This document shows, in pieces, positions 1 to 64,000 of a stretch of DNA of 64,000 bases. A program made the position numbers and the translations under genes. The DNA comes from Odiellus spinosus (Eukaryota > Arthropoda > Arachnida > Opiliones > Phalangiidae), in the NCBI GenBank assembly GCA_963920705.1, contig OY987233.1, positions 5,694,001-5,758,000 of the forward strand, given 5' to 3'. Below the pieces are notes generated by a model. That model ran no database searches. It was not told where the DNA came from and saw only the letters and a program-made list of their open reading frames with translations. The first letter of the stretch is position 1, and every line of letters starts with the position of its first letter.

Positions 1-151
1 CAATTTAGTGAAAAGAAGCGTTTCTGAAACGAATCTCACGTTTAAAATATATTTCCCCAAATTTATCTTCATTACTTCATTCGCTTTAAAGCCATTGGAT
101 GTAATGTAGTTTAAAAATAAATAGGGTTTAATATTATCACATGTAAATCAC

Positions 152-545
152 GTTTCAAGTTTACAACAAGGCATATTATCATTGGTATGTGGTTCTGAAA
201 GTTTTGTCGTCAGTGCTTTCGCCCGAGCCCCGAGGAGAGAGGGAAAAAAATCCAAAAACTCTAAAACGGTCGAGATACGGAATTCGAAATTGCCCTCTCT
301 AGCGGTTGAGATTGGAACTAAAGTAGGCGGGGTTAATATCGCCCTGAACTTTCTAGACGTTTACGGGGGTGAAAATGTATCGAGGGAAACCGACTCCCCC
401 CTCTCTCTCTCGAAACGAAGGAGCGTGTCTCGCCCGGCCGTCGCGATTTCGAGTCTGATTTACTCTAATAAGAATATACCGGGCCTGATCGCCTTTCTGT
501 ACAAATTTCGGAATACTTCGGGTGAAACCGTGGACTGAGAAAATC
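152..545 (+). repeat. Dispersed repeat O, copy 1 (~390 bp)
   Basis: This GC-richer block recurs with about 85-90% identity at 17150-17535, in the same orientation. Shared landmarks are the start around TATGTGGTTCTGAAAGTTTT, a CTCTCTCTCTCG tract and GGACTGAGAAAA near the end. The 118-codon frame inside it (182-538) is broken by indels in the second copy, so I do not treat it as a gene. Class unknown: no inverted termini were found. Confidence 0.75.
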
Positions 546-1009
546 GGACTCACTTCATTGTCACCCGCAGTAAGTCGTCTTATAAACTTGAAGGATGATT
601 TACTTGTGATATTATTTATTTAATTCCCCCTGATTTCGCCTTAAGAAAATCTTTTCACAGACAAAATTATATTCAAATGTTATTTACATTCGCCAAGCAG
701 ACAGGGCCCACAATTTTTTCGAAATCTTCATACTATAAAACATATTCGAGAAATTTCAAACAATTGGACACTTTTTAGTATTTAAATTAATTTCTAGTTT
801 GCGTTAAGTTTGGATATGAGTGAAGTGTTAACCAGATCACTTTTAAATATTCACCTGAAATTTCTAGTTAATTTACAGTTTAATTAACAAAGTTTCAATT
901 TGAAGGCAGTTAACCCTATTTATATTAATAGAACCACAATTAAAATGTACTTTCACGAGAAAGGCAGCTTGCAAGTAGAGCTCAGAATCGGATATCTATT
1001 ATCTTTTGT
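546..1009. other. Gene-free AT-rich stretch
   Basis: No coding frame supported. Around 770-850 there is a short dispersed motif (GACACTTTTTAGTATTTAAA) that recurs near 12,210 and, inverted, near 17,590. Confidence 0.6.
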
Positions 1010-1460
1010 TATTCGTATATTTTCATATATTTTATTTTCGGATAAATTGTTTGTAACTAAACAATGAAATTTCTATATTCGTATAATTGTTAAATGTATA
1101 AGGTTTACCCGAAGATAAGTGTTTGGCGCTTTATCTACGAACAAATTACTCGTTTTCAAACGTATAACGATGGATAAGAAAATTCGCGTTTCCAGAATTA
1201 GTCTAAATTTTAAGAAAAATATTTCAAATTGATTTTTAATTCGAAGAATATAAATAAAACAACGAAACTAAGATTTTAAATCATCTTTTTATTCGTTACT
1301 TTTCAGGAAAATAAATTTTGAATTTTTTTATCCGAACGTATAACGCGGATAATATTCTAAGATAAGGCCATTTTTGGATAAAAACGGATATGGATTATGT
1401 TTTTAGTGTATCTTCGAATAAGTTAACTCGAATGAAAAATAGTCTATTTTTAATCAAACA
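1010..1460. repeat. Dispersed repeat N, copy 1
   Basis: AT-rich block marked by CGGATAAATTGTTT, TTACCCGAAGATAAG and GTTTGGCGCTTTAT. It recurs at 16130-16445. Several CGTATAA/CGGATAA submotifs repeat within it. No inverted ends or coding capacity seen. Confidence 0.7.
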
Positions 1461-2039
1461 GATAATATACATCAGAATTTTATCCAATTAATAAAAATTA
1501 TACGAATTCCGAGATTTAGAGAATCACTAGAATTTTTCTGAATTAGTTTATAGTCAAGTTTAAATTTCTAGGAAATAAATAATTCTACTAAACAATTCAG
1601 GAACTTTTTTACCATCTTTCTGACCAGTATTGATATATGATATACTCCCCGAAAAACAGAACTTTTTTGTTTCGTGATACGAGGTATCCATATAAATTGT
1701 TATGAAATGTGGCTTTCCACAAACTACTCACGTAGGAAACCTCAAAATCGACCCGTATCTTAACGACATGGCAAATGTCGTAAAAATTCCAAAACAGCGC
1801 GTTCTTTGCTCGTAAAACTAGCTGGTATAAACCAAAGCTTATCGTCAAGTTCAAAAGGGGGTGAACCTTAAGTAATATGCGTCTTGTATACAATCTAACA
1901 CGGAAAAACGGACTCAAAAAATCTCAAAATTCCAAAAACGTTTCTCACGTAGTTAATCTATGAATTATATATTAGATTAAATATATAAATAGTAAATTAT
2001 TATTATTATTAGCGAGAAATTTATTATTTTAAACGTCTC

Positions 2040-2340
2040 ATTTTAAAGTGAGGCTGTCACCCATTTTCATGAACTCCAAATTGAAATTGAGTATCATTTT
2101 CGGAAAGATCGTTAAAAAACGATTCAAAAAATATACACATATGTCATAGAACAAAATTACAGCGACAGTAAAAATACATATTTTATAATCGCCATTTTCA
2201 AAAGTTTAAATTTAAAGTAAGCGAATTTCGTTGTAGTTGTATTAAAGGAATAATGAAGACGTGTAACGTGTTATTTTAATATATTTTGAGCGTAAAATAT
2301 GGATAAAAATCATAAAACTCATCAAAGATGGTCTCTTTTT
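2040..2340. repeat. Dispersed repeat I, copy 1
   Basis: Begins AAAGTGAGGCTGTCACCCAT and contains CATGAACTCCAAAT, GGAAAGATCGTTAAAAAACG and TTATAATCGCCATTTTC. Related copies are at 12712-13040 and 63482-63800, with inverted fragments at 11,680-11,860 and 32,340-32,520. The longer copies end with CGTAAAAGTACTTAATCC. Confidence 0.7.
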
Positions 2341-2473
2341 TGCAGTTAATTAACAAAATATTACTTCTTTGTTTAGGACTTGTCACAAAATCTACAGATA
2401 ATCCAGGATCATTAAAATTGGCGCTCGCTAGCTTTAGGTTTTATTGGTTGGGATTTTTCATCATTTTAACCAT

Positions 2474-2948
2474 TTAAAGGGAGCGTGAAGAAGAAAATCA
2501 AGAGATTTTTTATCGATTCTTCTACTAATTATAAAACCTATCCGCGTAGTTAATCATTCAGGAGATATATCCCAATGATTTTAAAACATCAAAATAGATC
2601 CATATTTCACTGTTCTTTTAAATTGAATCCCTTCAACCAATCGCGTAACGCCCTGCCTTCCAGCGAACAAAATACTCGTGGTACGCGCAATGTCATGCGC
2701 GTTATTTATCACATCTCGCGCTATAATTGCGCTTGACATAGCTCGTGCTACGAGTAATTTGTTCGTTGAAAGGCAAGACGTTACGCTATTGGTTGGAGGT
2801 ATTCAATTTAAAAGAACAGTGAAATCTGGATCTATTTTGATTTTTAAAATCATTGGGATATAATGTCCCGAATGATTAACTACGCGGATAGGTCTTATAA
2901 TTAGTAGAAAAAAAAATCACTTGATTTTCCTTTTCACCCCACCTTTAA
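2474..2948. mobile_element. Foldback element with long arms, TTAA-flanked (K)
   Basis: The two halves are near-complementary over about 170-190 bases. For example ACCTATCCGCGTAGTTAATC near 2537 is mirrored by GATTAACTACGCGGATAGGT near 2874, and AACAGTGAAAT-type sequence lies on both inner arms. Ends read TTAA-AGGGAGCGTGAA and, inverted, TTAA-AGGTGGGGTGAA. No transposase is encoded; the 61-codon frame at 2678 is part of the arm. Confidence 0.75.
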
Positions 2949-3388
2949 TATGAATATATAGACTTAGATGCCTCAAATTGAAACTTTGTTAATTAAACTG
3001 TAAATTAACTAGATATTAGGTTCTGTCGGGTTTTAATATAGTTTTAAAAGGGAAGTTGAACAGGAAATGATGAGTTTTTATTATTAATTCTGCTTCTAAA
3101 AATAAGATTGGGTAGTAAAACATTCGGAAATTTGTTTCTGAATTGTGGAAAAACCTTCTGATTTTCACATTGAACTTCCGACTAATCGTACGTTTGGCTT
3201 AATAAGGTCCCCTCGACACGCATTCACTCGCGATTAATCTCATTCAATTTTAATCATATTTTAAATGTCGATTTTGAATACATCAATTAAAACTAAAATA
3301 CAATAATTAAATTTACGTAATTCTTTCAATTGCTATATTAATTCAGTTTAAATTAATTTAATCTTTAGCTCATCATACATATATATAT

Positions 3389-3580
3389 AATTAATTTTAA
3401 TGTTTTGCAGAGATTTCAATTAATTTTAATGTTTTGCAGAGATTTCAATTAATTTTAATGTTTTGCAGAGATTTCAATTAATTTTAATGTTTTGCAGAGA
3501 TTTCAATTAATTTTAATGTTTTGCAGAGATTTCAATTAATTTTAAGGTTTTGCAGAGATTTCAATTAATTTTAATTATGT
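3389..3580. repeat. Tandem repeat, ~29-bp unit, about six copies
   Basis: The unit AGATTTCAATTAATTTTAATGTTTTGCAG-like sequence repeats head-to-tail six times with almost no divergence; the last unit has AAGGTTTTG. The near-identity suggests recent expansion. Confidence 0.9.
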
Positions 3581-3599
3581 CAGGAGTTTTAAATTAATC

Positions 3600-5840
3600 T
3601 AATCTTTAATTCATTAAATTCATTTTGGAAGACGTAATAGCTTATCTTTAATCTTTATCCGATTAAAATTCCCACATAAACGCGTACCTGAACGTCAAGG
3701 TAGTGGTATTTCTCTCCTCCGAGAAGAAGCCTAAAGAGATCTATTGATCCTAACAACCTCTGGCTGGCTAGCTTTTCAAGAAGCGTACGTGGAGATCGCT
3801 TAAATTTTCTAGAATCTAGAAACCGAGAGAATTTCTCCCAAAATAATGAAAGTCAGCGAGCTCCAAGCTGCTGTTCTGTTCCGAGAGAAAGACATTTGCA
3901 AAGCAAAGAAAACAAATCAAAATTTCTTACCTTCAGTATTTCGAAAAATGGTTTAATGTAGAAGAAATTGTCGAATTTATAACAAAATTTACGTTTGGAG
4001 GTAAAAAGAGTGATTTTTTGTTTTGTTTTTCGTAGTTTTTCTCGGGTTTATCCGCGTTTTTTAGTGAAATAGAGAATTTTCTAGTCTTGTTCTTGGTGGC
4101 GTTACTTCGAAAGAGTATCTGACGTTTGGGCGCTAGTGTCGGCTCGCTTTTAGCAAGCCCACAACTCCGAGAAGCGACTCGGTTTGGCCAATCAGAAGAG
4201 AGTTGAACGGACCAGGGTGGGGATCACTACATTTTAAAGTCCATACGTTACGTATGAACTTATTCCAGTATAAAGTAACGTTCGGATTGGGATTTAGGAA
4301 ATTGTATTGAGGAAAGAAGCGGTATTAGGTTTTTTCAAGTTCATGACTCTTATGTATTTTAGTTAAACAAATGTGTAAGAGAACAAGCCCAGACATTGAA
4401 GGGGAAGGAGCATAATTGCCACGGGTTCCAGCTCAATAGGGCCTCCGAGAACCAACCAAATGTGGGCACCTTTATCCTGGGATTAGAGTAAAAAAATGAA
4501 TACACTAGAAATAAAATTAAAACTTCATGGAAAATAGGCTTAGCTGGATTCATGAAGAACACCAGAATTTCTTCGCATTGAAGGGTCATCCACCAATGAG
4601 CAAAAGCACGTCGTTAAGCCGAGATCTCCATGAGACTTCCAATAGAATTTGATTGGTCGTTGACCCATCAATGCGAAGAAATTCGGGATATCCATGAATC
4701 CAGCTAAGCCTATTTTCCGGGTAAGTTTTAAATATATTTCTAGTTTAATTTTTATTTGTAATTTCTGATGGATTAAGCCTACTTAAACGATAAGGAATCG
4801 ATAAAAAATACTTGTTATTTGGTTGCATTCTCTCTTTAAAGACACGTGATATAGCCAGCCAATAAAAATTCAATTCAATGAGGTATAATCTCAGGTAATA
4901 TCTGGAGTCTGAAGGATCACGGATTAGCATAGGCAGAGCGAGGAAATTATCTCTCTTCTCTCCGCGCGCAAGTACTTTTTCCTTTGGCTAATAAGCAAGG
5001 GGTGGATCTAATATTACGAAACAGTAATTACCCCTCACGGTGGCCCTATTCTAGGTTTTTTATTTTTTTATTTATTTTTGGATCTGTGAACTGTAATTTA
5101 CAGAGAGAGGCTAGAGATTCATAATTTAGTTCCTGGTTGAACTTATATTACATATGGTCTTTAATTAACTGGAACCAGTGCTTATAAAACTATAGGATAT
5201 CTGGGTTGAGGTTCTTAAAATCTGTTTGTAGGTTCCCCTAGAATGTTCTCGCCGCCCCTTTGGCTCTAAATAATCGAACATAACATAGTGGAAAGGGGGA
5301 ACCAGTCCCACGCTGTTTCATCGATTTGCCCAAAGGCTCGATAAGAGATCTTAGTAGGTATATAAATTTTTCCACATATAGTTGGAAAAAAAAAGAAAAT
5401 TGTCAGAAGTTGATAATAGAAGATGGGAGACACTGAATCCATCCCTAATGCTTTTGTTGCATAAAGAGAGATTCAACAATTTCCTTGTATTGTTGGCTTG
5501 ATTGCAGTGCATACGGGTCCGCCTCCTAGCTAAGCCTAAATTAAGAAAATCAATATCAAAAAGGAATTAATTAAGGGGGAAGTCTGGTATTTTGAAATTT
5601 TCAAAAATTGACTAGAGCTATAGGTTCTATGGATCGTCTCAAGTGCTATAGGGTTATAGTGACAGTCTATCATCTATGTCCATTGGACCACTCTCAAACT
5701 ATGTTCACACTAGACAAGTCCGTTTTCAAACCGTGTCGAATGTTGAAATCGACTTTTCTTCATTTTGTGTCAAAAAATATCTACTGTTGACCCCAAAATT
5801 TTCCGTTATGACCTTTCCAAAACAGTTAAAAACAATTTCA
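3600..5840. other. Gene-free, repeat-containing stretch
   Basis: No supported gene. The interval 4540-4800 holds imperfect inverted sequence (AATGCGAAGAAATTC and its complement, AGCTAAGCCTATTTTCC), followed by CGATAAGGAATCGATAAAAA and GGTTGCATTCTC. These are the ends of the family F element also seen at 6890 and 19030. Confidence 0.5.
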
Positions 5841-5842
5841 TA

Positions 5843-6263
5843 AGCTACGGTCACACTAGCATTACTTAATCGATTTGAAACGGTAAAATCAAACCGATAT
5901 TCAAATCGCCAGGAATCGTTTTGACGTTCACGCATTATATGTATAAATCGATTTATTGTAGCTTCATCTATCGGTTGTTGAAACCTGGTTCCCGAAACGG
6001 TTTCGAGAAATGGAATCAAATCAATTCGAGAAAAGACGGTTCACATGACTCCTGAAAACGATTTAAATCGATTCCAAGGCCTAGTATGAACGCGGCTATT
6101 TATCGGTTGTTGAAACCGAATCAGTATGAAACTGGTTCCCGATGCAATTTCGAGAAATCGAATCAAATCGATTCGAGAAAATAGGGTTTCCCGTTCACAC
6201 GACTCTAGCGAAACGTTTTCAAACGGTTTAAATCGATTCCAAGGCCTAGTGTGAACGCAGTTA
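5843..6263 (-). mobile_element. Non-autonomous element B, copies 1 and 1b
   Basis: A family B copy runs from CTACGGTCACACTAGCATT to CTAGTATGAACGCG, directly followed by a 5'-truncated second copy ending CTAGTGTGAACGCAG. The ends are imperfect inverted repeats (GCGTTCATACTAG against GCGGTCACACTAG type). Internal landmarks are TCATCTATCGGTTGTTGAAACC and CGAGAAATCGAATC. Confidence 0.75.
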
Positions 6264-6885
6264 TAAAGTAAATATATTTAAAATGTATCAGAAACTATAT
6301 CAATATCCACAATAGATATTATTATTTATTTTAAACAAACCGTTAAAACATTTGTTGTTTAGGCGTATTTTAGTGCCTCCCTTCTAATTTCATCACCTTC
6401 TGATAATATGGAAGTTTTGTTTTATTTTTATTCGTTCAGCGACCGACAGAAAAGCGAAATAACATTTTATCGCGTGGAAGATATCCTTTTAACTCCATTT
6501 CGTCGGTAGATGTCCAGGGATTTGAGCTTCGAAGTAGATTCCATAGGCTTAAATTGTCCTTTTTGGACCTTTTTCAGTGACATTTCTATATATTATTAGA
6601 CTGAGTTTGAAAAGATCGTGAAAACTTGGGAAAATTAGTCTATTAAACTAGAAAATGGGCCAAAAGTTCAGGAAAAAGTCAAGGGATTTTAGAAAATGGA
6701 TCTAATACGTCACGGGAAAGTCTAGGATTTTATAATTTAGTATAAAGCTGTCTTAGAAATTTGGTAAATTGGAAATTATCTTAAAATGTTATTGGGGAAA
6801 GCGTGAGAATTTAAAAATATGGCAGAAGATCAAGGATTTTTTTTTAATTTGTAAATTAGAGTTAAATTAGAATTAAAGGTCTTGT
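6264..6885. other. Gene-free stretch
   Basis: No gene supported. Positions 6600-6840 are loosely related to the CAGGGAAAAGTCAGGG-type repeat J (GAAAAAGTCAAGGGATTTT, GGGAAAGTCTAGGATTTT). Confidence 0.5.
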
Positions 6886-7310
6886 TTTAAAGGAAGAATG
6901 CTACCTAACAACAAGTGATTTTTTATCGATTCTTTATCGTTTAAATAGGCCTAATCCATAGAGAAAAAAAATTACAAACAAATGTTAAACTAGAAATAAA
7001 TTTAAAACTTAACCATCAAAATAGGCTTAGCTGGATTCATGGAGATCACCTGAACTTCCCATATAAGAACAAGCGACCAATGACATTGATCCATGGTTTT
7101 TCAAAGGGGAATATATATCCTTTGCAAAAGTGTAAGCGAAATATGTCACCTCGCAGTTCGCTATACGTAAAATCCAATATGCGACAGAAACAGAAGTGAG
7201 TCATACAATTTGACCCTAATAACATGTTTTCGCGCACGTGAGAAAATAAAGCATAATCATAAGTATTAAAATGAGTGGCCGCAAACAAAAATGACGTCAT
7301 ATAACGTCCC
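6886..7310. mobile_element. Family F element, copy 2 (left end)
   Basis: Begins AAAGGAAGAATGCTACCTAACAACAAGTG, then TTTTTTATCGATTCTTTATCG, GGCCTAATCC and AGGCTTAGCTGGATTCATGG. It matches the outer part of 19030-19715 and, inverted, the 4540-4800 sequence. It preserves the uninterrupted CACTTGTTGTTAGG (inverted), used as the empty site for element E1. Confidence 0.6.
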
Positions 7311-7435
7311 AGTTTCCCAGAATCTTATTTTGAATTCTTACCAGCATCGGTATTGTATAAACAATGATTATATTAACTTAAATGGAAACCTTGCATTAGC
7401 TAAAATTAATAATTTTTAGACAATTTCAAATTTCA

Positions 7436-7946
7436 TAAGCCTAATTTCAAAGGTCGATTAAGCCTAATTTTACACGTCGATTAAGCCTAATTTCAAACGT
7501 CGATTAAGCCTAATTTCAAACGTTGATTAAGCCTAATTTCAAACGTTGATTAAGCCTAATTTCAAACGTTGATTAAGCCTAATTTCAAACGTTGATTAAG
7601 CCTAATTTCAAACGTCGATTAAGCCTAATTTCAAACGTCGATTAAGCATAATTCCGAACGTGGATTATGCCTAATTTCAAACGTCGATTAAGCCTAATTT
7701 CGAACGTGGATTAATCCTAATTTCAAACGTCGATTAAGCCTAATTTCAAACGTCGATTAAGCCTAATTTCAAACGTCGATTAAGCATAATTCCGAACGTG
7801 GATTATGCTTAATTTCAAACGTCGATTAAGCCTAATTTCGAACGTGGATTAATCCTAATTTCAAACGTCGATTAAGCCTAATTTCGAACGTGGATTAATC
7901 CTAATTTCAAACGTCGATTAAGCCTAATTTCAAACGTCGACTACGT
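7436..7946. repeat. Minisatellite, 23-bp unit, ~22 copies
   Basis: Head-to-tail units of GCCTAATTTCAAACGTCGATTAA with variants (TTCGAACGTGGATTAATC, TTCCGAACGTGGATTATGC). The rare variant TCCGAACGTGGATTATG occurs at 7653 and 7791, exactly 138 bp apart (six units), so a six-unit block was duplicated. Confidence 0.95.
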
Positions 7947-8512
7947 TTTCGCCCCTTCAAGCGATCCCCCAGTAAGGGGGTTACATGACGTCAGGCTGTT
8001 TCACACTTGGCCCGTTTGTAGTCTCTGTATACGGACGAAGTTAATTATTAAATTATTTCCTCAAAGAACTTTTTCAATTAAAAATAATCATTAAGGTTTA
8101 ACTTAATCTTCCTCGTATTTTAGGGAAATTATTTTGATATAATACAATATAAAATATTTTCACCCCAAAGGGGATTTAGCATTAATTAAATTGGGGTATT
8201 TTCATCTGAACTAAATCTAGTATTTTGTTTGCACAATTAAAAGTCTTAAGACTTATTCATAATTATTATAATAATGAAATCTTGTTAAACTAGAAGTTTA
8301 GCTTGAGAAATTCGCAAATGCGTAAAGTCCCGTTTTCAATCAAGATGTGCAGACTCCGAAAATATAATCGAAACTGGAGTTTTTAACCACTATTTGCCCT
8401 TTATTTAAATGAAAGGGTATTAAGTACTTTCACGAAAGAGACCACTCGAAAATAAACTCGGCTCTATAATAGCCACGCGACCATAGAATATATAGGATTC
8501 CAAATATTTCGA
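7947..8512. other. Gene-free stretch
   Basis: No supported gene. Positions 8405-8490 hold a fragment of repeat I (TTAAGTACTTTCACGAAAG, CCACGCGACCATAG). Confidence 0.5.
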
Positions 8513-8905
8513 AAAAGTCTATCACTTTATTCCATAAATGTCAACAACGCCACTTAGCTTAATACTATCAGCACAGGCCCAGTTTTAAGTCATAGCCCAT
8601 CACTTAAAAATAGACAAAAAAGTCATCTCCCCTGTCTGGCTCGAGTGATTTGGACTCTTCCTCGATATTTTGAGTTTGGAGAGAGGGACGGAATTCAGGC
8701 GTTCCGCGCTTGACTATATTGTCTTCCCTCCCAACTCCGGAATTTCTCCGCAGAGTGTCGCTTCCTCCGTTCATTATTTACACGGCGACTGCGGCCGCTA
8801 GAGTGTCTCGAATCAGAATCTGCCGGTACATTTAAACGGACCTTTGCTGATATTATTAAGCTACGGGGCGCTGTTTACTTTTATGGAATAAAGTGATAGA
8901 CTTTT
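8513..8905. mobile_element. Non-autonomous element C, copy 1 (~393 bp)
   Basis: Terminal inverted repeats AAGTCTATCACTTTATTCCA (left) and TGGAATAAAGTGATAGACTT (right), extending inward with interruptions through AACGCC...AGCTTAATACTATCAGC. The GC-rich middle includes GGCGACTGCGGCCGC. No coding frame. Confidence 0.85.
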
Positions 8906-9322
8906 GATCATATATATAAATAATTTGAATCGTTTTTTAACAATCTTTCCGAAAATTCTACTAAAATCTATTTGAAACTCAGAAACGATGACTTCATCAC
9001 TTGAAACTATCTTCAGGGCGTTTTCTTCAATTTTAAACAAGATATTCTTCTATTCGATGGGATTTAGTTAAAAACTACTTTAATCCCGTATAAGGATTAA
9101 CATCGTGTGGTAATTCGCCATAATTTGGTCATTTAGTAAGTTTAAACACAAAATTCTATGTATATTTTGAATGAGTGGATGGTTCCTGAGGCCAATGCCT
9201 CCCAGTTGCCTTTTTTAAAACCGCCTGCCCGCATCTCATAAACTCTTTACGATTTATCTTATTTAAAGTGATAGCATCACCTTAGAGGAGGGAGTCTTAT
9301 GGAGGGGACAATACCATACAGA

Positions 9323-9608
9323 CAAAAATCCATCACTTTATTTCATAAAAGTAAACATCGCCCCGTAGCTTAATACTATCATCAAAGGCCAGTTTTACGT
9401 CATAGCCCATCATTTAAAAACTAGCCAAAAAAATCATCATCCCTGTCTGCTTCGAGTGGTTTGAACTCTTCCTCGATATTTGTGTTGGGGCAGAAGGACG
9501 GAGCGTATGCTCATTAAGTGATGGGCTTTGACGTAAAACTGGACCTTTGCTGATAGTATTAAGCTTGGGGGCGTTATTTACTTTTATGAATAAAGTGATG
9601 GACTTTTG
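9323..9608. mobile_element. Non-autonomous element C, copy 2 (~286 bp)
   Basis: Ends AAAATCCATCACTTTATTTC and GAATAAAGTGATGGACTTTT. It lacks about 110 bases of the centre seen at 8513-8905. Confidence 0.85.
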
Positions 9609-10362
9609 ATTATATAATTATCTCTAGGTACGTCAGTCTGTCCATTTGTGGGGAACGGTAAAATGCACACGCAGAGAGATGCGCTATAATAAACTTCGTT
9701 CCAAACTCCGGTTGATACATTTTTATCTCATAGTTCTCTTTCATTAGTTTGATAAATTATTCTTACTATATGAATAGATTTCAAATTAATTTCAGTATGT
9801 ACAAAACTAGGGTCCTTTTATCTAAAAGATAATGGTTTCATAAAGATTACGATCAAGATAGCTTTCAAACTCTGTACGGGTTGAAATTTCAACCCGATTA
9901 TTCTAAATTGATGATAATCTTTTTTTCTTTTCAAAGATTACCTATAATGCTAATACGTTATTACATTACATTATTTCAATTTTTACCGACTCTTCAGACT
10001 TTATTTGAGGTCTTTATATCTTCACGAGTACTTGTATTAGCAAGGTGGGTAGCATCTGTGGCCAAAATAATTTTCCTTGGGGAGACACTGGTTCGCTCTG
10101 GCTGGTGAGAAGAGTATTAGCGTGCTATACTTCTGTTCAAGTGAAGTTTACTAAACGACAGAAAGCCAAAGCGAATTGATACACAATGCTAAAGATCTTA
10201 GGGTAAAAATAGTCTCTACAAACTTAGTTTAAAGGGAGAATGAAGTCTGATTTTCTATCGATTCGATTCGTTTCGTTAAAATGAAGCTATCACAATTGGA
10301 ATTAGAGTTGCATTTTCGGAAATATCGTTATAAAAACGATTCAGAAGTTTCAAACAATTAAG

Positions 10363-10857
10363 TTGCGTTCATACTAGGCCTTGGAATCGATTTAAACTGT
10401 TTCAATACGTTTCGCTACAGTCGTGTGAACGGGATTCGATTTCTCGAAACCGCTTCGAGAACCAGTTTCATACCGATTCGGTTTCAACAATCGATAGATG
10501 AAGCTACAATAAATCGATTTATAAAGATAATGCGTGAACACGTGACGCTTAAAACGATTCCTGGCGATTTGATTATCGGTATGATTTCACCATTTCAAAT
10601 CGATTAAGAAATGCTAGTGTGACCGGAGCTTGTGTGAACGGGAAACCGTTTTTCTTGAATCAATTTATTGAAACTGCTCCGGGAACCAGTTTCATACCGA
10701 TTCGGCTTCAATAACCTACATATGAAACTAGTATAAATTGATTTATGAAAAGGATGTGTGAACAGATGTAGCTTAAAACAATTACGAGCGATTTAAATAT
10801 CGGTTTTATTATACCGATTAAAATCGATTTGGATACACTAGTGTGACTTTAGCCTTA
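10363..10857 (+). mobile_element. Non-autonomous element B, copies 2 and 2b
   Basis: The plus-orientation copy starts GCGTTCATACTAGGCCTTGG and ends GCTAGTGTGACCGGAGC. A second, diverged and truncated copy follows and ends CACTAGTGTGACTTTAGCC. As at 5843-6263, a complete and a truncated copy lie head to tail. Confidence 0.75.
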
Positions 10858-12711
10858 TTCTCACAGTGAAACCGTCACGACTTATAGGCGCGCGCATTTG
10901 TACTTTGATCTGAAACTTTTTAATGACGAGATATCAATAATTCCATGGATCCCTGTTAAGCTTAATATCCCAGTTAAAAATTGATTTCTAGCTTAATATT
11001 TCTTTGAATTTTTTTTTCTAATGAGCTTCATTCTCTCTTTAAGGCCTTTAAAAACAGACCCTAATAAAACGCTGTTACAACGTTGGCCGAGAAAAATCTT
11101 AGGCCGGAAAATTACTTTTGTGCACAAGCAGCTGTTGGCCTCGTTCGGCGCAAATTTCTTATCGATTTCCAATATCATCATGGGGCCATTTTTAACAAAC
11201 CTGAAAAGCAGTTTAGTTATATAGAGAGCGCCTGAAAAAAATACCCAACGAGTTACGAAAAGTTACTTACACCAAAAACAATTTAAGTACGTAAGTTACG
11301 CAACCCCTGGCAGGACTCGAAATGTGAGTAGAGTGGAGGGTTTATTCCCCCTCAAATTGACCTTCTAACAGCTTCACCGTATTTATTAAAGACACGTGAT
11401 ATAATAAGCCAATAAAAATCCATTTCGATGAGGTAATCTTTCCCCGGTAATATCTCGAGAGACTCTAGTCTGAAGGCTCACGTTCTAGGATAGGTACTAG
11501 GTAGAGAGATGAAAATTTATATCTCTTCTCTCCGCGCCCGCAGACGCAAACTATTTGTACTGGATACTTTAACGTTTTTACTCCTAGGAATAGGCAAAGG
11601 GAAAGGATTTAGGAATCAGTTTTCACTTCTCACAGAACTAGTCGGTGCCCCTGTACTAAGCTTTCAGGATTAAGTACTTTTACTAAAAAAACCGCGCGAA
11701 AGCGACTTTATCTCTTGGGCCAGAACGTGCGGAATCAACTGTTGATTTTACAATAGCAACGCGACCATAGTGATGACGTAGTATTGTGGGGAATTTTATT
11801 TTAAAATCTTTAGTAAATGGCGATTATAAAATATGTATTTTTACTGTAGTTGTAATTTTATTACAATATGTATATATATTTTCAATCGTTTTTACACTCA
11901 ATTTTTTTCGCAGTTCAACAAATCAATTAATTTTCCTCTTCATCTTCCCTTTAAGAATTTAGATGGTATTGTAATATCGCGCACTTTCTTCATTTATTTG
12001 TTTGCTTCTTTGAATTTATCAATCAATATGTATTTTAACCTACATACGGTTAAGACAAAAAGTTAAACAAGTGTAAACAAAATCGATCAGCAGATGATGA
12101 CTGGTCGTGTTAGACCACACCCGTAGCTTGACCCCTAACTGGGTGTCACTCTTTAAAGGGAAACTTGGAGCTAAAAATGGAATAGATTTTGAATTTATTT
12201 TCGCAATTTTTAGACACTTTTTTTGGTGTTTAAATTAATTTCTGAAGTTTGGTAAAATTTGAATAAAAGTAAATATAAATTCGGACCAATCATATTATTT
12301 CAGACTTCAACAGTGCTTGCAATGTCTTATAACATTAAAAGAATAGGCCGGCGTTGATGCCAAAGACCTTGGCCATTAAACTCTGGCCTATTAATGTTAG
12401 GGCATAATTGTATTCATAATATGGTGTGCAGATTCGGAAAATAAATTCAAAAGCTGTTCCGTATTTAGCTCCAAGTTTCCCTTTAAAAATAACACGTTAT
12501 ACCTCTTCATTATCTCTTTATCGTTTGTATCTATGCGGGTTTTTAGTTTCTTCGGTAGATCTTGAATTTGAACTTCTGTCCTTAACCCTTTCAACCATTA
12601 ATGGTTACTAGCTAACGCCCATTTAAAAAAAAAAAAAAAAAAAAAAAAGATTTACTGTAATAAATTTCAAACCAAATATAATCGACAGATTTTAGAACGA
12701 AAGGAATTTTT
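10858..12711. other. Gene-free stretch
   Basis: No supported gene. Contents: paired inverted CTTTAAGGCC-type sequence near 11,040; an inverted fragment of repeat I at 11,680-11,860; an inverted CTTGGCCATTAA-like segment near 12,340-12,400; and a poly(A) run at 12,626-12,648. Confidence 0.5.
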
Positions 12712-13040
12712 AAAGTGAGGCTGTCACAGATTTATATGAACTCCAAATGAAAATTGAGTTTCATTTTCGGAAAGATCGTTAAAAAACGATTCAAAATATA
12801 TATACATATGTCATAGAAAAAAATTACAGTGACAGTAAAAATACATATTTTATAATCGCCATTTTCGAAATTTTTAAAATTAAAATGTTAATGCAATACT
12901 ACGTCATCAATATGGTCGCGTGATTTCGCTAATGTATACAACCTATTGTTGATTCTCTCGCATTCTGGCACAAGTGATAAGTTCGCTTTCGCGCGGTCTT
13001 TTTCGTAAAAGTACTTAATCCAGAAAGTCAACTACCTTTC
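12712..13040. repeat. Dispersed repeat I, copy 2
   Basis: Same order of landmarks as 2040-2340, extended by TATGGTCGCGTG and TTTCGCGCGGTCTTTTTCG up to a terminal AAGTACTTAATCC. Confidence 0.75.
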
Positions 13041-13121
13041 GTACGAAAATTATCTAATTACGCTCTAGAAATGAACTACGTCAAAAAAATTACCTATATA
13101 TTTTTGACATTTTCATTTTAG

Positions 13122-13408
13122 CACACTATCTTTTCTTAATCGATTTGAAACAGTAAAATCAAAAGGATATTCAAATCGTCAGGAATCGTTTTAAGCGTCA
13201 CGTGTTCACGCGTTATCTTTATAAATCGATTTATCGTAGCTTCATCTATCGGTTGTTGAAACCGAATCGATACGAAACTGGTTTCCGAAGCAGTTTCGAG
13301 AAATCGAATCAAATCGATTCGAGAAAAGACGGTTTCTAGTTCGTACGACTTTAGCGAATCGATTTGAAACGATTTAAATCGATCCCAAGGCCTAGTATGA
13401 ACGCATCA
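13122..13408 (-). mobile_element. Non-autonomous element B, copy 3
   Basis: Runs from the diverged end AGCACACTATCTTTTCTTAA through TCGTAGCTTCATCTATCGG to CCTAGTATGAACGCA. Confidence 0.75.
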
Positions 13409-13676
13409 ACCCGGTGGATAAAATTTTGAATGTGGTGTTTTAATAGATATGATAAGAATTCGAAAAAAATAGGGCCAACCTCACTTTAAAAAATTTTAAT
13501 ATTTTTTTTTTATTATTTTACTATCAAATTAATCTGGTGTATGATCGAACCAGTCTTATTTACCTCATTAATAATTAGGACTGGTTGAATAATTATACCC
13601 ACATCGTATCGTATCGATTTTAAAAAAAGATTATCTAAAACGTTTCAAATTATGGAAATATTTAAGTTTTTTTTTC

Positions 13677-13707
<31 letters not shown>

Positions 13708-13950
13708 GGAAATAAATTAAGTTTTTTCGTGAGGGGTAGCCGATAGCGCTGAGATGTATATCAAGCGGGTTTTTTGACGCTTTACGCCCACAGACTGCGT
13801 AATATATTTCAAAACACGATGGACTATACCTACTTATAATTCATTTTTACTCGTATACGAAGATGGAATAATTTTCCATTGGGAATTTGTTCCCAACTAT
13901 AGGGCTAAAGTGAGGCTATCACCACATATGCGTAATATTATTACATAAGT

Positions 13951-14214
13951 CGCGTTCATACTAGGCATTGGTATCAAAACGTTTCGCTAGAGTCGTGTGA
14001 ACGAGACACCGTCTTTTCTCGAATCTATTGGATTCGATTTCTCGAAACTGCTTCGGGAACCAGTTTCATACCGAGTCGGTTTCAACAACTGATAGATGAT
14101 ACTTCAGTGAATCGATTTATAAAGATAATGCGTGAACACGTGACGCTTAAAACGATTCCTGGCGATTTGAATATCGGATTAGCATTTCTAAATCGATTTG
14201 AAACAGTAAAATCA
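13951..14214 (+). mobile_element. Non-autonomous element B, copy 4, right end lost
   Basis: Starts GTCGCGTTCATACTAGGC and runs to TTGAAACAGTAAAATCAGCG, where family C sequence begins. The usual terminal GCTAGTGTGACC is missing. Confidence 0.7.
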
Positions 14215-14510
14215 GCGAAAGTTCTGGTAAATGTACCGGCAGATTCTGATTCTAGACACTCTAGCGGAGGAAGCCACTCTTTGGAGAAATTCAGGAGTTG
14301 GGAGGGAAAACAATATAGCCAAGCGCGCCCCGCCTAAATTCCGCCCCTCTCTCCCGATTCAGAATATCGAGGAAGAGTCCAAAGCACTCGAGCCAGACAG
14401 GGGTGATGACATTTTTGGCTATTTTTAAGTGACGTAAAACTGGATTTTTGCTGATAGTATTAAGCTACGGGGCGTTGTTTACTTTTATGGTATAAAGTGA
14501 TAGACTTTTG
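14215..14510. mobile_element. Non-autonomous element C, copy 3, left end missing
   Basis: Contains the inverted middle of copy 1 (GGTAAATGTACCGGCAGATT) and the intact right end TATAAAGTGATAGACTTTTG, but no left terminal repeat. Its left border abuts the truncated B4 at 14214. Confidence 0.75.
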
Positions 14511-16129
14511 ATTATCTACTTTAATTTGATTTGCAACTCATGAATGGTCCGTAACACCCTCATTTAAAATAAGAATACGAGTTAATTAAAAACACGACGT
14601 GAAAGATCAGTCAGATAAGATTAAAATATTAAAGTAGGTTTAGGCTAAGCGTTTATTTCTTATCGCGGTTTCGATATGGATACTAACTAAATCTCAAACG
14701 TTACGTTTTGGTTGTCTAGATATCATGATGAACATTACTTATCACTCCCCTAAAACTTCGCCATTTACGAGTTTTACGCGTGGTCCTTGATTCTATTCGG
14801 TAACATTAGGAGTTCCAAAAACTTTTGTTTATGGCCAATGGCGAAATAGATGACGTCTTTCGATAGAGAATCGATCTCATTTTCTTTTGATTCGAGTTGG
14901 GTGAACGACGGACCGACAAACCAAAATCATTTAGTAATATCTATACTATAGGTGGGGTGGAAGAAGGAACATTTTTTTATCTGGGTGTGTGTATAGTCGA
15001 TTAGCGCCCCGTGACTCACGACGCGCTTAAGGCACGTTATCACACATTTTTCACTACATAAGTATAGACGAATATGAAATTGAAGAGGAGCTTGCATTGG
15101 GGTACACTCTTTACGCGCCGATCTGTTAAGAGATGTCGCTATCGTAGTTCCCATTCTGTTCCTATTCTGATTGGCTAAGCTATGACGAGAGACAAACTAG
15201 GTGTTAACCCCTCCCCTCGCGCTTCGAGACTCGACGCGTTTCCCATAGCAACGGGTGTAATACGTGGATAGGTACGAGAGCGAGAGATACAGAGAGGCGC
15301 AGGTGAGCCATCTATTGTGACAATTCATCATTATATTTGTACCTCAATGGCCGTAGCCCCTGGAACAGTCGAGGGATCAGTTCGTTTATGAGTATGAAAA
15401 TTTCGAATTCACAATGGAAGCGTAATAAAAATGGTCTCAATTTGTTCATTCTCACTAAGATTGAAATACATCATCTCTTGGTATTAATATATGTTTTTTT
15501 GATACTAAAATCGTTTTTTTATATGAAAACGCGTCTTTATGAATAGAATTGGGTCGCTATATCAAGGAAAAAGTCGTATTAACCCTTTTTGACGCGAAAA
15601 AAATAGCTAGTTTCCTCAAATAATCATCTCGTTAATGAAGTTTAGGGGTGGCCGGCCAACTCCCATACCAGAGAGAGCCGCGAGACAGCGTGGCCTCACT
15701 ATTTCACACCCCCGGCTATTTTAAAGTTTTATATTTAAGATTGTTTTCTAAACAGGGCTTTCCTCGCTTAATAATCGACACTAATTGACTCCTTATTTCC
15801 TCGAAGTTTTACAAATCAGCTTTCACGCGGCGTTCTAAAGAAAATATTAATATTTTTGTAATTTCTTAAAAACTAATGGCGTTTTTCTTTGGACTGATCC
15901 GACTGCTCCAGGACCACTCCTAAGTCCTAAAATAATTGGCCCAAAGTATTTTGGGTTGCTCTGGGAGTTGTCGGAGCAGCCTAAAGAACAAAAAAACGCC
16001 GTAAGAGTCGCCGTTAAATTAGTTCTCGGCTTAGAAGTTAAATGAATTTTATCAAATTTAATTTAATCCCTCTTTTCCTTCGGATATTTCTGGGATATTT
16101 TAAAGTCACTGACCACGTTGGACATAACA
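14511..16129. other. Gene-free stretch with a promoter-like GC-richer island
   Basis: No supported gene. Positions 14,990-15,320 are richer in GC and CpG than the surroundings and carry an inverted CCAAT (GATTGGCT at 15,170) and an X-box. Positions 15,880-16,010 form a short inverted element with ends GGCGTTTTTCTTTGG and CTAAAGAACAAAAAAACGCC. Confidence 0.5.
15238..15252 (+). promoter_or_regulatory. RFX X-box-like motif
   Basis: GTTTCCCATAGCAAC fits the RFX-factor X-box (half sites GTTTCC and AGCAAC, 3-base spacer). RFX sites commonly mark promoters of ciliary and sensory-neuron genes. A short ATG frame (MAVAPGTVEGSVRL, stop) follows at 15,347, but I could not extend it into a gene. Confidence 0.35.
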
Positions 16130-16445
16130 AATATGCGGGTTATTCGTATATTTTTAGATATTTAATTTTCGGATAAATTGTTTCTAACTAAAAAATTAAA
16201 TTTGTATATTCGTATAATTGTTAAATGTATAAGATTTACCCGAAGATAAGCGTTTGGCGCTTTATATACGAACAAATTACTCGTTTTCAAACGTAATAAG
16301 ATGGATAAGAAAATTCACATTTCAAGAATCAGTCTAAAATATAAGAAAAATATTTCAAATTGACTTTTAATTTGAAGAATATAAATAAAACAACGAAACT
16401 AAGATTTTAAATCATCTTTTTATTCGTTATTTTTCACGAAAATAA
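16130..16445. repeat. Dispersed repeat N, copy 2
   Basis: Closely follows the sequence of 1010-1320 in the same orientation, including ACGAACAAATTACTCGTTTT, and then diverges abruptly after AAATAAATT. Confidence 0.7.
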
Positions 16446-17149
16446 ATTCAAAGACTGTTCTATTTTTAGCTCCAAGTTTCCCTTTAAATAATATTATATT
16501 TAATTAAAAATCTAATCCTATAATTGTTATTATCGTGTTTGGTCGGCCCCCGTTGTGGCGCCGTAATTTCTATCCGGTATTTGATGAGATAGCGAGGGAA
16601 TAAGGTAGTTTATATTTTCTCTATAATGAACTAATAAATTCAGGAATGCAGACGCTCGCGTCCGTCAAATAGCGAAAGGGGCGAACGATGGGAGGAGTTC
16701 CCACCGTGTTAAATCATTTCTAGTTTACATTAAGCTTAATACGTGACACTATAAGGAGAATAGTTTAATACAAGTTGCAAATTACGTCTGATTACAATCT
16801 TTGTTTCGCCCGGAAAGCGGACAGACCAGAAAAGATGACTTGAAAATTAAAAGTCGCCCCTTTTTTTTTTTTACAAACATTGAAAGTTCGTTCACATCCC
16901 AGTTATTAATCCCGTGTTTTATTATGTACCGTGCAGGGGTTGCAAATGTTACCCAAGTTCAAGGTTTATACTTCAAATGATAACTTTAATTGGCACCTTA
17001 ATTTTAAAGGAATTAAAATAAACCATGATTTGAAAATGAACCAACTTTTGATTTTATTTTCACAATGTTTAAAATAATGTTTAGACGACATTTTAGTGAT
17101 TAATTTCACCCTAGGGTAAATTTATGGCCTTCATTATAGCTATTCCGAC

Positions 17150-17535
17150 AGGTTAATCATGCTTTAAGTTTACAACAATTACGATTGATATGTGGTTCTG
17201 AAAGTTTTGTCTTCAGAGCTTTCGCCCGAGGAGAGAGGAAAAAATTCAAAAACTCTAAACGGTCGAGATACGGAATTTGAAATTGCCCTCTCTAACGGTT
17301 GAGATTGGAACTAAGTAGGCGGTGCTAATATCGCGCCGAACTATCTAGACGTTTACAGGGGTGGAAATGTGTCGAGGGAAAACGACTCTTCCCTCTCTCT
17401 CGCGAAACGAAGGAGCGTGTCTCGCCCGGCCGTCGCGATTTCGAGTCTGATTTACTCTAGAATGAATATACTGGGCCTGGCCGCCTTTCTGTACAAATTT
17501 CAGAATACTTAGGGTGAAACCATGGACTGAGAAAA
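17150..17535 (+). repeat. Dispersed repeat O, copy 2
   Basis: Second copy of the block at 152-545, with single-base changes and small deletions that destroy any shared reading frame. Confidence 0.75.
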
Positions 17536-17790
17536 AATGGATTCATCTCGTTGGTCCAATTTTTCATTCAAATTCATTGCACCTCAAGTCCTCAACCAAA
17601 CTTTAATTAATTTAAACACTAAAAAAAGTGTCCAATAAATATTGAGAAAATTCTAAATTACTTTTTTAATTAGCGTACTAATTCCGAAAATAAATTAAAA
17701 CTTCATTTTAAAACTACTATTTCGTGGCAAGAACACTTCTCCAAATATTTGTTCTTAGACAAAGTTATACAGGGTGACATGTAACAAGAG

Positions 17791-18091
17791 CTACGGTCAC
17801 ACTAGTATTTCTTAATCGATTTGAAAAGATAAAATCAAACCGATATTCAAATCGCCAGGAATCGTTTTAAGCGTCGCTTGTTCACGCATTATCTTTATAA
17901 ATCGATTTAATTGTAGCTTCATCTATCGGCTGTTGAAACCGAAACGGTATGAAACTGATTCCGAAGCAGTTTGGAAAAATTGAATCAAATCGCAAATCGA
18001 TTCGAGAAAAGACGGTTTCCCTTTCACACGACTCTAGCGAAACGTTTTGAAACGGTTTAAATCGATTCCAAGACATAGTATGAACGCATGG
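17791..18091 (-). mobile_element. Non-autonomous element B, copy 5
   Basis: Full-length minus-orientation copy from GCTACGGTCACACTAGTATT to CATAGTATGAACGCA. A 64-codon frame inside it is repeat sequence, not a gene. Confidence 0.8.
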
Positions 18092-18120
18092 CCTCAGCGT
18101 GTTGCTTATGTACCATCCGC

Positions 18121-18279
18121 TTAAAGGCCTTATCTGCTCTGAAATTCGCCTCTTTAAAATGATCTTTCCTTATATACACACAGCCTAGCTTTGACTGTAC
18201 AGTTTGTTATGGTCAACGTCGTCTGCTAAGCTAGAAAAGAAGGCGACTTTAAAGGGGATATTGCAATTAGTCCCTTTAA
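18121..18279. mobile_element. TTAA-flanked MITE A, copy 1
   Basis: TTAA-AGGCCTTATCTGC at the left and TAGTCCCT-TTAA at the right. The interior carries CACACAGCCTAGCTTTGACT and GTCGTCTGCTAAGCTAGAAA. The right terminal repeat is partly degraded (ATTGCAATTAG). Confidence 0.85.
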
Positions 18280-19029
18280 AGGCCTAGAATTTCCTCTGCC
18301 TGTCACCATGGAAATAAACTCACCTTCTAGACGTCCTGTTTTGAGGAAAGTCTAAATGCAATGGGGAGCCTAGAAGGTGAGTTTAAGAAGAAGTACTAAG
18401 CCTTTGTTAGTCAGGGTACCGTGTCACCTTGTACGTGATGGGATTACACTTGGACCACGTAACGTCTTTCAATCTGTCGTAATATAATGAAGAGAGTTCG
18501 CGATGCCTCGAAGCTTTAATAAAAACATTCTCATCCTCCTTGAATGATCATGTCCTCTTTAGAATGCGGACGACGACTTTGAAAGTTTTGAAAACCGAAG
18601 GTAAAGAGGTTTGGAAAAAAAAAAAAAAACTATAAAAACACCAAACAGGGGCCATCAATTTCACCGAGAAAAGGTTTTCGCTAGGCATCGGAGACCGATC
18701 GGGTTAAAGACCTCGTCAATAAATTAAAAGAGGAGAAACTACGAAGCAAGAAACCAAGAAGTTTCTTTTCAAAAGCAGATAGAAATTCTACTCGCGCGCG
18801 TTAAGCAACGGTCGGAGAGACTTTTCTAAAAGTCCTTAATCGGGTGCTTGACCTTAACTTGGAAGATGCCTCGACGGACCAACATCGCGTCAAATCCTCC
18901 TTTTTTTTTAGAAACCTTCCCACCGTTTTATTGTATTATATTTTGTCTAAATATGTAGTATTTGTTGGTGTGTTTGTTCAAGAGCTCTTCCATGGTGGAA
19001 GCTAGAACTATTAACAATGAACATTATCT
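18280..19029. other. Gene-free stretch
   Basis: No supported gene. Positions 18,320-18,385 hold a small inverted pair (AACTCACCTTCTAGACGT and AGAAGGTGAGTTTAAG). Confidence 0.5.
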
Positions 19030-19715
19030 TAAAGAGAGCATCTTTATCGATTCCTTATCGTTTAAATAGGCCTAATCCACCAGTAAAAAAATTTGGAAAC
19101 AAATATTAAACATGAAATAAATTTAAAAAATATCCGGAAAATAGGCTTAGCTGGATTCACGGAGATCACCTGAACTCCCCTTAAAAGGGCCATCGATCAA
19201 TGTCATTGGTCGCTATGGGGAATGCAGGATCAGGATCTCCATGAATTCAGCTAAGCCTATTTTCAGTTTTGTTTGTAAATTCTTTTATTGGTGGATTAGG
19301 ATAATTTAAGCGATAATGAATCGATATAAATCACTTGTTGCAGAAGTAGATGAAACCCTCCTTTGAAGTCTACTACTCTAATGTTCGATATAGCGCTCCT
19401 CTCTGTATGGGTAAAATTCCCAATTTTACGAGATCGGAGGGGTCCTACTTCAAACCCCTGTCTACGGAAAATTGGAAATTCTCTCTCTCCACAAACGACG
19501 ACGTTTTTTTTTTCACGAACTTCAAGGCTGCTAGAGATATTCGCTCGACGAACTCCCGCTCCGAAAATATCTACCGTTAGGAGGCGTACGAATCGCGCTT
19601 TTTGAAACTAACCCATACAGAGAGGGGTAGACAAGACCAGGGAGTAATAGACTTCAAAGGAGGGTTTCATCTACTTCTGCTTGTTGTTAGGTTGCATTCT
19701 CGCTTAAATAGATTA
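19030..19715. mobile_element. Family F element carrying a nested insertion
   Basis: Outer element: left part TTTATCGATTCCTTATCG...GGCTTAGCTGGATTC, inverted right part CAGCTAAGCCTATTTTC...CGATAATGAATCGATA, then CACTTGTTG and, after the insertion, TTAGGTTGCATTCTC. Element E1 (19341-19679) interrupts its right terminal region. Confidence 0.75.
19341..19679. mobile_element. MITE E, copy 1, with 7-bp target duplication
   Basis: Perfect-looking terminal inverted repeats CAGAAGTAGATGAAACCCTC... of about 38 bp. Direct repeat CTTGTTG flanks both ends (19334-19340 and 19680-19686). The middle contains inverted CTCTCTGTATGGGT and GAAATTCTCTCTCTCCAC-type sequence. Long frames inside on both strands come from the palindromic structure. 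Confidence 0.9.
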
Positions 19716-20828
19716 AGATGAAGATAAAGGAAGGAGAGACTTGTCTGGCAGTTCTGGGCTCCACGTAGGTTACGACGTCATCAAATGTAAATTCAAAAGA
19801 GCCAATAGAAAATTTATAAAGTTTTGATAGACGTTAAGGGATGTTGATTATTCCATCGATATTTGTGTATGATTTGACCAAAAAGTTTAAAATGTTAAAT
19901 ATTAGGGAGTAACTTCATTTTCACAAAAGATCGATAATTATTTGTTACGAGACTATTTTTGATACCCGATTCTTTTAATACGCCTTTAACCATCTTGTTC
20001 TATCTTTTTTTCTTCCTGATAGGAAACTTCATCCATTTGGCGCCTCGTTCTATTGGCAGCTAGGCATTAACTGGGATTTTGTATTTTTTTTCTAAATCCC
20101 CGATTGATGGCTATGGCGATAACTACGTTCATCGGCACTCGATATTTATGTCGGATAGTAATTTCGAAAATTCCGTAAGTTTTTAAGCGGTATCATGCTT
20201 AGTAAAGACGCTAGGTCATTGGCTATATATTTTCTTTCACCCGAAATGGATCGAGGTCAGTACTCGTGTCCAGTCAAGTTCGTTACTGGTTAACTTATCC
20301 ATCCCTTGAAAGGTTTCTTGTTCGCTGATTGAGTTAATGATGTCTATTAATTTAAATTAATTTCCTTCTATTGGGCTCTTGATTATAATGTTAATTAAAA
20401 AGACCACATAAATTATTTTGGTTGTTTGTCCATTGGTCTTTGGTATCTATAGACCAATAGAAGAAGATATGGTTAATTAAGCAGACGATTTTGACAACCC
20501 AGGAAGGACTTGTTCAACAATTCTCTGAGTAACTGAGATGGACATTACTATTCATATAACATACAACTATGCATTGACGGAACCTTTTATAATATGATCC
20601 TCAAAGGCATTCAAAGAGTGAATGCCTCAGCGCGTGTCGCGGGGATTTTATTAAACCAAGGGCACAAGGGTATTTTCATTAGTCAGCGGCTTTATTTTTA
20701 ATTGAATGCCAAAATCCGAAGGTTTACATTTTTTGTACAATTCAAAGACACTATCTGAATGTTTTAACTACGCAAACATGTTTTATTTTTCGAAGTAGAA
20801 TCATCAAAGAATTCTCTTCACCCTCCCT

Positions 20829-20991
20829 TTAAAGGCCCTATCTGCTCTGAAACTTGCCCCTTTAAAATGCTCTTCCCTTACGCACGCAGCCTAGCTTTGA
20901 CTGTACAATTTAGTTTGTACAACGTCGTCTGCTAAGCTAGAAAATAAGGCGACTTTAAAGGGGATTTGAAAATCGCAGATAGTCCCTTTAA
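20829..20991. mobile_element. TTAA-flanked MITE A, copy 2
   Basis: TTAA-AGGCCCTATCTGC at the left; the inverted right end is GCAGATAGTCCCT-TTAA. 163 bp including both TTAA. Confidence 0.92.
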
Positions 20992-21867
20992 GGCTAAATT
21001 TTGCTCACTTCTTTTAAAATGATTAATGCATTTCTGGTCCCGATTGCTTGACGTGTTTTTGAGTTTTGTATATATAATAATATGCGAGCCTTAGGGCTTT
21101 CAAAGTTCAAGTTAATAAGTGATTTTATAATCAGGTAATGTTTCAAACGAGGAAGATACTAGTGTTTTTAAATAAGAACTAGTAATTATTTTCTCGATGA
21201 AAACTAATTAGTGTTTGTTCATGAAAGGATTTTGAATAGGAACCAGTGTTTGTACCCGAGGCGCTAATTTCGCGTGATGTTGAGTCTTCAGGGCTCAAAA
21301 AATTTACTCTAAAAATTCTACATTTCCGGATTCGTGTTTGTTTTTTCTTCTTAGTTACTTGGTTTATTTTATTTTGGAAAATAACAAATAGTAAATCATA
21401 TAATTTAATGAGTACTAGTTTTTCCTCGTCTTTACTCTAAAGAATAGCTTAGGTTTAGTAAAAAATTTAGGCCAAATCAGTTCAAGAGAAGTATTACACA
21501 CTTCTGAGCAATTGATTAAGTTCTAATACACTTCGGGCAAAAAATATATAACTGGACATATTATATATGTATAATTTATATCAACCAAAGAAAATTTTGG
21601 CCAAAAGATGGTTACGCATACTGCCAGCGCTCCGTAGCATACTTGCCATGCATAAATTTCTTAAGATTACCGTGTTGAGACAGGAATTGCAATAAAAATA
21701 TATCAATATAATTCGCGAATCGTGGGCTCTTTTAACGGAACTACCTGTGTTTTTATAGCCCCTTTAAAGTCGCCTTTTCTTGCTCAGCAGACGATATAAT
21801 TTAGAATATAATTTAGATATAATTTTCCTCTATTTAGTGTTTCAAATTTAGTTCTCATTATCACTAC

Positions 21868-21999
21868 CAGGGACGGAAATAAGCACAAGTCACTGGTCAT
21901 TTGTCCGATAAATTTTCCAAATGTCCGATAACTTTTGAATTTTAAAGGGGGGTTACTGGACATTTGCCCAATAAGAAAAATTTCTTATTTCCGTCCCTG
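21868..21999. mobile_element. hAT-like MITE, 132 bp, 8-bp target duplication
   Basis: Termini CAGGGACGGAAATAAG and CTTATTTCCGTCCCTG are perfect inverted repeats. The direct repeat ATCACTAC flanks both sides (21860-21867 and 22000-22007). An 8-bp duplication with CAGGG-type ends is the hAT pattern. The interior repeats CATTTGTCCGATAA-like segments. A diverged half copy lies near 54,750-54,805. Confidence 0.9.
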
Positions 22000-22408
22000 A
22001 TCACTACTCTTGCGTTTTATTACTCCATGCTCCTTTTACGATTGTTATATCGTCTGTTATGTCGTCTGCTTTCCTGAACATTCTCCGACACAAAGTTCTC
22101 GAAATAGTTAGTATCGACCTTGACTTTTTTTGTGGTTTGTTTTTAAACGTTAATGACTATGAATAACCGGTTATTATATCCGGCGGGTGATGTTAGAAGC
22201 ACGTGAATCTTAGCCATATCCTTAATGATGGTAATAGTTGAGTCGTAAACTACTCTAATAAAAATCAGTTTTATTGTTGTTGTAAGGAAGCCTTGGTAAT
22301 AGTAACGTATGGTGTTTTGACTTTTGAGTAGTTGATTAGCTACTGATTGAGTATAGAATATATGTTTGTTCATCATTGGAGCCCTATGCTTTAATTTTGA
22401 ATAAAATC

Positions 22409-25400
22409 ATGGATAAAGTAGATCATGGTCACGTTTCCCAGGGCCCTTACACTTCGAAACCTCGCTACGAACGCGACGAAAATCCTCTTGTCGGTCTTAG
22501 TTTCAGCGGTGATGATGAAACAGCGAGCGATACCATGAGTATAGAAACTCACGACACTGATACGAGCAATCTTTTACCGATAAATGACAATGATAGAAAA
22601 CAAGATGTGAAAGATGAGTAAGTTTTTAGTAAGAATAAGATTTTTTTAGTGGGGATTTAATTTTGTTGGTTTGTTATAATGTTCATTTTAGGTATAATTT
22701 TGTTTCAATAACATTCCTACTTTTGGGATTGTCAACATTAATGACATGGAGTTTTTTTATAACTGCCAATGATGTAGGTACAACTTAATTTTTCATTGAT
22801 GAACCAATGAAGATAAAAATTATCGTTATTTAGTATTGGATGTATAAATTTCGTAATACTTCGCTACCATATCCTCCTCCTGATCTCAAAGAAAAGACAT
22901 ACTTGCAGACAACATACGCAAGTTGGATATCGATTGCTAGCAACATTCCAGCTTTTTTTGCCTTACTCGTTAACGCAAAGTTGCTAAGGTACGATTTCCA
23001 TTCAAGTACCTGGTTGTCTAGAAATTATTCCACTTCATTTTAAATTTACTTTTGCAATTAAGGTTTTCTGAAGGTTATCGAAATGGAATTTCCCAAGTGA
23101 TAATAATTATTTTCTTCGGTGCAACTACTGTTCTCGTCTTTATTAACACTGATGATTGTAAGTTAGCGCTTAATGAATTATCTTGACTTCCATTTTCAGT
23201 TTAATGAAAAGGGATTTCATTTTTCTTTAAAGGGCAATATGAGTTTTTTGGATTTACGATGGCTACGATTGTTCTAATGAATAGTAAGTCTAATTTTTTA
23301 CTTTTTCTTAGATTTAAAGTAAAAACCGTGGTCTTTAAGCATACATTGTAGATCTTTAAAGAGTGATTACCTGAAATGAAGTATTTTTCTTGTTTCCTTA
23401 CAAAATTCTGCAGCCTTTATTTAATTACGTAAAAAATATTTGGGTTGGGAAATATTTCACGTAATAATCTTCCTTTGAAAGTGGCTTTCATACTCAGATT
23501 CCTGGTTTAATTTTACCCCAAAATAACTGATTTAAGTGATCTGATTATATTTATAAAGTTGCCGGTGCCATATTTCAAGCGGGTCTTGTTGGTTTAACAG
23601 CTATGTTTCCCAAAAAATACATGCACACCATGATTACTGGTCAAGTTAGTTATTTCTTAAAACTCTTAAGTGTTTTACATGAATCATGATAAGTTGTGTC
23701 AAGAAAGGATGGAAGTTACACTGTGAATCCTTAAGGATGTCGGCCAGAGTGTAAGGTTTTCTATTTTAAACTATGGGAGTTGCTTGCAAACGTATTGAAA
23801 CATCATTTAGTCTCATCTATCATTAATAACGTTCTTGTCCTGATCCATCTTTCCTTCCCAGAGTCTCTCAAATTATAACTCGGCTCGTATTGGCCAAGGC
23901 TTAGCTAAAAATAACTAGATTGAGATAAATAAGAAGCTAGCTTCTATACTAGCAACCAATCATGGAAATCTGTTAAAGGGAGAATGAAAGGCCGAAACAA
24001 CCTATTTTTAATCGATTAAGAATGCTAAAGTAATGAGAAAACAATAATATAACTCACCAAAAATATTTCGTTATTTTATAATCAATTTCCAAAGGTCCGA
24101 AACTTGCAGATGCTAAGCCTTGGCTGCCTATCTCAGCGAACCAGTGCTGGGCAATTCGCGAGTGACTTTGTACAGCCAAGCCTGGTCACTCGCGAAAAAG
24201 TTCGCGAATTTGCCCACCTCTGCAGCGAACTAGGCGAGCACGAGCCATATTTTTTTAATATTCCCGTCTGATCTAGTCACCAATCACGAGCAAGTACGCG
24301 TATTGTTAAAATATGCGTACTCGCTCGTGATTGGCGACAAGAACAGCCGCGAATATTAAAAAAAATACAGGTCATGCTAGCCTACTTCACCGAGCTAGGC
24401 AAACTAGGCTTAGCATCGGAACTTTGGAAATTGATTATAAAATAACGAAATATTTTTGGTGAGTTATATTATTGTTTTTCTCATTATTTTAGCATTCTTA
24501 ATCGATTAAAAATAGGTTGTTTCGGCCATTCATTCTCCCTTTAATGGTGAGATAGTTGACTGTTTCCTCATGTCACCTAGTAAAATTATCATATAATACC
24601 TGTGTGAAACCACCTGGAATGACCCCAGTGTAAGTTCTATCCTTTATTGTTACATAAATCCGAAACTATAAGTCTATATCGCTAAAAGTTAAGAAACAGT
24701 TGTCGTTTTTAGGGATTGGCTGGGGTATTTGCGGCTATAGCTCAGATATTGGCATTATTGGAGGGAGAATCTCCAGTTCATACAGCCATGACGTTCTTTT
24801 TCAGCGCCCTAGCTGGTCTAATAGTTGCATTTATCGGGTATTGTGCCGTACGCAAAACTGTGAGTTTATTTATTATATTAAAGGGGTAATGAAGTGGTAA
24901 ATGACGATTTTAGTTCTTGCTCAGGCAGCGAGATTGGCGCAAAATCAGTTTGACCAAAATCGAGTAAGGTTCTTGCATGTTTACTTTAAAATCAGACCAC
25001 TTCATTATCCCGTTTAATGTATAAGTAAAACATATTGGGATAAAATTATTAAAAAACCGAAATTTCGATCTTTTGTAGCGTGTTTTTAAATTTTATACGT
25101 CTTTAGATAGTGGTAAGTAAAGATTATTTCATATTCGCGTCATAAATTGAGTTCGTGGTTAAATTTATTTCCATCGTTTTCACTGCGAAATCTAGAAGGA
25201 TTCGAACCATTAAATTCTGGAACGCATCCATCTTTATCAGGCAGCATAAACTTATCCGAAAGTCTACCCCAAATTAGTTCATTTAAATTTACGAAACAGG
25301 TATAAATACTAAATTAAAATCAATATTTACGCGAATGGAGGAACAAAATTTTCATTTTTTAGATTTGGACTTGCGCTTTATCCATATTTATTACATTTGT

Positions 25401-27157
25401 GGTAACTATGAGCGTATTTCCAGGACTAACTGTTTTGGTCGTGAGCCAGAATGCCTCGAATGGCTCTATATGGACTGGTAAATGATATTTGTTTTTATAC
25501 GCATGCATGTTAATTGGAACAGAACCTCAAATGTTGGTTTGAGAAACTCTTGGTGGTAATTAAGCCAATATAAAAATGATTATGTTTATGATTTAAGTCT
25601 GTACGTAGTTTTTATATTTTCATTATTTAGTTCTGTTTGAAACTATGAGCAGAGTAGCAGTGTGTAGTTAGTTGTTGTTCGTTACTTCTGTTAAAACTAT
25701 GAACATAGTAGCAGAGTGTAGTTGTTGTTCGTTACTTCTGTTAGAAACTATGAACATAGTAGCAGAGTGTGGTTAGTTCTCTTTAGTTATTTACTTGTTT
25801 GAAACTATGAACATTGTAGCAGAGTGTGGTTAGTTCTCTTTAGTTATTTATGTTAGAAACTCTGAACATAGGAGCAAAGTGTGGTTAGTTGTTATTTAGT
25901 TCTGTTAGAAACTATGAACATAATAGTAGAATGTGGCAATAGTTGTTAGTTTTGAAAGAAACTACGAACATGGTAGCAGAGTGTAGTTTGTTTTGGTCTG
26001 AAAGCTATTCGATTCAGTTAGAAACTTACTTGCATTTTATTGGATTATAGTTTAAGTTTAAATCAAGTTTAAGTAGCAAATTATAAAGTTGTCCAAAACT
26101 AGGGAATCATGGTATTAGAGCGTAGTTTCCATATTCTCTCATTAAGCCTAAATTAAACACACAACCTGACTCTATTCGTAGTATTTGGGCTTTGTCAAAG
26201 ATTCTACTTTGCTCTAGATCAATTAGCCAAGGCCTGAATCGAGTCCAGTTGTATGTCTACTTTCAAATGTATCTCTCTCAATGAGTGATTAAAATAGAAA
26301 AAAAAAAAACTAAAGCTTCCTTCATTAATTTTCAGGTCGTTTGTTTCTTCCGGTTGCTTGTTTTTTCCTTTATGGCGTGGGTGATTTTTGCGGCCGCTTA
26401 GCTTGTGGATTCCTCCCTCTCTCTTCCATCGCCGTGAATTCCAAGTTTCCTAATCGACATAGAGGCCGTAGCGATTATCTTTTCCTACTCTTGAGCATTT
26501 TGAGGATTCTTCTCATTCCTGCTTTCATGTTGTGCAACGCTCACCCGAGGAGCGGACATCTCCCTATCTTATTCCCCCAAGACGAAGTGTTCATCGCTTT
26601 GGTAGCCATTCTTGGCTTAACCAATGGAATCTGTTTCTGCGCTCCAATGATTATCGCCCCTGTGTAAGTTTAGCCTAATTGGTATTGGTACAATATCAGA
26701 CATCATTTCAATTTAATTGGGATGTTATATATTAGTCAGGGTTGCCAGAGGCCAGGAAAAGTCTGGGAATTTGAAAAAGTTTGTCCCAAAGGTCAGGGAA
26801 AAGTCGGAGCCAACCCAAGAGGTCTGGGGAAAAAAAATCGGTGAAAAGTTCAGGGAATAAAAAATGAGGCTAAGAGGTCTGGGAAAAGATAAAAATAGCC
26901 AAAAAGGTCAGGGAAACGGGAAAATTGGCCTCTAAGTAAGGGAAATCAGGGAATTTAAAAAAGATGACTAGTGCCAGATAATCTCCTGCTCTTATCTTTT
27001 TGATTTATCAGCGATTCACCTTTAAATCGTAATCAATTTCTTTAGATTGTTGCCGATGGAGTATCGAGAAAGAGCTGGAAGTGTCTTAACAATATGTCTG
27101 CTAGCGGGATTATGCGTCGGTTCGTTACTTTCCTTCCCCTTGGTGAACTTCTTATGA
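22409..27157 (+). CDS. Equilibrative nucleoside transporter (SLC29/ENT family), 12 exons
   Basis: Exons: 22409-22617, 22692-22773, 22834-22988, 23063-23157, 23233-23283, 23559-23644, 24713-24859, 25079-25112, 25196-25299, 25363-25477, 26336-26663, 27046-27157. All have GT-AG borders and matching phases and give 505 aa. ENT proteins move nucleosides and nucleobases by facilitated diffusion across plasma or endomembranes. The sequence shows an acidic soluble N-terminus of about 70 residues, then TM1 with the ENT-like stretch FITANDYWMYKFRN, a hydrophilic central loop (exons 8-9), and the family signature as FFLYGVGDFCGR in TM8. The last exon ends in a hydrophobic helix closing at LVNFL. The start is the ATG at 22409; the frame is open upstream to 22376, but without an earlier ATG. 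The introns carry foldback and tandem repeats. The next gene converges on it. Family assignment is firm; substrate and ENT1/2/3 orthology are not. Confidence 0.9.
23705..23972. repeat. Dispersed repeat M, copy 1 (left portion)
   Basis: Shares AAGTTACACTG, ATCTTTCCTTCC, CAAATTATAACTCGGCTCG and AAAATAACTAGATTGAGA with 30350-30545. It continues past the foldback element as GGTGAGATAGTTGACTG, matching 30,741 onward. Lies in ENT intron 6. Confidence 0.7.
23973..24544. mobile_element. Foldback element, 572 bp, ~135-bp arms, TTAA-flanked (ENT intron 6)
   Basis: Starts TTAA-AGGGAGAATGAAAGG and ends CATTCATTCTCCCT-TTAA. The outer arms are close to perfect complements (AATCGATTAAGAATGCTAAA against its inverse near 24,493; ACCAAAAATATTTCGTTATT against its inverse near 24,455). 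A second inner palindrome surrounds CACGAGCAAGTACGCGTATT. No coding capacity. Confidence 0.92.
24878..25017. mobile_element. Small TTAA-flanked inverted-repeat element, 140 bp
   Basis: TTAA-AGGGGTAATGAAGTGGT at the left, ACCACTTCATTATCCCG-TTTAA at the right. It lies only 19 bases past ENT exon 7. Its ends resemble those of the 572-bp foldback element (AGGGAGAATGAA). Confidence 0.8.
25630..26010. repeat. Degenerate tandem repeat, ~55-65-bp units, ENT intron 10
   Basis: Six or seven imperfect units share GAAACTATGAACATAGTAGC and AGAGTGTGGTTAGTT, with variable spacing and point changes. Confidence 0.85.
26737..26960. repeat. CAGGGAAAAGTC-type repeat J, copy 1 (ENT intron 11)
   Basis: Starts CAGGGTTGCCAGAGGCCAGG and consists of repeated GGTCAGGGAAAAGTCGG-like units. 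The far terminal inverted repeat is not clear. Confidence 0.75.
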
Positions 27158-28554
27158 ACGAGGTATTTCGTAATATTGCATGATTAACGAAGAAAAAAAA
27201 TAATCACCACGAGTTGTATGATAATTTAATGCATTTTAGTTTTTAATTAATGTTTACAAGTATTTTTTTATATTTAATTTACACTCTTCAGCGTATAGCG
27301 CTCAGAAGTCTGATTTTATAATTTGAATTATAGAAAGTATCGCTTTTTTATTGATTTAAATTGAGCTAGCTGTGAGCCCCTTACCTTTAAAAGTTAATGT
27401 TATTGAGTATCATGAGCTGATAAGAGTCAAAACGATAATGGGGTATCGTTTGTTTAACAGTGTTATACAATATCTATAAGCTTATATCAAAAAACGTCTT
27501 TACGTATCAATGTGGTACGTACGCGGATATATCAAAAGTTACTTAAAGTACTTGTTATAATTACTTTTTGAGAGAAGACTGATGTCGCCATATGTTTTAA
27601 ACATGTTGTTCATACGTACAAAATATATAAAAAGCATTTAATTGTGTAATTGTAATTACTTATTTTGAAAAAGTAGGCTTAAGTTTGCTAGCATTCAATA
27701 GAGTTTGAGAAATTGAACGAAGAACGCGTACGGTGTAGCTTCAACTTTAATATAACCCATCTTATCACATGACCAATGAGTTGTTGAAGGCTTTTCATGA
27801 TTGAAAGTACTTATTTCGAAAAATTGGCCTGAGTTTGTTAGCTTTAATTCAATTGAAAGTGAGATTGAGCGAAGAACACGTATGGTATAGCTATAACTTT
27901 AATAGAAAAAATCTTGTCACGTGACGAATTGTAGAAGTTGATACATTCTTCATTCATCTTTCAAATTAGTTTTGTTTCATAGGCGAAGTTTTAAACGTTT
28001 TCCTAGGTGGTGTGATTGAATTTATGGTAAGTTGTCCACAGATGAAGACTAGCGTATTCTATACGAGACAATCATTGCGATTTAAAAGTATCCTTTTTGA
28101 AATTTGATAATCATACAATTTATTTTAGCTAGAAAATATTTTTGTTTAAATTCCTCTATTACATTTTTATTTGTTATTGAATGTTCTCATAATCCTATAT
28201 TACATTTTGCTGTGTAAATTTTTAGGTTAGTCTTCAGAGAAAGATTCCTAAGTAATTTATTGACCTCTGTTAAGGCTCAAATAAATTTAGGGTGAGTATG
28301 ATAATCATATGGTAGTTTTGTACGAGGAAACTTTCACTTTTAAAGAGAGTATAAAAGGCAGCTAAGGCCCAAGATGAATGGTTCAGCTTGAGATTGCTGC
28401 CACTAGGTCTAACAAATATAGTCTTGGTTAGGAGACAATACATAGCGCGAGTTAGCAGACGATTTTTCAGTTATATTTATATTCCTTTTAAATTAACCCA
28501 ACTAGTATATGACTAGTATTTCAAATACACTATCTATTTTTGGTATTCTATACG
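27158..28554. other. Convergent intergenic region, ENT and ionotropic receptor 3' ends
   Basis: No gene supported. Contains two similar blocks (27,650-27,790 and 27,800-27,930: TTATTTCGAAAAA-type, GAACGCGTACGGTGTAGCT against GAACACGTATGGTATAGCT), a local duplication. Confidence 0.55.
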
Positions 28555-31500
28555 TCAGTTAAACTTTCTCGTGATGTATACATTTTGACTATTAGTGCCT
28601 TTAATTCTCCTGTTATTTTCCTTAATTTTATGACGAATCTTTAGGAGGGTGTTAAATGATACTATGCCAGCTGTACGGAGATGCATTTTATAGAGAATTA
28701 TCTCGCAGGAGAATGCTATAAGGGAGATTGAGATACCGCAAGCAAGCAAGGTAAAAACTCCTCTTAGTTCTTTTATGGTCATGGGTTTTACGGATGTTGA
28801 GTCGGGTTTTTCCCATACGCACGAAAGAGCGTCTTTTCTCATCTTTAACACGAGTGGCGAAAGTAGTTGCATATTTGTGTAGAATGATAACCTGTTGCAA
28901 ATATAATGAATACATTTTTAGATCAGTTTAAGCTTAGTCCTTGATTCTATTATCAGCCTGTCATGCATTTTTACGAGTTACAAATGGAATTTGAGTAGTA
29001 TTTTCGTAGAGATCATTGAAAAAAAGATTTAGAAAATATATACACATGTCAAAGAAAAATTACCCGAACAGCGAAAATGAATATTTTATATTCGACATCT
29101 TCAAAATCTTTTGAAACAAAAAAATACTGTCTTCTTGACTATTATATAGCCAGCAGTGGATTCTCGCTCGTTTTAACCAGTAATATAAATGTTACTTTCA
29201 TGCGATTTCGTTCATGTAATAACAGAGCAGGAAACAACTACATTTCATTCGGGTTCTAAGCGTTTCGCGAGTCAATATAAAACAAACTATCGTAACAGGA
29301 ACATGAGAGGTATATCTTTGTCTTACCATTGGTTTAGCTTCTCTGTCAAATCAGGGTCCAAATCTTTCCTTATTCCAATGGCCAATGGAACCCAAAATAT
29401 TGGTTTAGAACTATGGTAGAACTTTTTCTTTCGATCACAGTGGGTGGCTGTAATTCGATTTATGCTAAGAACTTCGTGGATCATAGCCGCTTTGCCCCCA
29501 AGTATTTCCGCATAAGTTTCTGTACTTTGAAGCAAGGGAACGGGCAAATTAGAGTTAAATTGTACTATTTTGCTATACACGGCTTGAGCTTCAGGCAATG
29601 GTGAATTCTAGAAAATATGAATAGTATTTTATTCTTGCAGTTTATGTATATAATTATGTTCCACCTGAAAGTAATCTTGAAAGGCAGAATTTTTTTGAAC
29701 AAAAGTTTTCAACTTTTTTCGGTCAAGAAGTTGGGTTAGTGTGTCTAGCATTTCACTTTCACTGAGCGAAAAACTCGCAATCAAAGTTCCTGAATATGTT
29801 GTTAACAAAATGATACGAAAATACCACCAGAAACTAATAAAAATGGATTCACTGAGTTGATTTGAATCAAAATTCATATCTTCAGAGAGTGGAAAAAGTA
29901 TTATAAATAGTATCAGAGTGATAAAACCATAAGGATAGAATGAAGCCAAACAGTAGATTTTTCTATTGGATCATGCAAAATGCTTTAATATCTCCTTTAA
30001 TATCTTATTAATGAAGAACGTAAACATATCATTTCATAGAAAATCATTTGCTTGACTTTAATCTACATTCTAAAAACAATATTGGTATTTACTTTGATTA
30101 CAAACCGCACCGTAAAATTCAAATAAATAAAATGAGAAACTCTTTGCTCTTGAACTATTTGATAAATCGTATTTATCCAATACGTAGTAGATACCAGATG
30201 TAACAAATAGGACAAATACTACGAGGTACCATACCTAATCGTGAAAAAATTTAATTAGATGTATGAATATAATTTTTGAATCAAGGATCTAGTTAATGTT
30301 ATCAGCATGAACTCTAATAACAGAATTTTAGCCGACTATAACTAATATCAAGAAAGTTACACTGGGAATTCTAAGGGTCGCGACAAGGCACTTCAGAGGA
30401 AGTGGCTTTGAAATTCATTTAGTTATGTCGATCATCAGCAACATTCCGTGTATGGCGTCTTTCCTTCCGCGTGCCTTCTTAATCTCAAATTATAACGGCT
30501 CGCAGTGGCCAAGGGTTAACGAAAAATAACTAGATTGAGACAAATGTGTGTATTTTTTTTGGCATGCAGGTTTTACACGTTTCATTCTTTAATCTCCATA
30601 ATAATAAATAATTACTTAGCCCATATTTTTCTACATGATCGAAAAACCACTGAAAGCCTAGGAATTAAGGCCAAGTAAATTTTGGCATATTTCTCATGCG
30701 TCTTTTGATGCTAGCAAAACCAATCAGTGAAAACCGTTAATGGTGAGATGGTTGACGGTTTCATCACGCCAACTAGTAATATAAAAGGAACCCTCCGAGC
30801 ACGGTTCGGAAAATGTTCCTAGATTTTTAGTTTGTCTATATTGGCACATAGGAATTTCCAATGTAACTTCTAACCTTTCTTGGTAATATGAATTATGCTA
30901 AATATATATAAATTCAGATTGTTATGTTATTACTTCGGAATTTAGGGTTTTCAAAAAGGCAAAAGGATCATCTTTAGACTCTGGTTCTTTCGATAGAATA
31001 CTAGCATAACTGTAGTAGAATGGGGTACTGAATGATATGGCAGTGTGTCTTTGATATGACAAGCCAAATGGTAGCATTCCTACATCCGCTCTCTTTACAA
31101 AAAAAGTATGCAAGCACTCGATTTAGTTTCAGTTTCAGTTACAATTGGGTTGTACGTTCTATCCTACTTTGCTCGAAATTGCCCCAATAACTCCGCTCCA
31201 GATACCACTAGTTTTATTTAGTTTTCCGTGCTCATGCTCAATGGGAAGTACTATAGTGATGCTTTCAGAGAGATTTTGAAATGATTATTTAAAGATTTAA
31301 AATTTTGATCCAAATTGTTCAAACTTACTTGAGGTTTATCGCTTCAGTTAAATAGTCTAGAATTGATTTCATTAGAGATGGACCTAGTTTAAAAGTTCCG
31401 TCTTTTGTAACAGTAGTATATGGTGGAATCTGAAAAAGTGGGTAGTTTGGAAAGTTACGTCTCTTTTGAGATAGCAACCATTGAGTTATATTTTCTACTG

Positions 31501-31558
31501 GAGTTATATTTAGATTCTTGGTGAGTTTTTTCTCAGCTTGCTGCGATAAGTAGGGCAT
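28555..31558 (-). CDS. Ionotropic receptor (iGluR/IR family), short N-terminus, 7 exons
   Basis: Exons in transcription order: 31558-31329, 31261-31168, 31092-30934, 30234-30093, 29879-29665, 29607-29327, 28891-28555. Phases agree and give 485 aa. It begins almost directly with the S1 ligand-binding half (YPLFQIPPYTT, then KLGPSLMKSILDYL), followed by GIWSGVIGAISSKRADVGMLPFG and QRHTAISFSTPFYY, where the Arg aligned with the iGluR ligand Arg is kept. TM1 is WYLVVFVLFVTSGIYYVL. The pore and next TM follow (FISFWWYFRIILLTTYSG), then S2 and TM4 (GVFTLLACGISISLIAFSCEIIL). No amino-terminal domain or signal peptide is seen. In arthropods such receptors are ligand-gated cation channels, often chemosensory. 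An upstream exon could be missing: a small open stretch beginning MTNTKKAIDV ends in a GT donor near 31,797, but it does not join in frame. The 57-bp intron at 29664-29608 is the least certain junction. Ligand unknown. Confidence 0.85.
30350..30800. repeat. Dispersed repeat M, copy 2
   Basis: Related to the sequence on both sides of 23973-24544. Its CCGTTAATGGTGAGATGG (around 30,737) shows the TTAA target without the foldback insertion. A third, shorter relative is near 53,550-53,630. Lies in the receptor gene's third intron. Confidence 0.7.
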
Positions 31559-33470
31559 TTTGGATAGTTATAAAATATCCTCAAAATATGCCTGTTCTCA
31601 GTGTATTTCTTAAAAATCCGGGAGTTATTCGAAGAAAGGCAGCGTTGTCAGCACGCTCCATTTTTCTTATTAATTAAACTGATAAAGTTCCTAGTTGAAA
31701 AAAATCTGTGACCCAAGATTAAATTATCGGGTAATGAATTTAAAGAAGGTACTCTAGTTTGAAAATAACTTATTTTTAGTCAATTTTAAACTTACATGGT
31801 AATAGGACACAGCAACATCAATTGCTTTCTTAGTATTAGTCATTTTCCTGATGATTGATGAGTTAAACAAACTTAATAACTTAGAATTGAGGTTTACCCA
31901 CAACTTAGCCCAAGGATGCTAAAATCTGCAAGAAAATTGAGTCTCTAGATTTTGATCGGTATGGTTTTATATGCGAGAAGAATTGTGAAAACTAATTTAA
32001 AATTCTATTGTTTTTCCTTGTCAAACATCAAAGAAGAGGGGCTATAAACTATGGTAGATTTATAACGCCTTATAAATAACTAATTGATGGGAGAAATAAA
32101 ACTTGCCCAGTAAAGTTACGAAGAAGGATAAGGTAAACATTGTAAAAGTCTGTTTAGTGTTTCGAAACATTCAAGATTTATATAAAAGTTTTATATTATT
32201 ATATTATAATAAATATATATAATCACGCGTGATGCAATAATCGCGTGAGTCCATGAAAGTTTCATCCCCTTTAAGTATTTCACGATATTGGTCTGGGCGT
32301 CTTAAGTAGTAACATCAGGCTATTCAATTTAATAATCTTAAAGGACAGTTCTCATGAACTCGATCAACCAGTTGGTACATTTAATAAAATCCTCTCTACG
32401 ATGCAATTAAGTTTTTGTTCTATGACACATTAATATAAGTTTTGAATAGTTTTTAACGATCTTTCAGAAAAAGCATCTCTGTTTCTATTTGGAGTTTATG
32501 AAAAATACAGGACAGCTTTAATAGATAAAGATGAATAACAAAACCAGGCAAATAGTGCGAGCAAAAGAAATAACTAACAAAACCTTGTGTTTATGGCTTT
32601 TACGGATAGAGAATAGAGAGACGCGCCTAGTTTTGTTAGTTACTGTTTGCCGTTAGAGGACGCTTATGGATACTGTGTTTGTCTATTCATATTCTTACTA
32701 TTAAGAAATAGTTTATAGTCCTGTGTGACTCCTTAACTACTAGATTTCCAACTCTCCCAGGATCTTAAGCCTACTTTCCTAGTGAGATAAAAATTAATTT
32801 GTAGCCTTAATATTTGTTTGCAAATTTTGAATTAGGCCTATTTTAAAGATAGAAAATAACTTGTCAGGCTTCATTCTCCCTTTAAAATTATGTGTAAATT
32901 GGTTTGATGAGACTAACCCTTTAAAAAATATTGATTATAACTATAGTATGCGTAATAATAACACCATCAAATATATATTACTAAATTGAATTCTTGTGTC
33001 TTGAATAGAGACATTTATCTCCAATTTGAACTCTGTCGGGTTAAAATCTGTACTTTTAAGTACTTTATTGGCCTATAAAATCTTTTAGATATTGGTAAAT
33101 CAAAATATATTGGAAAAGTTGTTGAATTAACAACGTGGACAAATAAGTTATAGATAATTTTGAGTGTAGGGTATGAAGAAGTTTCACTTTGAATTCTTAT
33201 GTATGCACATAGACCCCATTTAAGGAACATTTTCCAAATTTGGGGCGGATACTTTTCTTGTACTAGCTGGCAGGATGAAACAGTCTCACCCTTAACGGTT
33301 TTCTCTGATTGGTCACTCAAAAAATTTTCATGGGGCTAATTCCCAGGCTTGGGTTTGTTTTTTTTTTCAATTGCCAGTAAAAATTAAGGCGTTATTACGC
33401 TAGTATCTATTTTTTATTAGACAGATCAGAAGCGGATGTAAATTATAGATTCCATGCGTTTATGGATAGA
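31559..33470. other. Gene-free stretch upstream of the ionotropic receptor
   Basis: No firm gene; it may contain the receptor promoter or missing 5' exons. Positions 32,340-32,520 are an inverted fragment of repeat I; 32,520-32,700 are repeat L. Confidence 0.5.
32520..32700. mobile_element. Inverted-repeat element L, copy 1
   Basis: AATAGATAAAGATGAATAAC and ACTAACAAAACC on one side, GTTTTGTTAGTTACTGTTTG and TTAGAGGACGCTTATG on the other. The same elements and order appear at 43480-43685. Confidence 0.65.
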
Positions 33471-33633
33471 TTAAAGGCCCTATCTGCTCTGAAACTAGCC
33501 CCTTAAAAATGCTCTTCCCTTATGCACGCAGCCTAGCTTTAACTGTACAATTTGTTTTGTACAACGTCATCAGCTAAGCTAGAAAAGAAGGCGACTTTAA
33601 AGAGGATTTGAAAATCGCAGATAGACCCTTTAA
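33471..33633. mobile_element. TTAA-flanked MITE A, copy 3
   Basis: TTAA-AGGCCCTATCTGC ... GCAGATAGACCCT-TTAA, with the same interior as copies 2, 4 and 5. Confidence 0.92.
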
Positions 33634-34016
33634 AGTATAACGTCTTAAAACTGGAATGGTGGAAAATTCCCATTATTCTTCTCATTAAAATCATTTACGG
33701 TTAACCCAATGTAATTTTAGATTATGGCGAGTCTAGTGCCTTGGTTGAAGTAAAGACGTCATAACTGAAACTAAATGACATTTTCAAATCTCATTTAGTT
33801 TTACTGTATTATGACGTCTCTGTGCCACAATTCAAAGTTGAAAAGTGTCCATATCACGGCCTTCAATAATTGCAAAGGCCTCCATTAAATAGAGTATACA
33901 TGAAAATTAAGCAGTACCCTACAAGATTATGTATCATTGGTCTTAAATTAACGGCATCTATATTGAATGACCACCTCCCCCCTCCAAATTGAATCTTCAC
34001 TGATAGCAGAAGCCGA

Positions 34017-34343
34017 TGAAACCCTCCTTTGAAGTCTATTACTCCCGGGTCTTGTCTACCCCTCTCTGTATGGGTTATTCTCAAAAGGCGCGATTCGTAC
34101 GCCTCCTAACGGTAGATGGTTTTGGAGCAGGAGCTCGTCGAGCGATTATCTCTAGCAGCCTTGGAGTTCGTCCAAAGAACGTCGTCGTTTGTGGAGAGAG
34201 AGAATTTCCAATTTTCCGTAGACAGGGGGGATGAAGTAGGACCCCTTCTAACTCGTAAAATTGTGAATTTTACCCATACAGAGAGGAGCGCTATATGGAA
34301 CATTGGAGTAGTAGACTTCAAAGGAGGGTTTCATCGGCTTCTG
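34017..34343. mobile_element. MITE E, copy 2
   Basis: Opposite orientation to copy 1; termini CAGAAGCCGATGAAACCCTC and its complement. Flanks CTGATAG (34010-34016) and CTAATAG (34344-34350) match at 6 of 7 positions, as expected for an older 7-bp duplication. Lies just past the TopBP1 3' end. Confidence 0.88.
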
Positions 34344-34531
34344 CTAATAGTTTACACTAATGACTAGGTCAATTTTGATTGGCTATAGAACTACTAATTT
34401 ATTAGAGGTTTGTATGAACCCTGTTTATTAATCAAAGTTAGTCTACTAAAAGATTGAAGTATAGGAGGGAAGTAGTAGAACTTACATTAATTAAAAAAAA
34501 AAAAAAAACACATTAAAGCTTTTAAAAAAAA

Positions 34532-34537
34532 TTTATT
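34532..34537 (-). promoter_or_regulatory. Candidate poly(A) signal of TopBP1
   Basis: AATAAA on the minus strand, about 85 nt past the TopBP1 stop at 34620. It is the only canonical hexamer close behind this stop. The surrounding A/T runs make chance occurrence possible. Confidence 0.4.
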
Positions 34538-34619
34538 CTTAGCAAATTAAAAAAAAAAATTTATGTTTGAAATTTAAGTTATTCTTGAAAGTTAATCACA
34601 AACAAATTAAAATGACATG

Positions 34620-37600
34620 TTAGGTATCAATTTTTTGCTTTTTAATTGGTCGCGATCTAATAAGCGACAAAAACTTTTCAGATGCTGGTAATAAGTAAGT
34701 CTCAATATCAGGTTCAGGATAAATGTGCAAATAATCAGCGAAATATTCTGGCCGCAAGCACCAAATTTGTTTTGACATTAGTTGTTGGCAGACATCAGAA
34801 ATATTAGGGCTAGATTTTTCAAAAAACGCCAATCTTTTCTTGCTTTCCACCATTGCCTTATGTGATTCTACAATCGTAGCTCCTCCCGCTTCAAGTACTC
34901 GACGATATACTAGAGATTTTTTTTCACTCAGATTTAAATAGACACACCAGTCTGAAAATGCTCCTTCTCCAGTTTGTTTAAATTTTTGTTGCCATCTGAG
35001 GAGAAAAAAATAAAAACGCAAATTCTAAAACCAAGAAATACATAAAATATTAAATAACGGTCAGAAATAATTTAGCAGGGGTCGGGAAAAAACCTTGGAA
35101 AATTTTGTACATAACTAACCCTGTATAACCTGAGAAAAAAAACCGCAAAGTTTAAAACCGGAGGAAAAAAGGGCAACATTTAAAAACAGTGGAAAAAAAG
35201 GGCCAAGTTTAAAACCAGAGAATCTATTTGTAAACAAATTTTACCTGTAAATAGAAGCCATTGTTTTCGCAAGACCTTTCTCTATGTCATTAACCCTTAT
35301 GAATGCTTGCGAACCTATCACATATTTGTCTTCATCCAAAAACTTCCCCGCTTTTTTCGAATCCTTTAAATAGTCTTTGTGTATGATAATTTTTCCAGCA
35401 GCAATAGACGATAACATTCTTTCACTCTTGGACATCTTTTCGACAACAAAGTGAGTCGCTGCGTTGTTAAATTGTTTCTCAAAAAGAGCCTTAGCCCCGA
35501 ACAGTTCAATTATTTCCAATAGTTCTTGGAGTTCTTCATCACTTTGTGAAATTGCTAATTGGAAAACTTTCTGCGTGTGCATGAAAGGTTCTTCGTGGCA
35601 AGTCGTCATACCAGAGAAATTATGTCCGGATGCGTCTCGAGGTTGATCGGACCATATAATTGGAGCTTGTTGAGACGGGCATAAATCGTCGATGTCCAAA
35701 GGTTGAGTTTCAGTTCTTGGAAAACTTCGGTGACGTGGTTCGACAACAGGAATTTGGGTTGAATTTTTCTTTTCTTCCGCAACATTTTTGAGGGCCTTTG
35801 TCGCTGACATCAGCATATCCAGCTGCTTTTCAAAATCTTGCGTACTCGTACCTGGTGCTGTTTTCGCCGCCGCTGCTTTAGGCGATGATACGTTCATCAT
35901 TTTTAGGCTTTCGTCAAGATTTTTTTGAGCCCTATTACTTAAAGACAAGTTATTATCGCATTGAGAAACGTCCTTATTGATTGTCATATTTTGTGGAGTG
36001 CCTTCTTTAATGGGACTCTCTAATTTTTGCGACGAGATATGTGGCGCGAGTGATAGTCTCTTTTTATAATGATATGGGAAAAGGCCCGGGTCGAGATATT
36101 TCTCTTGTCGCTTGCATTCGTAAATCCATTCAGGCGAGACCACCATTCGTTTACAAGCATTTAAATGATACTTAACGTCCGAAGGTAAAGGTTCGCTTAA
36201 ACTTTGTTCATGAACGACGTGAGTAATTCTTTTATCAGTATCTTCTTTGAAACAATTCATTCTCAAATCCTCTGCAATTTTAAAAAGCGCTGGTTGTTGT
36301 TTACTGTTTCTGAATCTTATTGACGTTGTGAGGTAAACGCATTGAAACTTGGTAGGTTTGAAATGATCAGGTGGAAGAGTATTTGCCCATTTACCGACGG
36401 ATGTCAAGTTCTTCTGTATTTTAGTATCGAAACTATCATCCAAATTATCCACATCTATACCGTAAGATGTTAGATCTAATTTTACAGGTCTAGGTTTCCA
36501 TCCAGGGCCTGATTTCTCTATCATTATAATTTTAGGCTTGTCACTAATGGGTTTTGTTTCACTTGAGGTTGTACGAACATCAGCTTGAACCGGGTCTATA
36601 ATTATAGGCTTGATACTAATGGGATTTGTTTCAATTGAAGTTGAAGCTACGGCAGCTTGAACAGGAACTCTAAAATCCAATTCCTTGCCAGCTACATCTG
36701 TAATTCATAAAACAAAAAGAATCATTATGCTTAACAATTCTTCAGTTATAAAAACCGTAGATATAACGTACCTTCAGCAGGATCATTGTGTTTCACAGAA
36801 AAACCTTCTTCATTGACCAATTCTCCAGTTGTTGCGCAAGCGTATAGCCATTCAGCTTTCAAGGTTTTAATACCCCATGACTGGGCGGCTTCAAACTTTT
36901 TTCCTTCACATCGTTTCAAAATTAAGTGAGTATTAGCAAATAAACCTTTTTTTTTGTGCGTGGACCTTATCAACGAGTCTTGAATCATTCCGCCTAAAAA
37001 CGTGACTAAGTTACTTAAAGCTTCCTGTTCAATTAAACAGTTAAACTGGCTAAGAGTAATAACACATTTTTTTAGGGGTTGATCAGTTTCCACTTTATCA
37101 GGTATCGTTATTGGTCTAAATATAAAATTTTCGTCCAAAGGAAGAATTTCTTCAGCTTCCAAACACAATTGAAGCCAGCATACAGTTACGTATTCATGAT
37201 TGCGGTGTAATTTTCTCTCCTTTTTCAACATTATCATCGGCACGATAATATAATCCGGGTTTTGGGAAATGGCGCCACCATTTTTTATAACCAATTCTTT
37301 GATTTCATCACTATCGCAATGAAAATCTTCAACATCGAACATTAAACCATTGAATAGATAGGATGCGGAAAGTTCATTTTCCTTATTTTCATCCAATTGG
37401 GGTTGCTGTGTTTCATCATTGGTAGTTTCTAGTCCAGGATTTTGACGAGCTATATCTTCATTTGGCATAAATGTAACATCGTCATTTTGATGATTGTCAT
37501 CCTGCGGTATATGCGTTTCTTCTGCAACTTGAATCTTTAATTCATCTTCTACACTTTTAGAAGCACAGTTTTCATCTTTTATCAGTACATTAATCCCATT

Positions 37601-39321
37601 AACATTCGTCGGGTGTTCACCGTCTTGCGCAGAAATTGTGGTGGTGTTAACGGATGTATTTGGGTCGATAAAACTGATTTTGATTGCTGAGGCACACATC
37701 GTTTCGCTAATTTCATTCTTTTTAGTTGGAGTTGAAGTTTGAAGTTTTGGAGATTTTCCAGATGGTTCGAGTAGAAAAGGTTCTTCACTCACGACATTTC
37801 CTTGTCTGACACATTCTTCGTACCATTCTGGTTTCACGCATTTGATACCCCATTCCCAAGCGGCTTGAAATTTTGCTCCAGACGGTTCAGGTGTGATTAA
37901 GTATGAAACTACAGATTTTTTAAGTCCTCCGCTATAATGCCCACCATTTTCATTGATAAACTTGGCCATCTCCTTCCTTTTAACCGACTCGATATTTGAA
38001 ACTGCGATAGATAAACGGTAAAATAGTGGCATCTTATATCTTTCATAAATTGGATCATTGGCTAGCTTTGGATTGATACTGTTATCTTCCATCATTGCGG
38101 CTATCCATGATGGTAACATTATTGGAATCTTGTTTTTTACGGCAACGTGAAACTTCTCACTTCCGATAGTTTCTAAGAAATGGGGATAAAATGATTTAAG
38201 ATTAAAAACAACAACAAACAAAAATTAAAAACTATGTAACAACCATTACATCAAAAGGTTTAACGTTTAATTCTTTCGAACTCCCTCCCAATATTCTAAC
38301 TAATCATAGAGCAATATTCAGATAGCCAATAGAATAGGTCTGCCCCTCTAATTTCAATGGACACAACTGGCCCTGAAAAACCATTATATTTAGAAATTAG
38401 AGAACACAGTTTTGAACTTATAATATTAAGAGTATTAGTGTCCAAAATTACCAAGTACTCAATATTTGGTTTGTATAGTCTAGAATCTAGTACTTGAAAA
38501 CAAAAAATACTTTGCTCTATGAAAAGCTTAGAATCGCCCTTTTCTTCTTGATAGATCAGTAACTTAAGTTTCAATAAAGCCATTTATGCCTGATTTTGGA
38601 GGCTGTTACTGTTTTGAACCAGACACAGAGGACAGAAAGGTTATGATGGTACAATGACTATGGATACTCTAACCAACTAGAAATTTAGGGTACTTCAAGG
38701 TCGCAGTTTGTCATGATGGAAAGCATGGTTGTAATATATTAAAAAATACAGCGGAGATCTATTTTTGCTTGGAGGTTTTACTGTGGAAAAGGTCGATACT
38801 GTCCGTATCTACTTTTTTCACAAAAATTGGAAATCACCATATTTTTTTTTTTTTTTTTTTTTTTCCCCATATGACAATTGACAACCAATTGCTGCAGTTA
38901 GAAGAGCCATTTTACAGAAAAAGTTGGTTCCATATACTTTCCTCCATGGTTTTGTTAAAAAGAAAATTTACAGTATCATTTAAAACGCAAAAATGAGAAT
39001 TTAAGGAAAATAGACACACCTTTACCAAGAAGGATCAGATAAGGAGAGGAAATGTGGGGACGGCGCGGTTCCTACTGCGTCGGCTTAAACTCCCACTCTG
39101 GGAGAACGGGGGTAGAGACGTTTCGTGGTAAAATGTTGTCACGTGGGTAAAACGAATCCTTTATGAGACGCGCTAGCTAGCGACCACGTGACAACAGTTT
39201 ACCTCGAGAATTTCCTATCCCCCCTTTCCACCCGAGTGGGAGGTTGGCTCTTCTCTCTCTAACTCAACGCAGCCCCACATTTCCTCTCCTTATCTGATCC
39301 TTCTTGCCTTTACAATTTAGG

Positions 39322-39356
<35 letters not shown>

Positions 39357-40061
39357 GTAGAAAATTCTATTAACTATTGCATTGCAACTTATATAATATT
39401 AATTTTAAACTTCTTTTTTTATATGGGTTTCATGAAAACTAGATAAATGCACTTTTTTAGTTGGAGTTTAATTTAATCACTAGAATGCAAAGCAAATTAG
39501 TTTTTATGTAAACCCCTCCAGAAAAAGTATTGGTTATAGGAAAACACAGAATACTTAAGATTCTAAATTAAAATTATTGAATATAAACTTACCAGTGATT
39601 AAATGCGTGGTTGAGGCAGTTAAGGTTGGGTAAACTTGACCACCCATGTTTAGAATTTTGATGCTTAGATCAGTCTTCATCTCCTTGGAGAGACTGGAGA
39701 ATGTTATAATGCACGGTCTCATTATAAGATTGAGAGTTGGTCTTTTTCTTCTAACGATACTCCTTGAACCATCTTGCATTGCCATCAGTAATGCGACAGG
39801 ACCCATGATTAAACAACCTAGTTTATCCAAACTAGTGAACATATCACTTTCAAAAGATGAAACTACGTAAATTTTGTCCTGGACTTCTACTTTCGAAATA
39901 TTGAAATTTTCTATTAAAATTAGTTGAGGGTCAAGCTCAAGTTCCATGCTCATCTCGTAAGCAGCTTGGAATGCTGGGGTACAATTAGTTTCTTGAATGA
40001 ACACCAAATCATAGAAAGTAACTGACCCATTTAGTTCGGAATTTGATATGCTAGCCTCCAT
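34620..40061 (-). CDS. TopBP1: DNA topoisomerase II-binding protein 1 (TopBP1/Mus101), multi-BRCT scaffold, 4 exons
   Basis: Exons: 40061-39593, 38172-36772, 36697-35245, 34995-34620; phases agree and give 1232 aa. TopBP1 is the nuclear phosphopeptide-binding scaffold that loads replication factors and activates the ATR checkpoint kinase. BRCT repeats read in order: BRCT0 (~15-100), BRCT1 (~110-200, with IPIMLPSWI), BRCT2 (~207-300), BRCT4 (~428-510), BRCT5 (~522-613, with KKKGLFANTHLIL), BRCT6 (~741-840), BRCT7 (~1001-1090) and BRCT8 (~1100-1215). No BRCT3 is seen between ~300 and 428, only acidic linker. Between BRCT6 and BRCT7, APIIWSDQP (Trp ~972) resembles the conserved Trp segment of the ATR-activating domain. 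The protein is shorter than vertebrate TopBP1 (about 1,500 aa), mostly from shorter linkers. The start is the ATG at 40061, just before BRCT0. A repeat element (39026-39306) lies in intron 1. Confidence 0.93.
35060..35222. repeat. Short degenerate tandem repeat in the last TopBP1 intron
   Basis: Three or four imperfect ~33-bp units (GAAAAAAAGGGCCAAGTTTAAAACC type) fill most of the intron between exons 3 and 4. Confidence 0.65.
38296..38583 (-). CDS. Possible 95-aa ORF nested in TopBP1 intron 1, not recognised
   Basis: An ATG-initiated 95-codon frame (MALLKLKLLIYQEEKG... to ...YWLSEYCSMIS) sits on the same strand inside the first TopBP1 intron, just upstream of exon 2. The composition looks more protein-like than most intronic frames here, with mixed charged and hydrophobic residues and no repeat content. 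I recognise no domain, signal peptide or membrane segment. It could be a small nested gene, an exon fragment or chance. A possible donor (CAA|GTACTAG) lies about a third of the way in, so even its exon status is unclear. Confidence 0.22.
   Translation of the reverse strand: MALLKLKLLIYQEEKGDSKLFIEQSIFCFQVLDSRLYKPNIEYLVILDTNTLNIISSKLCSLISKYNGFSGPVVSIEIRGADLFYWLSEYCSMIS
39026..39306. mobile_element. MITE D, copy 1 (TopBP1 intron 1), 7-bp target duplication
   Basis: 281 bp; ends CAAGAAGGATCAGATAAGGA and TCCTTATCTGATCCTTCTTG. CCTTTAC is duplicated at both borders (39019-39025 and 39307-39313). The inner part has the palindrome CGCGCTAGCTAGCG-like sequence within CACGTG-bearing arms. Confidence 0.93.
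39322..39351. repeat. Poly(A) tract
   Basis: About 30 uninterrupted A residues just right of MITE D copy 1, in TopBP1 intron 1. Similar runs lie at 12,626, 13,670 (T), 18,617, 34,492, 38,842 (T), 53,725 (T) and 55,528 (T). Confidence 0.9.
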
Positions 40062-40762
40062 TTTCCAAACAAAACTTAAAAACACTCTGCCGCGTAATTA
40101 AAACCAATTCAAAACTTCGAGATACGCTTCGCTTCGCTTCTTGTACGAACGTCATAAATAAAGCCCGCGAAAATGCACGGTTGGGATTTTTCATATCTAT
40201 GGATTTTATATAGTAGAGTAGTAGACGACACAGTAGGGTCACATGATAACGCGAAACTGAAGGGCTGTAAATAAACATTAAGCCTAAATACAAAGTGGTT
40301 TGGGTGTATGAATAGTTTGTGACGCCAAGTTCCGCAACATCTTTTATCCCAAATTAATAAATAGATAGCTGACACACGCAAAGGCTTGTTTACTAACGTA
40401 CTCAGCGTTAGCTTTAAGTTGAACTAGTAGAAGTAATTGGTGGTTTAAGAGAGTTGTTCGACCTCTCTTGAATTTTTTTATAGCAAATTCCTCTCCGAAC
40501 TTTTCGGTATGCGTCACTGAACAGAGCTTTGGTTCTCCAGTGTCACTCTCTACCATGTTAAATACGATTCGACTTTAATATGTACATCCTCCTTGTACAT
40601 ATTTAGGGTTTCTGCTATTTGGCCTCGTGACGCGTCAATTACTGCAGTGTTGATTCATCCTGTATTGACTTTTCGTAACTATTTATTTGACCGGACGTCA
40701 ACAACCCTAATTAAATCGTATTTCAGTTTTAATCCCAAATTCTTATAACTTGGTTGTAGAAA
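40062..40762. promoter_or_regulatory. Bidirectional intergenic promoter region, TopBP1 / TPD52
   Basis: Seven hundred bases separate the TopBP1 start codon (minus) from the TPD52 start codon (plus), so this interval must hold both promoters and 5' untranslated regions unless distant 5' exons exist. An open frame of 70 codons on the minus strand (40556-40344) begins with ATG but matches nothing I know; it may be 5' leader. No clear TATA box was identified. Confidence 0.5.
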
Positions 40763-43700
40763 ATGGCTTCAACTCCGCAAGAAGGGAAAGTGTACCCATA
40801 CTTGACACCCGGTAAGAAACATCTTGTACTTTTAGGGTTACTTTCGCAGCAAACTCTAGTCTCTAGTTTTATAGAAATAAATTATAACCGGTTTAGGCCT
40901 TTGCTTTTAAGTTTGACAATTGTCACTTTGTGGCAGTTAGTGCGTAATACCCGTGATTGATTAACTGTATTAATAATCAGAGAATGTAAAGGATCTGCAA
41001 GATATTATAAGTGTCCTTTTTTCAGACGGGCTTTTTGAAGCCAGTGAGGGCAATCATTATGATGGCACACCTGACAGCGGAATCCACGATTTCACTGGTA
41101 TGGATGCTGAAACACAAGCCCGTATGGAAGAAGAATGGCGAGCCGAACTGATTAAGGTTAATTCAAATTCAGCTTTATTCCTGAAGATCACGACAAATAT
41201 GAAATAATACAGTTTTATGATATTTTTATTAGTGTGAAGATGAGATTCAAACTCTACGACAAGTCTTGGCTTCGAGGCTAGAAAAAGCTCAACAGTTGAA
41301 ACGTAAGCTCGGGATTACAGCGTGGAAAGAGTTTAAGGATGACATGGGGCAAGGTCTTAAAAACATTCAAGAATCTACAGCGTGAGTAAAGTTTTATGAT
41401 TAAGCCTTCTTTTAAACATTATTCAAAAGTGATTAGGATAAATGTCATGGAGACAACTTAGATTTTAAGGTTAGCCAATTTAAAGTTTGCCAAGTTTAAT
41501 ATTTTAGGTATAAAGGTATGACAGAAAAAATAACTGAGTGGAATAGCGCAGTGGCTAGTGCGCCCATGTGAGTTAATATTGATTTTCCCCCACCCCCTTG
41601 GATTCTGTGTTGATAACTAATATAGCTATTACGTCTGATTTCATTTTACTATTCTTCTCGATACTAACATCAACTTTGCTTTCTCAACTTTCTAGCTCTT
41701 TGTTCATTCTGTAAATAGGGTTTTGCAATTTTAAAAGATTGATAGATTAGTAATTAATCCTTAGCTAAAGCGAGACTCTGCCATCGACATTAACAACATG
41801 ATAAATTAGATTATCACTGTTAAAATGTTAAGGTATTAAAGTAATATTCTTCTGAACCAAAAATATAAAAGGGGCTCTAAATCTCAGGTAGTCTCTTTAA
41901 AGGGAAAATCCAACCCAAGAATAGATGATTTTCTATCAAAGACTAACTTTCGTTGGCATCAGCAATTCACTACTTTCCAAAAAAATAAATATTTTCTTCT
42001 AGCCTAAATCCAAAAACTTAACCGCGAATTACTGTAAAGACTTTGGCGAGCTTTGATAAAAGTTTTTAGGCATGTTTAAGCAATCTAAATCGATTAAAAA
42101 GAACTGGTTTCCGTAGTGTAGTATCCCTTTAAGGAGTTGTTAAAAAATCACTTTTCACGATACAATGGTGAGACATTCAGAGGCATTGTCTAGCTAGCTT
42201 TGATTTCTTTCAGTTTTTGAAATACAGTTTTATCTTCAATATTAAACTTTATCTTATTCGTGGAGTTGTATTGTTCAATGATTGTATCCAATCTTATCAA
42301 AATTATCACAGTGATAAAAGAAAATTAAGCTTAGTAAAATGATTAAACAAAATTTTACTGCAAGAAATTCTAGTATATGTCAAGAGTAGTGATATTTTTA
42401 GAAATTATTTCCATGATTTTGAATTTAAGCCTATTTTAGACTTATTCTAATTAGCCAATTTTTTAAAATTTAACATTGACTCAAGGGAAACTTTTTTCTC
42501 AAAAACACAATAGCCAAACCTTGCCGGGACTCTTCTCATCACCAGCGTAGGTGCAAGTTTTATTAAAAACTTTTAGGGAATCTATGCTTATCTTGTCTAC
42601 GCACACTTTAAAAATCAATTGCAAATTGCAAATACCCTGTTTATAGAATACTCTTCTCTTTACGCATGCAAGGATCCTGTATCAGGGTTTGTACAAATGG
42701 GAAAATGATAATTATTTTGAGAAAACTCTGGGAAATTTAAATGACGAAAAACTTACGACACTAAAAACTGCAAAATTCCAAAGATAGGAGCAATTTATGA
42801 ATGAACTGAAAAATATCCTCTCAATCTTGTTTATATACATTATTTTTCTATAATATTTCTAACATTATATTTGCTTTAAAAGACCCCTTTAATATGAAAA
42901 TATACTCGGGGAAATATAACATTAGTAGTCTTGAAAACCTGGAAATATCAGGGAAATTCTTTTTCAAAACCTTGTACGAATCCTGTGTATGTAAGAAGAA
43001 CAGAAATGCTATCATTTCCACTCTCAATAGTATGCTGCAATCAAATGCTAGCTTTAAAAGGCACACCTCTAATTTTGATTCTCCCCCTCGTTAATTACTC
43101 AAATTTAATACGCTTTGCAAGAAGGGGTTATGCTAGTCTTCAAGTGGAATTTGCAATGACTTTACACGAGTTTAAACATTGTTTATATCATATGCCACAG
43201 CTAGCTTTTCTCATTTTGCAAATTTCTCTTGAACTTCTTACATACAGGATCCTTGATGCATGTCATCTTTCTCTGCCATTTGTTTTTGTCTTAGGGTACC
43301 AATGGAAAGTGTTTTTCCTTTCTGTATTCATTGTCGTCTGCTTCAGAGTTTTACTCTGATTTGGTGAGATCGAAGCTTTTGAAGATCCCTGCTAGTCAGT
43401 ACCAAAATGTCAAAATTAACACCAGCATACAGCTGTAGTTCACATTGGTGAACTACACGACGCCTATCTTAATAGATAAAGAGGAATAACAAAACATGGC
43501 GTTCATAAGCGCCCTCTAACGTCAAACAGAGGCTAAAGTATGAACTAACAAAACCTGCTGTGGCAGCCATGGATAAAGAATAGACAGACATTCTTGTGGG
43601 TTTTGTTAGTTCTTGCTTTAGCCTCTGTTTGTCATTAGAGGACGCTTATGAACATCAGATTTTATTATTCCTTTTAGTTGTTAAAAGTCCTAGGTGAAAT

Positions 43701-45284
43701 TAGCCACCCTTCTCCTCTGAAGTGGTAATTTGTTTCGCGTCAACCCTTACTGAAAAAAGTTGGTCTGATCTGATGAGGTCCTCAAGAACACTATAAAAGT
43801 CTTGGGGAAGTCTGTAAGACTTCCACAAGACTTCTTGACATAATGAAAGACTTCCAAAAGACCTCTTAAAGGCCCTATATGCTCTGAACTTGCCCCTTTA
43901 AAATGCTCTTTCCTTACGCACGCAGCCTAGCTTTGACTGTACAGTTTGTTTTGTACAACGTCGTCTGCTAAGTTAGAAAAGAAGGCGACTTTAAAGGGGA
44001 TTTGAAAATCGCAGATAGTCCCTTTAAGACTGCATAAGACACCCGAAAGACTTCCCCAAGACCGCTTAAGACTAACTTATTTTGGTAAGGTAAATTAGCC
44101 ATTTTGGTCCTGAAGGGTATCTTTTCAAGGCTCTTTCTTCTTTGCCAACCTGTGTAAACGCATCCTGGTCTACTTAAGTGATCTTTCCTTCCATTAGTCT
44201 TCCAGTTTCAAAGACTTGGTCTTCTAGCTGTTTTTTTTTTTTTTTTTTCATTGGAAGGCCAAATCATTTAAACAATAAGAATACGATGTAAATCATCAAG
44301 TCACTAGTGAAATCTGTCATTTTTGCATACATGGAAGATTCTATTCCCTAAAAGTTTTGTTTGTTTGTAAATGTGGCACTAACTTTAAAGAAAATTATCA
44401 TTTCACTAACAAGCGAAAAAAATGTTGCTTGTAAAGAGATTATGAAAAAGAAAATCAAGTTATTTCAATTGGTACAGGCATTGCTTTGTTCATTAGTTTA
44501 GAATTTTAAACAATATAGCAGACTCTCATTTTAAAATTCTATTTAACCTTGTTACTTGATATCGGCTGATTATGTGTTATGGATTTTCATTGGTCTATTA
44601 ATGCCAATGTCTTCTATCTTGTCATTGGCATCGATCTACTAATGGAGAGCTAGATAATATAATCCGACGTCGATTGTCAACCCGCGTCTCCAATGAAATT
44701 TCGATTATTTCAGTCTTCATTATTGAGAAGCCATTCTGGGCTGCCCAATCTTTTATAAATAACTTGATATTCCTTTACATTATTTAATCAGTGTCTTGTG
44801 AAATGTGTTTTCAGTTATGATAGAGTTGTATGTTAACAGATACCAGAAAACATCAGAAACTTTAAAAGTGGCAACTGAAAAGACCACTTCGACGCTCGGT
44901 ACACTCGGTGCTAGTGTTTCCAAAAAACTTGGTGATGTTAAGTGAGTAAAATACTATCGTCGAGATAATATGGTTTGATTATATTCACTTTATTAATCAA
45001 AATAATCAACTTAGAAACTCTGCCACATTCAAATCGTTTGAGGAAAAGGTTGGAACTGCTTATTCCAGCGTTAAGGTCAGTTCAAGGTCCAAAACCTTTT
45101 TCTAGGACTTGGTAAATAAAGCAATATCTTGCACCCCCTCTCGCAGACCAAAGTTTCCAGTTCGCGAAGTAGCAGCGTAAACAGCTTCGAGCAAGCGCTT
45201 AATAATCTTGACGGCAGATCTGTATCTTCGAATACTACCACTCCCATTACCAGTCCCACAGCTGACAATAAACCTTTGGCGTAA
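40763..45284 (+). CDS. Tpd52: Tumor protein D52 family protein (TPD52/TPD54), 7 exons
   Basis: Exons: 40763-40811, 41026-41156, 41233-41381, 41508-41567, 44840-44941, 45015-45075, 45147-45284; phases agree and give 229 aa, within the family's usual size. TPD52-like proteins are small cytoplasmic coiled-coil proteins that dimerise and associate with small trafficking vesicles. The sequence shows the family core: an acidic N-terminus, a coiled coil at about residues 45-95 (MEEEWRAELIKCEDEIQTL, then RLEKAQQLKRKLGI), the segment AWKEFKDDMGQGLKNIQEST, and the conserved C-terminal block YQKTSETLKVATEKT through KNSATFKSFEEKV. The tail is Ser/Thr-rich and ends KPLA. The 3.3-kb fourth intron holds repeats and is where related genes use alternative exons; I found none here. 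It lies head-to-head with TopBP1. Confidence 0.93.
43480..43685. mobile_element. Inverted-repeat element L, copy 2 (TPD52 intron 4)
   Basis: Arms ATAACAAAACATGGCGTTCA...CAGAGGCTAAAG and CTTTAGCCTCTGTTTGTC...GACGCTTATGAAC are inverted repeats of about 50 bp around ACTAACAAAACC / GGTTTTGTTAGT. Confidence 0.8.
43866..44027. mobile_element. TTAA-flanked MITE A, copy 4 (TPD52 intron 4)
   Basis: TTAA-AGGCCCTATATGC ... GCAGATAGTCCCT-TTAA. Inserted in the largest TPD52 intron. Confidence 0.92.
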
Positions 45285-46549
45285 ACCCGTAAATGCAAAA
45301 AGCATAAAACAAACACAGTTTCCATAGCAATGACTATAACTATATATATAAATATAAAAAATACCTAAATTTAATAATTAAGTCTTAAACATTTCATTAA
45401 AATAATAATTAATGACCTCTATTACATAAATAACCACTCGTCCCCACTCACGGTCACTTTTCCGAGATTGTAAATGCCGTGAACTTTTGTGAAATGATTC
45501 TGAATTAAGAGTGTTAGGCTTAGATGTATAAACAAAAAGGATATTTAGGTTTAAGCGTATGTTCTTTCATTTTTGTTTCACCAATGTTTTTTTATTTACC
45601 TTTTTCTAAGCCAAGGCTTAGCTAACTATAGCTGTAAATTGGGTGATACACTTGTCTATCTCTCGTCTGCTACTTTTTCTAAGCCAAGGCTTAGCAAACT
45701 ATTGTAAGTTTTCTGAGGGAATATCTCTCCTCTGCTACTTGATAATTTTGTTTTAAGCCTTGGCAATGGCATAGAGAATAAGATGGATCTAGCGATGGTA
45801 CCATAACTTTGTATTTATTTAGTCAAACACTTATTTTATTAAACCTTACGAAATTACTATTAGAATTGATTCTCGTATCTTTTTCCTAACCCCTTTATTG
45901 AATTGTTAAAAATGCGTCCATAAAATGTCAAATTTAAAAAATTAACTCTGAGGGTTTTCAATTTTATGTCCATTCCTCAGAGTCTGTGATGTAACTTTAG
46001 ACTGGTTCTAAAATTGTCTTTAATGGCGTTTAAATATAAGCAATAGCTATTTTTCTGTTCTAAAAGACTCGTTGACAAGTTATTTTTTACAGGCAACAAT
46101 TGTATAAAGTTGTGACTGACTTGTCAATCATTATCTCTCTAAGGACATTGCATTGTTGGAGCTTATACAACGTAACTTCACTCTTTTTTTTATCTAAAGT
46201 CTCCTCAACCCAATATCTTGGTTATAATCTTCTGGTTTTAGGCAGTGACCCACAGGGTGGCGCAGCCATAGTTTTAGTTTTCAACTTAAAACAAATCATT
46301 CTGTATGGATTACAAGTGGCGCTCTTTTATGAAAATAGGTTGTAATTTGTTGGGGTCATCCAAAATGTTTATTCAGAGTTTTGGGAATTATTTCATTCAG
46401 GGTTAGCTCCAAGTAAATGCAAGAGATGATGAATTGGGTAACATAATAGGATTATAGTTTTCATTCAGGAGGAAAAAATTCCATCACCGCAATGTTCCCA
46501 GTTTCTTGATGAACAGATTTTAATGCAGTAAAGCGACAGGTCAGCATAA
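45285..46549. other. TPD52 3' flank and gene-free stretch
   Basis: Presumed TPD52 3' untranslated region (AT-rich ATATATATAAATATAAAAAA just past the stop). Positions 45,600-45,780 contain a doubled motif (TTTCTAAGCCAAGGCTTAGC). No further gene supported. Confidence 0.5.
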
Positions 46550-46712
46550 TTAAAGGCCTTATCTGCTCTGAAACTTGCCCATTTAAAAGGCTCTTCTCTT
46601 ACGCACGCAGCCTAGCTTTGGCTGTACAATTTGTTTTGTACAACGTCGTCTTCTAAGCTAGAAAAGAAGGCGACTTTAAAGGTTATTTGAAAATCGCAGA
46701 TAGTCCCTTTAA
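46550..46712. mobile_element. TTAA-flanked MITE A, copy 5
   Basis: TTAA-AGGCCTTATCTGC ... GCAGATAGTCCCT-TTAA. A diverged partial relative (ACGTCGTCTGCTAAG) follows at 46,720-46,840. Confidence 0.92.
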
Positions 46713-47348
46713 CTAGATAAAATTATGGACATTGCACACAGCTTAACTTAGACTGAACAATGTACTTATGGTCATTTATCTTAACCACGTCGTCTGCTAA
46801 GTAATGAATGGCAACGATTTTAAAATGGCATATGGCCCTTTAATTCTCTTCATCCTGAAGCCCTCATATCCTTTACTGCTTTAGGATTTGATAATGTTTA
46901 ATATATTTTGTTGTACTAATATTATTAATTTATCGAATTTATTCCTTAAGTAACCAGCATGATTATAAGTGAATCATTTCTATTCCAGGCCAATAGTGTT
47001 ATTACTTTTTGCTTTATGCTATACGTCGTCTGCTAAAACTTTTAGGGTTTGTTTTTGTTGTTCTTGTCTCATCGCAGTACGCGTTGGAAGTTTTATTAAT
47101 TTTTTAATGTTTTAGGCATTATTAGTTATATTTAATATTTATTTGTACAAAAAGAAATGAAACAATTCATTATGCATTCAAGTCGTCTATGATATGATGA
47201 AGCCAACAAAATTGTATGGAGTAATTCCGTAAAGTGCATATTACTCACAAGTTTGATGCTTTAAAATGTTGAAAATCTTGTCCTCGTAGTATAGGTATAA
47301 TCGTTATGAAGCCGTGACCTATTGAATTTATAGTTTTTGCTAGTTATA

Positions 47349-50300
47349 ATGAGTACTACCAGTCGTACAGTTATTGCTGTACGTAATTCAGCAGAAGAGT
47401 TACTAAACACTAGTCAAGATTTCTTGGAAGACCCTAATCGTGTTGAAATAAGAATTATGAACAAAGAAAATGGATTCTATGGTAACTTAAATAAATCAAT
47501 TGTTTTATATATGTGATTTAAATTTTTTATGGCACAGCATTTATTCCCGCCCGACATTTCCTCTCATTCATGGTTTTTTGGGCACTCTTCCTTGTTTACT
47601 CGTTACGAGTTAATCTGAGTGTGGCCATCGTCGCGATGGCCAAGCAAAGCAACAATAGTGATACCCCGGTCAATGATGAGTGTCCCGCTTCAAATCAGTC
47701 AACTTATAATTTTACCAATAATGTCTACGAGGGAACGGGTGAATTTGATTGGGACGAGAGGACAAAAGGAATGATTTTAGGTACTTTCTTTATCCAAAAA
47801 CCATGCAAAACATGTTTGTGAGAGGATCTGGGAAGTTTGACTCACAACTCTTCTTTTAGGGGCATTTTTCTACGGTTATGTTATAACTCAGATTCCTGGT
47901 GGTCGTTTGGCTGAATTATTTGGAGGAAAGTGGCTTCTAGGGGGAGGTGTTCTTTGTACTTCCGTGTTCACCCTGATATTGCCATTTGCTGCAAGATGGA
48001 ATTTTTACGCTTTGATGGTGTCAAGAGTTATCGCAGGCATTGGAGAAGTTAGTAATTACGCTTTATAATTTAAAATTCTATTAAGTAATGTAAATATATC
48101 TTAAACACCCATATTAGCCACCACTCTATCCAATAGCCCCTTATCTCTTGCCAATAGCCCCCTTATCTCTTGCCAATAGCCCCCTTATCTCTTGCCAATA
48201 GCCCCCTTATCTCTTGCCAATAGCCCCCTTATCTCTTGCCAATAGCCCCCTTATCTCTTGCCAATAGCCCCCTTATCTCTTGCCAATAGCCCCCTTATCT
48301 CTTGCCAATAGCCCCCTTATCTCTTGCCAATAGCCCCCTTATCTCTTGCCAATAGCCCCCTTATCTCTTGCCAATAGCCCCCTTATCTCTTGCAATAGCC
48401 CCCTTATCTCTTGCCAATAGCCCCCTTATCTCTTGCCAATAGCCCCCTTATCTCTTGCCAATAGCCCCCTTATCTCTTGCCAATAGCCCCCTTATCTCTT
48501 GCCAATAGCCCCCTTATCTCTTGCCAATAGCCCCCTTATCTCTTGCCAATAGCCCCCTTATCTCTTGCCAATAGCCCCCTTATCTCTTGCCAATAGCCCC
48601 CTTATCTCTTGCCAATAGCCCCCTTACCTCTTGCCAATAGCCCCCTTACCTCTTGCCAATAGCCCCCTTACCTCTTGCCAATAGCCCCCTTACCTCTTGC
48701 CAATAGCCCCCTTAGCTCTTGCCAATAGCCCCCTTAGCTCTTGCCAATAGCCCCCTTAGCTCTTGCCAATAGCCCCCTTAGCTCTTGCCAATAGCCCCCT
48801 TAGCTCTTGCCAATAGCCCCCTTATCTCTTGCCAATAGCCCCTTATATCTTGCCAATAGCCCCCTTATCTCTTGCCAATAGCCCCCTTATCTCTTGCCAA
48901 TAGCCCCCTTATCTCTTGCCAATAGCCCCCTTATCTCTTGCCAATAGCCCCCTTATCTCTTGCCAATAGCCCCCTTATCTCTTGCCAATAGCCCCCTTAT
49001 CTCTTGCCAATAGCCCCCTTATCTCTTGCCAATAGCCCCCTTATCTCTTGCCAATAGCCCCCTTATCTCTTGCCAATAGCCCCCTTATCTCTTGCCAATA
49101 GCCCCCTTATCTCTTGCCAATAGCCCCCTTATCTCTTGCCAATAGCCCCCTTATCTCTTGCCAATAGCCCCCTTATCTCTTGCCAATAGCCCCCTTATCT
49201 CTTGCCAATAGCCCCCTTATCTCTTGCCAATAGCCCCCTTATCTCTTGCCAATAGCCCCTTATCTCTTGCCAATAGCCCCTTATCTCTTGCCAATAGCCC
49301 CTTATCTCTTGCCAATAGCCCCTTATCTCTTGCCAATAGCCCCTTATCTCTTGCCAATAGCCCCTTATCTCTTGCCAATAGCCCCTTATCTCTTGCCAAT
49401 AGCCCCTTATCTCTTGCCAATAGCCCCTTATCTCTTGCCAATAGCCCCTTATCTCTTGCCAATAGCCCCTTATCTCTTGCCAATAGCCCCTTATCTCTTG
49501 CCAATAGCCCCTTATCTCTTGCCAATAGCCCCTTATCTCTTGCCAATAGCCCCTTGTCTCTTGCCAATAGCTCCTTGTCTCTTGCCAATAGCTCCTTGTC
49601 TCTTGCCAATAGCTCCTTGTCTCTTGCCAATAGCTCCTTGTCTCTTGCCAATAGCTCCTTGTCTCTTGCCAATAGCTCCTTGTCTCTTGCCAATAGCCCC
49701 TTATCTCTTGCCAATAGCCCCTTATCTCTTGCCAAGAAGGATCAGATAAGGAGAGGAAAAGTGGGAACGGCGCGGCTCCTACTGCGTCGGCCTAAACTCC
49801 CACTCTGGGAGAACGGGGGACAGACGGGGGTAGAGAGGCTTCGTGGTAAATTGTTGTCACGTGGGTAAAACGAATCCTTTATGAGACGCGCTAGCTAGCG
49901 ACCACGTGACAACAGTTTACCTCGAGAATTTCCTATCCCCCCTTTCCACCCGAGTGGGAGGTTGGCTCTTCTCTCTCTAACTCAACGCAGCCCCACTTTT
50001 CCTCTCCTTATCTGATCCTTCTTGCTCTTGCCAATAGCCCGTTATCTCTTGCCAATAGCCCGTTATCTCTTGCCAATAGCCCGTTATCTCTTGCCAATAG
50101 CCCGTTATCTCTTGCCAATAGCCCCTTAACTCTTCCCAATAGTTTATAGTTGTAATATTCAAAGATAGCTTAACCATTTTTTAGGGTGTAACTTATCCCG
50201 CGTACTACGCAATATTTTCAAAATGGATTCCGAAAGACGAGTACAGTTTACAGTTAGCAGTTAGCGGTTGCGGTGCTCAGATTGGGACAGTGGTGACGTT

Positions 50301-53300
50301 GCCCATCGCCGCTCTCTTATGCGATATTAAATACGACGGTGGCTGGCCACTCGTTTTTTACGTTTTTGGTAATTAAATGCATCTAGTTTTTCGAAATTTT
50401 GTCCTTACTCAAAAGTGACTTAAGATTGTTTTACCATACAGGCGCCTTAGGATGTTTTTGGTTTATATTATGGACAATATTTGTAACAAACACACCAGAA
50501 GACCACCCACGCATTACACTTAAGGAACTTAGGCATATTCAGGAAAACAGACAAACTTCTATTCGTCAACAAGTTAGATTTTTGATAATTTAACATTTTA
50601 GCAGTGGTGTAGCGACAAATCTTGGGTTCCCCCCTGCAAGATATGGTCATGTGACCCCTTATAAATACTAGTACAGTAACACCTCGTTATAGCGAGATTC
50701 TGGAGGAGATGAGCCCATTTTTTTGTTATAGTTTAAGTTGTTAGGCCTTGGCTTTGAAGACAACATGCTCATGGATTTGACGCGTTTATCTCTGACATAG
50801 GTTATTCTATGAGCGAGTTCCGACAGCTTACACCAAACATACAGTTAACGCCAAAAGAAACTGGGACTACGGTCAGTTTCTTCTGGCATTGATTGTACTA
50901 CGTAGGAGCGTGACTCAGTCGCTTTCAAAAAACAAAAGCCAAAATGAAAATGGGCCCTTCATCACGGGGTTTACTGACCCAAAGCTACGCCACTAACTTT
51001 TGTGTAATTTTTGATGATATTGAAGTGTTAAACCTGATTATAGCGCAACGCTCTTCCTTGGAAAATGATTCTTACTTCCATCCCATTATGGGCCCTTTCT
51101 GTAGAAAAGTTTTGCAACTCTTGGGTCTTTTACACCCTTTTAACAGAGCTGCCAAACTACATGCAAACCATTTTGCATTTCAATATTAACCAGGTACCAA
51201 ATTATTTAAATCTTTAAAGTAGACAGGTAACCTGACTCGATTTGGGCCAAGCTCACTTACTCACAAGAAATTTAAAAAATCCCCGATCCTCTTTTTACAT
51301 ACCCATGACATTGGTTTTACTATTCATTCCAATATGTTCCCATAGAATATGAAAGAAATCAGTTTGCATCTCAATGATGAAAAATCTAATGTGGTCAAGA
51401 ATGGTCCAAATTCGAAGATTTCAATAGAATTTGCCCTTTGAAATTAACCTGAATTCAACAAAGTGGTCCACTTTTTGGGATTTTTTTCAATCTCTAAAGA
51501 TAAAATTCGCGAGCTTGGCGCGAGATCAATTTGTTGAATACCAAATCGAGTCGGTTTTAAAAGGAGAATGAAGCCTGCCAAAAACTTGCCAAGGTTTTAT
51601 TTCCCTTCTAATTAAAATCTCTTTCATCCTTCGCTAATTAGAATGCTTGGCAAAATTCCATTATTTACTTGGTTCAAGCTATTATCGGAGTAATTGCGGG
51701 TGTTTCCGCCGATTACATTAGGTCGTTGAATTACTTTTCAGTTACTACTATCAGAAAATCCTTCCAATTAATAGGTAAATATAATTTAAAGAGATATTAT
51801 TAGCTGAAATTAATTTGTTTTAGTTTTTTCTGATATTAAAACATGTCCCCTTGAATTTTTTCACAATTTTGGAATGATCTCTAAAAGTTCCCCTATATCG
51901 CGAAACTATCTCAATAATCTCTATTGTAGAACATCACGGGAAAGATCCTGGCCTCTGATTGGTCAGTAAGTCACTTCATTGAAAAAAAAAAAAACTGTTG
52001 CTAAGCCTAAAATTGTTTCAAAAATTACTTTCTTTATGAAATAATTGATGAAAAACTGTGAAAAAAATCCAGAGTTTATATTAATAACAACTTAAACGCT
52101 AGAAAATTTTCAGTCAATAACCTTCCTTTAAGACTTTATCATTCTGTTGTTAAAATTATACCAGATTGTTCTAAATTGAATATTTTAATCTATTTGGTTA
52201 GCCTGTCTCGGAACGGGTGTTTGTATAGCCTCCGTGACTCTAGTTGGTTGCGAGAAACTATCGATATTTTTACTTCTCGTGGCTTCCATGGCCTTAATGG
52301 GTTTCAGTGCGGGTGGAGAAAGTCCTATTGCTCTCGACATGGCTCCGAATTACGCTGGTTAGTATTTTTAAACCTATACATCTCATTTTTATTTTACTAC
52401 GTGTTACGTCCTAGCAACAATCTTCTACAAATTATTCATTTTAATTTAAAATGGTAGACAATACACATTCGTAATTGCGTATAGTTACCTTTTACGTAAA
52501 GAGATTGGTTCTATTAGAGCTACCTTCAGTTTCTAACACTCTTAAAGTGTGGCACGCAGCTAAATCTAAAAGAGCGAGGTTTTATGCTCAAAAGGTAGAG
52601 CAGAAAAAAAATCAATATAGAATATGTATAGTTCTATTACATTGTAAGCTCCGTGAAATTTGTCGCCGCACAAAAATGTATATATATCCCTAGATTTTTC
52701 GCGCGTTTTTTGCAAAGTTCAATCAAGATTGGCTCGCACGTAAATTCAGGTTACTCAGAGAGTAGGTTTATATTACTGATCAATGGGCATATTGAAAGCT
52801 ACCCCTCTTACCTCTAGAAGTTAGTTAAATTATTAACAAAGGATGTCACGCGACCTTTTGAGTAGACATTTTTCTACACAGAAATCTCAATAGTATCCTA
52901 CTTACGTTTAGGGACTGTGTTTGGAATTTCCAACACCATAAGCAACATGGCTGGTATATTTGCACCAATGGTGACAGGTCTTATCACCAATAACAATGTA
53001 AGCTCAAAAATAATTTGCGATGTTAATACAATCTTGGATTAATAAAGATATATATCAGAATCTTTAATAAGGAAGTCTGATTCAATTACAGCACGTGACA
53101 AAATTTACTCCCTACATATAATTTTTGTGATAATACCTTGAATCACTGTTACCCTTTGAGTGCGAGCAGAAATAGATGAACCGAAATTATCAACGAGAGC
53201 TTAGATTGGGAAATGCATTTTATTTGGAGTGAATGGGGAGGGTAAGCACTGGGGGAATGGGCTTCCTCGGCCTCAAGGAAATACCGAGGAGGATCTTGGG

Positions 53301-54103
53301 AAACTGATCGCCCCACGTAGCGACGGCTGCAAACAAGGCAGGTGGCGCATTCAACGTTTCTCGGCTAGGCGAAATTCCGAGGGGGAGGGGGCTATAACTG
53401 TCGTCTAAGAGAGGGGAAACGGAGAACTTGCCTGTGGCGTTAGAGGAATAGCTCGTTGATAATTTCGGTTCATCTATTTCTGGTGCGAGTGATGCTTAAT
53501 TCTTTCCATAATTTATTTAAAAGGGTACACTAGTAATCGAATGCAATAGGCACAATATTAGCAACCAATCAGGGAAACATGTCCGTGGCCAGACGGTTTT
53601 ATCACGTCAGCTTGTAATATGAAAATACCCACCCCATTTTCTAAAATCACCATGTTCTTGGTACATGTGATATATCCATCTATTATTAGTCCAAGATACA
53701 ATCCACCATATTCCTGCCGCCCTTTTTTTTTTTTTTTTTTTGCCATGTTTACTAAAAAAACACGATTTTTGTGTTTATTTGGCTAAATTGTTTTTAACTT
53801 GTGGCAGACGACGATAGAGATTGTTCTTAATTTGCTAAGCCTTGCCAAATAGCGTTGTGAATAAGATTTTAATCTCTTAATTACAACCGACAGGATACGA
53901 TGGCTGGTTGGGGTCAAGTATTTTACATATCTGCGCTCTTTGAAGCGATTGGCGCCATTGTTTTTATAATATTTGTTTCCGCCGAGCCTCTGCCCTGGGC
54001 TGTTAGTCCCCAATACGTTCTTCTCGAGACAGAAGAAAATTTAAATGACCCTGCATTTTCGGGTGTAATAAATACGGATCGTGTCGGAGATTCAGTCTCG
54101 TAA
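47349..54103 (+). CDS. Sialin-like anion transporter (SLC17, major facilitator superfamily), 10 exons
   Basis: Exons: 47349-47481, 47538-47780, 47860-48047, 50185-50368, 50442-50572, 51044-51193, 51642-51774, 52202-52357, 52912-52997, 53894-54103; phases agree and give 537 aa. SLC17 proteins carry organic anions (sialic acid, glutamate, phosphate) across lysosomal, vesicular or plasma membranes. Hallmarks: SLRVNLSVAIVAM in TM1; a luminal loop with NNSD, NQST and NFT glycosylation sites; [58 protein letters not shown] around TM4; and CNSWVFYTLLTELPNYM in the second half. The last TM is followed by a short acidic tail. Intron 3 (48048-50184) is almost entirely minisatellite. The element at 53167-53482 sits in intron 9. 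Family is firm; substrate cannot be read from sequence. Confidence 0.93.
48112..50136. repeat. Minisatellite, 21/22-bp unit, ~80 copies, filling SLC17 intron 3
   Basis: Unit TTATCTCTTGCCAATAGCCCCC (22 bp) for roughly the first 1.1 kb, then a 21-bp form with four C. Variant blocks are clustered (TTACCTC, TTAGCTC, TTGTCTC...AGCTCC), and the last five units carry CCCG. Element D2 interrupts it near the right end. Long open frames on both strands arise because the 21-bp unit keeps frame and lacks stops; they are not genes. Confidence 0.97.
49733..50024. mobile_element. MITE D, copy 2, inserted in the minisatellite
   Basis: 292 bp, same termini as 39026-39306. Duplicated CTCTTGC at 49726-49732 and 50025-50031 is part of the minisatellite unit, so the unoccupied target is known from dozens of neighbouring units. 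Confidence 0.95.
53167..53482. mobile_element. MITE G with 7-bp target duplication (SLC17 intron 9)
   Basis: Ends CAGAAATAGATGAACCGAAA and TTTCGGTTCATCTATTTCTG, terminal inverted repeats of about 35 bp. GTGCGAG is duplicated at 53160-53166 and 53483-53489. The termini resemble MITE E (CAGAAGTAGATGAAACC). Confidence 0.92.
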
Positions 54104-55554
54104 ATTTTTATTTTTATAAGAAATATAATTTCAAACGTTGTATAGGATTTTATATTAAAATAATATAGGTACAAATTATTAAGTTAATCGTAATGAATAC
54201 GATTTTATATTTATTTTTATCGTATTTAAAATTTTCTCGTTTTTCTTTATACAACCTTAGAAAGCCTTATTCTCCTAATATTAATCATGTTATTCTATTG
54301 GAATTTTAGTTTCTTTAAAGGTTTAATTTAAATTTAATCACTATAGGGAAAAATTATGCCTTTATAATTTCTTATTACGCTAGTACGTGTAAACTCTTTT
54401 AATATGTGCTTTTTCTTCTTGTATTCAATATCGAATCGAATACTCGATTTTAACTAAAACGAGTATTCGATTCATTTAATTTTTAAATACTAAATACATA
54501 CAAACTGGAATCTAGTTATTCAATGCTTTTATCTTATTACTATGATAATCTAAATTTATTTTTAAAGGCACTATGAGATTTAATTGTATGAGATTTAATT
54601 ATGAATTAAATAAATTTGTGATACAATATAAATATTGGAAATAAATTTATTTCAGATATAAAAACGAGTGCTGAGTGCTGACTTCATTCAGACGAGATTT
54701 TTTAATTCTCTTCTTTGCTCGCGTAACGTCACAGATGAGATAGAAAAACTGCCTGGGCTCTACTGGTCAAATGTCCATTTAAAAAAAAATCTTATTTCCC
54801 TGCCTGGAACAAAATGATTTGAAAGGGACCTCTAGCTCTTATAGTATTCGAATTAGTATGCGCTGACCCGGAGTACTCCCAATACATTGTTTCAGTGGCT
54901 TTTATGCAGCCCAAAGAAAACGCCAAAAGTTATCTTCGAAATTGGTGGTCACTAGTCATGTTTAATAAATCGTACCAAACAACCCATTCCAAAACTGGTT
55001 TATTTCCGCTCCAATTATCTCAACTTCTCAAGTAGTAGTCCAGTGACTCCAGAGTCTCCAGTCGTCTAGTCGTTCGATCTTTCGCCGAGACGCCGACGTA
55101 ATGTTTAGACGAAATCAGTAAATTATTTCCAATATATGTTAAATTATTTATAAATTTCGTCAAGATAACAAACTTATTGATGTTTATAGACACAATTATA
55201 AGCTTAGATAGTGAATTAGAGGGTGATATACATGATAATGTCATCACTTCCACCCAACAAAGAGAATCACATTCAGATTTGTGAAAGCCACATTTTTTGG
55301 CTCCATTTTAGTTTAAGGAGTGTACTTTTAAAAAGGGAAGATTTAAAGCATGATAATATAATTTGTTGTATGATTACATCATTGATGTTTGATTTTGAAT
55401 AATTCCAATGATGACTTAGAGTTAATCTTTTAAACTTTTCTGTAGTGATGCCCCTGGCCAAAGCTGATGTTGAACCGAGGCTTAGAGGGATTTGGAATAC
55501 CACGTGCTTTTCGACCTCAATGGTATTTTTTTTTTTTTTTTTTTTTAATATGGC
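54104..55554. other. SLC17 gene 3' flank and gene-free stretch
   Basis: AT-rich, with AATAAATTTATTT near 54,640 as a possible distal polyadenylation region. A half copy of the hAT-like MITE lies near 54,750-54,805. No gene supported. Confidence 0.5.
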
Positions 55555-55917
55555 AAGGTTGCCACAGGTCAGGGAAAACAGGGAAAAGTCAGGGAGTTTG
55601 AAAATGAACCCAAAAAGTCAGGGAATTTTAAGATATTTTAAAAAGTCAGGGAATTTAAAGATCTTTCGAAAAGCCAGGAAATTACAAATTTACAATCATT
55701 ATCTGTGGAAAAGATTTGAAGCTGACTGTGTCAGTTGTATAGATTAGAACAGAGTTACGCGTGCAAAAAGATTGGCGAACGCGATTATATAAAAAATAAA
55801 ACGTTAAACATTGGGTAGTATTAGCCGAAACGGTCAGGGAAAAATCGTTGGAAAAGGTCAGGGAAAAACGTGGAAAAGTCAGGGAATTTGAATCTGAAAA
55901 AACTGTGGCAACCCTGT
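55555..55917. repeat. CAGGGAAAAGTC-type repeat J, copy 2, with inverted ends
   Basis: Ends AGGTTGCCACAG and CTGTGGCAACCCTG are inverted repeats around repeated AAGTCAGGGAATTT units. The flanks share TATGG, a possible short target duplication. Confidence 0.8.
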
Positions 55918-56522
55918 ATGGTCAATGTCTTTGTAATTTTTAAAAATTAAGTCATCTGAATGGATATATCAGATTTGGGTAAATGAATATCAATTCAACG
56001 TATTTAAAAACCTTTATCAATTTATTAAAGTAAATGCTTAAAAATTTCGCTTTATATAACTACAGTAGTTAGTAATTTTGTTTTTCGTAAAGCTATATTG
56101 TCATGAGTATTATATAAAGTCTTTAGCTTTCGATAATCGCGTTATAATAAATAAAATTCACAGTGGTTTATTATTAAACAGTCAGTGAGATATTTCAGCA
56201 CTCCGTCATAATGAGAAATATCATATTTCGGGAATATCAACCCTATATGTTTTGGTACTAGATATTAAATTTACTTAAAATCTCTAGCGGGGATGTAAGC
56301 TGAAGGTATCGGAGCTAAGAGCACATCAGTATTAAAGGTTAGACAACAACAAAAACCGCGTCGTCTGCTTAATTGACCTGCAGGACTGTTGTGTTCCTAG
56401 CACCGAAAATCTTAACGTACATTCTCCCCGTTTTGCCGCGTAATTATTCACAAGAAACCACAAATGAAAAGCACCGTCACTACCATAGAGCAATGATAAG
56501 AAATTCCCTCTTTTTGATTTAC
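55918..56522. other. Gene-free stretch past the MCT-like gene 3' end
   Basis: Between the CAGGGAAAAGTC repeat and the MCT stop codon. Short open frames only, none with recognisable protein features. Confidence 0.5.
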
Positions 56523-59500
56523 TCAAGAATTTGCAAATGTAGCCTTAGCCTTGGAAACCAAGTTGTTCCTTTGTTGTCGTTTATAAATTATGTCGACAAA
56601 TTGCCACAATATAATCGCCAGCAAATTAGCACCTCCCAGAAATAGAAACATGGCCTTGTAGTTGTTGTTCAACGAAAATAACAGACCTATTAAAGCGAAA
56701 GAATATGTAATTAAAATAATAAGCAAATCATCAATTTAGCTATGCAAAGGTCGAGCCTGGACAATGGCTATCTACAGGGCCGTCTTTATATCCCTTGTGG
56801 CCTCTAACACTGGCCGATTGTGAACTTGAGGGGGCCCCTTTTTAATTAAACTCCGGACCCAATGTCTAAAGACGACGTCCCTAAAAACCCAAATTACAAC
56901 CTCCGTTAGGACTAGAAACAGGTACTGTCTAACTGCTCTTTTTCTTGGTTTCAAGGCTGGCAATAGTATAGATAATCCTATACTTTTGGCCAACCTTGAA
57001 AAAAAGGAACATCTTCAATAGAAACAGGTGCTTTTTAACGGCTCTTTTTGCTGTTTCCAAGGTTATTTTATAATATTAGATGGGGAAAATCTGGCAGGAG
57101 TGGCTCTGGTTAAGTTTGCGCTGTGGAATTAAAGCCCACGCGCGATCAAAACCCATAATTTTAGTGATAATAAGTCTTTATCCAGCTATAAAATTCGTAA
57201 AAAAAGAAGTCCCCGGTGGTAGATATTTCATTCCATTGACTTTTAACCAGCGACACAATTAGGCTCTTTAAATTTGAAAGGTTAAAACTTACCCAAAACC
57301 TTTGGCACTAGAAAATAAGTACATCCATTCAAGAAGGACACCAATCCGTGCATAATTGCCAGGGTTTCGATACCCATGTAGTCAACGGTTATGACTACTC
57401 TTAGACAATGCATAAAACAAGTGTAGATTCCAACCATGGCCGACGATGAAAACAGAACAAAGTCATTGTGAGTGAAGGCGATCGCGAAGAATCCCGAACA
57501 CAAGATAGCCATGATGATCGTGTACCAATGCCTCTTGTGAATGTAATCTTTCTCGATAATCCAGGACATGGGCACTCTGACGAGTAATTCCGAGATGTAG
57601 AGGACTGGTACTACCATAACCGCTCTTTCTTCGGACATACCTTCCAGTTCCGCGTGGTCCATAATAATCAAAGCGTAAATTTGACTTAAGGGAAGCAACA
57701 AAGTACTGACTACCAGGATAACGATGGCTACTGGATTGCAACACACTTCACAAACTTCTCGAACGATGTTGTTGTTCTGTTGACTAGTATTCATTGATTC
57801 GGTAACTTTGCTCGCCGATAAGATACTTTTGAATGACTCGTATTCCTGTTGGGTTTCCTTTTCGTACTCAATTTCATCTTTCGAAGCCAGGGATATAGTT
57901 TCGAAATTGTTAAATTCGTTAGATGTTTTGATTTCGTATCCATTTTGCCCATTTATATTGGCATTGCCGTCATTTTTACAGATTTTCATCGATTCCAATT
58001 GGTTATCGTCAAATTGTGAGTTAGGACAAAACGTTTTGATTAACTCCCTGTTTCTCAATTTAATCCCATCGCAGCAACAAACTACTCCGCAACTCTGGCT
58101 CTTTCTCGAGCTAATTTCGGACGCGTTGTCGCGTTGTTGTTCCTTAATGATTACTTTGTCTTTCGAGCCATCTTCCGGTTGTTTTAATTCGGGGAAGTGT
58201 TTCTCGTCACGGGGTCTCATTAGAAACCCACCAATGAAACAATGAGCAGCCCATGCAGAGTAACACAGGAATGTTCCCCTGATTTCGTAGTGGTGGAGCA
58301 GTAACATAGTTAATGGTGGTTGGACCATAGCGCTTAAAGTTGTTGAGGTGTACATGACACCGTTTGCCATAACGCGACGGTCCACGAAGTATTCGTTTAA
58401 AGTTACTATCGTACAAGCGTCCATCAGACCAACTCCTATACCTGAAATTATTGATATTTAATTCTTTAAAAACGTGTGGTCACTCCAGACCTAATTCAAC
58501 TTCATAGACTTTTGTCATGAAGCATCTTTTGAATTTATTTTGAAGGATCATAATAGCCTATGGAGTATGGAGCCTAGACAATAGTTAAGATAAGGAGTTT
58601 GACCTTTGTCTTTGACGGTATAGTTAAATTACAACCTTTAGGAAGGATCAGACAAGGAGAGGAAAAGTGGGGACGGCGCGGTTCCTACTGCGTCGGCCTA
58701 AACTCCCACTCTGGGAGAACGGGGGTAGAGACGTTTTGTGGTAAATTTTTGTCACGTGGGTAAAACGGATCCCTTATCAGCTTCGTAGTAGTCGACGACG
58801 CTAGTGACCACGTGACAACAGTTTACCTTGAGAATTTCCTATTCCCCCTTTCCACCCGAGTGGGAGGTTGGCTCTTCTCTCTCTAACTCAACGCAGCCCC
58901 ACTTTTCCTCCTTGTCTGATCCTTCTTGCTTTAACCGTCAAAGAAATTCGACTTTAACCGAAATGTTTTTTATTTTAACATCAAAAACATTTCTTAGAAT
59001 TGGTTGAAAATATTTCAATTATATTTATTTAATCCACGCTAATGTAAATGAATTAAAATGGAGTTCGCCTTACCATTTATAATTCCGTTTCCAAGGTGAA
59101 GCCAATAAATGTTGTACGTCCCTATGTAACAAACCATATAACCAATCACTTGAATGAAATTGTAGCTATGACTGATTTTTCGAATCGAATATTTTTTGAG
59201 TAACCAAGCTGCGACAATAGCTGAAATAAAATTTAGTTTGTAAATATAGCCTACAACTAGAGATTTAAAAAGCACACGATGAAATCGCTTTGAAGCACTA
59301 TGTATAAGCAAACAAGTACAATAGTCTGCTATATCGAAGATCAAACCAAATTCACCAAAGTAGATCTTTGAAACGAATTTTTTGTTGAACTAATTTGATT
59401 ATTCTATTATTAATAATTTAAATTAATTGTAAGAGGGTAAATGATGCAATTTAAAGTACAGTCATATCCAGAAGAAACTTTTCTGTAGGTGACCCAATAT

Positions 59501-60263
59501 TAAGGCCTAATTAGTTTACTTGAACTTTCCTTAGAGTTAAATGTTAATTTCAAAGATCTACTTTTATTTAATTTTTTTGCTTGTGCATGACTTTTTAAAT
59601 TGAAGTTGATTATGTATACAAGCTTTGGGGCTATGATTTTCGACCAATAACAATGTTATGACGCCATAAAACTAGTATAATTTTTCAAAAAAAATGTTGA
59701 TTCAAAACTTTCGTAAATTTTTACGATAATCTTTCGCGTTAGTATAATATTCTCAAAATCATTCAGTGTCTTGTTTCAACGTCACGTATGGTGATGACGT
59801 AGACCTTCCTAAGCACATTAACATCACAATTACATGGACCTCTTTTAGAAATTTGTTCACTTTTATTCCCAATAATTTAATTATTAATTATAAATTACCA
59901 CCTTTTTGTTAATTTTACCGATTGTTATCATTACCGATTCAGACCCCCTCTATAACTGACAATCCAAGAAATAATTTGCGTCAAAAAACTTTACCACAAA
60001 CTTTTTGTTTGAAATAACCAGTTTAATAATTTACCTGTAAAACTTCTGAGGGTTAATCTTAGTGTGAATGGCCAAGCCGCTGTTTCTCTATCCACTTCGT
60101 ACGAGGCAACAATCGTAGGAAACATAATGGTCGAAAAAGATTGCGTCGCGTGCGAACAAAACCTTATTAAGAAAGTTGCGAACAAGATGGCCCAACTCCA
60201 GCCTCGATCGGGTCCTGGGTCGTCCCATATCCGATTTAAAAATCCAATATTATTAATTACCAT
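56523..60263 (-). CDS. Monocarboxylate transporter-like protein (SLC16/MCT, major facilitator superfamily), 4 exons
   Basis: Exons: 60263-60035, 59220-59074, 58441-57293, 56686-56523; phases agree and give 562 aa. The first TM carries the MCT signature as DRGWSWAILFATF. Exons 2-3 join to give NGGIGVGLMDACTIVTLNEYFVDRRVMANGV, the usual TM4-TM5 region. A long hydrophilic cytoplasmic loop (about residues 220-340) follows, as in the family, then six more TMs. In the TM8 region, ISELLVRVPMSW keeps the Arg of the MCT1 Asp/Arg pair but has Glu for Asp. The TM1 position of the MCT1 lysine appears to be Gln (ATQSFS). Classical lactate/proton transport is therefore doubtful; an orphan-type MCT substrate is more likely. 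The C-terminus is a short basic tail. Element D3 (58639-58928) interrupts intron 2. It converges on the SLC17 gene. Confidence 0.9.
58639..58928. mobile_element. MITE D, copy 3 (MCT-like gene intron 2)
   Basis: About 290 bp. The left end is diverged (TAGGAAGGATCAGACAAGGA), the right end intact (GATCCTTCTTG). The 7-bp flanks do not match, which suggests an older insertion or a rearranged border. Confidence 0.88.
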
Positions 60264-61540
60264 TACAAGTTATTAAGGTATAACTAACTAATAGGCAAAA
60301 GTCGATTAAACAGCTTTTCTCACGCCCGGTTTCTGACTGTTGGAATTTCTTAGGGTTATTGCCTCAAATCTAATCTCTCAGATTTCTAAATGGTATTGAC
60401 TTTTTTTTTTCTTTTTTTGTTGTTTCTCGAAATTTGACAATCACTCCTTAAATATTGGGTTATTTACTCGGGTAAGAAATGGGGGGCCGGGCATCTAATA
60501 TATTCTATCGACTCCAGTCTCAAAGCGGACGGATAAGACGATGTTTTTTTAACATATTATTGATTTAAAGGGAGGGACTTGATTGACAAGATCGTGACGT
60601 CATAGCATTGTCGTAAATGTCTCAAGGTTCTGCTGTTGGGTTTCTAGAATAATAAGCGCCACCTCCTGTCGTTACCCGAGTAAACGTACCCCAAGTATTT
60701 GAAAAATATACACTTCAAGCTAAAAAACTATTGCAAATTCTCTGAACATGTGACGAACGCTGATAAGACCACCAGAGGAGGGGGGAATTGTACAAGTTGA
60801 TAGGGTTTTTTATAATTTTTTTAACTTAATGTATCTCAATTAAGAGGTGACATTAACATGGATCTAAAACCAAAATTAATCACGTCTGTTATCAAAAAGC
60901 CAACGATAGAAATGTATTGACATTTGTTTAATTAAGAAATTTATTATACACAATAATTTTTATACATTTAAGCAGCAATATATGAGCCTAATTCTGATAA
61001 GACCAATGCAACTTTAGTATAGAGACAGGTTAAGCAAATTATTCAAAGCCACGTGAATGTTTGTAATCCGGACTTGATTTCCAGAGCGCGGCCATTTTAA
61101 AGGCCCTATCTGCTCTGAAATTTGCCCCTTTAGAATCATCTTCACTTACGCACACATCCTTGCTTTGACTGTACAATTTGTTACGTCGTCTGCTAGGCAT
61201 AAAAAATCGCAGATAATTCATTTGTCTCTTTACTCTCTTTGGACCAATATTCATCAGTCTAAAGCGGCCAATTCTTATTGATTTTTGCAGGTCACGACTC
61301 CTTTGTACGATCTGACGAAAATTGCCACTCCGATTGGTTTATGTATAGCAGTTTAGCGGACATGATTGCCGTCCAGTGAGACATTAATTTTCTACGCCAA
61401 TTTGATCGTGAAGTCGGATTAGTCAGTCATCTGGATTACTTGGTAGCCTTCGACGATAAACCAAATTAGAGTACCCGATGATTGTACAAGAAATGCAATA
61501 TGTTCATCCAATATCGAATACTTCAATCCTCGCATAGAAT
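60264..61540. other. Gene-free stretch upstream of the MCT-like gene
   Basis: Expected to contain the promoter of the minus-strand transporter gene. No TATA box is evident at a clear distance. Holds the degraded MITE A copy 6. Confidence 0.45.
61097..61225. mobile_element. MITE A, copy 6, degraded right side
   Basis: Left end TTAA-AGGCCCTATCTGCTC is intact. The right half has lost about 30 bases (ACGTCGTCTGCTAGGC followed directly by AAAAATCGCAGATAATTC). Confidence 0.8.
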
Positions 61541-61549
61541 TATGGTGAA

Positions 61550-62010
61550 GGTAACAATGGCACCAGCAATCTGTTGAAGACAAATTGAATTCAAGGAGTA
61601 ATTGGGTGAGTTTTATATTTTTAAGGTAGGTTTAAGAGACCGTTCGTAAGAAAAATGGCACGAAAACTTTCAAAACAAATTCGTTTATGGTTATAAATAA
61701 TAAGAATGGTGCCGAAACCGGGGACAAAAAGCTTTATTTCAGTTAGTTCTTGGATCTTCTAAAGAATCCCAACTTTTTAGTACCAAAAGAACCCCATTGT
61801 ATACTCAGTGACGTAGTTTACAAATAACAATGGTGCCAAAATCTTTAGAAAAATATCTTGTGCGATATCTATAACGAATCAGAAACACCCTGCCCTTGGG
61901 TGAATTAATTCGAATAGGATAATAACATGGTATGCCAACTACCTATACTTTTAGTATCAAAAGATATTTGTAGTTTATTACGAAAATGGTGCCGAAACCC
62001 GGGAAAAATC
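61550..62010. repeat. Retroelement-like leader remnant with repeated primer-binding-site-like motifs
   Basis: AATGGTGCCGAAACC occurs at about 61,708 (followed by GGGGAC) and 61,986 (followed by CGGGA), with a weaker TGGTGCCAAAATC at about 61,830. TGGTGCCGAAACCCGGGA has the form of a tRNA-primed reverse-transcription start just after an LTR. No gag-pol frame follows, and no pair of LTRs was recognised. Confidence 0.45.
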
Positions 62011-63060
62011 ATTAAGTTTACGAACGAACAATTATCCCCTAATGGAAATTTTACCGTTGGTATCATTCTTTTGCGAATATCGCAAAAACCCGCTAGCGAA
62101 AATCGAAACGAAATTGAATTCTTGCTTTCCAGAAGTATCATCAACTGTAAATTACAAGAAACATTTACAGGGGAATGTTTTTGCCATAGTGTATTTTAAA
62201 TACCTGTTGAGTAAGGGAAGGTTCTTCACTACCTGTCAATAGAATATCCGAGACTATTGAATAGGTCTTCATTACCTGAAAAGTCGTAAAAAGGTATTTG
62301 TAAAATATGTTTTATTTTATGGGGAATCTTTAAAAGCACAGTCCAGAGATTCGAAAAATTAATATATTCAGACAGTAACTTCGTTACACCAATAAGGAAG
62401 AACTAGAAAATCGTTGAGGTGACTATAAGTCTAAATAATGTCCTATTGGACGATTAGTCCCTAAACAATTCGGGCCATCCCATGTGGCTTAGCGCCAAAA
62501 AGGTTTATATTCATTTATTCCCGTAGTACTATTTATTCCATCATCAATTCAGGTACGCGTGTTTAATGGGCGTTGGGACTCCTACTTTCTTTTCAATGGA
62601 GATTAATATTGTGTATCAAACCGCCTCAGCTATTTCCATTCTACCAACTCCTATTGAACATAATTTTCAAGTGAAATATAAACTATGAAAATTAAATATT
62701 GAGGTCAAGGAAAAAGTTTTAAAACTTTAACAAAAATGCGAAGTAATCACAAATCTCACATCACGCGAAACTACGCGGTTTTCATCTTTGATTACACTTA
62801 AATACAGATTGATAAACTTGTTTTAATTAGGAAAATTAACCTAATCTAACGTTGCAACTAATTATGTATAGAGAGGGCGGATAACCTGTCAGTTTGAAAC
62901 TAATTTTTGGCGATTAAACTGAATTAATATAGGCGGGCAGGTGTACTAGTTCAAAGTCCATGGTTAGGTATAGTATAGACAGTACCACGCGTTTTTGTAT
63001 TAATTCTAAAAGAGATGTTTCGATTCGTTTGGTTAAGCTGGTATATGGGATTGAGAAATA

Positions 63061-63442
63061 CAGGGTGTTTCGAAAATGGTGGTAGGATCGAGCTACAGTG
63101 CGTTCTGTGGGTCATTTTAAGACGAAAATGTTCTACGACGTTTTGTCGTACGAGGCGCCGTTTAAAAGCTACGAAATTAATCATGCCCGGGTGACCCCTT
63201 AATGTACATTAATAAACGTATACTCAATGATAAAATACGTTTAATTATTAAACTGGTATTTTAAAAGCGCGCCCGCGTATTTTATCATTAATAATGTACG
63301 TTAAGGGGTCACCCGCGCATGATTCATTTCGTAACTCAGAAATGGCGCCCCGTGCGACAAAACGTCATAGAACATTTTCGTCTTAAAATGACCCATAGAA
63401 CCCACTGTAAGTCGGTCCTACCACCATTTTTGAAACACCCTG
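63061..63442. mobile_element. Inverted-repeat element H, 382 bp
   Basis: Ends CAGGGTGTTTCGAAAATGGT and ACCATTTTTGAAACACCCTG, with long imperfect arms (GACGAAAATGTTCTACGACG against its inverse; GGGTGACCCCTTAATGTACA against its inverse). No clear target duplication. The 77-codon frame inside is palindrome sequence. Confidence 0.85.
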
Positions 63443-63481
63443 TGTATGACTACCATTATCAAGAACTTATTTTATCTACCA

Positions 63482-63800
63482 TTTTAAAGTGAGGCCGTCA
63501 AGGATTTTTCATGAACTCCAAATGGTATTTGAGTAGCATTTTTGGAAAGATCCTTAAGAAACGATTGGAAATACATATACATATGCAGCACAGAAAACAT
63601 TATCGCGACAATGAAAATACATAGTTTATAATCTCCATTTTCGATTTAAATTTCAAATTCCCTGCAATCCTACGTCATCACTATGGTCGCATGGATATTT
63701 TAGAGCCTACAACTGATTCTCGCGCGTTCTATCACGTGATAAGGTAGCTTTCGCGCGGTGTTTTTCGTAAAAGTACTTAATCCGGATCAAGTCCTATCTT
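63482..63800. repeat. Dispersed repeat I, copy 3
   Basis: Begins TTAAAGTGAGGCCGTCA and runs through CTACGTCATCACTATGGTCG to AAAAGTACTTAATCC, matching 12712-13040. Confidence 0.75.
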
Positions 63801-64000
63801 TCGTAGGAAAATTATCGTTAACTACGTTCAAGAGATAAACTACGTCATATATCGGAAATCTTATTTATATATTTTTGATATTTTGATTTTGAAGTTTCAT
63901 AAGAACGTCTCAATCCAGAGTTATAAAATTTTGAATATGACTTTTTAATACTATGATAAAAATAATCCATAGGCATTCGAAAAAAATGCTAACAACCCCA

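What the first reader, a model, noticed from the sequence alone, without database searches (positions are those of the whole stretch)
19334..53489. Three MITE families sharing a 7-bp target duplication and CA...TG ends
Elements D (39026-39306, 49733-50024), E (19341-19679, 34017-34343) and G (53167-53482) have different interiors. All begin CA(A/G)AA-like, end in the complement, and are flanked by 7-bp direct repeats: CCTTTAC, CTCTTGC, CTTGTTG, CTGATAG/CTAATAG (6 of 7) and GTGCGAG. Seven-base duplications are uncommon among animal DNA transposons (hAT and P give mainly 8, Mariner TA, piggyBac TTAA). E and G also share CAGAARTAGATGAAMC. One inference is a single trans-acting transposase class serving several deletion-derivative families. 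The Dada group (6-7 bp) is one candidate to test.
Basis: partly seen in the sequence, partly recalled or inferred. Interest (0 to 1): 0.75.

Follow-up and report, generated by a model that had tools for sequence, protein, structure and literature searches.

The report
P-element-type miniature transposons, 7-bp duplications
Three families of short non-coding jumping elements in an invertebrate genome are most likely moved by P-element-type transposases, and places where two of them jumped out keep a small scar of the kind expected from that enzyme.

Summary
D, E and G have long inverted ends with CA…TG tips; four of five window copies have exact 7-bp duplications, E2 has 6 of 7 (E2 starts at 34007, not 34017). 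In the window's genome (443 Mb) I read 68 distinct two-ended copies: 61 exact 7-bp TSDs, 5 with one mismatch, 2 none. Dada is not met: published Dada elements lack TIRs and sit in small-RNA genes. The P superfamily fits best. Its members 1360 and Galileo make 7-bp TSDs, and D's TSDs fit the 1360 motif GTTNAAC. The genome gave 150 P-transposase RNase-H matches; three delimited autonomous P elements make 7-bp TSDs, one with CA…TG ends. D has 88 short two-tip remnants (56 seen) of at most 35 bp that keep no more than about 15-16 nt of an end; of 13 with flanks read, 9 keep the exact TSD and 3 differ by one base. That is the scar expected from P transposase's long staggered cut. G has three. Missing: no transposase gene with D, E or G termini was found, and E remnants were not properly tested. 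New P-type MITE families, unusually well documented by excision scars.

The parts
39026..39306 (+). MITE D1, 281 bp, TIR about 37 bp, TSD CCTTTAC
39019..39025 (.). left TSD of D1
39307..39313 (.). right TSD of D1
49733..50024 (+). MITE D2, 292 bp, inserted in a 21-22 bp minisatellite array, TSD CTCTTGC
49726..49732 (.). left TSD of D2
50025..50031 (.). right TSD of D2
19341..19679 (+). MITE E1, 339 bp, TIR about 44 bp, TSD CTTGTTG
19334..19340 (.). left TSD of E1
19680..19686 (.). right TSD of E1
34007..34343 (-). MITE E2, 337 bp, inverted relative to E1, TIR about 44 bp
34000..34006 (.). left TSD of E2 (CTGATAG)
34344..34350 (.). right TSD of E2 (CTAATAG, 6 of 7)
53167..53482 (+). MITE G, 316 bp, TIR about 36 bp, TSD GTGCGAG
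53160..53166 (.). left TSD of G
53483..53489 (.). right TSD of G

Best explanation
D, E and G are non-autonomous cut-and-paste elements (MITEs) mobilised in trans by P-superfamily (THAP / RNase-H / GTP-binding-domain) transposases of the 7-bp-TSD kind known from 1360 and Galileo. The transposase cuts one strand at the tip of the element and the other about 15-17 nt inside it, and inserts at a loosely palindromic site 7 bp apart, giving the 7-bp TSD. When a copy leaves, the donor site keeps both TSD copies and up to about 15-16 nt of each tip, joined by short homology or filler. Shown here: TSD length, target tendency, intact-looking P elements with 7-bp TSDs in the same genome, and remnants of D and G of the expected form. 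Inferred: that a P transposase moves D, E and G, which one, and that the 15-16 nt ceiling marks the inner cut.
For: (1) 61 of 68 distinct copies have exact 7-bp TSDs, 5 more with one mismatch, 2 none, no other length. (2) 53 of 61 exact TSDs have Y at position 2 and R at position 6, against 14 of 57 control 7-mers 20 bp upstream; by family D 29/29, E 9/13, G 15/19. The commonest letters of 28 D TSDs read GTTTAAC (columns 1, 3, 4, 5 and 7 are weak: 10-12 of 28), which fits the published 1360 motif GTTNAAC; 1360 has 7 bp in 274 of 279 insertions (PMC3276498, passages); Galileo: GTANTAC, mostly 7 bp (PMC4168063, passages). (3) PF21787 (P-transposase RNase H): 150 scored matches of 386 candidates, all 150 over cut-off. 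(4) Autonomous P elements here make 7-bp TSDs: 'o', two copies identical over 3,777 bp, TSDs TTTGAAG and ATTATAC, 794-aa protein with THAP, RNase-H and GTP-binding domains, sole PDB hit P transposase 6p5a at E 3e-21; 'e', 5,670 bp, CATAGACTAAG...CTTAGTCTATG, TSDs GTCTGTC and ATATTAT, 856-aa THAP transposase; 'r', one copy, TSD GTAGAAT, 732-aa transposase. (5) D remnants: with 13-nt anchors 13 places, all listed, 28-35 bp though 42 was allowed, reversed-pattern control 0; with 9-nt anchors 88 places, control 0, 50 listed, 18-35 bp (19 of 18 bp, 20 of 23 bp). Together 56 of 88 were seen as letters. Flanks of the 13: 9 exact 7-bp TSDs, 3 with one mismatch, 1 none abutting. (6) G remnants: 3 places, control 0; one with flanks read has an exact 7-bp TSD. 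(7) P transposase's 17-nt stagger is described as distinguishing it from other characterised cut-and-paste transposons (PMC7776569, passages).
Against: No transposase gene bounded by D, E or G termini was found; the delimited autonomous P elements have other tips (CGG..., CATAGAC..., CTTGG...), so not every P element here ends CA...TG. Of 6 examined P element groups 3 could be delimited, all with 7-bp TSDs; two gave no ends, and one transposase copy (C45:572500-578945) sits between 13-bp ends with an 8-bp duplication, unresolved. D's target has T at -3 (20 of 28) and A at +3 (19 of 28), unlike the ANAGT...ACTNT tendency of P and 1360 as I align it. E deviates most at TSD positions 2/6, and its common asymmetric ends were not covered by the remnant search. 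Most remnants are joined at short palindromic homologies, which hairpin deletion could also give. The ceiling of about 15-16 nt is slightly below Drosophila's 17; remnants longer than 42 bp were not searched and 32 of the 88 were not seen as letters.
Confidence: 0.87

Rival explanations
1. Dada transposases mobilise the three families.
For: Dada TSDs are 6-7 bp (PMC3706591, passages).
Against: Published Dada elements have no terminal inverted repeats, only sub-terminal ones, and insert in snRNA or tRNA genes. D, E and G have 36-44 bp TIRs. Rfam at gathering threshold found nothing in the window, and D2 lies in a minisatellite. No Dada transposase search was made.
Confidence: 0.02
2. hAT-type MITEs with an unusual 7-bp TSD.
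For: hAT elements also prefer palindromic targets (hobo GTNCGNAC, PMC3276498), and CA...TG tips are common in hAT (recalled).
Against: hobo makes 8 bp in 1,196 of 1,198 insertions. None of 68 copies here has 8 bp. hAT excision alters bases near the TSD and does not leave about 15 nt of both tips (recalled).
Confidence: 0.05
3. The short D remnants are not excision scars but deletions by replication slippage across the TIR hairpin.
For: 39 of the 50 listed remnants are of the 18-bp or 23-bp kind, joined at short homology in and around GATC, as slippage could also give.
Against: The TIR is about 37 bp, yet none of the 56 remnants seen keeps more than about 15-16 nt of an end although 21+21 was allowed. 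Several carry filler that copies the tip (CTTCTTG, CAAG, CTTG), which suits end joining after a break.
Confidence: 0.1
4. D, E and G are served by transposases of different superfamilies and share the 7-bp TSD by convergence.
For: D's TIR shares no long run with E/G, and no autonomous partner was found for any.
Against: Same TSD length and target tendency in all three; E1 and G share a 16-bp tip (3,313 genome matches, reversed control 1); D and G both have P-like remnants.
Confidence: 0.05

Closest known systems
1360 / Hoppel (P superfamily, Drosophila)
   Same: 7-bp TSD; motif GTTNAAC, which D's commonest TSD letters fit.
   Different: Different host; no shared TIR tested; target flank differs (T at -3 here; ANAGT there as I align it).
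Galileo (P superfamily, Drosophila)
   Same: Mostly 7-bp TSD, palindromic target GTANTAC (PMC4168063, passages).
   Different: Unusually long foldback-like TIRs (abstract start); D, E and G have 36-44 bp TIRs.
P-MITEs of Anopheles gambiae
   Same: MITEs that share TIRs and TSD length with P elements of the same genome (PMC1562414, passages).
   Different: 8-bp TSD; there the partner P subfamilies were identified, here not.
Pdre elements / THAP9 of zebrafish
   Same: CA...TG tips; internally deleted P-like elements; Drosophila transposase excises Pdre2 although termini differ (PMC10983969, preprint, passages).
   Different: 13-bp TIR and 8-bp TSD.
Dada
   Same: 6-7 bp TSD.
   Different: No TIRs; strict small-RNA-gene targets.

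Membership tests
P superfamily | TSD of 7 or 8 bp | tested here: met
   61 of 68 copies exact 7 bp, 5 with one mismatch, 2 none
P superfamily | Palindromic GT...AC-like target in the TSD | tested here: met
   Y2/R6 in 53 of 61 (D 29/29, E 9/13, G 15/19), control 14 of 57; flank motif at -3/+3 differs from P and 1360
P superfamily | Long staggered cleavage (17 nt in Drosophila P), so that a donor site can keep tip sequence plus both TSDs | tested here: met
   Tested only through remnants. D: 88 places, 56 seen, at most 35 bp, 13 flanks read. G: 3 places, one flank read. Asymmetric E ends not tested; no cleavage was measured
P superfamily | P transposase encoded between the same termini (autonomous partner) | tested here: inconclusive
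   Many P transposases in the genome, but the three elements delimited have other TIRs; the patterns gave no partner; search not exhaustive
P superfamily | Terminal inverted repeats (31 bp in P, 13 bp in Pdre2) | tested here: met
   36-44 bp
Dada | No terminal inverted repeats, only sub-terminal ones | tested here: not met
   TIRs start at the TSD
Dada | Insertion in small RNA genes | tested here: not met
   No Rfam match in the window; varied TSDs in 61 copies
Dada | Dada transposase | not tested
   no Dada protein query was made
hAT | 8-bp TSD | tested here: not met
   0 of 68 copies

The most novel reading that the evidence does not exclude
This genome holds a natural, sequence-readable archive of P-type excision: about ninety scars of two MITE families with different tips, which place the inner cut of a non-Drosophila P transposase at about 15-16 nt together with a 7-bp target spacing; one transposase lineage would be mobilising families whose tips share little more than CA...TG.
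Probability: 0.35. Interest if true: 0.62.

Novelty: new member of a known kind. Interest (0 to 1): 0.48.

Why it matters
P elements are best known from Drosophila, where the 17-nt staggered cut was defined biochemically. Here another animal carries many P transposase genes, some in intact-looking elements, high-copy MITEs with 7-bp TSDs, and a set of excision-like scars. That could allow the cut geometry and repair outcomes of P-type transposition to be estimated from genome sequence alone, and suggests a simple diagnostic (TSDs plus at most about 16 nt of each tip) for assigning orphan MITEs to the P superfamily.

Tried and rejected
Dada: rejected on TIRs and targets. Window transposase: Pfam on 81 of the 96 stop-to-stop ORFs of at least 75 aa (96 counted; minisatellite and some overlapping frames left out) found BRCT/TopBP1, MFS, nucleoside/sugar transporter, innexin and ligand-gated-channel matches, no transposase; shorter ORFs were not scanned. 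Partner search by excluding MITE bases: (D tip, 21 matches, mostly D variants with changed inner bases; four places followed: C5 and C6 are D copies carrying inserts, C113 showed no second tip within 5 kb, C45:578641-578931 is a D copy near a P transposase gene). (E/G tip plus A or T, 59 matches; 8 places read: four whole G copies, two partial G-like, one remnant, one probably chance). None of the 100 listed E/G tips on C1 pointed to a partner by position, but one search lists 150 of 386 candidates. DNA searches of the genome with E and G did not complete, so no total copy numbers are given. Among 30 D copies only L028 has no TSD; among 17 E copies only L072:5144-5480.

Literature: searches; only passages were read of PMC3706591, PMC10045372, PMC1562414, PMC4168063, PMC4079207, PMC3276498, PMC10983969 and PMC7776569; nothing is claimed to be absent from print.

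Full report
Observation. All five elements are real. Boundaries and TSDs were recomputed: D1 39026-39306, D2 49733-50024, E1 19341-19679, G 53167-53482 with exact 7-bp duplications, and E2 34007-34343 with 6 of 7. TIRs are 36-44 bp. A window-wide structural scan found exactly the four exact cases at 7 bp and none at 7 bp in ten block shuffles; it also listed rows at 4, 6, 8, 10 and 11 bp, several of them nested readings of palindromes.

Genome context. The window is G000:C11:5694001-5758000 of a 443-Mb assembly. Coding matches in the window (TopBP1-type BRCT, MFS, innexin, ligand-gated channel) fit an invertebrate animal; the species is not known to me. D had 955 first-look candidates; the 40 scored were full length at 99-100% identity (these are the best 40, so biased to young copies). 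The E/G tip CAGAARTAGATGAAMC occurs 3,313 times on both strands; the reversed pattern once. E copies compared are about 90-97% identical to E1, and nine G copies compared are about 83-98% identical to G.

TSD length and target. Of 68 distinct two-ended copies (D 30, E 17, G 21) 61 have an exact 7-bp TSD, 5 have one mismatch, 2 none. Dropped before the count: L001 (the window's own copy), L097 (flanks identical to L096), two D copies split by inserts (TSDs ATCCTGC and TCCATAG), and six fetched places without two tips at MITE distance. The sample is not random. Position 2 is a pyrimidine and position 6 a purine in 53 of 61 exact TSDs, against 14 of 57 control 7-mers. For D the commonest letters of 28 TSDs read GTTTAAC; positions 2 (T 22, C 6) and 6 (A 17, G 11) carry the signal, the other columns are weak. 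This fits GTTNAAC, published for 1360, a P-superfamily element with 7-bp TSDs in 274 of 279 insertions, while the Drosophila P element has 8 and hAT hobo 8 (PMC3276498, passages). Galileo makes mostly 7 bp with GTANTAC (PMC4168063, passages). Outside the TSD, D's T at -3 and A at +3 do not match the published P/1360 flanks as I align them.

P elements in the same genome. PF21787, the RNase-H part of P/THAP9 transposases, gave 150 scored matches from 386 candidates, all 150 above cut-off. I examined six groups. Element 'o' (3,777 bp, two identical copies, 31-bp TIR starting CGGTGCC) has TSDs TTTGAAG and ATTATAC and a 794-aa protein with THAP, RNase-H and GTP-binding insertion domains; its only PDB match at E 0.01 is P transposase 6p5a. 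Element 'e' (5,670 bp, two copies 99.95% identical, about 38-bp TIR starting CATAGACTAAG) has TSDs GTCTGTC and ATATTAT and an 856-aa THAP transposase. Element 'r' (5,318 bp, one copy, TIR CTTGGAGG...) has TSD GTAGAAT and a 732-aa transposase in which no THAP domain was found at E 0.01. Two groups (L105, L106) showed no ends; in the sixth (C45/C275) the C45 copy lies between 13-bp ends with an 8-bp repeat and stays unresolved. So P transposition with 7-bp TSDs, in one case with CA...TG ends, exists here, but not all P elements have been shown to do so.

Excision remnants. One locus (L110) showed only 35 bp between two copies of ATAATAT: 16 nt of one G-type tip and 13 of the other with a little filler. 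Drosophila P transposase cuts the second strand 17 nt inside the element, described as distinguishing it from other characterised cut-and-paste transposons (PMC7776569, passages), so a donor site could keep both TSDs plus up to 17 nt of each tip. I tested this. D tips of at least 13 nt facing each other within 42 bp: 13 places, all listed, 28-35 bp, reversed control 0. Their flanks: 9 exact 7-bp TSDs, 3 with one mismatch, 1 with none abutting (L127, where TTTAAC lies 8 nt left of the remnant and GTTTAAC directly right). With 9-nt anchors: 88 places, control 0; of the 50 listed, 19 are 18 bp, 20 are 23 bp, 4 are 28 bp, 2 are 30 bp, and one each 26, 27, 29, 31 and 35 bp (counted by hand). With six more, 56 of 88 were seen. 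None of these keeps more than about 15-16 nt of an end, though 21 per end was allowed. The 18-bp kind is joined at the palindrome GATC; some others carry filler copied from the tip (CTTCTTG, CAAG, CTTG). G tips: 3 places, control 0, 13-16 nt kept; flanks were read for one. The pattern would have found E only when both ends are of the TA type; none was found, and E's common asymmetric form was not covered. Deletion across a hairpin is the main rival for these remnants; the ceiling and the filler speak against it, the short palindromic joints do not.

Mechanism. The simplest account is cut-and-paste by P-superfamily transposase acting in trans on MITEs: 7-bp target spacing, long internal stagger, end-joining repair at the donor. 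Steps shown: TSD, target tendency, presence of P elements with the same TSD length, remnants of D and G. Steps inferred: the identity of the transposase(s), and equality of the remnant ceiling with the cut position. Precedent for one transposase acting on differing tips: Drosophila transposase excises zebrafish Pdre2 (PMC10983969, preprint, passages).

Assessment. Dada membership is not met: these elements have TIRs and do not sit in small-RNA genes. The three families work like P-type MITEs; formal membership still needs an autonomous partner with the same termini. Novelty is moderate: new members of a known kind, with an unusually clear record of apparent excision.

Noticed in passing
window 23973-24544: A roughly 570-bp inverted-repeat element (arms of 69 and 63 nt at 97-98%), another MITE or foldback-like element.
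   Followed up: no
window 21868-21999: A 132-bp element with 18-bp inverted ends starting CAGGGACGG and an exact 8-bp repeat ATCACTAC, hAT-like in form.
   Followed up: no
window 48130-49735 and 50025-50142: A 1.6-kb minisatellite (22-bp unit, 74 copies, 99% match) interrupted by the D2 insertion.
   Followed up: no
L017 and L028: L028, the D copy without TSD, shares its 12 left flanking bases with the otherwise different D insertion site L017; unexplained, perhaps an aberrant transposition carrying donor flank.
   Followed up: partly
L079+L042+L080 (C45:572500-578945): Ends CAGCGTTGCCAGA with an 8-bp duplication GCGCTATT enclose a P transposase and a D copy inserted at the right tip: a hAT-like element with a nested P, or a P element with 8-bp TSD.
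   Followed up: partly
L072: Five E copies within 6.5 kb; one of them (5144-5480) lacks a TSD.
   Followed up: no
L087+L084 (C6:7002695-7007938): A D copy with TSD TCCATAG that carries a retrotransposon-like insert with long open frames.
   Followed up: no
L096 and L097: Two G insertions 0.87 Mb apart on C1 with identical 20-bp flanks and TSD GTTGTAC: probably a duplicated stretch.
   Followed up: partly
L059 2510 onward and D tips: The TIR of autonomous element 'o' contains GATCCTTCT, the reverse complement of AGAAGGATC in the D tip; possibly chance.
   Followed up: no
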